Positions 1 to 64,000 of a stretch of DNA of 64,000 nucleotides are shown piece after piece. Every line of letters begins with the position of its first letter. Within the stretch, counting starts at the first letter, position 1. The DNA is taken from the NCBI GenBank assembly GCA_905147135.1, contig LR990041.1, positions 23,667,712 through 23,731,711 on the forward strand, given 5' to 3'. A model generated the notes under the pieces. It saw only the letters and a program-made list of their open reading frames with translations. It was not told the origin of the DNA and searched no databases. Source of the DNA: Blastobasis lacticolella. Taxonomy: Eukaryota; Arthropoda; Insecta; Lepidoptera; Blastobasidae. The position numbers and the translations under genes are program-made.

Positions 1-2000
1 CACACTCTCCAGCTGCTAAAGTGTTATAAAGGGTGTTCTTATTTTTAATTTTATAGTACTATAAACGGGTCCCGTCGAGTTACTTACTATTAGATCTACT
101 AGATAGTTCATCAGAAGATGATTCGGATTGTGATTTTGACGCGCGTATTGCCACATGTGTCAAAAACAGAACGATGTGGATTGAAGATCACATAAAGTAT
201 AAGGAAATTTCCGGAGAGTTTAAAATATTTGATGAATTATCTGACGGAAAATTTTGTGATTATTTCCGGGAGTCAAGATCAACCTTTTCCGAACTTCATG
301 ATCTAATTAAAGAAGATATTAAGAAAAATAATACCCACATGCCAAAAAGTATATCTTCCGAAGAACGACTTGCTGTGTGCTTAAGGTAAGAATGAAATGA
401 AAGTATAAAATAATCATTAAATTTTTAATCGCTTATTCTTTATTATTAGTAAAGTGCTTATTGTAATCATTACACTAATGATTATATTTTGTCAACTCAA
501 AGTTCACAAGATAAGAACCGATGTCTTCATGAGTAGAAATGTCAGTTGTGTTCTGCGGTGTCATTAAAGAATTAGATTCCGGTGATTGAATTTGTACTGA
601 ATAAACATGATGTCCAGAGGAATGTGCGTTGGTAGACATATCTGTGTTTTGTTGTGAAAACTGACGAATCAATTCCGTATTATTAGTGTTTGGTGGCATC
701 ATTGGAGTACTGGATGCCGTCGGTGGACTTTGTAATGAATAATGGACAGGCGAATTTAAACAATCAGAGCTTGCTGAGTTCGAGCGCAATGAATTAGGGC
801 TAACAGCACGCATCGGCAAATTCAGAGAGCTGGCCGGCGACATATTGTAATTAGTAGCATGTCCTGGACTCGGGTAACTTGGTGTTTGCATCAAATGTTG
901 CTCTCGAGCTTCCATTACTATATTGAATAGTTGTCTCTGAATCCTCATTTGAAGATGCTCAGGTAGCTCACATGTGGCATCACACATGCTCATGAAAAAC
1001 TTTTCCATGCTTTTGTTGCTCGATGATACATTTTTATAATTACTCTCCAGGATTTGTTTCCTCAACATATCTCTCTCAACTGCTCTTTTTTCTCTTTTCT
1101 TTACGTCCTGTTCTAATATGTTTACAATAGATTTGATATTTCTTTTTCGAGGCTGAGAATTTTCATTGCCAATGACAGAAGCAGTTTGCTGTTCTCCACT
1201 GGTTGATGCATTAAGTAGTTCCGAGTCATTACTTGCTTCACTACCTTCATTCATTGTGTTTGTGAGTATATTTGTATATACAAGTCTTTTTCTCATATTA
1301 GGAAGCAAAAATGGCATCTGGTCTTCATATTTCCATTTTGGGGTGTTATTTGACGCTTGACCTGAAGTTGTTTTCTTTCTAGTACCCGTGGCTTGACGAT
1401 GTCCATCACTAAGCTTCTTCCATAAAGTTTTTGCTTCTTTAACTGCAACAAAAGTAAATAGAATTGTTTATGTTACAGGTACTTGTCAACTGGAGATTCA
1501 TTCAGGAATATCGCCTTCAGTTACAGAATTGGAGAATCTACTGTGGCTAATATTATAACAGAAGTATGCGATGCTTTATGGAAGTACCTACCTTCAGCCC
1601 AAAGTTTTATCAGAGCCAACGCAAGAAACATGGAAAGATATCGCAACCGACTTTAAAGAAATGTGTCAATTCGATCATTGTTGCGGCGCGATCGATGGGA
1701 AGCATGTGACTGTGAAGGCCCCACCTAATTCTGGATCTGATTATTTTAATACCAAAAACACTTTTTCAATAGTGCTACTCGCAGTAGTCGACGCAAGGCG
1801 AAAATTTACAATTATAGATGTGGGATCCAAGGGACGATTCAGCGACGGTGGAATTTTTTCGCAAAGCGAATTTGGAAAAAGATTACAAAATGGTCAATTA
1901 CGATTGCCTGAAGAGGAGCCCTTGACTTCTGGCGGACTAAATATGCCTTACGTTTTTATTGGCGACGAAGCCTTTCCGCTATTGCCGAATTTAATGCGCG

Positions 2001-2822
2001 TGTTAGATAGGGTGTATAGAGTGTACAGATCTCGCGTGTGAATTTAAGTATTTAGAAGATATTAATGATGGTGGTCTAGTATTTTATCGAAAACCAAGGG
2101 TGGAAAGCTTAATGAAATAAAAATAGGGCACATTAGTTAAATATAAATAGCTATTTATTCCAGACAGGAAAAGCATATTTAAACACACATATTGGATCAA
2201 ATTAGCTAAGTTATTATATCATAGGATAGGCAATCATAGCAAACAAAGTTACATGGGAAATATAACAATATATTCTGAACATAATAATACATGGCAAAAT
2301 ACAAAATCCCTAAAAATGGGACAATAGTATTACGTATGATTCAATCAATAACCGATTATATAGATGAATAAAACTAATACAAAATATAAAGCAACAATAA
2401 AACAATGCAAGTTTGTACTTAACTCTGTGCCGGGTCTGGAGCAACAAGGCCCTCCCAGTCTCTCGACTGGGTTTATATAACCAACATTCAAACGGAAGTT
2501 AGAAGCCGTTACATTTCAACCAATGACAGCACGTTATAATAATTCTAATTAACTATGAAATATTGTGCAAAGATAATAACCAAATTCATCGAAATAGTTC
2601 TTAAAACTATTTTAAATAATTATAAGACATTAAATATTTGGAAACCAAACTTTTAGTTAATTAGTACTGAATGTGCTCAAAGATTAAACATCGTTCAGGA
2701 GTTTCGTACATTCGTTCTGAAACGACTATAATTTTATTTGGCAATATTATTTATAATTAATTACGATAGTTTTACTTTTAAATAACAATTAAAAATAGAC
2801 TATAATACCATATAATATAACA
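2001..2822. repeat. LTR, left copy (822 bp)
   Basis: The copy matches 7610-8411 with a constant offset of 5609 bp over about 796 bp, with no indel seen and no mismatch noticed on reading. It differs near its right end, where it has 20 bp (around 2796-2815) that the right copy lacks; the lost segment is flanked by ATA direct repeats, as expected of a short slippage deletion in the right copy. Confidence 0.92.
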
Positions 2823-5800
2823 CGGCCATACTGACATGTGCTTCGTTCTCGAAGTACTTAAACATTGTGATGGTACATCAAGTTAAAACAATTATGGAAT
2901 AAATTGTAAACATAATTAAAAACGTAAACTTTTATATTATTATAGTAATCTCATCATATTTCATTACAAAGCAGATAAGAATAACATTGATATATCATTT
3001 TTATCAATACGAAAAACTACTCAAGTAGGTAAACAAACAATTAGTAAATTCCATTGACGTAGAACATGTTATCACATAAAGTTTACATAGGTTAACCATA
3101 AAATGAAAAATATAAGTTGTGCCTGTTGTATCGTTTATGCTGTGTTATTTCCACGTGTACAACGTGTACATACAAAAGTTTATAAATATTATGTATGTTT
3201 TATATTCGTCACATACTTAACTTTTTTAAACCCATATTTGAAAAATAAATAACCATTTACTGTGCATTTCCGCTTTTTTATAGCATTCCAGCTTTCCTTT
3301 TTATTTTGTACCATTATTAATAAATAAATAACCATGTACTTAGCATTTCCGCTTTTTTTTCATTGCATTTTAGCTTGTTTTTTATTTACAATTTTAACTA
3401 AGTCCAATAGTAAAGTTATTAAGTCAATGAAATCATCAGTAATGCATGTACGCTTTTTTAAATTTCATAATTATTATTGTAAACCATCACCGGCATCACC
3501 TTTACCCGTGATCCTGATAATATTTTTTGTCACTGGCATCACCTATACCGGTGATCCTGATAAATGTTGACTATATGCCTTAACATGCCAGGCCCAACAC
3601 TCACTGCCTGTGAGGCTGACCGACATCGGGCAAGAAAGTCGACCAAACATAATATATAAACATTAATATAATAAAATTGAATAGGTACGTGTAGTAAATA
3701 GAAAATATTAGTGTTTAGTATAAAATATCTTTTGTTTTTGGAAGAATACAGTACTTATCGTATGGTATTGTTTCTTATGTGTGTGTAAATAAATGTTTGT
3801 TGTTTTACTTCTGGACTTTGTCACAATATAATAAATGGTACTTATCAGCCAAATATACCATCATAATCCGTTCGGTCAATTCTGACGTTTGATTTTCCAA
3901 TCACTAACGGTAGCTAGCAAAATTTTAATTTTAATCATATGTAGGGGGAAAGTTATAAGTTCGGACGGAAATTTATAAAGTACGGCATACTAACAGTGAC
4001 GTCATTGTACATTCTACAGTCATATAAATTTGTAAGAAAATTCAAGTAAATGTATTCACCTAGAACTTGCGTTAGACGAAACGATCGTAATGTTAATAAA
4101 CAGAAACATGTTTCTAAATTCACTATATGTACAAATGGTCCCCACGCTGTGATGGATAAAATGTTCAAGTAATCATATATCCAACAACATAAAAAATCAT
4201 TAAAAATTGAAATCATTTACCAAAGAAATGAAATCCTTTCTTGTGCAAAAATGATATTATAATATTGATGAATTTTTTTAATTACCTCGAATTGAGATAA
4301 TCCGGATATAGCTATTGTATTATATTATTTATGACACCGTTTTGAAATTTATGTGAAAAATGACAATACTGCTGATAGAATTAATTGCTAATACAGAATG
4401 ACATCTTACAAATATGTGAATTATTTAATATTTTGTTTATTGTACTGTTTATTAGATACTCTCACTTATTTGCAATGCCCTAACAGGGTGCCATATAAAT
4501 ACATGTAAGTACTACATAATATTGTGAAATCTGTTGGAAAACTGATACGTAATAAATGAAATGAAATAAATAATCTTTCGAAACCAAAATCTTCGTAACC
4601 ACTGTACTGGTTTTGAAAATTCTTTCATAGCGGTAGATTATCCGAATATAGTTTATGGAAACAGGTAAAGGTATATAGTTTATGATAAAGCTAGTTCTTT
4701 TTAAAATTGTAAGGGGGTTAATCGACTGTTCATACTTGTTAAACATGGTGTCTTTCTCGGTCCCAAAACGCAGTGCAAAGACCTTTCGCACTTAAAAATA
4801 TCAGACGAATGTCGGTGGTAGATTTATTTTTTAATTAAGCGCGATCGATTCTATTGTGAACGTAAGTTTGCCTGTTATTGGATGTACATTTAAGAGTTAA
4901 AAAATGTTCATGTAATATTTCAATGTATGAATAAATACAATAAATAAAGGTACCCATTTTTTAAAATATCTTGTCGATGTAGGTACTTTAATAAATAGCT
5001 TGAATTGAATATTTATTGTATGGTGACAGTTTGTGGAAATGAAAATGAAGTAAACAAATTAATATTTTGAGTTAAGCCGGGAACCCACCGAACAAAATGT
5101 TGTGTTGTCAACATGATGGAAACATTGTGCAACAAAAATACGTATGATAGTATTCTTGAGAGGGAAAACAATTTTTCTTGTAAATTAAGGACAATTGTTA
5201 CAACAATACTTTCAGTGGGAAGTGTGGGGCAGGAGATTCAAAAAATTGACTCAAATATCAACGCAAACATAGTAAAATGTTGGAAAGACGTATCTACAGC
5301 ATTTCCATTTGGTCAATGATTTTAATATTTTCCAATGTGGGTAACTGGTAGGGTTTTGTTTACATGTTATTTCTTTGTTAAAGGCGGTTGATATCGGTTA
5401 TTTCTTTTATATGAGGCAAATTAGATGTGTGGTTTTCGTTTTCGATAATCTATGTCAGACTATTACAAGTAGGTACTAACTTATTAAAGTTACCTATCAA
5501 ATTGACGGGAATATAAAGGTTACGATTATCGTTAACTTATTATTTAGAAAACTTAGCAAGTATTTGTCGGTCAACCGCACAAAATAGTTTTTTTTTTTTT
5601 AAAACACCAACAAGAATTGTTGAAAAGCATAATATATAATTTTGTACTGATGGCTTCTATGAAAGGATTTCTCAATATTCGTCTAAAATCATTTCTTACG
5701 GAATTAATAGAATTTATAGAGAACTTGACTTGGGTTAACTTTAACCCCTAATGTAAGGGGGTAAAAACGTACTACGAAATTTGTATGTAAAAAAAACTTT

Positions 5801-7609
5801 TTAAGGTCGAGATAGGTAGTTACTGTCGGTTTCGTGTAGTATGAACATATAACTTAATGAAGTGTAGTGTAACACTGCTGTGAAGTTGTATAATAAAGTG
5901 TGTATAATATTCGCACAAATAAATCACATATGCAGTTCATAAAAGTGGCCATTCTCACATCACAGTATCATATTACTGAATCATATTATTATTGGGGTTA
6001 AATCATTTTATGCAATGAATAACTAGAAATCCATTTTGAAAATACAACAAAAGTATTGTTATTGAAAAAGAAATTATGCGATTACCGTTTTCAACGGTTT
6101 CAGTTGGCATTCACATACTTTTGTGTTTAAAATTTAACTTTAATATAGGGAAAATATAGCGTCTATATAGAAAATAAATTAAAATAAAATAAATTTAAAC
6201 TTATTCTTTCAAACTAGTCAGTATAGTTTGAAGCACGAGTTTCAGGGATTAAGTCGTCCGCGTCTTATGCAGTATTAATGCAGAACCCTTCAGGGTGTTA
6301 CCTGCTAGCGTTTTAGCGATGTCGCTCCCATCGTCGATTTAAACAAGGTGTTCCAGTCTCGCAACGTGATGAAAACAGCACGGCGCAAGTCCAGGTTTAG
6401 GTCTCGTTCCGTTCTTCAGAGGGGAAGTCCGTAAGTCGTGCAAGACATCGTAGATTGTAGTGACGATGCCCATTTACTTGTAGAAGGGCCTCGTGTGTTA
6501 TCTGAAAAATGGAAACAGCACAGTACCATGTTCGCTCGATCATTCCTGACCCTATGGTTGTAAAACACCCGCTACTACTAGCTGTCTTGTAGTATGTAAC
6601 TCAAAGCAATACTCTTTTTTTTTCAAGGAAAAACAAATCGAAATTCATAGACATCACTAACATTTTTACTCATTGACGTTCATTCATCACACTTTTGTAA
6701 TAGGTAGGTACTTGTAGGTAGATTGCTCCATCGGCAGGAGTCCAACTCTTAAATTTATGATGCTGATGAAAAGGTACTGCTGTACTAGTCATACTTATAT
6801 AAGGTGCACGTACACCTGTTAAGCTATAAACTTAGAATAGTAATTTGTCAATAGTTAAAATCATAAAGTAGTATCTATCAATATCCTGTCAGCTCATGTT
6901 TTATTCTTTAACCAAACCTGTACTAGGTCCATCGGATATACTTAGTCATAGGTAACACAGTCGATCGGCTAGTACGCCAAAAAAAAAACTAAACATAAAA
7001 AATAATTCACATTAACGTTACATAGTGAAAAAAACCTAACATAAACCAATTTGGAATTTAACTACTCGTATTTACATTCATTTGGTAAATTATTTCTTAC
7101 CAACAAAAAATTACAAAGACTTTTTTTTTTAATGTTGTCGGCAGCTTTTCAAAATAATTTAAAAAGTATCGACGGTCAAAGTTAAAATTATAATCAAAGC
7201 ATACCCTCATTAAACAAATAATTTTCAAATTTTACTGTTGTGTTCGTATTCGTTTCTGGATAGGAACTTTAGTTTTAAATCCATTGTAAAATTAATTAAA
7301 TTGTAATTCTGCCACTAAGTTGGTGCATAGCAACTTAAGACTTTCTCGACTTTCTCAATTTGTTCGTTACACATTCGATGAGAGAAATGAATGAACGACT
7401 CACCGATTAAAAACTGTAAATAGCAGTTTCGTCGAGGACCAAACAACGTAGTCCCGCATCTGCATTCTGCAGGTACTCGCCGTTCCGCGTCGTAAGAAGA
7501 ATCCAGCTTCCACAGGCTCGTGCGGGCGGAAAGATCACGACGTAACATAAAAAAAATAAGAATGTTAGAAATATTGTAGGACGTTGCGAGTCCTTTATCC
7601 CACTTCTGA
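2823..7609. other. Interior of the LTR element, no recognisable genes
   Basis: There are 4787 bp of mostly AT-rich sequence. The longest open frames are about 70-100 codons and show no known domain. A GC-richer patch lies at about 6225-6500, and a 77-codon minus-strand frame (7548-7315) begins just inside the right LTR, where a leader would lie if transcription runs on the minus strand. I cannot assign a function to either. Confidence 0.6.
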
Positions 7610-8411
7610 TGTTAGATAGGGTGTATAGAGTGTACAGATCTCGCGTGTGAATTTAAGTATTTAGAAGATATTAATGATGGTGGTCTAGTATTTTATCGAA
7701 AACCAAGGGTGGAAAGCTTAATGAAATAAAAATAGGGCACATTAGTTAAATATAAATAGCTATTTATTCCAGACAGGAAAAGCATATTTAAACACACATA
7801 TTGGATCAAATTAGCTAAGTTATTATATCATAGGATAGGCAATCATAGCAAACAAAGTTACATGGGAAATATAACAATATATTCTGAACATAATAATACA
7901 TGGCAAAATACAAAATCCCTAAAAATGGGACAATAGTATTACGTATGATTCAATCAATAACCGATTATATAGATGAATAAAACTAATACAAAATATAAAG
8001 CAACAATAAAACAATGCAAGTTTGTACTTAACTCTGTGCCGGGTCTGGAGCAACAAGGCCCTCCCAGTCTCTCGACTGGGTTTATATAACCAACATTCAA
8101 ACGGAAGTTAGAAGCCGTTACATTTCAACCAATGACAGCACGTTATAATAATTCTAATTAACTATGAAATATTGTGCAAAGATAATAACCAAATTCATCG
8201 AAATAGTTCTTAAAACTATTTTAAATAATTATAAGACATTAAATATTTGGAAACCAAACTTTTAGTTAATTAGTACTGAATGTGCTCAAAGATTAAACAT
8301 CGTTCAGGAGTTTCGTACATTCGTTCTGAAACGACTATAATTTTATTTGGCAATATTATTTATAATTAATTACGATAGTTTTACTTTTAAATAACAATTA
8401 AAAATATAACA
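7610..8411. repeat. LTR, right copy (802 bp)
   Basis: Right LTR of the element at 2001-8411. It is followed directly by the CGCG target duplication and the resumed HARBI1 reading frame. It is 20 bp shorter than the left copy because of a deletion between ATA repeats close to its end. Confidence 0.92.
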
Positions 8412-8809
8412 CGCGTATATCCTAAAGTTATGCTGTCAAAGAGTCGTAGAATTTTTAACTACAGACTTTGTAGAGCACGTAGGATTGTAGAAAACGCATT
8501 TGGTGTGCTATCATTTCGTTGGAGAGTATACAAGAGACCATTAGAATGTAAGATTGATATGGTTAATAAAATCATTAAAGCAACTTGTGTCCTACTAACT
8601 ACTTTATCGAAAAACGAATAGATAGGTATTTCAATGTTTCAACAGACAGGAACTTAAGACAAGTGGCAAACAATCAGTTGACGCCATTAGAGTCAACTGA
8701 AATGACGTATTTAAATGAAAGTTTCTTTATTAGAGAAGAATTTTGCAGATACTTTAATACGGTTGGAGCCGTCTCTTGGCAAGATACACGAATTGAAAAC
8801 AGATAAAAT

Positions 8810-9500
8810 GTAAGATAATTAATATAAGAAATATAAGAAATTAATATAAGAAACTTAGGTTAAAAAAACGTGTTTTATTGCCATATACAAATTTGTATTA
8901 TTACCACAGATCGGAACAGGCACAGTGATTTTACGTACTTGTCGTAGGTTAGAGTAATATGGATATTCTCGTAACAATTCAATGAAATAGCGACTCTTGC
9001 TACTAAGCAACAAAGTTCAATTCAATTCGCATAAGCACTCATTACCTACCTACGAGATATTCGCCTAAATATTGCCGCTCTCTTCTAACGCGTAACTCTG
9101 TCGCTGTCTGGCGCAGAGTGACGCGATTGGCTCGCGCGCCGCTGCGCTCCTACCTACTACTACTACTAAAACTATTCTTAATTTCTTCAAATCTCCTAAG
9201 CGCGTAAACCGATTAACATGATTCAAACGGATAAAATAGTTTTAGACCTAGACCTTTCATTTGGTACCAAATCCGTTAAATAATCTCAACAAACAAAAAG
9301 TCACATTTTCAAGTTGCTCTCGTAATTATAAAAAATCAAATTCCTTAATTCAGACATGAGGCCATATTGTTAGTATCAACAAAGTAACTAATTAGTGTTA
9401 GTAATATGTGAAGGTTTATAGTTTCATAGTTTTTAAATGATAAAGTGTATATATTTACAGACAATGTGAATCGTTTGAAATAAAATTGGTAGGTACTTAC
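8810..9500. other. Non-coding Harbinger sequence
   Basis: This stretch separates the HARBI1 stop from the donor site of MADF exon 1 and belongs to the MADF intron. It has a moderately GC-rich patch at about 9080-9150. No gene is seen. Confidence 0.5.
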
Positions 9501-9870
9501 TGTTTGGCAAATCACAATCCTTTATTACTTCTCGCCACGCAGCTTCTTAACTCAGTGTCTTTGTAATCACGTGAATCCATTTTCCATAAGCATGGATACT
9601 TACGCACGCTTTCTATTAAATGTTTCATGATTTTACGACAGGTCCGCTCTTCGAAGGCTCTGGATGGGAACAGGCAACTGTCAACAGACTGATTGACTGA
9701 GTGACTGAAACAGACTGTACTGTGTGTGTCTCTGTCTACACAGAAACTTTTTGAACATCCTTTTCGAAGAGAGATATACGGAAATGTATTGAGATGTATT
9801 AAGATGTATCGAAATATATAAATGTATATTTTCGTATCGCTCTGTATTTTAAGATTCGAAGATGTAAAAA

Positions 9871-10290
9871 TATACATTATAGCTGTCTTGTGTGGTCTCC
9901 TGACGATTTGTGAGAGATGTAATGAGATGTATCGTGCTATAATGTACATCTTTACATTATAGCTGTCGTGTGTGGTCTCCTGACGATTTGTGAGAGATGT
10001 AATGAGATGTATCGTGCTATAATGTACATCTTTACATTATAGCTGTCGTGTGTGGTCTCCTGACGATTTGTGAGAGATGTAATGAGATGTATCGTGCTAT
10101 AATGTACATCTTTACATTATAGCTGTCGTGTGTGGTCTCCTGACGATTTGTGAGAGATGTAATGAGATGTATCGTGCTATAATGTACATCTTTACATTAT
10201 AGCTGTCGTGTGTGGTCTCCTGACGATTTGTGAGAGATGTAATGAGATGTATCGTGCTATAATGTACATCTTTACATTATAGCTGCTGTG
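9871..10290. repeat. 80-bp tandem array, five copies plus a partial
   Basis: The unit repeats every 80 bp; the phase marker TTTACATTAT falls at 9951, 10031, 10111, 10191 and 10271, with a diverged first marker at 9871. Inner copies are almost identical. Each junction holds an inverted repeat, GCTATAATGTA and TACATTATAGC around a 6-nt loop. The start of each unit (ACATTATAGCTGTCGTGTGTG) resembles the terminal segment of the Harbinger element next to it, so the array looks like an amplified subterminal region. Upstream (9770-9870) are decayed GATGTAT-like short repeats. Confidence 0.9.
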
Positions 10291-10329
10291 TGTGAAGCCC
10301 TTTAAGTTGTTGCCCTATAGTAAATTATC

Positions 10330-11235
10330 CAGTTATTCTTATGTCCTATCAATACTATTTAATATAGCTTCAGAACAGGTTGCGTTAAATGCATATTGTG
10401 GTTATATTTACCCTCTTTTAAGTAATAGCATTATTTTTTAGGGCAACTCTATCAATGTTATGTCTTTTTTTTAATGTAAAACAAGTGTTTAAGAAGTATC
10501 TTCATAATGGTTAGTACAGATTCTCTTCGCAATACTTTTATAGAAAAGAATATACTCACTATAGCCTGCTTATATATCTTAGAAATTTGCGGTTTTATAA
10601 AGACTAATGAACACCATTTTATTAAAAGTTCATCAAAAAAATATACAAAGCAAATACGAGCACAATCTTCAGATACCCCAAATTAACAAAACTAGATATT
10701 CAAAAAGTACTTATATCACAGGTATTAAGATGTATAATCATCTGCCCTATGAATTGAAAAAGCTTCATCATCGCAGCCCGTTACAGTCCACTGCTGGACT
10801 CAGAGCCTCTCCCACGAAAGGAGAGGTTATTGCCATAATCTCCACGCTTGGCAGACGGATTGGAGATCGCAGTTTTTAAATATAACAATTGAAAATGCTG
10901 CGGCCCATTTTCCAGACTACGGAAACTCTTGATCTTTTACCTCGAAACCATTAGTCGCCTTGTACGACACCCATGAGTGTAAGGGGTTGGTGCTATTCTA
11001 CTCTGCCGGATACCACACGGCCATGTTTTTAAAGATTTTTATTATATAGTTATTTAAATATATACGATAATACTAAAGTAAATTCGGTTATTTTAAGTTT
11101 ATTTCGTCGTGTCGTATTTCAGTGTTGTGTAATAATAATTTGAATATTGTACACCTGAAATGGGTAAACTGCTATGGCGTATATTTGTTAACCAGTTTTT
11201 AACAATAAATATTTACTTTACTTTACTTTACTATT
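10330..11235 (+). mobile_element. 3' end of a CR1/Jockey-type LINE, decayed, with a nested repeat
   Basis: Plus-strand frames from about 10360 carry pieces of a LINE reverse-transcriptase C-terminus, such as ILTIACLYILEICGFIK at about 10555 and, in another frame, YNHLPYELKKL near 10735. Several stops and a frameshift break it. The element ends at about 11235 with a CTTTA-type microsatellite after AATAAATATTTACTTTA. A different interspersed repeat (10765-11020) sits between the coding part and the tail. Confidence 0.6.
10765..11020. repeat. Interspersed repeat of lepidopteran type
   Basis: The segment from CCGTTACAGTCCACTGCTGG through GTCGCCTTGTACGACACCCA to CCACACGG has the composition and phrases of a repeat common in lepidopteran genomes. 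It interrupts the LINE tail. I do not assign its class. Confidence 0.4.
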
Positions 11236-11254
11236 TAAATAAGTCAATTTATTT

Positions 11255-11380
11255 GACGACCTGAGTGATTCAGTGAGTGATGGTTAACATGCCGGTCACC
11301 ACGCAGAGATCTCGGGTTCGATTCCCGGCCGAGCAGAAATTGAAATGATGAATTTTAATTTCTGTTACGGGTCTGGGTGT
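11255..11380 (+). mobile_element. tRNA-derived SINE, family A, 5' part
   Basis: This is the head of SINE family A. It has an A-box-like start (CGACCTGAGTGATTCAGTG), a B box (GGTTCGATTCC) and the family body AGAAATTGAAATGATGAATT. It matches the copies at 19311, 28862 (minus), 45178 and 53470. The usual 3' half (CAAGCTTTGCTTAGTTTGGG) is missing here. Confidence 0.8.
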
Positions 11381-11708
11381 AATATTAAAGTCTTTCGGAG
11401 TCTCCCCCCGGATGTCAAACAGTATAGACGTACTTTCGGTTAAATTTGTGCAAAATAACTTAAAAATTAAAATCATATAATAATTCGATAACTACTAGGA
11501 ATGCAGTGCAACAGAGAAGTGATTGTTAAATAATTGGAAAGAGATAGTCCTGGGGTGAGTGTGACACAACTATATTTCTGGATTCCGCACTCAAACGCAC
11601 AACAAACCTAATCCTCTCTCATTGGCCAATTCGGGACACGCCCACCATTAAATCCATTACCTACCCACAAGTACGGAGCCGTCGGAACATTTAGGCCTAC
11701 AATTCAAA

Positions 11709-12553
11709 ATGGAAAGAACTCCTAATAGAAATATGGCTAGCAGCTTCGGCTCGGACCCAAATGTTTTTAGCGAGAGGGGCCGAGATAATTTGATACATCG
11801 CCAAACAAAACGTCATCGTTGCAACTGTGATGATTTAACGGATTTTCGTAATGAAATAAAATTGATATTGTTGTCCTAGAAGGAAGGACAAGATAAGCAA
11901 CTCTCTCAAATACATGCTTGATATGCAAAATTAAATGTCCGTTATACAGGAAACTAGCCTAGAAATAGAGAAATCAATGGATTTCTTGTCATCACAGTAT
12001 GATACAATGGCTACAAAAATGTCGGTTTTGGAGCATAAATCCGATAATCATACCCAGCAAATCACGGAATTAGAAAAGGTGACCGATGAAGTAAACCGCA
12101 AACTAGTTATGAATTGTCTGGAGATACGTAACATCCCTTTAAAACACAAAACGAGTCAGGATGAATTGCTGGTGATTATTGGCTCCGTGATCAAGGATAT
12201 ATCTGTTGAAATTGCACTCTCCTCTATCTATGATGTACAATTGTTGCCATTTAAAACCGAGAATAAAAAAATTTTGCTTTCGCTAAATAGTTTACTGGAT
12301 AAAAATAAAATATTAAGAGCAGCCAAACAGAACAGAACCCAAACAATGAACTAAACACTGCGTCTATAGGAATTAATGGCAAATCACAACCTATCTACAT
12401 AGGCGAAAAACTGACTAATAAAGATCGGAAACTCTTCTATCAGGCAAGAGTCATGGCCAAGGGCACCTATAAATATTGCTGGACCCAAAACTCAAGAGTC
12501 CTCTTGCGGAAAGAGGACGAAAGCAAGATCATAATGGTCACGAATGAGTCTTA
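11709..12553 (+). pseudogene. CR1/zenon-like LINE ORF1 relic
   Basis: ORF1 of a CR1-type LINE, an RNA-binding protein of the retrotransposon particle. It starts MERTPNRNMASSF at 11709. In-frame stops follow near 11878 and 11920; a 139-codon frame (11935-12354) carries a coiled-coil-like region and a core with EIRNIPLKH. After a 1-nt shift near 12335 the C-terminal block PIYIGEKLTNKDRKLFYQAR appears and ends at 12553. That block is the FP25-like domain seen in many insect LINE ORF1 proteins. The ORF2 relic at 15800-18279 is of the same general type and may once have belonged to this element. Confidence 0.65.
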
Positions 12554-12559
12554 GCTCCA

Positions 12560-13300
12560 TGATTTAAAGGTCCAAGACACAATGTCGATGTGACTAATTG
12601 TTTCCATAGAATATTTCATTGCATGTTACGTTAACCTCCATTAGGAAATGTTGTTATTTTTATTTAACCATACTATTAAATTTTAATAATAAGAACGTTT
12701 GTGAGCTGTGTAATTACCTACACACCCAACACAGTATACCTAAAATGCACCTACTTTTAAACAATCCCTACACGCTAAAATATATCGCTAAACAACATCC
12801 CTACACACAAAAAATACGCCTCTTACACACCACCTACAATCCAATCTCACACGCTACTTACAAATCGCCTATTACAAAGATGGAATTAATCGACTATCCG
12901 TCACATTTAGTATTACTTGACATATCACACACTCCACTTACTTACACTCACTTACAGCGAACCAATACATCTACAGCAAACCCCACAACGTCTAATTAGA
13001 GATTAGATAAATTTATCACACAAATAAAGTACTCTTAAACTATTTGCTTAAGATGTCATTACACTTTTTTTTGCCTACCTAGTTTGTTATTCTAATTACA
13101 ACAATGCTATAATTACCTCCCAAATAGTCCCTCTGCTAAATACTTACCTCTTTAAACACATAAAGGTTTGCGTGAGGAATACCTATGTCAATGCCCTCCG
13201 CTTGTGTGGAGAAGGCTCGGATCACGCGGTAGACTCTCGTTTGACTTTAATGCCATGTGTTATACACAAAAATAAAAATAAAAATTCAATGCAATAAAAG
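12560..13300. other. Unassigned stretch
   Basis: A 126-codon plus-strand frame (12619-12999) is rich in Thr, His, Pro and Tyr because the DNA is AC-rich. It resembles no domain I know and may be a LINE untranslated region or low-complexity filler. I see nothing convincing in the rest. Confidence 0.3.
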
Positions 13301-13393
13301 ATTTATTATATGATATCTATAACACAAAAGTTCCCGAATCTAGTAACTGTTTCCCAAGCGAATGTCGGGCATTGAGAGACTAGATCCACTAAT

Positions 13394-13428
13394 GCGGTGC
13401 AGCGCACTGCGCGGCGCACCACGCAGTG
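13394..13428. repeat. GC-rich palindromic motif, copy 1
   Basis: A GC-rich island (GGTGCAGCGCACTGCGCGG followed by CGCACC) with partial inverted symmetry. Its reverse complement resembles the stronger palindrome at 15700-15723, so the two are probably parts of one repeat family. Confidence 0.45.
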
Positions 13429-13607
13429 CCACGTCACGGTGACAACAAAGAAAACGGTGGTTTTATTCTGGTTTTTCCCGTTAGGCAACGTTCGCACGAG
13501 AGATTTACGAATGATTGTGAGTAAGGCAACGTTTGCACGAGAGCTTTTTCGATGCTTTTACGCGCGTTATTTTAAACGACTCGCATGATTATCTTATGTC
13601 GACCTTA

Positions 13608-13752
13608 TGTATGGAGGTCAGTTGGCAGTCGTTCCACTGTAATTGCCTGATCTGCTAAATTTCGGATCATAGTCAAAGCGGGCCCCGGGTCCTCGCGTGC
13701 GAGAGCACAAACAGGATTTGACGCCAAGATCATCATTATCATCGTCTTGGTG
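13608..13752 (+). mobile_element. tRNA-derived SINE, family B, 3' part
   Basis: It matches the 3' half of the fuller copy at 24105-24475, including TCCACTGTAATTGCCTGATC and the CGCGCGAGAG-type segment, and ends in an ATC-rich tail. The tRNA-like head is absent. Confidence 0.65.
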
Positions 13753-13940
13753 TTAAATTTCGGTTGCCAGGAGTCCGCCTTCCTACTCCTCTTGGTCCAC
13801 TTCGCTCGGTCTTCGGTATCCTTGGTGGTGAGTTTGTTGGCACGCATGTCGTTCTTATCGACGTCTAGCCATCGCTTCGTGAGTTGAACTCTCCTTCCCG
13901 TGCCTAGCGGGCTGGCATGGTCAGACATTATTGTCCCCAC
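13753..13940 (-). mobile_element. RTE-like LINE ORF2 C-terminus, relic
   Basis: On the minus strand a frame reads GTGRRVQLTKRWLDVDKNDM, then LTTKDTEDRAKW and SRKADSW. This fits the C-terminal tail of RTE-type ORF2 proteins (R-W-D-V-K-D-M, then D-R-W). A related relic lies at 26590-26770. Only the last 60 or so codons remain. Confidence 0.6.
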
Positions 13941-13949
13941 GTAATTTGC

Positions 13950-15240
13950 CGTTAAAGTTCTTTACTATCATTATCCGCATCTTGTCTCTCACGTTCAGTT
14001 TAGAGTAATCTGATCGATTATAATCGTATGGTGCAGGATGTTTTTCAACAAGCTCATAAAACATTATATTGAAGTCAACATCATCATAATGACGCCACGA
14101 TGATTATTTAATTTATATTATTGTAAATGCTACATTGACATTACAATTTGTGTGCCGTTTTTGTAACCTTGATCTGGCTCGGGTTAATATTTGATTATAA
14201 CATAATGGTGACATCCTGAAAAACTGCTGAAAACGGTCCGGATACATTTCCAGGTTTACCATCAACTGGTAAGTCTATTTTTTCACCAAATATTTACGTC
14301 GGGGTCGTCTACATTTTTGCATATTAACCATCTACGGCCAACATGTCTTCATCCTCGGAAGAAGATATAATTTTACTTTAAAATCTTTGAAAACGAATTT
14401 TTTCTTTGGATGTTTACTTCTGACAGGTGTCCATAGATTCACCATCTGTAGACCGTGGTAAGTCATTCCATATTTTAACTAAAAAGTATAACATCAGTAA
14501 TATCTAAAGAAATTGAACCATGCAACTTCCGCGAATACTATACTATAACTGATACTTTTTACCCGACTACGATGGAGCTAAGGGAGGGTAATGAAGTTAA
14601 CAATCTATGTATGTAAAGTTGATAAACGTGGAAGAATCGACAGAGATTTGTCAGGACCATAGCAAGTAGAACAATGTCGTCTCTGTCGTATGTCGTCAAT
14701 GTCGTACTCTTGCGGGAGAAAAGGGTTTGTGTGTATGTATGTTTATATGAATGTTTGTATGGATGTTTATTCTAGCTCAAAAACTACTTGGCCGATTTTC
14801 GTTAAAAGCGCATTGATTGTCTGATGGTTGCAGGCTCTATGATAATACATTCAATTAAATTATCTTGATAAGAACATAAAAACTTCAAAATTTTTAAATT
14901 CAGATGATTGATTCGGTCATGTTAGGAATTTTTATTCAGATTGATTAATTCTGTTGTAGGATAAACCGCACTGCTTAAATTTGTCCTCAACTGGTTGAAG
15001 ACATGATTTTGGGACAATATTACGACAAAATGTTTTAAAACGTAGTTATTTCTGTACTTTACGAATGTTTACTTAAACTGAGTGTATACCATGGTGGCTC
15101 ATTCAAAACTATAACTACAAAGTATAACATCAGTAGTAAGTATAAAGAGAGTGAATATAACTTAAATTACTCGAAAACCATTGCTCTTAGAAAACTGGAT
15201 CCTAAAAAAAAATGATATATGATATAAGTATTTGCTGTTC
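13950..15240. other. Gene-free stretch with decayed repeats
   Basis: No open frame of note. The phrase AAAGTATAACATCAGTA occurs twice (about 14486 and 15119). Around 14750-14810 the text resembles the interior of Helitron-like lepidopteran repeats (AGCTCAAAAACTACTTGGCC). Nothing else can be assigned. Confidence 0.35.
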
Positions 15241-15490
15241 TGGAACAAGCGCTTTAAGGCAAATAGTTTCAGAGTTATTACAGTTTTAAGATTGACAGCT
15301 GTCATCCGGAATGTAGATCTCGACTATCATTTCTCTTCAGGAACTAGTGTTCAAGGAGCGATAGATTCAGAGTTATTACAGTATTAAGTTTGACAGCTGT
15401 CAACCGAAATGTAGATGTCGACGAGCACTATCATTTCTCTTCAGAAACTAGTGTTCTAGAAGTGATAGTTTAAGAGTTATTACAGTATTA
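15240..15490 (+). repeat. About 98-bp tandem repeat, related to the satellite in the P-like element
   Basis: Two and a half copies of a unit containing the 10-bp palindrome GACAGCTGTC (at 15294 and 15392) and ATCATTTCTCTTCAG before AACTAGTGTTC. The same unit fills both arms of the foldback element at 52106-53220. I found no flanking terminal repeats here. Confidence 0.75.
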
Positions 15491-15699
15491 ATGTTATTAT
15501 ATGTGTGTCAACGTGTCAACTGTGTCACATAAAGAGGAAAGATTCGAACTGTTGGTAAAAAGAAACAGTCAGATGTGACGTTTCATGTTGACATCTACTG
15601 ACATCGCACCGCTGCACGATGGGGCCAAATTGAAAAACGTAGACAAAATTCATACAGAACTGACATTTCAGGCTTCAATTGCGGGTGTTGCCCCATCAT

Positions 15700-15723
15700 G
15701 CAGTGCGCCGCGCGGCGCGCTGC
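15700..15723. repeat. 24-bp GC-rich near-perfect palindrome
   Basis: GCAGTGCGCCGC is followed directly by GCGGCGCGCTGC; 11 of 12 base pairs match. It sits between GCCCCATCAT and ACAGTGGGAC. Similar ATCGTGCAG phrases lie at about 15610 and 15790, so it belongs to a small repeated block. Confidence 0.7.
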
Positions 15724-15799
15724 ACAGTGGGACATTCCGCCATCTGTCAATGTACTTGCATACAAATTGCTCGGCGTGTAACAAGTTTTGCCACATCGT

Positions 15800-18610
15800 G
15801 CAGTGCGTTCAAGACTAGGAGCGAATTTAATAAATCGCTTAAAATTCTTTCCCAAAATATACGCAGTATTAATGCTAACTTTTCGGCTTTCAAATCATTT
15901 TTGGCAGTATTGGAAATGGAGGTCGATGTCATCGTACTTACTGAGAGTTGGCTAATGGGTACACCAAATATTCCCCAACTACAAGGATACTCCATGCACA
16001 GCTCTAGCAACCAACATAACCAAAATGATGGCGTGGTGGTTTATGTCAATAGCAAATTGTGCAATGTAACAATTTAAGAACCCTCCTTAACGGATGCTAG
16101 CTGCTTGCTAATTATACTGGATTGTGATACCGCTGTTCTGGCAATATACCGCCCATGTGCATTTCGCTAAGTCGATCGTTTTATTGAATCGGTGAACACG
16201 ATTCTAACTACTTGTGCTTCATACAAAAACATTATTATAACAGGTGACATCAACATTGACATAAAAACCCACGACCCGAAATCAGAAGCATACTTAAACC
16301 TTATTGCCATGCATGGCCTCCTACGTCAACCCATAGCTTACCAACACACAATCTGACCTGCCTTGATCACACGATCACCAAAACTACCTTTCCTACTATG
16401 ACCTTGGTAATACACACTGATATTACTGATCATGACGCCGTAATGCTCTGCCTTGCACTAAAGAAAAGCATTGATCTACCAAAATATCGGTCCAAAATCA
16501 ACGCCGAGGGTCTAGGGATCGCCCTGGATAGCTTTAACTTTGCCCCTGTATATGAATATTACAATGCTAATTTAGCAGCTACAAATTTTATAAACTCGAT
16601 ACGGTCTTGTATTGCTGCTAATACCTCTAAAGTTAAAATCCCTAGACAAATAAGACCGCTAAAGCCATGGATGACTGAAGGTATAATAAGATGCATTAGA
16701 AATAGGGATGCAATGCATAAACAACTTAAAATTTATCCTAATAATGATACACTTAAAGTCACACTTAAACGCTATAAGAACTTTTGTAACAACATAATTG
16801 AAAAAGTTAAAAGAGATTTCTAAAAACAAGAATTACAAAAGGCGGGTACAAATAGCAAGAGAATATGGAAGGTTGTCAAGAATGTTACACACATGAAGAA
16901 ACAAAACTCTAGTGCTAAATATTTATTACAATCTGGCTCAACAAACGAACCTCCCATTGTTAGTGACATCCACAGTAGAGACTCTTTTGTTTTGATGAGG
17001 ACTGATGAGTGCGAGGTCATGCGTATCATTGACTCTCTGCGCAGCGACTGTGCTGTGGGATGGGATGGTATTTCTTTCAATATGATTAAGTATTTTAAGC
17101 AAATACTCGTCCCTCCGTTGACGCACATCTGCAACTTGTCCATAGACACAGGTGTATTTCCCTCTGTCTTTAAACGCACCCTAGTTCATCCCATTTATAA
17201 GAGTGGCGATCGGACGTGTGTTGCTAACTACCGCCCCATCAGCATCCTTCCAGCTATGTCCAAGGTGCTAGAACGGATAATCAACACAAGGCTAATAAAA
17301 TATCTAGAAACTAAAAACTTCGGTGTTCCACAGGGCAGTATATTGGGCCCTACTCTCTTTTTGGCTTATATCAATGACCTGTGCAACCTTAATCTCCAAC
17401 AAGGCAAAATACTATCGTTCGCCAATGACACTATTCTCTTGTTCTCGTCTAATTCATAGAATGATACTTTTGAATACGCTCAATTGGGATTGATATGGTT
17501 AATGGATGGCTTCGTCAAAATGGTCTAACGCCTAACGCTGACAAAACTAAATACATGTTTTTTTCAATTCGTAACGCAAAGCCTGCCAATAACAATTACT
17601 CTATAACTGCGCACTCCTGCTTAAATACTGCTAGTATTAGTTGTGGTCGCCCGAAGATCGATATAGTAAACTCAGTTAAATATCTTGGAGTACACATTGA
17701 TAACAATCTAATCTTCCTGCCACACATTTTACACCTGGCTGGTAAAGTTCGTATGTTAATTTACGTTTTCAATAAAGTGCGCCATATTGCCGACTCAAAA
17801 ATATTGAGAATGGTTTATTTTGCCTTATGCCAGTCACTGCTCTCATACTGCATCACTGCTTGGGGTGGCGCGGCTAAAACCCACCTATTAATAGTAGAAC
17901 GTACACAGAGAGCAGTCTTAAAAGTTGCCCATTCAAGACCCTTTCTTTTCCCACAGAATGTCTCTATAAACACTGTCAAGTCCTCACAGTCCAACAGCTG
18001 TTTATTCTAAATACTGTACTTAGACAACACTCACTGACAAATTTTGATTCCCAACTTACCTCACAAAGACGCAATCATCTTTTGATCCCACCTATTAAAC
18101 TCAAAACTAAATTCTCAAATAGATTCTTTATATTCCTCGGACCATATATCTACAACAACCTACATCGTTACATCTCATTCTACGATTCTAACAAGTTTAC
18201 TGCAAAAGCCATTACCGAATGGCTTCTAATGCTGAACTATGACTTTACAGAAAGTCTCTTAAAACCAAAAGATTAACTCACCAAGCAAGAACTTCATGGT
18301 ACAAGGTACTACAACATGCACATGCACACGCACACGCACGAGCACGCGCACACGCCCACGCACACGCACACATATACACACGCTTACATACACACACGCA
18401 CATATACCCACACGCACACATACACACACGCACCCATGCTGCTATGTCTTGTAATAATGACGGTGACTATAGCACAGGAGTTTCTTCTCCTATTTTAGTC
18501 ACCAGATTTCTGATGTAACCACATACTAATACTGTTTTAAGCTTATAAGTATAGACGTAAGAATACCCTGTATAAGTATTTACACAAATAAATAAATACT
18601 AAAATATAAA
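15800..18610 (+). pseudogene. CR1/zenon-like LINE ORF2 relic (endonuclease and RT)
   Basis: Remains of an endonuclease/reverse transcriptase polyprotein. The endonuclease start is LKILSQNIRSINANF (15838) with ESWL following, and GDINID near 16250. The RT region reads YRPISILPAMSKVLERI near 17230, but about 100 residues are missing between TKNF and GVPQGSILGP (near 17321), and the catalytic FADD motif reads FAND. The C-terminus (NSVKYLGVHIDNN, then AWGGAAKTHLL) continues in other frames to a stop at 18279. Several frameshifts are present. The 3' region has an AC-rich microsatellite and ends near 18610 in TAAATAAATACTAAAATA. The element is dead. Confidence 0.85.
18316..18440. repeat. (CACACG)-type microsatellite
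   Basis: An AC/ACGC-rich simple repeat in the 3' region of the CR1-like relic. The His/Thr-rich 60-codon frame across it is a by-product. Confidence 0.9.
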
Positions 18611-18611
18611 A

Positions 18612-18725
18612 AAAAAGTATAAAAGTACTTTTTCAGTTATCTAACATCCATAACACAAGCTTTGCTTACTTTGGGGCTAGATGGCGCTGTGTGAATTTGT
18701 CCAAGCATATTTATTTATTTACTTA
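18612..18725 (+). mobile_element. SINE family A, 3' part
   Basis: It contains CAAGCTTTGCTTACTTTGGG, the TAGATGGCGCTGTGTG block and the ATTTATTTATTT tail of family A. The tRNA-like head is missing. It abuts the A-rich end of the LINE relic. Confidence 0.7.
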
Positions 18726-19310
18726 AATTTTTGTGAATAATGATGTGGCGTATTCACTTCTTTGTAAACTAATGTTGTAAACCTTTGTTAATATAGTAAA
18801 TAAATATATAGGTAAAAATGACATTTATACATATACATACATAATATTGCATATAGTAAATATTGTATAAACCTTTCTTATATAAAATATAAATACATAT
18901 AATAGAAACTTACTTATATATTTATATAAACCACTTTTGTATCATAGTATAAGATATAATAACGGACAAACGTAATCCGTTTTATGATGAGATAAATACG
19001 CGCGGCACGGCACGGAAACCAGTATTGCCGGGCGGCCGCGCGGGCCGATTTGCGGACCTCGCGCTCGGATCTGCCGTATAGTGGGGACACGCGCCAGTCT
19101 TTGTTCGATGTTCCCAACGCTAGGCTTGGTTCGGTTCTTTCCGTCTCGCACCGCGCGCTTACGTAGTAAGTTATTCATAGTTATATTAGTCATAGTTATT
19201 CATAGTTATTGCTTGTACCATTGTAACTCTGCTTTCTTACAATATTTATAAGCTAGATTTACCTATCATCCGTGCTTCATTTCTATCATCGTCGCTTACA
19301 AACCCCATAA
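18726..19310. other. AT-rich stretch with a GC island
   Basis: Most of this stretch is very AT-rich. At about 18998-19165 it turns strongly GC-rich and CpG-rich, with minus-strand frames of low complexity (Arg/Ala). It could be a promoter or LTR fragment; I see no gene start or terminal repeats that decide this. Confidence 0.3.
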
Positions 19311-19530
19311 TCCGGTCTGCCATGCAAGAGGTCCCGGGTTCGATTCCCGGCCGGGCAGAAATTGAAATGATGAATTTTAATTTCTGTTACGGGTCTGGGT
19401 GTTCTATGTATAATAGATATGTATTAAAAAAGTATTTAAGTAGTATATCAGTTATCTAGCACCCATAGTACAAGCTTTGCTTAGTTTGGGGCTAGAAGGC
19501 GCTGTGTGAATTTGTCCAGAAATTATTATT
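19311..19530 (+). mobile_element. SINE family A, 5'-truncated
   Basis: It starts inside the tRNA-like head (CCGGTCTGCC), keeps the B box GGTTCGATTCC, the body, and the full 3' half to TGTGAATTTGTCCA, ending in an ATT-repeat tail. The intact LINE begins immediately after. Confidence 0.85.
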
Positions 19531-19716
19531 ATTATTAATATTATTAATCGGCGGGTAGGCACAAAAGTGTCAACTCCAACTATTTTGTGCTCTCTGTATT
19601 TTAAATTTTAATAATATACAATTAATATTTTTCCACTTACATTAGTATTATAAATGTGTTAAAGCCTAACCTGCACCTGCTGCTTCGTTATCTCCTCTCA
19701 CACTTTCACATTTACA

Positions 19717-20400
19717 ATGGATCAGGCTTCAGTGCTGAACAGTAAAATGGACGAAATTGTCTCGCTCTTCACTACGAGGATGGGTGAGTTTGAGGTGGCT
19801 CTCACCCAACAAATCAACAATCCACCCCCACCAACTCAGACCGTGAAGGCACTGGCAGCGGAAATTTCTAGTTTCAAGAACTTCACTCTCAAGACTTTCT
19901 CACTGTTCAGGGATCAAATTACAAATCTTGCCCAAGGCCAAGACCGCCAGGAGACACATTCCCGTCGCAAGGTCCTACTCTTCCATGGTCTGGCTGAGAC
20001 AAAGGATGAGAATTTGAAGGACAAGATGCAAGCCCTATTACACGACCAAATGAGCTTGACAGCTGAAGACAGTTCTTCGCTGGAGGTGTGTCATCGTTTG
20101 GGCGAGAAAACCACCAAGATCCGGCCTGTGTTGGTTCGATTTACAACACTCAACTCTCGCACGGCTGCATGGAGGGCAAAGACGAAGCTTAAGGGCTCAA
20201 AAGTTTCGGTGAAGGAGTTCCTGACGAAACCGCGGCAGGAATTGTTCGCCGCCGCCCGCAAACATTTCGGCATGAAGAACTGCTGGACTAATGATGGCAC
20301 GATAGTGTTACTCCTTCCGGATGGAAAACGTAAGAAGATCTTCTCCATAGCAGAGCTGCGCGATGTGCAGACCCAGTTTCCAGAGGCGCAATCCAAATAA
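19717..20400 (+). CDS. LINE ORF1 protein, 227 aa, intact
   Basis: Predicted RNA-binding chaperone of the LINE, acting in the retrotransposon particle. The N-terminal 65 residues include a Pro-rich stretch (NNPPPPTQT); residues 45-90 are likely helical or coiled coil; residues 87-170 resemble the RRM-like core of L1-type ORF1 proteins (RKVLLFHGLAETKDENL, then EVCHRLGEKT and RPVLVRFTT); the C-terminal part (RQELFAAARKHFGMKNCW) resembles the C-terminal domain of the same group. No zinc knuckle is seen. The Met at 19717 follows a CT-rich leader and is the only sensible start. Confidence 0.85.
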   Translation: MDQASVLNSKMDEIVSLFTTRMGEFEVALTQQINNPPPPTQTVKALAAEISSFKNFTLKTFSLFRDQITNLAQGQDRQETHSRRKVLLFHGLAETKDENLKDKMQALLHDQMSLTAEDSSSLEVCHRLGEKTTKIRPVLVRFTTLNSRTAAWRAKTKLKGSKVSVKEFLTKPRQELFAAARKHFGMKNCWTNDGTIVLLLPDGKRKKIFSIAELRDVQTQFPEAQSK

Positions 20401-20859
20401 GCTGAGTGCTATGTATACTTTCACGGTTGGTGTATTTATTTTAGCCGGCTTATAATTGGTTCTTTCTCACTAAAAGGTAGCTCGAAATTTTTTAATTTTC
20501 ATTTTTTATTACCGGCTTTAATTTTATAGTAATTTCACAAATTTGTTTATTTACTTTTCTGCAGTGATTGTCGTGTCACTTTTTATCCAATCTTAGCTGT
20601 CAACGTCACACAGATGTCAAATGTTTTGCTCTTATTTTATGGCCCCGGTTACTGGTTCCGTTCTGTTTGGCAATGGTATCCTTCGTTTCATTGTAATTTC
20701 AATTAATATTTTTAGTTTTTTATTTTTGTTGTAATCCTCTAGTCAGCGTTGCCGGTGTGGTGATATTTTTTATTTTATCGGTTTTTTTTTTACTGACGTA
20801 TTTTTATAGGCTTATTTATACTTAGTTTTATTATTTTTACTTATATTTATTTTTATTTT

Positions 20860-23805
20860 ATGTCTTCTGACAATATTGCAGATGATTATTTTCACTCTTG
20901 CTCTTCCGACGAGTATGAAGGTGCTCTTGATGTTTCTTCCGATATTGATATTAGCATTATTCCACTCAGTGCCCAGCTTCAGTCGGTGCTCGACAAAAAG
21001 TGCCTTAAGCTCGCTCATATAAATGCGCAAAGTGTAGTTGGTCATTATACTGACCTCCTGGCCACCTTTAGTGATCAGTGTGTCGATGGGATATTAATCT
21101 CTGAATCCTGGCTAAAGCCATCTCTACCCTCGACACTCTGTTCTCTCCCCGGATATAGGCTGCTGCGTAATGACAGGACGGGTGCTGGGGCTGGTGGGGT
21201 GTGTATCTACCTTCGCGAGAATATCCCTTATACTATCATTGACCAATCCTCGAGTGCGGTGCCACACGTTGCTTGCCTTGAGTACTTGCTCGTAGAGGTT
21301 AGGCTTAACCACACAAAAATTCTTTTAGGTGCTCTATACTGCCCCAACGACAAAATTAATTATTTTTCTTCTCTAGAAAGCTCTCTAGCTGCTCACCGTG
21401 CGGATTATGAACACATCATATTAATGGGGGACTTGAATACATGTCAATTGAAAAATGACAGCAGGTCTTGTAGCTTACAAGAGGTTATTACTGCTCTTGA
21501 CATGAAGATTTTACCTTTAAATGCAACACATTTTGCTCCACATTCAAGGCCATCTTTACTTGACTTGGTGATCGTCTCTAAAGATAATTTGGTTACCTCG
21601 CATGGACAGATGGCCGCCCCATTTTCGTACCATGACCTCATCCATGTCTCTTACAAAGTGCGCCCTCCCAAATGCAAACCCAAAGTAGTCCATCGTCGGA
21701 ATTTCCACGACATGGATGTGGATCGCTTAAGGGAGGATGCAGAAAACCTAGACTGGTCACCCTTGTACGCTGCGGACTCTGTCGATGAAAAGGTGTCTAT
21801 ATTTAACACGTTAATTTTGGACCTCTTTGATGTGCATGCTCCCCTGCGTCTTGTTCGTTTGAAGCATCTGCCCGCGCCATGGCTCTCAACTCATATCAAA
21901 ACTTTGATGCTAAAGCGAGACAGAGCTAAATTAAAGTACCGAAAATGCCGTACCGAGGTCAACCTACTTGCCTATAAAACTATTCGCAACATTTGCAATC
22001 GTAAGTGCAGGGACGCTAAACGTCAATACGTTCATGCCAGCTTGGAGAATGCCTCGTCCAGCCGTACCTGGCATTTTCTACGATCACTCGGCGTGGGAGG
22101 GGCTGTGAGGGGGGACCGTGAGGCGCTAGACCTGGACGATCTAAACCAGCATTTTACGACGCCGCCTGTCACGCTGGATTCCGTTACTAAATCAAGTTCT
22201 CTTCAGTTTCTTTCAGATCTGCCTCTTCCAAAGTGTGAGTCATTCAAGTTTAACGACCTAACGGAGTCTAGTGTCAGGAAGAGTCTTCTGGAAATTTCAA
22301 CTGGAGCGGTCGGTAGCGATGGCTTGAGTCGTCAAATGTTGCTCCCCATCGTAGATTTTATAATTAGAGCTTTAACACATCTCTTAAACTTTTCTCTCGA
22401 GAGTAATGTCTTTCCTGGAGCGTGGAAATTAGCACATGTGATCCCTCTCCCAAAGAAACCCAATCCCATTTCTGCTTCCGATTACCGCCCAATCTCCATA
22501 CTCCCTGTCCTTTCCAAGTTACTGGAAAGTGCTGTTCATAAACAGCTCTATGATTTTCTCTACAAGAATGGCCTTCTCAGCACTTACCAGTCAGGCTTCC
22601 GTCCCTATCATAGCACAGTGAGTGCACTGCTGAATGTCACTGATGACATCCGTTTTGCTATGGACAACAAACAGCTAACGGTGGTCACTCTGCTTGACTT
22701 CAGTAGTGCATTCAACTCTGTTGATTTTGATGTACTCCTCGGTATCCTCAGATCGACGGGTATTTCCGACAATGCCATTTCATGGTTTGAGTCCTACCTC
22801 CGAGGCCGAGGACAGTGTGTGAAGACGGAGGAATCTTCGTCGGCCTGGTGTGATCTTGTAGCTGGTGTCCCGCAGGGAGGAGTTCTGTCTCCGCTTCTTT
22901 TCTCTATTTTTATTAACCAGGTGACTAAAGTTTTACATTGTCCATTTCATCTTTACGCTGATGATCTCCAAATTTACACGCACTTTTCGGTCTCTGAGGC
23001 CTCAAATGCCATCGACAAAGTCAATGCCGACTTGACGGCGGTGCGGAGGTGGGCTGAGTCCTTTGGTCTACTGGTCAACCCGTCAAAGTCTCAGGCCATT
23101 ATTGTCGGTAGCAGTCGTTTGAGGGGTGCTTCGGCGGAGTGCATGCCTCCAGTTTCTTATGACGGCATTGTAATTCCCTACACAAATAAAACTCGCAACC
23201 TGGGTCTCATCATGGACTCCAATTTGTCTTGGTCTTCACACATCAATGACATCAGTAGACGTATGCACTTTACCTACCACTCTCTGCGGCGGCTTCAGTA
23301 CTTTCTCCCGTGCAAGACCAAGGTTATGCTTGCTCAATCTCTTCTCCTGCCGCTTTTGGACTATGCGGACGTATGTTTCTTGGACGCCACTGAAGAACTG
23401 ACCAATAAATTGGAACGCCTTCAGAATCTAGCAATCAGATTTGTATTTGGCTTGCGAAAGTATGATCATGTTTCTGAATATCGCTCACGACTGAAGTGGC
23501 TTCCAATTAGACAACGTAGAAACCTCCACATCCTTACGTTCCTTTATAAAACTTTAGGGAATCCTTCTTTTCCGGAATATATCCGGTCCCGTTTTCGCCT
23601 CCTGCCCGCTCCTTCCCGCTCCAGGCGTGAAAACGTTATCAGACCACTGGAAGTTCCTCACTGTAACTCCAACTTCTTTTTCAAGTCGTTTACTGTTGAA
23701 GCGGCGCGACTGTGGAATGACTTGCCAGCTAATATTAGGGACAGTCAAACAGTTGGTACTTTTAAGTCAAGACTAAAAGAGCATCTTTTATCATCTCTTG
23801 ATTAG
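20860..23805 (+). CDS. LINE ORF2: AP-like endonuclease and reverse transcriptase, 981 aa, intact
   Basis: The protein cuts target DNA and copies the element RNA at the nick. The endonuclease spans about residues 49-262: N55 (AHINAQS), E82 (ISESWL), D191 and N193 (GDLN), D235 (LLDLV), H258 (YHDL). The RT spans about 515-790: RPISILPVLSKLLES near 543, SGFRPYHST near 578, D613 in LLDFSSAF, GVPQGGVLSPL near 669, and YADD at 699-702. A C-terminal region follows with no zinc knuckle that I can see; near the end is AARLWNDLP. The reading frame is unbroken from Met 20860 to the stop at 23805. Confidence 0.93.
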   Translation: MSSDNIADDYFHSCSSDEYEGALDVSSDIDISIIPLSAQLQSVLDKKCLKLAHINAQSVVGHYTDLLATFSDQCVDGILISESWLKPSLPSTLCSLPGYRLLRNDRTGAGAGGVCIYLRENIPYTIIDQSSSAVPHVACLEYLLVEVRLNHTKILLGALYCPNDKINYFSSLESSLAAHRADYEHIILMGDLNTCQLKNDSRSCSLQEVITALDMKILPLNATHFAPHSRPSLLDLVIVSKDNLVTSHGQMAAPFSYHDLIHVSYKVRPPKCKPKVVHRRNFHDMDVDRLREDAENLDWSPLYAADSVDEKVSIFNTLILDLFDVHAPLRLVRLKHLPAPWLSTHIKTLMLKRDRAKLKYRKCRTEVNLLAYKTIRNICNRKCRDAKRQYVHASLENASSSRTWHFLRSLGVGGAVRGDREALDLDDLNQHFTTPPVTLDSVTKSSSLQFLSDLPLPKCESFKFNDLTESSVRKSLLEISTGAVGSDGLSRQMLLPIVDFIIRALTHLLNFSLESNVFPGAWKLAHVIPLPKKPNPISASDYRPISILPVLSKLLESAVHKQLYDFLYKNGLLSTYQSGFRPYHSTVSALLNVTDDIRFAMDNKQLTVVTLLDFSSAFNSVDFDVLLGILRSTGISDNAISWFESYLRGRGQCVKTEESSSAWCDLVAGVPQGGVLSPLLFSIFINQVTKVLHCPFHLYADDLQIYTHFSVSEASNAIDKVNADLTAVRRWAESFGLLVNPSKSQAIIVGSSRLRGASAECMPPVSYDGIVIPYTNKTRNLGLIMDSNLSWSSHINDISRRMHFTYHSLRRLQYFLPCKTKVMLAQSLLLPLLDYADVCFLDATEELTNKLERLQNLAIRFVFGLRKYDHVSEYRSRLKWLPIRQRRNLHILTFLYKTLGNPSFPEYIRSRFRLLPAPSRSRRENVIRPLEVPHCNSNFFFKSFTVEAARLWNDLPANIRDSQTVGTFKSRLKEHLLSSLD

Positions 23806-24104
23806 CTTTATAGAATATTTATAATATATATATATTTATATAGTATATTATATATTATTATAGGTATTTATGTATAATAGGTAGGTACTTATATAACGTA
23901 GCTTATTTAGAAAGGTAGTGCACTTTATTTATTGCTTTCCCGCTTATTGCTTTTCTCCACACCCGGTAGGGTTGGCTGGAAGAGATCTCTTACAGAGATA
24001 AGCCCACCTTTGTGAACAACCGTTTATAATTATTGTTTTTTTTTGTAACTTGTTTTCATGTGCAATAAAGTATATATATATATATACTTTTGTAATTTTC
24101 TATT
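23806..24104 (+). other. 3' untranslated region of the intact LINE
   Basis: AT-rich sequence with TATATAT runs, the phrase ACCCGGTAGGGTTGGCTGG, and an AATAAA signal at about 24065 followed by a (TA)n tail. No gene. Confidence 0.6.
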
Positions 24105-24475
24105 GGGACCTCGTAGGGATCCGAGCGGTTAGAGTCTCCGACTCATAAAAGAGAGGTACCGGGTTCGAATCCCGCCGCGCCCATGTACCAATGACTCTTT
24201 TCCGAGTTATGTACATTGGTTGAATACTAACCAATGCTCTTACGGCGAGAGCCTACACCTCTTTCATCGTGATGAAATATGCATATTCAGGGGACTGAAT
24301 GTGTAACCGTGATCCAATTTGGTCAGGTGCCCCTGGTAGCAGGGTCTGGAGCATGGAGGTCATCGCTCCACTGCAATTACCTGATCTGCCAAATTTAGGA
24401 GCATGGTCAAGGCGAACCGCAGGCCCTCGTGCGCGAGAGTACAATTGGGCCATTGACACCAAGATTATTATTTTC
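24105..24475 (+). mobile_element. tRNA-derived SINE, family B, near full length
   Basis: A head with A box (GAGCGGTTAGAGTC) and B box (GGTTCGAATCC) is followed by a body with GACTCTTTTCCGAGTTATGT, a middle TGATCCAATTTGGTCAGG and a 3' half shared with 13608-13752, 32083-32440 and 34038-34325. The tail is ATT-rich. It lies directly behind the intact LINE. Confidence 0.85.
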
Positions 24476-24489
24476 TTCTGAAATTCTCT

Positions 24490-24528
24490 ATTGAAACCAT
24501 GGACTTACTACAAGTCCATGATTGAAAC
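24490..24528. repeat. Probable excision footprint of a P-like element
   Basis: An 8-bp direct repeat ATTGAAAC (24490-24497 and 24521-24528) encloses a 23-bp insert with ends CATGGACTT and AAGTCCATG around ACTAC. The left 14 bases equal the terminal inverted repeat of the foldback element at 52106-53220, which also has an 8-bp duplication. This is what remains if most of such an element was lost and only its tips stayed. Confidence 0.65.
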
Positions 24529-24529
24529 G

Positions 24530-24903
24530 AACTTAAATATATCTGTCTAATCATTGCTTTGTCACCAATAGGTATCTCAGTAAGGTATGTATCGGAATTC
24601 GATTAATCTGTTAATTATTTCCTAATGGACGTATGATAACAAAAATGACAGTCGTACAGATTTTTAACTTTAATTACACATTAAACAACTACCTACATAA
24701 TTTACATTGGTAACAGAATTATAAAATACAAAATATTACAAAAACAACACAAACCCTTATATGAACTAATTGAACACAAATAAATTAATTAAACACTAAC
24801 AAATAAAATAAAGTAAATCGTTTTTTAGGGTTCCGTACATAAAAATAAAAATGCGATTTTTTCGTACATGACATATTATATCACGGTAAGTACCTAGTCA
24901 TTG
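24530..24903. other. Region 3' of gene A
   Basis: AT-rich, no open frame. It lies just downstream of the gene A stop and probably includes its 3' untranslated region, but I see no clear minus-strand AATAAA. Confidence 0.4.
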
Positions 24904-25585
24904 TTACTTGCCCGCATGTATATCATGTACGTACTTTGTCCAATGCTCCATTTCGAGGTCCCATCCGTAAAGCATCGGATGCATTGTGAACTGTACATCA
25001 GGTTTCCGCTTAGGGGTGGCCGTGGCCTGTTCTAGGAAGCCTTCTTCTTTCAATTTCTTCCATAAATCGACTTTGCGTTGTTTTTTCTTCTTAGTTGGTT
25101 TCGTTTTAGTTCTCCTACTACGTGTTGTAGTAGTGATTCTAGTAGTCGCAACCCTAGTAGTAGTACTTCTTGGAGTTGTAGCCCTAGTAGTTGTTGTCGT
25201 TGTAGTAGTTGTCGTTGTTGTTTCATCAGGAATTTCATCCAAATAGGAGGATTCGCTCGTCATCGTTGCCGACGACGATATTGACAATGGTGGTAGAGTT
25301 GCAATAGTGGTCGTTCCTTTCGTTGTTGGTTGTATCGGTTCTTCGTATTCAGAAGAAGATGATGGAGATTCAGATGAGGAAGGAAGCGACACTTTACCAA
25401 CACCAGCTTCATCTGTTTCAGGAAACTCAATATATGTTTCATACTCAGAAGAAGAAGAAGGAGTAGGGGCTGGCGTTGTTGTCGTCGTTGTTGTTGTCGT
25501 TGTCGTTGTCGTCGTCGTAGTAGTCGTTTTACTTGGCTTTGTACGCTTTGTTCTTGGTGTCGTCGTCGTAGTCGTCGTGGTCGTG

Positions 25586-25620
<35 letters not shown>

Positions 25621-25643
25621 TCTCTTAGTCCGTGTCCGTTTTA

Positions 25644-25677
<34 letters not shown>

Positions 25678-25741
25678 TTTCGTCCGCTTAGTCGTAGTCC
25701 GCTTAGTCCTTGTTCGCCTAGTCGTCGTTGTCGTCGTCGTT

Positions 25742-25779
<38 letters not shown>

Positions 25780-28700
25780 ACTCCGCTTAGTCCTTTTTCG
25801 CTTCGTCGTGGTCGTCGTCGTCGTCGTCGTGGTCGTTGTTGTAGTCGTCGTTGTCGTTGTCGTCGTCGTTGTTGTCGTCGTGGTAGTCGTCGTGGTCGTC
25901 GTGGTCGTCGTGGTCGTCGTCGTCGTCGTCGTGGTCGTCGTCGTCGTCGTCGTCGTCGTCGTTGTTGGCTCTGGCTCTGGTGTCGTCGTCTCTGGAGATT
26001 CATAGTAAATGTCTGAACTTTCCGAACTTTTCGGTGTTTCTTGCGGTTCTTCTTCTACTGATTCTTCCTCCGTCTCGGATTCCTCTTCAGGTTCTTCTGT
26101 TGTTGTTGTTGGTTCGGTCTAATAGATAAGAAAAATGAGATACTGGTAGTACGACCCTGTCAAGCCTGAGAAGTCCGCCGGAATAAGTACCATACCTTTA
26201 TCTTTTGCTGCTTCTAAGCAAGAATGATTGTATTATTGTGCATAAAATAGTTGGGAAGGACTCCGTCAGTCCTGGAATGGCGGCCTGGAAGAGTACTATT
26301 GATTTTTTTTGTTCTACTCTCAAGAATAAAAAAATAATACGTGTGGATATAAATTATTTGAATGATTTGATGCTTCGCGGTGACAAACGAGTAGACAGCC
26401 CACATGATGGTAAGCGGTAACTGTCGTCTATATCTATGATTCATGCATTAAGGTTACACGAAACCAAAATGCAACCTATGGGGTTGCATTTTGGTTTCGA
26501 CCGGAACACAATAATGCAAGCATTGTTGCTTGGCGGCAGAAATTCTTAAGGCGGTGGTACTTGCCCAGGCGTACTCCTCAGGCTTAGTAGAGCCCTACCA
26601 CCTGATTAAATAGGTCTGGCTTCCTACTCCTATTGGTCTCCTTCGCTCGGTGTTTGGCATCCTTAGTTACATCCTTAGTCCAGTTTGTTGGCAAGCATGT
26701 CATTTTTAACGACATTAAGCTTCTTGGGCCTCTCCTTCCCGTGCCTGGCGGGGGTGGGATGGCAGACATTTGTTCCTAACGTTTATACATAGACCCACGA
26801 AGGAGAAATTCAAAGCGCTTTTCTAGTAGAACAGCGGTCCCTGGTTGGCAGATTTACCGCTAGCGGCTTAGCCGGGATACATCGTTAGAATTAGGAGACC
26901 ACTAACCGTTGTTGTAGTCGTAGTGGTAGTTCTGGCCATTTTAGTCGTGGGTAATATATCCGCATATTTCCTTGGTAACTGACTGAACAATCGCCTTATA
27001 TGGTTTATTTCGAACCACATCTTCTCACACCATTCCACACGTAGGATAGCAATTCCCACATTGTCTGCTTTGAACCTCTTAGATCTCTTCAATAATTCGA
27101 CCATGTATCTGTACCTGAAAGGAGCAGTTGACTCTAGTAAGTATCGAGTAAAGGAAATATGGCATCGCGTGGGTGATGCCCCTGGTATTGCAAACGTTCA
27201 TAGGCTGCGGTGACTGCTTTCCGTCAGGCAGACCGTATGCTTGTTTGCCACCTTGGTATTATAAAATATATATATATATATATATATAATAAAATGCCAC
27301 TAACTAACTACTACACTACTAACTAATAAAGAACTTGACGGAAAAAAAAACTGACATGGCCCTATTGTAAAATTAGAATAATGACGTTTCAGAAAAAGAC
27401 CTAGCACCCTTCTTCAACGAAATGTGGTTCTTGTCAAATGTGTCAACATTTGACGTAGTAGACGTTGACACCAAAGTTAGACAGTATAAACCGACAAATT
27501 TTAAATGGTGTTCAATAACGAAGGCGGCTTATTATGGTTGTAAAATACCCAATAGCGTCGTATAATATTTCCTCTACATAGTTTATTATTGCCAGTAAAA
27601 TAAATGTAGTGTACTCGTTTTACCGCAATCTGTCAAAATAACCTGAAGTCGTGGTACATAATTAGCCGTCACCCATGCTATCTGACATACTACAGACATA
27701 GAAATTGGTTTCTGAATGACGTTTAAGAAATTTCATTGGCTTTGCTAGCGTTATATTAAAACTATGATCAAACTATAGCTTTGTATGAAGCGCGCTCGAT
27801 TAACACTCATCTTAATAAAATTGCTGTGTAATTTTTTTTTAATAAACTAACCTTTCAATTAATTCTCCGGAAACATAGCCCACTTCAAAGAAATACGAGT
27901 CCTCGTAAGACCACCGAATGTCGCGTAAGTCTTCCATTAAGAATCTTTGTAAGTTCTCTTCCAATCCAATCTGCAGAGCAAGCACAAATACATCAGAAAT
28001 GCAAATTGTAAATTACCTTTTCCTGGGAACTCTATCAGCGCAGTTGCAATATTAAAGGCCTTAGTTAAAACATATCAGTCTGGTAAGTTATTGTGCGACT
28101 AAAATAAAATTGTATCATTACTTCATAATATAAGTAAAGGATTATAGTTTTAGTTTGGCAGTATATTACTTTATCAGGAAGATAAATTTTATCTGAGGAT
28201 TGAAAAATCGGCCCTTAGTCTTGAATATGCATAATAAAGGTTGCACATCGTCATATACAACACAAGAGCATAAGTGCATGACCATCTGAAGAATAATTTT
28301 CCATGCAGCTGTTAAAATGATATGGTCGTGCGATGTGATGTAAAATATTAACAAGTATAAAATTTTCTAGTCGTAGTATACGAGACACAGACACAAAGAA
28401 ATTGGACATAGAGGCAAAGCACAGACGTGAAGATACTATTTTTTAATATTTTAAGTTCACAGTCTTATACGATGGTGGCGCCCTCAATATTTTTTACGAC
28501 TTTCTTGCCAGACTATAATAACGCCTTAACACAAGACTCGGTCGCTATATTACGGGCACAAACCTCTTCGGTTTACGTAATTCCAGAAGTGGAAGTTTGT
28601 AAATAGTGATAATAAAAAATTATTAAAAACATCTCAAAAATAAAAACGTATTCTGACAAAATGACATGACATGCATATGGTATACTCCATGGTACCATGA

Positions 28701-30123
28701 ATTTAAAGTTACCCAGTAGACCTAGGTACTCACACGTATCAATTGCTGTAGTCTGATCCTCACGCGCTTGCCGGCGGGGACCGGAGCGAAGTCTATCACG
28801 GCAGTCGTTGCCGTGGCGGGTCCCCACCACGACTCTACGTGTACCACTGTAATAAAATAAATAATAAGTAAATATTCGTGGACAAATTCACACAGAGCCA
28901 TGTAGCCCCAAACTAAGCAAAGCTTGTACTATGGGTGCTAGATAACTGATATACTACTTAAATACTTTTTAAAATACGTACTTATTATACATAGAACACC
29001 CAGACCCGTAACAGAAATTAAAATTCATCATTTCAATTTCTACCCGGCCGGGAATCGAACCCGGGACCTCTTGCGTGGCAGACCTGTTGACCATTGAAAC
29101 ACTCAGGTCGTCACTGAAACATAAACAGCATTTAGACTGGTTCTATCATCACACAATATCACGTCATACGCAACATGTAACCGCATACTGCTGGTGTAGA
29201 ACCTCCTACATGTTTTTTTATACCTCTAAGGTGGCAAATGAGCTTACGGCCCGCCTGATTTTAAGCAGTCACCGCAGCCAATGGACGTTTGCAATACCAG
29301 GGGCATCACCCACGTAAAAACCTTTTCACCCCTTTCTTGAAGAATTCCATGTTGTACTCTCCAGGGAAAACCTCTCCAGGTAGTTCATTCCACAACCTTA
29401 GTGTGCGTGGGAGAAAGTTCCTTTGGAACCGCACAGTTCGCGACCAATTTGGCTCCAAGTTGTGAGGATGAACTCCATGTCGTTGGCGAGCGGTGCGATG
29501 TAGAATGAGTTTACCATAATCTCCACGCATATCGATACTATGGTGCCACTTTGGGCACCCGATTTTTTTACTCTAGTAGAGGAAGAAAACGGACCGGCAG
29601 ATGGTAAATGGTCACCGCCGCCCTGGGGAATCATCTAATTATTTCCTGGATATGTGGGCATATATTTAACAATTATATAATATGCGCCGTGGATCTTCCA
29701 GCTATCCGAACTAGCCGCTTTGGTTCAACTTTTATAATGCGTACGGCTACGGTACGAATACGTTGATCACTATAATCACGTTTTCAAGAGTAGAGTGAAT
29801 TAGTTGTTCCTAGACAGGCATGCTGTGTCTTCGGCCGCATCATCATTTACCATCAGGTGAGATGGCGGTCAAATTTCGGTTTAGTCTGATAAAAAAGCAC
29901 CTAAAGCTGACCTCTTCTCAGTAAGCATGCATGAAACAAACAAGATCGTCGAGCTTATTTGTTTCATCTGAAGTCCTATACTTAAGAATAAAAAACAAAA
30001 ATAAATTACCAAATATTGGCCAAAATAAAGTTTTCGGGAAATATCACTATGTTGTGCGTAAGTTTATTGAGACTTACCCAGCATGGAAAGAACTATAGCG
30101 AGTGCCGCACGTAGCAACTCCAT
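24904..30123 (-). CDS. Gene A: secreted Thr-rich protein, 566 aa, five exons (new family)
   Basis: Exons: 30123-30078, 28846-28734, 27970-27852, 27114-26907, 26118-24904. Donors are GTAAGT, GTGAGT, GTTAGT and GTTAGT; acceptors follow pyrimidine tracts; phases are 1,0,2,0. Exon 1 encodes a signal peptide (MELLRAALAIVLSML). Exons 2-4 form a compact conserved part with VHVESWW, YFFEVGY and MVELLKRSKRFK, and an aromatic-rich helix (VEWCEKMWFEI). Exon 5 has an acidic stretch (about residues 170-190), a long Thr tract broken by KRT/TKR groups (about 212-378), a Ser-rich part, a second Thr tract, a basic run near 490-510 and a conserved end: WKKL at 515, GFLEQAT, YGWDL at 546. It looks secreted and heavily O-glycosylated. 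Function unknown; gene B is its tandem paralog. Confidence 0.85.
25471..25970 (-). repeat. Threonine-coding trinucleotide tract in gene A
   Basis: On the minus strand this is mostly ACG with ACA and ACT codons, in frame throughout, interrupted by short basic groups such as TKRTKPSK, IKRTRTKR and RKRTKRS. The matching Val-rich plus-strand and Arg-rich minus-strand frames are artefacts of the repeat. Gene B lacks it, so the tract has expanded in A or shrunk in B. Confidence 0.9.
26360..26600. repeat. LINE 3'-end debris and hairpin in gene A intron 4
   Basis: It contains the phrase GACAGCCCACATGATGGTAAG, typical of lepidopteran LINE 3' ends, and a perfect 15-bp inverted repeat (26461-26475 and 26481-26495, arms AACCAAAATGCAACC) with a 5-nt loop. 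Non-coding for gene A. Confidence 0.5.
26590..26772 (-). mobile_element. RTE-like LINE C-terminal relic in gene A intron 4
   Basis: Related to 13753-13940 at DNA level (TTCCTACTCCTATTGGTCTC, then CTCTCCTTCCCGTGCC). On the minus strand GTGRRG and later TNWTKDVTKDAKHRAK are recognisable. It is degenerate. Confidence 0.55.
27165..27300 (+). mobile_element. LINE 3' end in gene A intron 3
   Basis: The phrase GGGTGATGCCCCTGGTATTG is followed by CGGTGACTGCTTTCCGTCAG and a (TA)n tail. The same segment in the other orientation lies at 29200-29300, so both are 5'-truncated copies of one LINE family. Confidence 0.6.
28862..29112 (-). mobile_element. SINE family A, full length, in gene A intron 1
   Basis: Head to tail on the minus strand: A-box region at about 29100, B box GGTTCGATTCC near 29060, body, CAAGCTTTGCTTAGTTTGGG near 28915, and an ATT-rich tail at 28862. 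It is transcribed in the same direction as the host gene. Confidence 0.85.
29200..29630 (-). mobile_element. 5'-truncated LINE, ORF2 C-terminus, in gene A intron 1
   Basis: The frame 29530-29306 reads RTVRFQRNFLPRTLRLWNEL, then FPGEYNMEFFKKGVKRFLRG. This is the typical C-terminal tail of a Jockey/R1-type ORF2 (R-F, then RLWN-LP, F-G, FK). The 3' untranslated part follows to 29200. Confidence 0.7.
29690..29890 (+). mobile_element. LINE 3'-end relic, family J, plus copy
   Basis: DNA and frames match the minus-strand relic at 30425-30795 in reverse: GTGGATCTTCCAGCTATCCG, then CTAGACAGGCATGCTG and ACCATCAGGTGAGATGG. Heavily decayed. It lies in intron 1 of gene A. Confidence 0.5.
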
Positions 30124-30424
30124 GTCATCAAATCCTCGTGCGTCTTAGCCGCAGACTTCTAAAAATAATTGAAAAAAGCATATAATTAGGTATATCTTTT
30201 CAGCGCATAAAACCGACGCCTAACACCAACTCGGGATTCGTTGGCGTTCTGCGAGTTTGTACAACTAACTAGTATTTTGATTCTCATTCAACTTTACGTG
30301 CGTTTGTTAATTCATCATTATTTTGTTACATAATGATATGATTTAGATAATATGGCTGACATGCCATACTATTGAAAGCGAGGCGTTCTTAACGCTAGGC
30401 GTCTTTTTTACGTAACACTAACCA

Positions 30425-30795
30425 GGCAATTGTCCGCAATCTCATCTGGTGGTAAGTAATGATGCGGCCGAAGATTGAGCGTGCCTGCCTAGGAACAGCC
30501 TATTCACTCTAGCCTTGAAGGCGTCCAGATAATAATGATCAGGAAAAACAATCGCAGGCAACGTGTTCCATTCCTTGGCTGTACGCATTATATAGGTTGA
30601 ATCAAAGCTGCTCGTGTGCATAGCTTGAAGATCCACGACAAAGGATGAAGAGTTCGCCGGGACTATGTTCAGAGGAATTAAAGACATGGTACAGCTTACC
30701 TGTGCTGAATAAGTGACAGCAAGAATTTGGCTTTCACGCCTTTGCTGTATGGTTTCAAGTAATATATTTCGTAAGATTGGATTCTTCGTATACAC
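30425..30795 (-). mobile_element. LINE ORF2 C-terminus relic, family J
   Basis: The frame 30795-30442 ends with AKEWNTLPAIVFPDHYYLDA, then FKARVNRLFLGRHAQSS. This is a LINE ORF2 tail (EWN-LP, FP, FK-RVN-LG). The same family has further 3' ends at 30958-31140, 48880-49060, 50262-50620, 54930-55180 and 63752-64000, all on the minus strand, and one plus-strand copy at 29690. Confidence 0.75.
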
Positions 30796-30957
30796 CTACT
30801 GTTATGTAGAACTTTCTCACTGTGAGTGATATAATTCACAATGTAACATCAATAAAACTTGCCAATTAACGCATTTTGCCTATAAATGAAACTAATTGAA
30901 CGAATTTCATAACGTGAATTAAGCAATTTGTGTTGGATAATCATTTTATGTTTTTCT

Positions 30958-31140
30958 TAGACTAGCCAGGCATTTAACCGCAATCGCACCAGATGGTAAG
31001 TGACGATGCGGCCGAAGATGGAGCATGCCAGTCCAGGAACAGCTTATTCACTCTAGCCTTGAAGCCTTCCAGGTTATAATGATCAGGGTACACACCAGCA
31101 GGTAACGCATTCCATTTCTTAGCCGGACTCATTATATCAT
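30958..31140 (-). mobile_element. LINE 3'-end relic, family J
   Basis: It shares AGCCTTGAAG, GATGCGGCCGAAGATGGAGC and TTATAATGATCAGGG with 30425-30720. It is too broken for a continuous frame. Confidence 0.65.
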
Positions 31141-31759
31141 TTTAAATATATTATTTCTTGCACAGGCAATAGCAAATAATAGACAACAATAATTTGACCT
31201 CCGTAGTTGATAATTAAGGGGGTACGCTTTTTATACAAATTTTATGTAACGTTTTAAGTACATTCTTGCAAGTGTTTGATGTTTTTATGTGCCACAAGCT
31301 GGGTTTCCAATCTTGCTGGGAGAATACTTTCTGCTACACCTGACGATGAGATAATCGCATTTCGGAAGGATGCCATAACAGCTTAGTGGGCGCTAAACTT
31401 GGTTAAGGCTGTGTGGATGCCTGAGGATCAAAGGGGCAGGGATGATGTCGGCTGTAAGCATGTGTTAACGCAGTTGCTAGACCGTTCTTCGCGTGCGAAC
31501 TCGGCAAAACTGGGGGCAGTATCACAGCCGGAGCCTGGTGCGGGGCTCAACGCGCTACCATTTCCTCACCAGCGGCGCAATTTTTTCAATTGTTCAATTG
31601 AATTCAATTCAATTCAATTGATTTATTTTGATAAACATAAAGGAGACAGTCTAAAATTTTCCTAACCACCAGCCGGCATAATGAGAGTTGTAATGAATAA
31701 AGCTTATGAAACGTAATATCCTCGCGTAATTATTTAAATTCTTTAGCTAGCCATTTTTT

Positions 31760-32010
31760 TTATATTGATGTTTAAAATATTACTAATTTGCAATGAAACG
31801 AAGGTATTCTTGGCATGAAATTATGAACACACCCGGAAGAAGGTATGGTTGCACAAACTAATCTGACCCGATGGCCAAAACTGGAACCAAGTGCCGCCAT
31901 TTTGAAATGTCATGTCAATGCCATTAACAGTGACGCTGTCACTGTTAATGACAAATATAATGACATGCCTGTCATTGTCACTGCCACTAATGACGAATGA
32001 AACTCCTTAC
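31760..32010. repeat. Repeat with a hairpin
   Basis: It contains a perfect hairpin, CATTAACAGTGAC (31922-31934), loop GCT, GTCACTGTTAATG (31938-31950). The left part (AACTAATCTGACCCGATGGCC) is similar to 44948-44970, so both belong to one non-coding repeat family. Confidence 0.5.
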
Positions 32011-32082
32011 TCCGTTAGGAGGACTTGCCCTGTGGTTGTGATTTCTACGGCGATGACAGGCTGTAAAACCAAATTTCGTTTA

Positions 32083-32440
32083 TGACTCTTTTCTGAGTTA
32101 ACACTAAACGATGGTCTTACGGTGAGGGAAAACATCGTGATGAAACCAATAGGCTAATCACGTAACGCTGTAGCCAACAGTTCTCTGATTTCAATTTTTG
32201 AAATCAGACTATTGTTTGCAACAGAGTTACGTAATTAGCCTACTGTACTTCAGTCGTAATTAGGCGACCGCATTCATAATTCAATCTGGTCAGGTTCCCC
32301 TGTTAACAGGGTCACGGAGGTCAGATGGCACTCGCTCCACTGTAATTATCTGATCTACCAAATCACGGTTAAGGCAGACCCCGGGCCCTTACGCGCGAGA
32401 GTACATCCGGGACATTAACGCCAAGGTGACTGTGTTGTAC
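32083..32440 (+). mobile_element. SINE family B, interrupted by a MITE
   Basis: The body starts at GACTCTTTTCTGAGTTA and the 3' half at AATCTGGTCAGGTTCCCC; the tRNA-like head is absent. A TA-flanked palindromic insert (32152-32240) breaks it. Confidence 0.75.
32152..32240. mobile_element. 89-bp palindromic MITE, TA target duplication
   Basis: The arms GGCTAATCACGTAACGCTGT and its near-complement at the other end pair along about 40 bp, around a short TTTTT loop. TA flanks both ends (32150-32151, 32241-32242), as in Tc1/mariner-type insertions. Confidence 0.7.
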
Positions 32441-33200
32441 ATACCATGATTCTAAGGAAATCTTCATTTTGGGCACATCCGTCGGCCATTTTATGTAACA
32501 TTAAATGGTATGTCCCGGGGCACGCCGCAATACCAGTGTTTTCTCAATGCATTACACGCATTATTGAACACAATGCCCTCTCCTCTCAAAAGGAGCTTTT
32601 TCTTTCCTCATTGATTTATCTTCGTTATGACAAAAAAACTTCTTACTCCGGGCGTAAAAGGAGTTTCTTCTTTCATCATTTACTCTACGGCTTGATCCAG
32701 TGTTGCATGAGTTTCACATGAGTGTTGCAGTTTTGCTAAAAATATTTATTTTTCAATAAATAATTGTGAAGAATTGGCTAGACTTGGATGTCTTTTTTCA
32801 ACTGATATGAGTTCCGTATTTTACATTCTTCCGTTTTTCATTCTCTTTGTACCGGCTGGATCTTTGTGAACACTTTCAATGAACCGCTAGACCGCATCCT
32901 TTACACTCAAATATCATTAAATTCTTGAGTAGTCATTATTCTTAAAATAGTGTTACAACAGATAAAAAAAAATCACAATCTTGATGTTATGAGGTTAGTT
33001 ACACAGATTAACGTATTTTTTCCAAGGGAGTTAATTACAAATTCAGATGTCACAAACATTATTATTATTATTACAATTCAATTCTATCCATTTATTGGTA
33101 AAAAAAATGTATTATTAACAACCTTACACTACTCTTATTTGGTAGACGCGACAGCGAATGGTCAACGTAGATGACGTATTGAAGAATTATATAATGTCAA
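32441..33200. other. Insertion filler between halves of the nuclease-like relic
   Basis: Short frames only (91 and 74 codons), with no motif I can name. AT-rich. Confidence 0.3.
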
Positions 33201-34037
33201 ATTTAGTTGCCAACTGAGTTAGATAATAGCCTCGCTGGGCACACTCATGAACGGCGATTATTTGCGGGTGGTGGTGCCTTCCGCCGAGGCTGTAGCGTAT
33301 GCGAACCATTCAGATGCATGTGCGACTCCATAGTGGACGCCAACGGCCATGATGCTATGAGTTGTTGCCGATGCTCAGGTAGGTTCCACGAATTATTGAT
33401 GTAATCCGTAGGGCACTGATTTCGGCTTACTATCCCTGTGTCTTGGAACCTCCGGGCCTAAGCCAGTCAGATGCAAAGAGGCCTGACAGACTCACGTTGG
33501 TTCCTTGGCAGAGCGGTAAATGTTTGTTATGGGATGCACTTTCGTGACCTCTTATCTCTCACGCACTACTAGATCAGCAGGAGCTGCAGTTGAGGCTGCA
33601 GCAGTGAGGAAGTCGGAAAAAAACTCTGGGCTTGTACAAAATTATATATTTGTACCATTAGCTATCGAGACCATGGGAAGCTGGGGCTCCAAGGGAATTG
33701 AATTTGTGCGCCAGATCGGTCAATAATTGCGGGAGAAAGGGTGTGACGCCCGCTCAGGATCGTTCCTGCTGCAGAGGTTATTTTGACATTGTGTGATTGT
33801 GTAATTAACCGCCAAATGAATTCCTACATTTAAATAAAATAAAACACAGCAATGAAAAATAAATTAATGAAACACATAACAACGCCATCTAGCGGCCAAT
33901 TATGTTTTTTTCGATTTAACTTCTTTATTTTATATTTAGTAAAACTTGCTACATTTACTAAGTATCAACAATAATACAATTTTTAAACACTCGAATGAAA
34001 GAATAGTAAGAGAAATTTAGCATGGAAATATAACCTA

Positions 34038-34325
34038 CTTAAGACTCGTACCCCGAGGTACCGGGTTCAAACCACAGTGCCGCCATGTACCAACGAATCT
34101 TTTCTGAGTTATGTACATACATTAGTTTAACTTTTTTTTCTACAAGTTTAACACTAACCGATGCTCTTACGGTGAAGGAAAACAACCTGCACATTCAGGC
34201 GACTAAATATGTAACCATGATCAAATCTGGTCAGGTTCCCCTCGTAAAAAGATCACGGAGCTCAGATGGCATTGGTTCCACTGTGATTACAGTACAGCCG
34301 GGACATTACTACTACTACTTGACTA
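34038..34325 (+). mobile_element. SINE family B copy
   Basis: It has the B box (GGTTCAAACC), ATGTACCAACGAATCTTTTC, GATCAAATCTGGTCAGG and the 3' part; the tail has ACT-rich repeats. Diverged from the copy at 24105. Confidence 0.7.
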
Positions 34326-35528
34326 CTACTATAGCATCGTCGTATCATGGGTATACATAGTTTCAACTTTTCCTTCGTCAACACCACATTCATATCACCT
34401 CCACCTCTAGACATAGTCCTCCCCAAACCTTCCACTCCAAGACTTAATGCTTCATATCACATCAATCTGATCATGACAAAACACCGTCTCTAATATCATA
34501 CAAGCAGACCCTGCTATTGATCTTCCTTTGTCTGCATGTGTTAGTAAATTGGTCAAAAGTGTACAGATCTAATGTATTTTAAGTATTAAGAAGATATTAA
34601 TTAGGGTGACCTAGTATTTGGGTCGTTCTTCTTTTTAACCTACAATTTGATAAAACATTAGCTCAATTACGAAAAAAAAACAATAAAGATTCCTCTTCAG
34701 TATATATAGGTATATATTCTGATAGCAGAATTTCTATTCTATCGGAAAAAGTTGTTGGCCGAGAAGTTTACAGTTTTTTGTACCATTTTCAAGACCTGAA
34801 AGATAAAAACGACAAAAAAATTTACACCTCCGTCACGAAATTTTTTGTTTTATTCTATCGAATACTCCTCGTCAAAAATCTTGTACTTTTGTAATACATT
34901 AATTTACAAAAGGAACTTTTAGAAAACATATTAAAATAATACATTTGTATTTATAAAATATGTTTTATTCATGATCTTATACCACTTTGTCACATTTTCT
35001 ACTAATATAAAGTATGTTTTTGCTATAAATAAATTTTTACTATAATTTACAAATAAATACGAATATCACAGACGGCAATATCATCAACTATTATAAATAT
35101 AATTTTTCCAATGTTGTACTAGTCATGACAAAATATATAAAGAACCAAAACAATTTTCCTACCAGGAGACAACACCGTGACAGAGTTGTTATTCTAGGGA
35201 ATACCAAGCTGCGGTAGGAATAAAACAGGTAAATTTTTCTAGAATCATTTATTTTGTTATAAATCTTTATTAGTCTTCAACATTGTCATATAAAATAACA
35301 TGAGATCGAACTTATATAGTTAATGAAATCACATTTGAGAACCTTTAGAATAAGAAACGTATTTTAGTAAATTAAATGACTAACTCACTCGTCTTAAGTA
35401 AATAAAAAATCAAGTCTAACTTGACAACAAATTAAAATTCCCAAAAACATAAAATAAAATAATCATCATTAACAATAGCACAATCTAGCAAGACAATATT
35501 TTCAATTCAAAGCCACTGATAGAAAGTC

Positions 35529-38458
35529 TTATTTTTCGAATACTGACAGTGGCTCTTCGAACTGGAAATATTGTCTCTTTCCCTTTTTAATAACATTCGG
35601 AGCCGGTAAGATTTTAATCAAATCATCAAAAGGAACATCCGATACGTCATTTTCCACCAACTTAAATAGTCTTCCACTATCATAGACTGTTTTTAGGCAC
35701 ATTACCAAGACATCGCCTTCATCGACGGTACTTTTTGCTACTCCATCGTAAGTGTATTGGATTTTCTTCTCGCTTCGTACTTTAACCAATACGTGTACTC
35801 CGTCTTTTATATTCATTTGATGAATGTCTTCAGGCTGGAGTGTTTGGTAAGAAGTACCGCAGACGGCTTTTTGATCAGTTGGATCTTTCGTTATAAGCGT
35901 GGCCAAAGGCTGATCTTCATCGGATGATTCATCTGGGCTATACACAGTACCGTAAAAACTTCGGGGGCAGCCCAATTGTGTTCGTAATATCAGCGAGCGT
36001 GAAATCCTCCATATCATGAATTATATCGGCTTCTCTAACTCGTCCACAGTATTTTGTTAGTTTCAGGCAGAGGCCGATAAGTTTTAGAAACGTCGCAAGA
36101 ACAGAATTGTTTACAAAAACAACTAAATACCCTATAGTTTAAGATTCCACGAGTTTCCGTGAACATTTGGTGAACTTGCATTGTTCCTTTCAGGGGCACA
36201 ATGTTACTTGGAATCGTTGCTGCTACCTTTTCTACGTCTTCGTCTGTCACCATGAATAGTTTAATTTTGTTGGCATCTTGAAGTGCGGAAAATAATTGGA
36301 ACACATCTGCAATATCGTTTCCTCTAGCTACTATGGCATCAGCTTGGCGTTTCATTGTCCCTCCAACACCATCAGCAGCTCCTTTTCCATGCCCTGATTC
36401 AAAGTTCCAGGATATTTTGCAAAACCCGTATTCTTCGAAAAACCTGTTTGCCATTAGGTAAAAGTTTATATTTTGCTTGTACTGGGTTGCAGGTCCATCA
36501 GAGAAGAAGTTAACAGATTTTACAGCAGAGTGTTTATTTATTTATTTATTTAACAATTTATTGCACACAATAAAGAAATACAGAGATATAACATAGATAT
36601 AACTGACACAACAGGCACTACTTATTTCTTAAAGAAATTTCTTCCAGCAGGCCTACAGAAAGGAAATGTTTAGCTAATAAATGCAGATACGACGCGCACA
36701 ATTAATGAATAATTATAAAATACATATGAATATGACTAATTTTTTAATACTATATCAATAAATGCATACATACTTATACACTTAAATACTACTACATATC
36801 AATACAAATAAATAAAATTTATGGACTAGACAGGGACAGGTAGTGGTCTTTTACTCGCTTTAGTGTTTTGCTTTTAATTCAGACAGAATTGGGTGAAGGT
36901 GCGCCCTAATCGCAGTAGGTCCATGGTTCTGATTGGATGACACTGTACAGTATGAAGTTATCTGTTTTGTCTGTGCTTCTTCTGAAAAATGGTACATCAC
37001 TGCTGTATGCAGGGTAATTTGATTACGAGAACCACCGAAATGGTGAGACTGGACTTCAGAGTGATTCTTACAGGCATAATTCTCACTAAAATCTATATGT
37101 AATGCTACTTCACTTATTGTCAGCCCGTCGATACACTGTCGGTAAGCTTTGTATTGGTGTCTGATATTGTGGATGTGCGTTTTGAAGATTGGCAACTCGC
37201 TCTCAAATTTATAGATCACTTCTTCAATTGTGAAATTTTCAGTAACTGGTACATTTTTTGTAATCTTTACCTTCTTCTCTGCCTTTTCTACAACTTCACT
37301 TTTCCTTATCCACTGTCGTAAGTCTACAATCTCTGTTTGGTTACTTTTATCATAATCTATGCACCGGCTCCTGCACTCCGAAAAACTCCTTTCATACAGG
37401 TTACCGAATCAACAGAACAAACTAGTGATTCTAAGACTGCATTCGTGTCTTTCTGCACAATTACTTTATTCTTATGTAATGTATTAACCACATAGGTAAC
37501 ATTTGCATGTAACTTACATAAGCAAGTACCTCTTCCATCTACAGTAGGTGGCTTCACATAAAATGGCCTATGTTTAGTGAAGTAGCTGTAGTGGCATTTG
37601 AGGCCACTATTTTCTTTCAAGAAGGCTTTGTACAGATTTTTCATGGAGTCCAATAAAAATCTTTTCTGTACTTTCTTTTTTCTGTGCGTGACAGTCTCCT
37701 TCTTACCAGCTGTAGCTCTCGTTACATCATCCCGCAAGAAGATCTGACGAATCTTCCGTACAAGATCAGTATGTTTTGGTAGAACGCTCTTGTATGTTAA
37801 AGGTCTACACCTAATGTGTCTCTTACCAATTCGATCTGCATTCTGGACTCTTTTACAATACGGGTTTGAAGTACCGATTGAATGAAGCGTTTCTCTTCTC
37901 GACTTTTAACAGTTTTGTATCGTTCTTTAATGGCATTAAAAAGAACGCTGTACTTCTTTGTTTTCTGACTATTGCTGTCATCTTTGTTGCTGCTGCTGTC
38001 TTTTTTTTATTTTCTGTGCAATCTCTTCTTATACTTTCAAACTTTCGTCTCTAACTGGTCTATTTTTTCTTGAAACTTATATTATCTCTGTATAACTTAG
38101 TTCTATCTCTTTTCACTTTCTTTTTTCCCCTTGAACTACGAGTAGATACTTCAGAGGGAGTCGGTGTTGCAGATGGAGTCATTGATGGGGTTTTTGGTAT
38201 TGGTGATGAAGCCGGCGTGTTTAAAAGTACCTCTTCAAGCATCTTTTTCTTCTCCCTTCTCTTTTATTTCCTTCTTGCCATATTCGCTTTTTGATTCGAT
38301 GTTCTCGCATGCTCATGTCAGCCACTAGCTTCTTTTGAGCATGGTATCTTTCTAAATCCTTGCGCTTTATTTCAGCTACCTTCATCAGGGTCCTTTTTTC
38401 GTTTCTCCCGACAACGCCGCTGTCTTTCTGCTGGTGTTAATGTCTTCTTTTTCGCCAT
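35529..38458 (-). pseudogene. Candidate DDE-type transposase, frameshifted and interrupted
   Basis: Reading frames in order on the minus strand: a basic start MAKKKTLTPAERQRRCREKR (38458), a Ser/Thr/Pro segment (38242-38060), RDDVTRATAGKKE with RRPFYV-like and TCLCKLHANV parts (37737-37357), HIDFSENYACKNHSEVQSHH then FGGSRNQITLHTAV (37219-36860), NFFSDGPATQYKQN (about 36520-36480), NFESGHGKGAADGVGG near 36400, and an acidic tail DESSDEDQPLAT. The acidic residues in HIDFSEN, FSDGP and NFESGHGKG are candidate catalytic residues. At least three frameshifts and a 327-bp LINE tail break it. I know the family only as uncharacterised repeated proteins in animals. Confidence 0.7.
36536..36862 (-). 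mobile_element. LINE 3' end inserted in the transposase gene
   Basis: A 327-bp minus-strand 3' tail with ATTGTGTGCAATAAATTGTT and a (TAAA)n end. The target sequence GTGTTT is present at 36530-36535 and 36863-36868. Removing it rejoins the transposase frame at KAKH and SAVKS. The same repeat, itself interrupted by a SINE, is at 45115-45560. Confidence 0.75.
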
Positions 38459-38599
38459 GATGGTATCTGGAAATAGGAAATAAGTAATAAATACCTAAAC
38501 ATACGAGAAGATAGAAAAATATTTGTAACACTTTCCGAAGGAATAATTACCATAATAACTAGTGTATCTATTTCAGTGCTTCTCGGATTCAGCATAAAT

Positions 38600-39200
38600 A
38601 TAACATGAATATCGTTTATTTTACCCCTCCGTCACGTACTTTACCACTCCGTCACAATAAACATATGACGGAGTTGTCATGTGACGGAGGGGTAAAATTG
38701 GTTGCAAAGTCAATAACATTTAATAGTTAACATAGAATATATAATTTACAAACAATTACTTACGTGACGAAGCGGTAGCCGAATAAACACACGCACCTCC
38801 TGTCACAGCTTTCGTTCAACTGACGCGCTGTCTCTTGATCTCAGAGGGGAAATCGTACAAAGGGGGGAAGGGGGTCCTAACCTCCAATCGCAGGCCATAA
38901 AGACAAGCGGCACAAACGCATATTTCGAAGGACAACCCACGTGACAGAATTTACAAAATAAAACATCAGGTAGTAGGAGACAAGTATTTGAGATTTTTTT
39001 AATATTTTATTAAAAGTAATAAAAAGTAATGGTTGCTATTACATGATAGGTAATATATTTATCAGTTATAAGATATTTTTTTGTATCATAATATAATTTT
39101 TTCGTAATATTATGGATTATACGCAAGCCGAAATAGTGGGAGACACTGTGATTTGTATGAAATACACTTCTGTCACGCGTATTTACAACTCTGTAACGTA
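38600..39200. promoter_or_regulatory. Subterminal CTCCGTCAC motif cluster
   Basis: CTCCGTCAC occurs at 38627-38635 and 38647-38655, and its complement GTGACGGAG at 38681-38689; a perfect 16-bp inverted repeat (TTTACCCCTCCGTCAC) is formed by 38620-38635 and 38681-38696. Looser forms lie near 38665, 38945 and 39168. On the other side of the transposon the motif is at 34828-34836 and, as GTGACAGAG, at 35177-35185. This is the pattern of transposase-binding sites inside transposon ends; the role is inferred. Confidence 0.5.
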
Positions 39201-40133
39201 CTTTTTACAATGAAATTATTGAATACATATGTTTTTAAATCGTGCACAGCCACTATGTGTATAGTACAGTGCATGTTGAAATACAATTAAGAAAAAATAA
39301 TGGTAATTTCCTTGTTTTTTTTTTCCACTGACTGGTGTAGACACGTTTTTGTAGGTTAAAAAGAAGAACGAACCATTTAACGTTAACTAAGGGTGGAAAA
39401 CTGAATGAAATAAAAATATACAAATTAATTAATTACAAAATTGCTTTATATTCAGGAAAGGAGAAACATATTAAAACAACACAGACAAGACCAAATAAGT
39501 TCCTTATGCAGGATAGACCATAATATCTAACAAAGTACATCATGGGCAATAAAACAGTATATTCTGAACTTAATTTTTATCTCTATGGTTGTAAGTAGTT
39601 TCTCTATGGTTAGAGCCCATACAGAGGTACAGTATTTCAGGGGGTCTAAAAAGGGCACATTACCATTTAGAATAGAATAGAATAGAATATGTTTATTCCA
39701 AGAAGCAATACAAATACATAGTACACACAGAGAAACAAATTCATAATTTCAACATGGAAAGTATCTTGCACTGCTCAAGGAATCGGAGCCGACTCAGCAT
39801 ATTGTTGCCAGTCGGTGAAACTAGCAACACTGATATTCTGTCAGCACCAGAGTTGCACAGCTAAATACAAATGTTTAATATGTATAAAATGCGTCGTGCG
39901 ACCGCCGAAACTCACCAAAACAATATTTAAAAGATAAGTTAAATATATATTAACAGAGAATTATAGAAACGATTTTGAGTACCATACGTGCGTGTAGAGA
40001 TAAAATATTTAGATAAAAATAAAAACTCAATACAAATAATATACCTATTAAATACGATATTCTTGTCTCAATAAATAAATACCTAATAGTATATAAAAAG
40101 AAATATTTATTATGATGGATCACGTCCCGCGCA

Positions 40134-42992
40134 TTAGTTTGTTGTGGTTTTTTGAACATTGAGTAAATATTCACGATACGATTTTTTAAAAGTAAACTTG
40201 GACTTAATGCTACGTAATGGCGGAGGAATGTCATTCCAACATTTGGATGCACGATAGCTGAAACCTCCTCTAAATGCCGCAGTTCTGTGTTGCGGTATGG
40301 AAAGGACAATGGAACAGGATCTTACCGAGTATCTAGTTGAGGCAGAGTAACGCCAAGTGAGCTTGTCGTATAGGTATTTGGGCTTATTGAACTTTATTAT
40401 GTCGTGCAATTGACAAGCGTACATTAATGTTAAGCGATGATGCATTTTTAGAAGATTTGCCTTGTTAAGGAAAGGAGAGACATGTGTACGGGGTGGTATA
40501 GGGAAGCAGAAACGAGCACAGGCGTTCTGAATTCTTTGTACTATATTCTCAGTTTTTTTTATAAAGGCAAGGACCATACACTCCTATACAATAATTTAAT
40601 TTAGAAAGAACTAAGGTTTCACATAGTTTAATCCGCATTTCAACGCTTATAAATGATTTGATGCGATAGAGGACTTTTAACCTATAAAAACAGTTTCTAG
40701 CTAAATCAATAACATGATTTTCGAATCGAAGCTGCGAGTCAAAGTTGAGGCCCAGGTTGCGAGCTTCCGAAACAAACTCAAGAGGCTCACCCATGATTGA
40801 GACTTTAGGTTTTAGTGCTGCTATTGATTTTATTTGATTTTTCGAACCTATTATCATAAATTTTGATTTAGTCTGATTTAAAACAAGACAGTTTCTCTCG
40901 CTCCATTCAAAGACTCTGTCTAAATCATCGTTTAAGCTTTTGATTGCCACATCGATATCATTACGGGCTACAGGGACGTAAACTTGGATGTCGTCGGCAT
41001 AAATATGGTATTTACAGCTACGAAGACAGTTAACAATATCTGACGTGTATATTATAAATAGAAGAGGACCTAAAATCGAGCCCTGTGGTACTCCTCGTGT
41101 AACTGAAAGGGAGTCGGATGTTATAGCATTTCCATCAGATTTTCGAATCACGACTCTCTGATGACGCCCGTTGAGATAACTATTAAACCAATTAAGTGTA
41201 CCAGAATCAAAGCCATACAGAGTTAACTTCTTTTGTAATACTGACAAGTTGATGGAGTCGAAGGCTCGTGAGAAATCTAAAAGTACTAGAATCGAGCCCA
41301 TTCCTACATCTTGATTTTTAAGGAGGTTGTCTACCACTTCCAATAAGGCGGTGGCAGTACTTCGCCTTGTCCTAAAGCCGGATTGCAGTTCAGGAAGGAT
41401 GTTGTGCGATTCGCAGTAAGCAACTAGCTGGTCGTAAACAACTTTCTCCAGAATCTTGGATAAAAAAGGCAAAATACTAATGGGACGAAGATCTTTTAGG
41501 TCAGTTGCATTATTTTTTTAGGTAACGGGCGCACCAAGGCACCCTTCCATTGCTCAGGGAAAACACCGCTAATTATTGACCTGTTTATTATTGTTGTAAT
41601 AATGGGAAGTGTTTTTGGAATAGTGAGAATAATCATGTCTCTAGAGATGCAATCCAGGCCCATAGCATTCGACTTGATGCCCAAAATAATCTTTGCCACT
41701 ACATTCTCATGAACAGGTTTTATAACGAATGTAGCATCACTTAGTGTAGGCAACTCACAATCCATGGTATCAGGTATGATAGAGCCCGAATTACCAGGAA
41801 TAGTTAGGAAATGTTTGTTAATAGCATCGGGATCATCAAAGTAGGTAGGAAGATCTGATGAGGTTTTAAAGTTTGGTAAAACCGATGACTTTAAATTTTT
41901 CCATAATGTTTTGCCGTCTTTTAATTTGCTATTGATCATGTTATTGAAATAAGCAGTTTTTTCTGCAATAATACTAGAAATTACTAAATGTTTTAAAGAC
42001 TTGTAATTGTCTTTATCCTGCTGTTCGTTAGATAGCTTATATTTAGTACGCGCCTTGTCACGCAAACTCATCATATACCTGACGTTGCTGGTCAACCATG
42101 GCAGCATGCGATCACTTACTGTTATACATTTCTCGGGGGCAAACAGATCAAATAGGCTTATGATAGCACTATTAAATAAGTCAACCATGTCATTGACATT
42201 TTCCAAAAGAGTGATATCATGCCAACGAATGTTTTCAAGAGCCGATTCAAAGTCATCCAAGTTTATGTTTTTTAAGGGCCTGTGTAAAATTGATTGACTT
42301 TGAGTTTTTCCCTTTTTGAGTTTTAAATTAGCAAAAACTGCCGAATGGCCTCCAAGTTCAGGGATGTGTACAACTGAAGTATTCGTTACGCTCGCATCTG
42401 TAAGGAATAAGTCAATAAGTGTAGCACTATGCGAAGTATGGTGAGTGGGTTGAGTAATATGGTTACTTAAACTAGAGCAATATAGAAATTGATGTAAAGC
42501 AACTGTTTTGTAATCGTCTATGTCTAATAAATTAATATTAAAATCGCCCATGAGTACGATGTGGTCATAATTAGTAAACGATGATATTGAGTCAGTTAAA
42601 GAATCAAAAAAATTGACAATATTCACCCAGTTCGGCCTGTACGCTGTCCCGATAAGAAGGCGGATTTTATTTATAGTCAAAGTGATCCACATTTGCTCGA
42701 CTTCAGCGTGGGTGATTGGATGAGGTTGTATTCGGATAGTCAACCCTTGCTTGAGATAAAAGCCCACCCCACCACCGCGCGATCTGGAGAGACCGCGTGG
42801 GCGCGGAATGTGCCGTAAGCGATACCCTGGTATAGATGGAGCACAAAAATCATTACCCTCACTTAGCCAGGTTTCATTTATTGCCATAATTTCAGGCATT
42901 TCCCGCATAACTAGTGACTGAAGTTCGTCGTGTTTATTGCATAGTGATCCAACATTTAAAAGGCCTAACTTCAGAAAACGAGTATTAATCAT
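40134..42992 (-). pseudogene. LINE ORF2 (endonuclease and RT), two frameshifts in A-runs
   Basis: Met at 42992 starts an endonuclease with N13 (LLNVGS), E40 (INETWL), GDFNINLLD and SDA-type motifs. The RT follows with ILPFLSKILEKVV, D in LVLLDFSRAFDS, GVPQGSILGPLL and HIYADDIQVY (near 41000). The C-terminal part ends at 40134 with YRASKCWNDIPPPL. Only two lesions are visible. The frame slips in an A7 run (plus-strand T7, 41513-41519) between PLPKK and the RT, and in an A8 run (plus-strand T8, 40553-40560) after CLYKK. Both are single-base changes in homopolymers; otherwise about 950 codons are open and all catalytic motifs are kept. Confidence 0.9.
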
Positions 42993-43240
42993 TGTTTTTA
43001 AAATAAATATAGGTATAAATATTTTCTATTACTGAATAATATATGTATATATAAATTATTATTATTTCAAATGTATGTTTTTGGTATGAAAATAATAAAT
43101 AAGTAAAATTTGTTATAATAAATTCTCTACAAAATGTATAAACACAAGGTACTAAGTCTAGTCCGTTTCCTTTGGCAAGCGCAAAAAAATTTTGAAAACA
43201 TTTTGATAATACAAAACTAATAAAAATCTGAATGACTAAT

Positions 43241-44434
43241 CTAAGATGAAACAATAGGCCCGAAGATTTTATTGTAATCTTGTTGATTGCGAAATCGATG
43301 TATGATTGTGTCTTCGGTTTTCCTAGCAAAAATGCGGCCGTGCTTCGTCCAGACAAATCTCCATCTGTTCTCGCCTCCGGCCTTGCGAACCAGGTAAAAT
43401 AGATTACGGTTGGACTTAGTAAGACGCTCATTGACATAAAAAGGCTTGGCCTGGTGGTCGGGCAACCCTAGACCTTCCGTGTTAATGCCTCGTCGCGCGC
43501 GTGCACTTGTCAAGAGGCCGTCTTTCAAGGCTTGTCGGGACAAACGCACAACAATAGGTCGTGGTCTGGGAATTTTCTCTGGTTCCTTACCTCCTTTAGG
43601 ACCAACCCTCGTGGCACTTACGACGTCAGATTCCTGGAGGGAGAAGCTCAATTTCGTAGCAGCACTCATTACTACGTGCATTACGGACTCACCGTCAAAT
43701 TCGGGAATACCCGATATCTCCACATCATTCTGGAGTGATTGTTGTTCTCGGCTATTCAGATTTTCTTCCAGCTGTGTCAGAGAAGACAAAAGCCCCCGCG
43801 TATCAGATAATGACGTGTATTGTTCCTTTAAGTTCTGGACTTCAGTACGTAAGGTATTATTTTCGCCTTCAAGAGCTTGAATTCGGGCGTCGGCAGAATG
43901 TACGGACACAAACAAATCGGAAATTTGGGAACCTAAAAAGTCCGTTGTAGCTGTGAAGTCACTTTTCAGCTGTTCGATGGTGGAATTAAGTTCGGTCTTT
44001 ATGTCCTGCACGATGGTAGTGCGCAGATCACGAAACTTCAAATCGAGCATGTCATTTAACCTGGCTCCCAAGTTTTCCTCCAGTAGTTTAGTGACACATT
44101 CCAAGGTGAGCGCAGGAATGGAGCGGGCCTCTGCTTCCGAAGGTAAGCCCTTAAATGATGCGGGTGAGTCGGATTTATTTTGTTCAAAATAACTGTCTTC
44201 GTACGACATATCCATTTCTCTAGAGGCTCCCTTGCGTTGTTCTGGAGTTTCATGGGCCTTGTCAAGGCATGTTGGACAGCGCCATTTAGTCATAAAATCG
44301 CTTAAGTTGCTCCTGTACTGCTCAGACGGTATATTAAGGCATTTATAATGATACGTACGCTTGCACGATACGCATCTCAGCAAATGGTCAGCATCAATAG
44401 CTACAAGACACGCCAAACACTTCATAGTGCTCAT
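43241..44434 (-). CDS. LINE ORF1 with PHD finger and FP25-like domain, 397 aa
   Basis: Predicted nucleic-acid-binding partner of ORF2. An N-terminal C4HC3 PHD finger is complete: C6, C9, C21, C24, H29, C32, C53, C56. Residues about 100-230 are coiled-coil-like (LEENLGARLNDMLDLKFRDL, then QALEGENNTLRTEVQNLKEQ). Residues 240-300 resemble an RRM-like core (DVEISGIPEF). The C-terminus (PFYVNERLTKSNRNLFYLVR and FVWTKHGRIFARK) is the FP25-like domain also seen at 12400-12550. The frame is intact and starts at the first Met after the GC-rich leader. Confidence 0.88.
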   Translation of the reverse strand: MSTMKCLACLVAIDADHLLRCVSCKRTYHYKCLNIPSEQYRSNLSDFMTKWRCPTCLDKAHETPEQRKGASREMDMSYEDSYFEQNKSDSPASFKGLPSEAEARSIPALTLECVTKLLEENLGARLNDMLDLKFRDLRTTIVQDIKTELNSTIEQLKSDFTATTDFLGSQISDLFVSVHSADARIQALEGENNTLRTEVQNLKEQYTSLSDTRGLLSSLTQLEENLNSREQQSLQNDVEISGIPEFDGESVMHVVMSAATKLSFSLQESDVVSATRVGPKGGKEPEKIPRPRPIVVRLSRQALKDGLLTSARARRGINTEGLGLPDHQAKPFYVNERLTKSNRNLFYLVRKAGGENRWRFVWTKHGRIFARKTEDTIIHRFRNQQDYNKIFGPIVSS

Positions 44435-44614
44435 TTATAGATATATATTTAGCAACGAAAGAATAGCAAAGCGATGCACTCGATAACAAAGACAGCGCGC
44501 ACCGTAGCAAAACTCGTAGAGAGGTCAGCGTAGCGGTCGTTACGCGTGCACAGCAAACAAAGCGCCGCCGCCGCACTGCGTTGGCAGATAGCGGAGCGCA
44601 ATTTGAAGCGTTAC

Positions 44615-44696
44615 GCACCGTTGACAGTGGCCTAGTGGCAGAGCGCGCGAAAATTGCGCTCAGAGGTCCCGAGTTCAAATCCTCACCGGTGCACCA
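44615..44696 (+). other. tRNA-like segment ending in an encoded CCA
   Basis: It has an A-box match (TGGCCTAGTGG), a B box (GTTCAAATCC), a 6-bp acceptor-like pairing (GCACCG with CGGTGC) and ACCA directly after it. The D and T stems pair poorly and there are extra bases before the A box, so this is not a sound tRNA gene. It may be a SINE head or tRNA pseudogene at the 5' border of the LINE. Confidence 0.4.
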
Positions 44697-44914
44697 ACCA
44701 GGGTTCCACGATAGACCGCGAACAACAAAATGTTTCTGTCCTTATTGCGAACACGCCCACTGGGAGGAGTTTATCCACTTAAACACCACAAGAGCAAGCA
44801 GGAATTGATTTTAAGGTCAGGGACCAATCACAAATTATAAATTGTAAATTCCGACAATCGACCGACACAGATTGTAAGCACGTCAATACTACACCGCGGC
44901 GCGCGCGCAACTCA

Positions 44915-45071
44915 TTTCATATTATGATTCATATTAGAGTGCCATAAACTAATCTTATTCAGTGGCCAACACTGGAACTAAGTAATGTCATTTAAAATGA
45001 TCATATCAATATCAACAACAGCGACACCGCAGATAAGTTTGTGACAAATTAATATGAATCATATTATGAAA
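44915..45071. mobile_element. 157-bp MITE with 22-bp terminal inverted repeats
   Basis: The ends TTTCATATTATGATTCATAT and the complement of the right end match at 21 of 22 positions. The interior (GTGGCCAACACTGGAACTAAG) resembles the repeat at 31840-31900. The outer flank GCCTTTTTAGACCCC also occurs, inverted, near 39645-39660, so the element could extend further. Confidence 0.6.
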
Positions 45072-45114
45072 CGCTAATGTGGCCTTTTTAGACCCCTGCG
45101 CGGTTTGTCCCAAT

Positions 45115-45560
45115 TGTTTATTTATTTATTTAACTATTTATTGCACACAATAAAGAAATACAGAGATATAACATAGACGACCTGAGTGGTTCAGTGGTCA
45201 ACATGCCGGTCTGCCACGCAAGAGGTCCCGGGTTCGATTCCCGGCTGGGCAGAAATTGAAATGATGAATTTTAATTTCTGTTACGTGTCTGGGTGTTCTA
45301 TGTATAATAAGTATGTATTTAAAAAGTATTTAAGTAGTTTATCAGTTATTTAGCACTCATAGTACAAGCTTTGCTTAGTTTGGAGCTAGATGGCGTTGTG
45401 TGAATTTGTCCATGAATATTTATTTATTCATTTATTTATAGATATAACTGACACAACAGGCACTACTTATTTCTAAAAGAAATTTCCTACAGAAAGGAAA
45501 TTTTTGGCTAAGAAATGCAGATACGACACGCACAATTTATGAATAATTTATGCAGTTTAT
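45115..45560 (-). mobile_element. LINE 3'-end repeat, split by a SINE
   Basis: Two halves, 45115-45177 and 45438-45560, match the uninterrupted repeat at 36536-36862 (TTATTGCACACAATAAAGAA, then TAACTGACACAACAGGCAC). Together they give the pre-insertion sequence across the SINE site. Confidence 0.75.
45178..45437 (+). mobile_element. SINE family A, full length with target duplication
   Basis: Starts CGACCTGAGTGGTTCAGTG, has the B box GGTTCGATTCC, body, CAAGCTTTGCTTAGTTTGG and an ATTT-repeat tail. ATAGA is duplicated at 45173-45177 and 45438-45442 within an older LINE tail. This is the best complete copy of the family here. Confidence 0.92.
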
Positions 45561-46344
45561 GCAGATTTGATTTCTAAACAGAAACCTTTTCTTATTATCT
45601 GTCAGCAAACGTGCAGTGCCCGCAAAGCCAACGCACAGACGTCGTGTCGCACCCGCCTAGTCGTAGTGCCACGACCGCGTATTTACGTAGTCGTCGGCAC
45701 GTTTTCATTCCATAACTTTAGTTTTTGAATTTTAATTAGTTTCTGAATGAACCTAAATAGTTTATTTTAACATAGCAACGAAGGAACCGAGGGTTGCTGT
45801 CAAACTGTAATTATGTTATGGGTGACAGTTATACTCTTATTTGCTCATCTGCTCAATTGACACTGGGTTGCTTAAAAATATTCTTCTTCTCACCCTCTTA
45901 AGCAACTTTTTGTATGGTCTAATAGTGTTTAGTTCGAGTATGCGCAAGACAGATTAACTGTTCTTAGGTATGGCGTTCTTAACATTGCTATTATTGGGAG
46001 TTGTTATTACTGTCTGTCAAATTTAATTCCATTCTAGAAAGAAATATATTTCGCGCACAATTGAACACATTTACTAACGTTCAATCGCACCAACTTACAT
46101 ACATTAAAAACATCAAACCCATGAAGGAATGTCAATGAAACGGTACATAAAAGGAGACTGGGTAAGTATGTAGGGGAAGTGGACTATGGCCAAATAACAT
46201 TATCGGTATAGAATTTACATTAGCACCCTCAAATACATCCTTGTAGAGAAAGGCATCAAAATCTGACCGAAAATTCTTAAAAAAGAACAGGTATTTACTA
46301 GGCTCATTTTGTATGGGAAGTGCCCTATAAACCAATCTGAATTT
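45561..46344. other. Gene-free stretch
   Basis: A GC-richer patch lies at 45605-45700; the rest is AT-rich. No open frame or repeat that I can name. Confidence 0.35.
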
Positions 46345-47240
46345 ATTTGTCACATGTTTGTATGACTATAAATGCTTTTTTCTCGAAACTGCCGGGTCCG
46401 ATTTTGATGACGTGCGGCATAACAACAGAGCTGAAGGTGCTCAACCTATACTCCGTAACCTTGTCGCTGCTGGTTCAAAGAATACCGCACTTGTCATACA
46501 AGTATAACAAGAGATGCTTTTTTCTTGAATGTGTCGTGGTCGATTTTGATGTCGTGTGGCATAAGAACATAGTTGAAGGTGTTCAACCTATACTTTGTAA
46601 CCATGTTGCTGCTGGTTCAAAGAATACCGCACTTGTCATACAAGTGTGACAAAACTATGCTTTTTTCTTGAAACTGCCGGGACCGATTTTGATATTGTGT
46701 GGCATAAGAACATAGTTGCAGGCTGCTCAACCTATAAACCATAACCATGTTGTTGCTGGTTAAAAGGATATGGGAATTGCCATACAAACATGTGACAAAT
46801 AAATGCTTTTTTCTCGAAACTGTAGGGACCGATTTTGATGACGTGCGGCATAACAACAGAGGTGAAGGTGCTCAACCTATACTCCGTAACCTTGTCGCTG
46901 CTGGTTCAAAGAATACCGCACTTGTCATACAAGTATAACAAGAGTTGCTTTTTTCTTGAATGTGTCGTGTTCGATTTTGATGTCGTGTGGCATAAGAACA
47001 TAGCTTATGGTCCGCAACCTATACTTCGTAACCATGTTGCTGCTGGTTCATAGATTACGGCACTTGTCATACAAATGTGACAAACAAATGCTTTTTTCTC
47101 GAAACTGCCGGGACCGATTTTGATGCCATCTTGTACAAATATGCAGCTGAGGCACCCTAACCCATAGGTCATCATCGTAATGCTGCTGGTTCATAGACCA
47201 CTTTTGCCCAGTCTCCTTTGTATGAAAATCGTACAAACAA
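46345..47240. repeat. About 144-bp tandem array, six copies, 3' of gene B
   Basis: The marker ATGCTTTTTTCTCGAAACTG (or a close variant) recurs at 46372, 46514, 46657, 46803, 46945 and 47088, giving a period of 142-146 bp. Units also share GACCGATTTTGATG, CATAAGAACATAG and GTTGCTGCTGGTTCA. Short frames across it arise from the repeat. It ends a few bases before the stop codon of gene B. Confidence 0.9.
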
Positions 47241-47253
47241 TACAATTTGTAAA

Positions 47254-50200
47254 TTATAATATACTTGTTAAATCTTTTTCATCTAAAAAGTGCTGCCAAT
47301 GGTATTCGTTGAGGTCCCATCCATAGATCTGCGGATGCGTTCTTTTTGGCTTTTGAGGTTGTGCCTTGGGCTTCTCAGTCGCTTGTTCCAGGAAGCCGTG
47401 TTGTTCCAGTTTCTTCCATATGCTTGTTTTGTTCATCGTCTCCTCAATAGGCTTTCGAATCGAGCGGGTGATATTTTGAGTGCCCACGCGTTTGGTCGTG
47501 GTCCTTCTCGAGTTTGTGGTGGGAATAAGGGCAGTGGTAATCACAGCTGTAGTAGGAGAAAGACGAAGAAGAGGCGATACTTCCTTCGATACTGCAGACA
47601 CTTCTACAGATTGTGGTGGTGGTGTAAAATCTTCAGACTTTTCTACCTCACCGGATTCTTCGTCTTTATCTTCGTTGTAGTCTTCAGCAACTTCATCAGC
47701 ATAAGTTTTCTAGTTTAACACAGACATTAATTAATAGGGCAGTAATTTGTAACACTTAAGGTGGCAGCCTGGATGATTAATATAGATTGAAGTTTAGTGC
47801 TATTGAAGTGGTCACCAGTATCTGTAGGCAGTGACCACTCCCCATCAGGTGGCCCGCTTGCTGTTTAATTATTGTGTGACAAAAAAAATGAAGTTTCTAG
47901 AACAACAGGTCATCAAGGAAAAAATGTCGCAGATCAGACGGACAGTAGAACGTCCCATCAAATTATAATAATGAAAGTTTTTAAATGAGGAGTTTACCAG
48001 TAGGTATTGTCAATTGGTTTCAAAAAGCATCAATAGATGGCACTCCTAAAATTTTGGTAATTTTTTACCAAAAGGTTCAACGAAATGTATTTTAATACAA
48101 ACCTTTCATATTTGTATTGCGTCCATTCTTGATCCTAGTGTCCATGAAACGCTTTGACTCAGTCAGATGTTTGTTTTGTTTGTAATAATTTATTACAACC
48201 TCTAAAATTGTTAAAAGCTATTGATAAATACCATATTATCCAATACAACGTACCCAGTGTTTAGAACCTATTTCAAGCGATTATCAATTACCAAAATTGT
48301 CGGGGCGCCATCTATGGAGTGGTTAGGAATGCTTTAGATACCTATTGGAAAACTGCTCATTAACAAGACTATGCTTGTGTAGAGTCATGGCTTGTACCTG
48401 TGTAGTTTCTCTACCACTTACAATGTGGTCTATGGCAATCCCCAAGCCACAGACCACATTTAATGGGCATCCATGGTGGGACACAGGACAGTTAAATGAC
48501 CCAGATTAACAATCAACATCATTTCATGATATATTTAAAAAGAGTTTTATATTTTAGGTTGCCAAAGGTCATTCGCTGCGGACCTTGAGACTGGTTGCAC
48601 AGTCTCAAGGCGCCCCGGCTTCGCACGAGTATTAACCTTAATAAGTTATGTATTTAAACCTTCCTCACGAATTACTCTGTCTATTGGTGTAAACTACATA
48701 AAAATTCATAGTTTTTGAGTTTATCGCGAACACACATGTGGACAGACACGGCGTATTACTAGTAACAGACGTGTCGATTCCGCAGACGCCGGCCACCGTT
48801 GGAAAGCGCTATGAGGAAGGATTTAAATGCGATTTTCAATAATAGATACATATTTTTGTTATATTATACAAGACAGGCCTTTGAACGCCATCACATCTGG
48901 TGGTATGTCACGATGCGGTCAAAGGATGGAGCATGCCCGTCATTGCCCGTCTTGAAACAGCATATTCACTCTAGCCTTGAAGGCATCCAGATTATATTGA
49001 TCAGGGAACGCGTTCCACTCCTTAGCCGTACGCATTATTAAAGTAAAGTGCGGATAGCTGGAAGATCCACGACATAAGGATAATTATTGATTCAAGAGGA
49101 AGGTTTATAAGCAACAAAAAAGGGGTAGGTAGTTGTACGCGAACGAAGTCGCGCCGAGTACACTAATACTATGTATTGTGTTAAAAGAATGAAGAAAGTT
49201 AGTTAACTGGTCTGTACAGGCATACCCGTGGACTTGCCGCTTTTGTCTTGATAGAGGTGGTGGTTTTAGGCGGTTCGGTGGCCAATCTCAGTGCTTGGTT
49301 GTATTTCTTAGGCACCTGCGAGAGCATTTGGGTTAAGTGGGAGACCTCGAACCACATCTTTTCCATCCATTCCACGCGCTTTAAGGCAAGACCTATGTTG
49401 TCCGATTTATACCTCTCAGATCTCTTGAGTAACTCGACCATGACACGGTACCTGAAATAACCAGTAAACCAATAATAATAATAAGAGTATATAGTTCGAC
49501 TTGGGACCTCCACCTTACAGAATACCGCAGCTAAACCTTGCCTGTTTGCCTGCTGTATGAAATAAAATAAAAAATTACTTGTTAGATATGCTAGCTAATG
49601 CCGTCGTCGAAGCCAGGTTGACCAAGACTAACTCTGAGTAAGTCGGAGTCCAGGAAAAAACGGTTTTGGTAGCCGATTGGCATACCGTGACGGTATATTA
49701 TTATTATTTACTAGCCGTTCCCAATTTCTTTCACGCCCGCGCAGTTCGGAACGATGTAAACATTCAACTTTCCCATGGGACGCTGTAATTTTTCTGAGAT
49801 AAAAAGAGCTTTTGTCACTCGATAAGAACTTCCTATTAGTGAAAGTTTTTGAGTTTATTTATGACAAACTAAAATACGAATTTTTTCTCTTTTTAATATT
49901 AGTATTAATATAACCACCTGTCTATTATCTCTCCGGTAAGATACCCAACTTCAAAAAAATACGTCTCTTCGTACTTCCACCGCACATCGATGAGTCTCTG
50001 CGCTTTGTATCTGCCTGTGTTCTCTTCATATCTTATCTGCAGACACAACCACAAATAAATAAAATATCAGAATCCAAAACAACCCCTTCATTGGAACTTT
50101 ACCAGTGTTGCTGCGAAGTAATTCAAATTCAAATTCGGGATTAATTAATCTCTAATTAATCGTGAAAAAAACCTGCGCTTTCAGTTGACTGAATGTGTAA

Positions 50201-53200
50201 CCATCATCTAAGTAGGTAGAGGATCAGACGTCACTCTAATTTACCTGTTTTTTTATAGTTAGACCAGCCAGGCATTATACCGCAATCTCACCTGGTGGTA
50301 AGCGACGATGCGGCCGAAGATTGTCTAGGAACCGAAAAGCACGTTTGTCTAGGAACAGCCAATTCACTCTAACCTTGAAGGCGTCTACATTATAATGATC
50401 AGGGAACACACTTGTAGGCAACGAGATCCATTTCTTCCGTACGTCCTGCCGTACGCATTATAAAGGTTGAGAGATCCACAACATAAGGATGAAGCGTTCG
50501 CCTGAACCACGTCTCTCGATGGCGGAAAGTACAACTGCTTCGCACACTTTCCGAAATGTAAAGCAGACCGACATACGCGCAACCGTATACCGATGCTCGA
50601 GGCTCTACAGCTACGTTTCAATCAAACTGCGTCCACTTACTACACCTCCCATTAGGTAGACTGACGATCTGGTAAATATCGCAGGTATCAGCTGGATGCG
50701 GAAGGCATAAGACTGGCCATTGTGGAGATCTCTGGGGGAAGCCTATGCCCAGCAGTGGGCGTCCTCCGGCTGATGTGATAAGTGCATCAGACCCACCCTG
50801 AGCAATTGCTGTGTTCTTGTTCTCACGCGCTCGCCGGCGGGGACAGGAGCGAAATCTATCACGGCGGTCGTTTGCGTGAGGGGTGCCCACCACGACTCTA
50901 CGTGTACCACTGAAACTAAAAAAAGTATTTTCTGGTTTCCTACTCAATTATAAAATGTTGGTTCCAAAAATATTGGGGCGACATATACCGCTACAAAAGA
51001 GTAGCTCGAACTGATACTCATACAGTCGTCTATGCATACCTACGTCTTCAACTCCACATCCTATCTCATGTTTGCCAAAGTGCCTAGTCGTTTTTTATAC
51101 CAGTAAAGGTGCATCCAAATCTAGCGCGCAAGCGGGACGATGCATTAATCATATGAAACAATGAGAGGTTTACAATTTTTAAATAGATGGCGTTGTACTG
51201 AACTCTTATGTCAAGTTTGTACTAAGAGTTATACAGGAGGATATATCGTCGTAAATTGACTATAGCTAGCTCCACAGACATAACAGACTAAACACAAATC
51301 ACAAATATTCCCTGTTCGCTCACTCTACAATTATTATGAATCTTGCTATCCGTTTTTCGTCTATTAAAATAAGCTATAAGAAAATGACGCGCGCAATGTT
51401 TTGAACGTTCGACATGTTGCTCAAGCTAATATCGACCTGACGTTTCTCTTGAAACATCGGTGTAAACTTTATAATTTCCTAATAAAATTCAAACCATTTA
51501 AAATACGGTTTAATTTAGTGCACATTAATGTGAAACCGCAAATTATGGAAATACACCTGGATTATCTTTTCATCGGTAAGTAATTTCATTCGTGGTCGCG
51601 GCGATCGGGAATCAATTTTAGAAATTGTGACAAAATATGCATCGTAATAGTGTGAATTTGCAATCATTAAAATGCTTTACCTTAAAACAACATGCGATTA
51701 AAGATAGATTTAAAATTATTGGCAAATTAAGCAATATTTCGGTGATCGAAAATATTTTGATGCTAACAGGGTCGGATTTAGTATTCATTGTATAGAATTT
51801 AAATACTCAAATCTTGTAAATAGCGGTCCACAATTTTATGTGTATTAAGTCACATAGGCCAACCTGTGGATAATTGAGATACCGGTGAAATCATAACCCT
51901 CCTTTTTGCAAAACCAAGCACTGCCGATTCACGGATCGAGAGATCAAAATCATCATCTTACCTTTTATTATAGTGACAATATTAAATTATAAGGACAAGG
52001 TTAAAATAGGGCGTATTTTGTTTCGTATTTAAACTCGGTATGTACTCTCTGCTCCTGTATATAAAATTGTTTCTCTATGAGCTAGCCCACAACATGGGCA
52101 CGGACCATGGACTTACTACCCAAAGGGACTGCGCACTGCTTTGACTAAAACCGGACAGAGCGAGAATCACCATCGATAGTCCTTTGTCCCTTTCTAACAG
52201 TGTAAACACAATGTTATTGGCATAATCACCGTCATTCTAAATTGACAAGTTTCATGTTTGGTGTTGCCATTATTGGATAAATATATTTACCGTGAATTTG
52301 GTGTTATTATGAGGTAATCCGTACAATCCGAAAAGTAGTTATCAGAATGCCTTTTGATCTACTGAACGTTTCTCCGACATACGTCGAGTCGACATAATTA
52401 TTAACCGACTCACTGTTCCACAAAACAGATAAAAGAGTTCGGTAACGATTTATCCTACAACACTAGTTTCTAAAGAGAAGTGATAGTACTCGTCGATATC
52501 TAAATTTCGGGTGACAGCTGTCAAACTTAAATGTGTTATAACTCGGAACCCATTGGTTCTAGAACACTAGTTTCTAAAGAGATATGATAGTAGTCGTCGA
52601 GATCTGCATTTCGTATGACAGCTGTCAAAGTTAAATATTTTGTAACTCGGAACCCATTGGTCCTAAAACACTAGTTTCTGTAGAGAAATGATAGTACTTG
52701 TCGAGATCTACATTTCGTATGACAGCTGTCAAACTTAGAACTGTCATCCGAAATGTAGATCTCGATGAGTACTATCGTATTGCTCTAGGAGCTAGTGTTC
52801 TAAGACTAATCGTTTCCGAGTTACAACAGTTCTAAGTTTGACAGCTGTCATGCGAAATGTAGATCTCGACGAACACTATCATTTTTCTTTAGGAACGAGT
52901 GTTATAGCACCAATAGTTTAGGAGTTACTCCTCGAGGAGTGCTATCATTTCACTCTAGGAACTAGTGTTCTAGGGCCAATAGTTTCCGAGTAGCAGGGTA
53001 AGCTTGGGCTGGACCCTGGTGAAAACATGACCTTCAGATTGCACCCGGTCCAGCTCTCTGGCCCTGAGGTCGGTGTCGCGCCAAATAACAAAAGTAATTC
53101 AAAATTTGCATCAACAATGGTTGCAACACTAGAAAGGGACACAGGACCCTCGATGGTGACTCTCGCACTGCCCGGTTTTATTCAAAGCAGTGCGCAGTCC

Positions 53201-54244
53201 CTTTGGGTAGTAAGTCCATGGCACGGACACATGTCCGATTAAAAAAATCCAAACAGTCATTTATTAAATTTTATTGGTCCTTGTGTATATATTTGACATA
53301 TTATCACAAAAATGTGACATCTATTGACAATAATAAAAACTATTTTTTTAAGCCATCTTGAAAATCTATCATTGAAGACATGCACTTTTGCCGTAGTATA
53401 TTCGTGACCTTTAATTTAGTGCCATTTCGGTTTACAATTCTCCCATATTTTTCTCATATTCTATAAGAATGGGATGGTTCAGTTGGTTAACATCAGCCGG
53501 TCTGCCACCCAGAGGTCCCGAGTTTGATTTGCGGCTGAGCAGAAATTGAAATGATGAATTTTAATTTCTGTTACGGGTCTGGGTGTTATATATGTATCAT
53601 AAGCATATATTTAGAATAGAATAGAATAGAATAAATTTATTGCACAGAAAAACAACACCACAAAATAAAATATAAAAAGTAAAGAGTAAAAAAGAAATTA
53701 ACAATAAAAATAATATATCATTAGAAAAACACAGTTTTTTTTAAATATTATTGCTACACAGTGACGTTGCATATGCATGGGTGTGTTGTGGTGTGATGAT
53801 GTGTGCTAAAGGGACCCACTCAGCATAAAGCTCCGGCGAAACCGAAGCGCTGGTTTTCAGTGAGCCCTGCCGAGTGAGGTACGGACGAAGAAGCTATATT
53901 AAATTAAATATAATATAATAATTGTGTGTGTAGTGTTCTAACGAGTGCAGTGTCATACATAATATTTAAGTAAATATAAATAAAGGTAAAGAGAGGTTTG
54001 GAATTACTAAAGGATTAAAATAATAATTCGCTACTGTGTCAAGTGAAAATTTACTATACCTACAATTATATATTTTAAAATATGTAAGTAGTTTATCAGT
54101 TATCTAGCACCCATAACATGGCTTTGCTTACTTTGGGGCTGGAGTGCGCTGTGTGAATGGCCTAAACAAATTTTTTCTTTATATTACTATATTTCATTCT
54201 GACTTACCAGTTAAAGACATAAGAGCGATGACAGCATAATACAT
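47254..54244 (-). CDS. Gene B: secreted paralog of gene A, 316 aa, five exons
   Basis: Exons: 54244-54208, 50909-50797, 50036-49918, 49451-49226, 47709-47254. Phases match gene A (1,0,2,0), and exons 2 and 3 have the same lengths as in A (113 and 119 bp). Exon 1 gives a short signal peptide (MYYAVIALMSLT). Conserved blocks: VHVESWW, YFFEVGY, MVELLKRSERYKSDN, VEWMEKMWFEV, WKKL (263), GFLEQAT, YGWDL (294). Exon 3 is 22 of 40 residues identical to A. Exon 5 keeps the acidic stretch (NEDKDEESGEVEKSEDF) and a Thr/Arg-rich part but has no long poly-Thr tract. Exon 2 and 3 differences are often synonymous. It is secreted and Thr-rich, function unknown. Exon 1 is the least certain because it lies 3.3 kb upstream. 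Confidence 0.82.
47755..47880 (+). repeat. LINE 3'-end debris in gene B intron 4
   Basis: The phrase GTGACCACTCCCCATCAGGT followed by GGCCCGCTTGCTG is typical of lepidopteran LINE 3' ends. No coding part is left. Confidence 0.4.
47881..48879. other. Gene B intron 4, unassigned
   Basis: No open frame of note. A perfect 11-bp hairpin lies at 48583-48610 (CCTTGAGACTG, loop GTTGCA, CAGTCTCAAGG). Around 48380-48480 is moderately GC-rich sequence with GTGGTCTATGG repeated in inverted form. Confidence 0.35.
48880..49060 (-). mobile_element. LINE 3'-end relic, family J, in gene B intron 4
   Basis: It shares ATATTCACTCTAGCCTTGAA, ATCAGGGAACGCGTTCCA and the CCGTACGCATTAT phrase with 30425-30720. Confidence 0.65.
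49120..49180. repeat. Helitron-like 3' tail
   Basis: GGGGTAGGTAGTTGTACGCG followed by AACGAAGTCGCGCC resembles the end at 59560-59600. Only the tail is recognisable. Confidence 0.4.
50262..50620 (-). mobile_element. LINE 3'-end relic, family J, in gene B intron 2
   Basis: It has CCTGGTGGTAAGCGACGATG, AACCTTGAAGGCGTC and AAGTACAACTGCTTCGCACA, as in the other family J ends. Minus orientation. Confidence 0.6.
50655..50790 (+). mobile_element. RTE-like LINE 3' end in gene B intron 2
   Basis: The plus frame reads LVNIAGISWMRKA, a stop, then WPLWRSLGEAYAQQWASSG. This matches the C-terminus of the RTE relic at 56737-57123. It ends just before the exon 2 donor of gene B (50796). Confidence 0.75.
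51000..52097. other. Gene B intron 1, unassigned part
   Basis: A 60-codon plus-strand frame at 51401-51583 is followed by a GTAAGT, but nothing else supports an exon. No repeat that I can name. Confidence 0.3.
52106..53220. mobile_element. P-like foldback element with inverted satellite (1115 bp)
   Basis: Terminal inverted repeats of about 110 bp begin CATGGACTTACTACCCAAAG; the right end is their complement with few mismatches. The 8-bp duplication GCACGGAC flanks both ends (52098-52105, 53221-53228). The inner parts are tandem repeats of about 104 bp that run in opposite directions on the two sides and meet near 52737. There is no ORF of note. CATG-type termini with an 8-bp duplication fit the P superfamily; this is inference. 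It lies in intron 1 of gene B. Confidence 0.85.
52490..52990. repeat. Head-to-head satellite, about 104-bp unit
   Basis: Units contain GACAGCTGTC (52513, 52615, 52721 on one side; about 52840 on the other), GTAGATCTCGA and AACTAGTGTTCTAGG or their complements. Orientation flips at about 52737. The same unit occurs at 15240-15490. Confidence 0.85.
53470..54160 (+). mobile_element. SINE family A, split by a LINE 3' end
   Basis: The left part, 53470-53612, has the head and body; the right part, about 54068-54160, has AAGTAGTTTATCAGTTATCT and the 3' half. The break lies in the ATGTATTTAAAA region of the family. Confidence 0.8.
53613..54067 (-). mobile_element. 5'-truncated LINE 3' end with (TATTC)n tail
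   Basis: On the minus strand it ends GCAATAAATTTATTC followed by TATTC repeats, as does the LINE at 39665. It is inserted in a SINE. No coding part remains. Confidence 0.65.
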
Positions 54245-54929
54245 TGCCTTTTAATTAATCTACCGTGCGCGTTGCAGCCTTTCTTTACCACAATGTCTGC
54301 AAATAATTCAATAACTGATAATGAGGAAATGACAATGGAAAGCAGTATATACCAGTAACAGAGGTTTTTCTATCGAAACAAACAATCAGCTGCAGAGAGA
54401 ACTGACCCACTAAACCTCTCATACATTTAAATATGTTAGGCGGCTCCATTCACTCTGCAGCTGACTGTACTATAGAGCGTTACCGCCTTTGTATGCAATT
54501 TAAGACAAGTCAATCTGGACAGATTATATATGCTTAGGAGCTTAATCAGACGTCCACGAGAAGTGTAGTCAATGAAGAAAATTGGCTCAATCGTCAATCT
54601 CCAGTCAAGCTCCAGTGTTTGTGTTCTACCAGAGGTAAATAGATGGCTGTGTATGAAATTAAATTATTCATCCATTGTTGTAAAGAAGTCAGTCTAAATG
54701 GCTCAATATTTAATTTTTCATCTTAGTTTAACTATACTCAGTATAAATAGAGCCTCAGGAATAAACACCAAAGAGAATATTGCCATCGTCTGCAAAGAGT
54801 TCTAGATAGGTTTGCATCGTCTGACCGCTGAGGTATAGCCGCTGATGGAGGGCGATTTTGCAGTCGCTAATGGATAGTTTGCAGCAGTATTCGTTGAAAG
54901 ACACACACGCACATTTAATACATCTATAC

Positions 54930-55180
54930 ACACTCGCAACGTGTTCCATTCCTTATCTATATGTATTATAAAGGAAACAAAGCGGCTCGTGCGGATAGCT
55001 GGAAGATCCACTACATAAGGATGAAGCGTTCGCCCGAATCGCGTCTCCCGATGGCGGAAAGGGGCCAGCGAAATGAGGTCGTGCAACTGCTTCGTACACT
55101 CCCCGTAATATAACCTGTAGAAGACCGACAGACGCACCACCCTACGTGGAAATCTATATTCATCTATTGTAATCAAGCAG
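54930..55180 (-). mobile_element. LINE relic, family J, upstream of gene B
   Basis: It shares GTGTTCCATTCCTTA, AGCTGGAAGATCCAC and TAAGGATGAAGCGTTCGCCC with the other family J relics. The minus frame (55176-54802) is partly open but carries no complete domain. Confidence 0.6.
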
Positions 55181-56160
55181 TCACTAGATGGCTCAATATT
55201 TCATTTTTCATCTTAATTCGTTTTAACAAGGTGTTATTATTTAATGCTCAAACGTAAGAGATGGGTAGAATAGAACCACGATAACTCCATATTGACTGAC
55301 AGTGGTAAAAACTATAAAGTGTGGAGTAAATATCGATCGGATAATCTGTCGTTGTCAGTCCTTGTCAGGCTTTCTTGTAAACATTCAGTTATTTAGTCAC
55401 CATTAGCTTGAACTTGTACTTTTAGTTTGTCTAAATTATTAATCATGCTGAAAATTATCTTCCGCACTTCTTCTTTAATTGTTTTGCTTTTTTAATAATA
55501 TTTTTCATAATTTAGGAAAATAAACAATCTCACAGAAATCAAATTGTTTGTTATGACTTTTATGAATGACATTCTATGACGCTTAAAATCTTGTCATAAG
55601 TTGCCATACAGAGATTTACATTTTTTTTATAAGTGGTTCGGACTCATCTTGGTCTTACTTTACCTACTTTCAAGCACCTGGATGCTTCAGTGGTTCGAAT
55701 ATTATGGCTATACTAACACTAAATACAAAAATAACATACATACCTTTTATTGCAACTATAAGGTACGTTACGCAACACTTTCCTACTGGAAGTGATTAAA
55801 TATTGTAGTACCTATAAAATTAGTTTTGATTACAATATTATGTTCGTTTTGTTAATTGAATTAATCAGATTTAAATTTGACCATAAATGAAACGAGTGGT
55901 CCCGTCGTCACACGCCATACGTGTGTAATCGATTTTAATACAAATTATTAACTTTGATAGAGCTTCATTCAAGGCGTAGGAACGAGGGTTTGACGTTTTT
56001 TTCTACGTTTGTTCAACTCATCATCATCATCATCATCCTGACGTTAATTCCTGCTTCAGTTTCCCAGCTGTAAGCTGCATATTACTGCAAAATTTCGTTT
56101 AAATCCAATCAGCAGTTTTTTCATGAAGGAGTAACGTCCATAGTCTATATTTAATAATGT
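55181..56160. other. Gene-free stretch
   Basis: A 64-codon plus frame (55601-55795) has a hydrophobic segment (LILVLLYLLSSTWML), which may be chance. (ATC)n near 56020 and the phrase TGCAAAATTTCGTTTAAATC are repeat debris. Confidence 0.3.
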
Positions 56161-56164
56161 CTAG

Positions 56165-56310
56165 GGGAATCGAAGCACAATCAAACTACGTATTCATGAG
56201 ACTGATATTTATTGGACGGTGTCCTTAGAAAACAGTATTAACAACTACCCGCATTCTTACACTAGGAATAACGTGATGTTTACATGCATACTTAGGTATA
56301 CACCATTCTT
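56165..56310 (-). mobile_element. Possible Copia-like 3' LTR fragment
   Basis: On the minus strand a purine tract GGGGGAAGA is followed by ATGGTGTATACC, a CAATAAATATC polyadenylation-type signal and a CTTCGATTCCCC end. This resembles the polypurine tract and LTR of a Ty1/Copia element. No paired LTR is visible. Confidence 0.35.
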
Positions 56311-56724
56311 CCCCCATGTTTCCTAAAAAATAATCGTAATGTACTATTGACACTAAACACAGGTCAAGTTACTCAACAAAACAATATAATATGTTCTCAT
56401 GAGCTTTCTATATAGCACCATTTAAAACTAATTATGCCAAAAATACCTACTTCAGACGATCCTTTTACTATCACAATAATAATCTAAGCTGTGTTGACGT
56501 ATTTTTCTTAAGTATCTCACAGTTTAAAAAGAAATTAAAAGAACTGATGAAGTTCACAATACCTATTAGTTAAATTTTAGTGAAATAGTCTCTTTCTGCT
56601 GGACTAGTTAAGAGTAAACTGCTTAATTTTATATGGAACTGTAAGTCTGTTTGTGAAATGAAATTGTATGTGATTTTGTTAAAAGACTGTCTGTTTCCTG
56701 AATAAATAAATAAAAACAATCATC

Positions 56725-57797
56725 ATCATCATCATATCAGCCAGAAGACGCCCAATGCTGGGCATATACCTCCCCCAGAGATCTCCACAAAAACCTGTCC
56801 TGTGCTTTCCGCATCCAGCTGGTACCTGCGATCCTTACCAGGTCGTCGGTCCACCTTGTAGGAGGCCTACCCACGCTGCGTCTACCGGTACGTGGTCGCC
56901 ACTCGAGAAATTTACTGCCCCATCGGCCATCTGTTCTTCGAGCTATGTACCCTGCCCACTGCCACTTCAGTCTGGCAATCCTTAGAGCTATGTCGGTGAC
57001 CTTGATTCGCTTGCGGATCTCTTCATTTCTGACTCGATCGCGCAAAGAAACTCCAAGCATAGCTCTTTCCATTGCCCTTTGGGTAACAGTGAGCTTTCTT
57101 ATAAGGCCATAGTGAGTGGCCACGTTTCAGTTCCGTAAGTCATCACTGGCAACACACATTGGTCAAAGACCTTCGTATTGAGACTCTGCGGTAATTGGGA
57201 CGAAAATATGTGGCGTAGCTTCCCGAACGCTGCCCAACCGAGTTGGATTCGACGATTGACCTCTTTCTCGAAATTGGACCTACCTAGCTGGACTATTTGT
57301 CCTAGGTATGTATAGTCGTCAACAACTTCAAGTGGAGTGCCTCCAACTGTCACTGGAGTAGGTACAACATGGACATTCGACATAATTATCGATCGACATC
57401 GAGCATTTTGCCCAAGTCTTCCAGGGTTTCAGCCATGACTACGATATCGTCAGTAAATCTGAGGTGCGTGAGGTACTCGCCGTTAATATTGATGCCAAGA
57501 CCGTCCCAGTCCAGAAGCCTAAAGATATCCTCCTGTGCAGCGGTGAACAACTTTGGTGATATGACATCACCTTGTCTAACACCTCGCTGCAGCTGAATAG
57601 GTTCTGTGGTCCTGTCCTGGAGACGAACTGACATAGTAGCGTTTTCGTACAAACACTTCAGTGCTTCGATATATCGATAGTCAATTTGGCACCGCTGTAG
57701 AGACAGGAGCACCGCCCAAGTTTCGATCGAATCGAAGGCTCTCTCATAGTCCACAAACGCCAAGCATAATGGCCGGTTATACTCTTCGGTCTTAATA
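56725..57797 (-). pseudogene. RTE-like LINE, 5'-truncated ORF2
   Basis: RT pieces in order on the minus strand: LAFVDYERAFDSIETWAVLL, GVRQGDVISPKLF and FTDDIVVMAETLEDL (57795-57386), where the usual FADD reads FTDD. After a short deletion come MSNVHVVPTPVTVGG and DDYTYLGQIVQ (57383-57100). After a 1-nt shift come RKLTVTQRAMERAMLGVSLR, GRWGSKFLEWRPRTGRRSVG and RWTDDL (57123-56737). The 3' end is a (TGATGA)n tail at 56720-56736. The damage rules out activity. Confidence 0.88.
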
Positions 57798-58088
57798 AAA
57801 ATAATAGTAGATACATTTTGTCATTACTACAATACCAACTACTTGCGATAAATATACATTTATCAATATACAGACAGGGGTAAGAAAGTAAAAGTTGTAT
57901 ATATATAAAAGTCGTGTTAGTTACACTTTTTATAACTCAAGAACGGCTGAACCGATTTGGATGAAAATTGGTAGGGTGGTAGCTTAGAACAAGGAGACGG
58001 GCATAGGATCTTTTTATCCTTTAAAAATTACAATGGTTATTTCCAAATGATCTAATTTGGGGCAGATAGGGTAGGTGTAGGGTAGGTG

Positions 58089-59388
58089 CAGTGGCGTGCA
58101 TTACATAAAGACAAAAAGACACTGCCTTCCCTACCATTCTGTTCTGATCACATTGTTACACATTTATATAATGGGTACCTAATTGCTTCTCTACTAATTA
58201 ATAAACAAAGCAGCTTAATCAGTCAAATCGAATGTCAGTGCTTGATTTATCGTATTTTCAACACAGCGCTACCTTTCGAAAATTGGCGATACCTATATAA
58301 TGTATCGTTGCGCGATACGGAATCAAATCCGATACTAGCGCCGCTATGAGCGCGTTACGGGAAAGACACAAACTATTCGTGCCTTAATGTACAAATGTGT
58401 GCATTGTTGTTTATTCATCCTCATTGGTGTGCATTCCTATTAATACGTGGATCACTATGTAACAAATTATGCACATAATATCACAGGGTAGGCTATGTCT
58501 TTTCAGACGAAAATCTCTACAATGACCGAAGTCTTCCGAACCAGAGTTATTAGTTGGATAATGTGACTATTTAAAAAAGTAGATTGCTAGAGTGTTGAGC
58601 TGATTTAAATTACTACCTTTACTTTTGTGTCGTATTGTTTTATTTTTTATGTTGTAATTAAAAATACTGAGTTGCGGGTCGTCCGCCATTATTTGTTTTG
58701 ATTAGATTTTGTTTTAATTTATAAAAGTAGTTATCTATCAGTGTGAAAAATGGATAACATTAACTGTAAAAGTTGTTTAGGTGGTGTTTGTATAGAGAAA
58801 ATAAAAAATAACGTATTTTCTAAACTATCTTTCAGTGAAAGAATAAACAAGTGATCGTGAAAGGCCGCTCTAAACCAGATTTGCAAATAGTAGAAACCTC
58901 GTCGTTTTTGAAATAATTTAGGTTTGAATACATTTATAAATGCGTATATGAAAAACAGGACCTTACATTTTAGAACCTTATCATTTACATTTATGAAAAA
59001 AAAAACAGGACCGCCAAAACTAAAACGAAATGTTGTGGACGCAAAAATCAATTTGAAGCGGATTTTTATTGAAATCAAACGAATGTCGCGCCCGTTATAA
59101 ACATTTTAAAGGGTTAAAATTTTTTGAACTACTCTTTACGATTCAACATTAACATGCAGCATTTTTGGTAATTATTAAGCTTATTTTAAGGGTATGTTCC
59201 GGGTTTCCTACCGCCTACAACCAAACTGTGTCGAAATATCGGGCTACTTGTCAACAAAGGTGCGCGGTAGGAAACCCGGAACATACCCTTAAAATGTGTA
59301 ATAATAACCGCGATAGTTTAAAACATTAAGTTATTTAGCTTTTTATATTTTCTGCCTACCCTGTCTAAGAACTCTGTGCACGCCACTG
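58089..59388 (+). mobile_element. hAT-type non-autonomous element (1300 bp)
   Basis: Perfect 12-bp terminal inverted repeats, CAGTGGCGTGCA and TGCACGCCACTG, and the 8-bp duplication GGTAGGTG (58081-58088, 59389-59396). CAGTGGCG-type ends and 8-bp duplications are typical of hAT elements. A plus frame near 58750 reads MDNINCKSCLGGVCIEKIKN, then FSKLSFSERIN, like the start of hAT transposases with an N-terminal zinc-finger region; it soon meets stops. It is an internally deleted copy. Confidence 0.88.
59190..59288. mobile_element. 99-bp MITE with TTAA duplication
   Basis: Perfect inverted arms of 25 bp start GGGTATGTTCCGGGTTTCC and end GGAAACCCGGAACATACCC; counting the flanking TTTTAA/TTAAAA the symmetry is 31 bp (59184-59214 and 59264-59294). 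TTAA flanks both ends, as in piggyBac or Kolobok insertions. It is nested in the hAT-type element. Confidence 0.85.
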
Positions 59389-59710
59389 GGTAGGTGTAGG
59401 GTACGTGTGAAGTAGTTGTAGGGTAGGTGAAGGGTAGGTGTAAGTTAGTTGTAGAGTAGGTGTAGGGTAGGTAAAGGGTAGGTGTAGGGTAGGTGTAGGG
59501 TAGATGTAGGGTAGGTGTAGGTAGGGTAGGGTAGAACTAGGGGTAGGGTGGTGTAGGGTTAGAACGCTACGCAAACGAAGTCGCGCCGGGTCGACTAGTA
59601 AAAAAAACAAAAAAATAATGTTTACAATTAGTTGTAGTAATACTACCTCTATTGTAATAGGTATAAGTACATATTGTGCAGAAAAATGAAGCCAAAACAA
59701 TACTGTGTAC

Positions 59711-62070
59711 TAGGGTGTCCCGAGAATTATTTTCTTGGATTTTCTTAACGCAAGACCTCTTGAAATTTGCGTAATTGATAGCAGATTACCATAATAATAA
59801 AAATAATAAAATAAAATTTGATCTTCAGGGTTCTACCAATCTTTGAAGTTCTGAAAAATAAAATAATAAAATAAAATTTGATCTTCAGGGTTCTACCAAT
59901 CTTTGAAGTTCTGAAAAATTATGATATTTCGCTACTCCAGATTTCAGCTTTATATTATATCTCTTTCTTGTTTTTCTTAACTCAAGACCTGTCAAAAGTT
60001 GCGTAATTAATCGTAGATTACTCAAATAACTCTAAAAACCAAATAAAACTATACCTTTAGGGTTCCACAGATCGGCAAAGTTTTGAAAAATTTACAAATT
60101 TAAGGTAATATTTCGCTATCCTATTTTAAACGTAAATATGAAAAATATTTAGTTATTATTTTATTAAGTTGTAATACAAACACGATATTTAGATTTTTAT
60201 GCAACAATATGTTATCGGCAATCTCGAATTAGCAGATTGGGACTTGCAAATTCAAAGTCGCAGGTAACTTGGTACGTTTCAACTAGTTTCGAGGACTTTG
60301 GACTTTACTTGCTAATGTTTTTTCGAATTCAAAGTACTACTTTTACACTGTAGTTGCGATACAGTGTAAAAGTAGATTTTGTGACTTTATTTGAATAATA
60401 AGTTCGAGACGTCGTGAGGCACTTCCGCTATATTGAGAACATACTTAGAATTTGACGATCGGTAGCGCTATTTTATTAGTCAAGAACGACTTGAAATGGA
60501 AGTACCGATAATAGAAAGAATATATCCAATTCAGTAATACCTATATGGGACTGTTTCAGAAAATATCAACAATATTTGGACCCAAAGCTTCCATTCTAAT
60601 CTATACTAATATAATAAAGAGAAAAGGTTTGATTGTTTGTTTGTATTGATACGCTCAACAATTACTACTTACTATTTAAAAATTCTTTCAATTATAGAAA
60701 GCTGCATTATCAGGGGGTTACATAGGCTATAGTTCTTCCCGAGATTCAATGTGGTTGCCACGGGAACGGGTCCGGAACGTTCTAATCTAATTTTGCGCAG
60801 ACGAAGATGCGGGCAAAAAAGCTAGTCGAAGTATGGCCAAATTATCTAATTCCTGAAATCATTTGACCACGAAAAGTGGATGGATTCCTACCTCAATTTG
60901 AAAAGATACCGCAAAAGCTAAAGAAATTATGTCTAGTTTCAAAAACGAATGACGTAACGAGTGTAGTAAGAGTTATCTAAGAAGCTTTTAGACTTCTTCT
61001 TAAGTGTACTTCATATGAATCTTGTTTGTATTTGAGCTTGAAACCTAAGGAAGTTCTCATCAATGAGAGAAGTTTAATGTTAGGAAAATGGTAATGAGTA
61101 GTATTGATTAAAAATAAAGGACTAGATTGATAAAAAGACAGCATAGGGAAATTGAAGCCTTTTAAGAAACCGATTCTGTTTCTGCAAATTGTGATTATTG
61201 CTTGAATCTTTCTCAGAAGTATATTCCAAAGGCATCCCCGACATAAACGACCTCGAGAGAGACACCACTGACTTCAACAGCGAATAGAAAAACATTAAGC
61301 AAAGCCAACTAACAAAGTAGCTAAGCTCTGTGACAGATAATGTTTATCGATGCGATTTGCTGCTGCTGTTTTGCCTGACATCCTCTTGGTTTCTACTAAA
61401 GATTTAACTTAATAATAGTAAAAGCTAGAAAAGCTGAAAATAGCACTAAAATCAGAATAAAAACTTTTAAAATTAACTTATCTGTTGAAGATTACACATA
61501 AATTATTGTGTGACAGAGAAATCCGCAACGCCGGTTATTCAATGCACCGCCGATTCTTCAGCATCTTTCTAATGACGACTTTTAAATCATGGCAAAAGAT
61601 AAAAGCTTGGAAATTGTTGACTATCCTTGTTATACACAATCTGTGGTAACAAAGGCCTCTCATAGTGTTACTGTGTTACTGACGCTAATGCTTGAGATGG
61701 CTTCATTGGAATATGCAATCACGGACAAAATCCATAATTTTTGACTCAATAACAAGCAAACTAAAATAAAAAATGTTCTATTGATTATATGCTCTATTTT
61801 GATTATTCTGTTTTTTATGCTATATTTCTTTTATTTTTATATTTTAGTATAAAATAAGCTTGAATTTGTATTATTTTAAGTCAGCGGAAAAATTCTGTAA
61901 AAATTTAATATTCCCAAATTTTCAACGTTTGGTAGAGCCCTCAAGATTACACATAATTCAAATATTTTTACATTTTTTCATAATCTGTGTTAAATTACGC
62001 AAATTTTGATACCTCTTGCGATTGTGTAGCTTGAAATATTTTTTTTCTCATACATGGACGGGACACCCTA
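59711..62070 (+). mobile_element. 2360-bp DNA transposon with 8-bp duplication, broken transposase
   Basis: Terminal repeats TAGGGTGTCCCG and its complement; the similarity extends loosely inward for about 100 bp (GCAAGA...TTTGCGTAATT on both sides). CTGTGTAC is duplicated at 59703-59710 and 62071-62078. A perfect 60-bp tandem duplication lies at about 59800-59920 and a diverged third copy near 60050. A plus frame near 61570-61690 reads MAKDKSLEIVDYPCYTQSV, matching the C-terminal region of a repeated animal protein family that I take to be a transposase; stops are frequent. The 8-bp duplication suits hAT or P types. Confidence 0.8.
60600..60825 (+). mobile_element. 226-bp Lep1-like Helitron
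   Basis: It starts TCTATACTAATATAATAAAG after an A, and ends GACGAAGATGCGGGC...AAGCTAG before a T, the A/T insertion rule of Helitrons. The two ends are the standard ones of small lepidopteran Helitrons. It is nested in the 59711-62070 transposon. Confidence 0.75.
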
Positions 62071-62084
62071 CTGTGTACCCATCT

Positions 62085-63700
62085 TTTCCTTAGCTCTCGA
62101 AGCCATATCTAATGACTGGTCTACGCACTCTTTTGCCGTTGTCGGTCGAACTCGGACTAGGCGCACTCTCAGCTGCACTAAGAGGCGATGGCGGCCGCGG
62201 GACGATATCGGATGACATTAAGAAAGTGTCACAGTTTGTGGACGATTTGGTGTCATCTTTGCGGAGCTGATCTATATGTTTTTTGAAGTGTTTATCATCA
62301 CTTTCAAATATGTATGTTAATGGACCTATTTGAGCTCGAATTGTACCGGGCTCCCAAGAAAAATTACTATTTTTATAATGTCTGTAAAATATTTTATCAC
62401 TAATATTGAGCAATCTATCCGTCCCGCCTTTGTATTTTATTTGAGTAAACTGTTTCTGCCGTACTACATCTCGGGTAGAAGGGCGTAAAAGATCAAAACG
62501 GGTACGGATATCCTTCCCTAATAATTAATTTGCTGGTGATTTACCAGTGATACAATGAGGCGTAGATCTGTATATGAGCAAAAAATCGTTCAATGCTTTA
62601 TCTAAATCAATGTTATCATGCAATGCTTTTTTCAAAAAAAATGTAATATTTTTTACAGCGTTCTCTGCAGCTCCATTACTGCTCGGCTTGTAAGGGCTGA
62701 CAGTTGTGTGTTTCACCCCCAAATTAATTAGAAACTGTTTAAATTCAGTGCCATTGAAGGGTGGACCGTTATCAGATACCACTTCGTAGGGTAATCCGAA
62801 CTGGCTAAATAAGCTCCTCAGCTTACTAATTGTAGGTTTTGTGGCAGTACTCGGCGTTCGGCTAGCTTCGATCCACTACGAGTGGGCGTCGGTAACAACC
62901 AAATCCTATACGGTATTTGCGTTTATTGTGAAAAAATCGACGTGAAGTCGATACCACGGCTCCTCCGGCCACTGCTACGGGTGAAATGCGGCGGCGGGCG
63001 GCGCCGGGCGCTTACATTTCATTTCACTATGCCTTGGTGCGTTTCGTGCAATTGAGTTAAAACGTTTCCGTGCAGAATTTCCGGGATTACTACTCGGTGT
63101 CCATGCAGTATACAATCTTGCTCGATACTCAAGATACTTTTATTTTAAAATATGTTTGTAACTCGGACTTGTCACAGTAATGCCAATTAGTTTTTACTGA
63201 CTTAATTACCTCTTGTAAAATTGGGTCTTTTTCAGTATACTTTGCTATTTGTTTATATTCAATTGGTGCCGCATTTTCAACGAAACAAATGAATACATCT
63301 CCGCAACTATATGTTTACTACAGCCTGATTCAACCGACGCCATACGCGACAGCCCATCCGCTACGCAATTGTGGTTTGATCCCACACATCGTATTATATA
63401 GTTATATGCCCCTAATATTACAGCCCAGCGTTGTAGCCGACTCGCTGCCATCAAAGGAATTCCTTTGTGTTCGCTAAAGATAGCCACTAACGGCTTGCAG
63501 TCCGTAAAAACTCTCGGCCAAACAGATAATTATGAAATTTTTGTATAGCGAATATTATAGCGAGTCCTTCGCGGCAAATCTGGGCATTATTCCGCTCTGG
63601 CGCGCTGAGCGAGCGCGAGGCGTGCAGCACGGGCCGCTGGCGGGGGATGCGTCGCACGTCACAGTGTGGGACTGGCTGTGGTCAAAATAAACCAAAATTG
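62085..63700 (-). pseudogene. Ty3/Gypsy pol relic (RNase H and integrase)
   Basis: Minus-strand frames in order: an RNase H part with TCDASP (about 63650), REGLAIIFAIQKFH, TDCKPLVAIFSEHKG and CVADGLSRM (63487-63245); an integrase zinc-binding part with GHRVVIPEIL and LHETHQGIVK (about 63110-63030); the integrase core with WYRLHVDFF, VVSDNGPPFNG and SSNGAAENAVK (62950-62525), keeping D-D-E; and a C-terminal part ending at 62090. Stops and frameshifts are scattered, with a GC-rich scar near 62990. Its LTR is not visible; the hAT-type element at 59711 is inserted just beyond its 3' side. Confidence 0.85.
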
Positions 63701-63751
63701 ATGCGTTCTGTGGTTAGTTTTACTTTGGTAAATGTTTCGTCTTTTTTTTTT

Positions 63752-64000
63752 ACTTATTTACTAGCCAGGCATTTGACCGTCATCTCACCTGGTGGTAAGT
63801 GACGATGCGGCCGATGATGGAGCATGCCTGTCTAAGAACAGCCTATTCACTCTAGCCTTGAAGGCATCCAGATTATATTGATCAGGGAACACACTCGCAG
63901 GCAACGCTTTCCTCTCCTTAGCCGTACGCATTATAAAAGTCGAACCAAAGTGGCTGAAAGATCCACGACATAAGGATAAAGCGCTTGCCCCAGCGACATA
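63752..64000 (-). mobile_element. LINE 3'-end relic, family J, at the window edge
   Basis: It contains CTCACCTGGTGGTAAGTGAC, ACTCTAGCCTTGAAGGC and ATTATATTGATCAGGGAACA and runs out of the window. Confidence 0.7.

Follow-up and report, generated by a model that had tools for sequence, protein, structure and literature searches.

A Low-copy Family of Probably Secreted Proteins with a Constrained Head and Dissimilar Tails in the Moth Blastobasis lacticolella

Genes A, B, and D and orphan exon C

The stretch of DNA analyzed, referred to as the window, comprises 64,000 nucleotides (positions 23667712-23731711) of contig LR990041.1 (C2) in the 577-Mb, 45-contig genome of Blastobasis lacticolella. 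Genes A and B lie on the minus strand within the window, and gene D, on the plus strand, and an orphan tail exon, C, lie outside it. Positions are those of the window for A and B and those of contig C2 for D and C.

Gene A
30124..30158, minus strand, probable 5' untranslated part of exon 1, from the A-D exon-1 alignment (end counted by eye)
30078..30123, minus strand, coding exon 1, the signal-peptide exon, 46 nt, MELLRAALAIVLSML plus 1 nt, phase 1
28734..28846, minus strand, exon 2, 113 nt
27852..27970, minus strand, exon 3, 119 nt
26907..27114, minus strand, exon 4, 208 nt, helical part of the head and beginning of the Thr stretch
24904..26118, stop included, minus strand, terminal exon with charged start, poly-Thr tail, RTKR-type motifs, and WKKL..GFLEQAT..YGWDL end

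Gene B
54208..54244, minus strand, coding exon 1, the signal-peptide exon, 37 nt, MYYAVIALMSLT plus 1 nt, phase 1
50797..50909, minus strand, exon 2, 113 nt
49918..50036, minus strand, exon 3, 119 nt
49226..49451, minus strand, exon 4, 226 nt
47254..47709, stop included, minus strand, terminal exon with charged start, short Thr part, two N-glycosylation sequons, and WKKL..GFLEQAT..YGWDL end

Gene D
C2 23737473-23737527, plus strand, exon 1, 55 nt
C2 23738487-23738599, plus strand, exon 2, 113 nt
C2 23750346-23750464, plus strand, exon 3, 119 nt
C2 23751893-23752109, plus strand, exon 4, 217 nt
C2 23763144-23765117 plus stop, plus strand, predicted last exon, 658 codons, Lys/Asp/Glu-rich

Orphan exon C
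C2 23991517-23992197, minus strand, open frame of 227 codons, homologous to the end of the A and B tails

Genes A and B are intact, with five exons and GT/AG boundaries, and give spliced products of 566 and 316 residues, respectively. Splicing confirmed the plan that an earlier note on this DNA had proposed for the two genes (GT/AG sites, phases 1,0,2,0, a length of 113 nt for exon 2 and 119 nt for exon 3, and a signal-peptide exon), and D, with a spliced frame of 826 residues, repeats the same phases and the same lengths of exons 2 and 3. The structures of A and B and of exons 1-4 of D can be read from the sequence itself. Counting both strands, the window has three start codons that lead into a hydrophobic stretch and then a GTRAG donor in phase 1, and two of these are the signal exons of A and B; exon 1 of D is the sole candidate in the 15.8 kb of plus strand scanned. 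The exon-1 regions of A and D align (score 49, maximum of 200 shuffles 16), and the alignment takes in a 3' splice site that precedes the A start codon by 35 nt; because this site is common to the two genes, each probably has a non-coding leader exon upstream. Such an acceptor is unsupported for B, as the A-B and B-D exon-1 regions did not exceed shuffles. A TATA/initiator start seen by eye close upstream of exon 1 of B was dropped, since the acceptor of A and D indicates a leader exon further upstream.

From the start codon of A (30123) to the stop of B (47254) is 17 kb. D begins 15.5 kb past the B start codon on the opposite strand, and C lies 226 kb beyond D. A and B are neighbors on one strand, as their description as a tandem pair had it, but tblastn of the flanks and genome searches make "pair" too narrow, as there are three genes and an orphan tail exon. 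In whole-genome searches the head is present at three loci only: the D head as query recovered nine exons, three per gene (E up to 1), and the B head recovered the same nine and one more on another contig (C26, E 0.985), these counts being lower bounds. A weak exon-2 match at C2:23819454 (E 0.083) was rejected as a 16-residue frame without splice context.

Several other sequences occur around the genes. In the window there are a DDE_Tnp_4 transposase fragment (1559-2041, plus strand) and a 330-residue open frame without a Pfam family (475-1467, minus strand); an uninterrupted 1002-residue frame (20797-23805, plus strand) in which reverse transcriptase scores above and endonuclease just below the Pfam cut-off, a non-LTR retrotransposon; and, in the interval separating A from B, endonuclease and reverse-transcriptase frames split into two pieces (40549-43025, minus strand), preceded by a 397-residue frame with PHD-finger and Baculo_FP_2nd matches (the whole at 40549-44434). 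Intron 1 of B contains nested inverted repeats (52092-53234; outer arms of 105 nt, 89% complementary, and inner arms of 187 nt, 81%) that look like a non-coding mobile element, and the far end of the window holds fragments of a reverse transcriptase (57386-57820) and of an integrase core (rve; 62525-62875), both on the minus strand. In intron 2 of D, open frames of 476, 1220, and 602 residues (C2:23740375-23747082, minus strand), antisense to the gene, resemble an LTR-type element. A 154-residue frame at C2:23927332-23927793 (plus strand), rich in Asn, Thr, and Ala and with many N-glycosylation-like sequons, is possibly a secreted low-complexity protein.

Constraint on the head and near-identity of exon 2

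The sequence blocks shared by A and B exceed chance, tblastn of the A head on B giving E values of 5e-22 for exon 4, 3e-18 for exon 2, and 2e-12 for exon 3, and comparison of the tail blocks 3e-15; A, B, and D are paralogs. The introns, which had been described as unrelated, mostly are so; in A-B, however, the sequence before exon 3 aligns (score 26, maximum of 200 shuffles 18.5), and that before exon 5 does so weakly (20.5 versus 18.0 shuffled). A and D have a common start of intron 4 (37 versus 14.5 shuffled).

In exons 3 and 4 (90 codons), dN/dS is 0.37 for A-B, 0.35 for A-D, and 0.43 for B-D, with bootstrap upper bounds of 0.72, 0.69, and 0.75, respectively; for exon 2 alone, the intervals of all three pairs include 1. 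The suggestion that selection acts on the protein is thus borne out as purifying selection on the head, with dN below dS per site, but the accompanying statement that base differences in exons 2 and 3 are often silent was overstated, because in Nei-Gojobori counts for A-B, replacements outnumber silent differences in exon 2 (11.0 versus 7.0) and exon 3 (29.3 versus 11.7). The first 51 codons of exon 4 have 18.8 silent and 29.2 replacement differences.

Exon 2 of A and exon 2 of D are identical at 111 of 113 positions, as compared with 186 of 270 in exons 3 and 4 (Fisher 1.9e-12), with a longest identical run of 71 and a dS of 0.03 versus about 0.9. The near-identity runs from the 5' edge of exon 2, continues as 34 identical nucleotides into intron 2, and is gone within 66 nt; intron 1 upstream of the exon has no similarity between the two genes. 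Because of the difference between exon 2 and exons 3-4, gene conversion of exon 2 between A and D is well supported. Exon 2 is also more alike than exons 3-4 in A-B and B-D (Fisher 7e-4 and 1e-4); the longest identical runs in these pairs (p 0.04 and 0.16) are weak evidence, and conversion involving B is suggested.

The tails have diverged in composition. Thr makes up 199 of the 566 residues of A, with runs of up to 54 residues and RTKR-type motifs between the runs, but only 33 of 316 in B, and the D tail is rich in Lys, Asp, and Glu, so that the description of the genes as Thr-rich fits A, hardly fits B, and does not extend to D. The Thr codons of A are chiefly ACG, with ACA, ACC, and ACT mixed in; ACG predominates in its longest Thr runs and is the sole codon in one run of 11, so that slippage alone could account for much of the tail. 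The last exon of D is a degenerate 18/36-nt array (Lys 265, Glu 142, and Asp 140 of 658 residues) that stays open for 658 codons, while the frames shifted by 1 and 2 bases hold 6 and 101 stops, and it ends with Ser-Glu/Ser-Asp runs followed by an aromatic tail. Judged by eye, the last exons of A, B, and D all open with a charged stretch, which suggests to us that they descend from a single exon expanded by different codon repeats; the intron sequence upstream of the D last exon, which has no similarity to that upstream of the last exons of A, B, or C, neither supports nor refutes this. The WKKL..YGWDL block that ends A and B is unmatched in the 200 kb holding D but recurs in exon C.

Nature of the proteins and alternative explanations

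All three proteins have a hydrophobic start, and the VES|WW site meets the −3,−1 rule in each, although A and D have further such sites; simple rules detect no later membrane-like segment in any of them. These features, assessed by simple rules only, agree with the secretion that had been proposed earlier, and A, B, and D would thus be cleaved and secreted. With a pI of 9.4-9.8, the head is basic. Cys occurs once in mature A, not at all in mature B, and once in mature D, in neither case near the C terminus. Exon 4 alone, modeled for A with B aligned, gave helices (mean pLDDT 78, pTM 0.48), and a fold search with this model returned no PDB matches.

Homology searches yielded no relatives. No Pfam family scored above cut-off in any scanned piece of A, B, D, or C: raw exon frames gave only DUF3439 (E 0.16), NrtR_WHD (0.33), and DUF6363 (0.15), all below cut-off; scans of whole B and of the A and D heads were empty even at E up to 10, as were scans of the A, D, and C terminal exons with the limit set at 1. 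A head profile had no matches among PDB sequences. In a set of 5.8 billion proteins whose insect coverage is unstated, none of 1122 candidates for B or 513 candidates for an alignment of the three heads reached E 1 or better, a negative result of little weight. Pattern matches in viral and prokaryotic contigs (43 and 46, respectively) included no relative, as is to be expected of an insect gene. Six sequence motifs were absent from the full-text literature searched, and the family was not recognized in that literature, which included parts of PMC9745057, PMC9432349, PMC9684489, and PMC11092239. The idea of an undescribed family thus stands with respect to these libraries and texts, none of which is a lepidopteran proteome, and is limited to them.

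Taken together, the evidence identifies A, B, and D as a real, constrained, low-copy gene family of a moth, whose products are probably secreted. The explanation that we favor, with moderate confidence, is that they are functional paralogs encoding soluble, secreted structural proteins, of a coating or adhesive kind, with fast-changing tails. The signal peptide would probably be removed after V-E-S, so that the mature protein would begin Trp-Trp, and the conserved module would be the head, which spans ∼130 residues, is basic and in part helical, has no more than one cysteine, and might anchor each protein to a partner or to other copies. The single long terminal exon would supply an unfolded, hydrated tail, the make-up of which would shift as codon repeats grow or shrink: poly-Thr, probably O-glycosylated, and mucin-like in A; short in B; and, in D, a polyampholyte of Lys, Asp, and Glu that includes Ser-Glu/Ser-Asp runs. 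Gene conversion would keep A and D alike in exon 2. The tissue that we would guess first is the labial (silk) gland.

A reading of lower, though appreciable, probability is that the proteins are secreted but do not coat; they might, for example, be mucins of the gut lining, proteins of the reproductive tract or semen, or salivary factors directed at plants or microbes. Nothing in the sequence points to a tissue, and fast-changing low-complexity tails are also known in the gut-mucin, reproductive, and salivary classes. However, Pfam detects no chitin-binding, cuticle, or enzyme domain, and A, B, and D are nearly without cysteine, whereas the peritrophins that line the gut are Cys-rich.

It is rather unlikely that D represents two genes, exons 1-4 belonging to a head gene whose tail was lost or undetected, the Lys/Asp/Glu frame being separate, and C being the old D tail, inverted. 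The strand and position of C would fit an inversion with one end in intron 4 of D, its tail block resembles that of A (46%, 67 residues) more closely than that of B (28%, 47 residues), and no upstream-intron similarity ties the D last exon to A, B, or C. However, a junction of exon 4 of D to C was rejected, as the best acceptor of C needs a phase-1 donor and exon 4 ends in phase 0; the Lys/Asp/Glu exon, in contrast, has an acceptor in phase 0 and opens with a Thr stretch, KVTTTRTKK, and would be joined to exon 4. A scan of 26 kb upstream of C revealed no head exon, and runs of N are absent from the 200 kb after the window and from the 30 kb around C, two stretches that lie 57 kb apart. That the blocks are transposon remains or decayed, functionless duplicates is highly improbable: frames of reverse transcriptases and transposases abound at the locus, and C is orphaned, but a head found at only three loci in 577 Mb (a lower bound) is not a repeated transposon, Pfam reveals no transposon domain, every exon is open, and dN/dS is bounded below 1 in exons 3-4.

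Returning to the secreted coating or adhesive proteins that we prefer, a bolder and more tentative proposal is that the family represents a new adhesive or coating class of moths, in which a single secreted head, one of whose exons is homogenized by gene conversion, is joined to tails that differ in chemistry (a poly-Thr mucin and a near-neutral Lys/Asp/Glu polyampholyte) arising by independent growth of codon repeats in a shared terminal exon. The different tail chemistry makes the family of more interest than a pair. Many coating and glue proteins of insects elude homology searches because of their fast evolution, and a family with a recognizable head and changed tails would make further members easier to find in other moths. 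It would also allow the origin, frame-keeping, and change in chemistry of low-complexity tails after duplication to be addressed, beside a converted, near-identical exon.

Comparison with known secreted coating proteins

Moth coating proteins are described in the available parts of PMC9684489 and PMC9745057 as hydrophilic, repetitive, duplicating, and fast-evolving, and sericin-1, mucin-1, and P150 of moth silk as marked by a CXCX- or CXCXCX-type cysteine motif near the C terminus and a high share of Ser in the repeats. A, B, and D resemble the latter in having a signal peptide, a low-complexity part, duplication, and fast change but lack a CXCX-type motif near the C terminus, so that membership in the silk sericin-1/mucin-1 group fails, and they are not Ser-rich (38 of 566 residues in A, 19 of 316 in B, and 31 of 658 in the D last exon). 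Conversely, the parts of these two papers considered do not mention, for silk mucins or sericins, a Cys-poor head like that of A, B, and D or the WKKL..YGWDL end of A and B. A mucin in the broad sense has a stretch rich in Pro, Thr, and Ser that takes up about one third of its length (PMC9745057, in part); A reaches this share with 268 of 566 residues, whereas B (70 of 316) and the D last exon (57 of 658) are below it.

D is charged, hydrophilic, and repetitive, with Glu/Asp/Ser-rich runs, like the dentin-like silk protein of Yponomeuta cagnagella (PMC9684489, in part), but a comparison with the table row for that protein only gives 461 residues, 16.3% Glu, and a pI of 4.31, versus 826 residues and a mature pI of 8.05 for D. 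Zonadhesin-like silk proteins have TIL/EGF domains and 12-15% Cys, according to the portion of the same paper considered; A, B, and D differ in having 0-1 Cys and no Pfam family. They likewise have no Pfam match to light-chain fibroin (PF05849), and none of their pieces has a cuticle or chitin-binding domain above the Pfam cut-off. L-fibroin exons and a Lipoprotein_11 gene are present in this genome, above Pfam cut-offs, in keeping with its lepidopteran origin; the L-fibroin lies on a different contig (C8) from A, B, and D, which are therefore without linkage to that silk gene.

The salivary glue (Sgs) mucins of Drosophila have a signal peptide and a long Thr-rich tail and are secreted as a glue. 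We know of no counterpart of the A/B/D head among them, and the comparison, which draws on the signal peptide and the long Thr-rich tail, is one of how the proteins work only. In function, the A/B/D family may be comparable to secreted coating or glue proteins.
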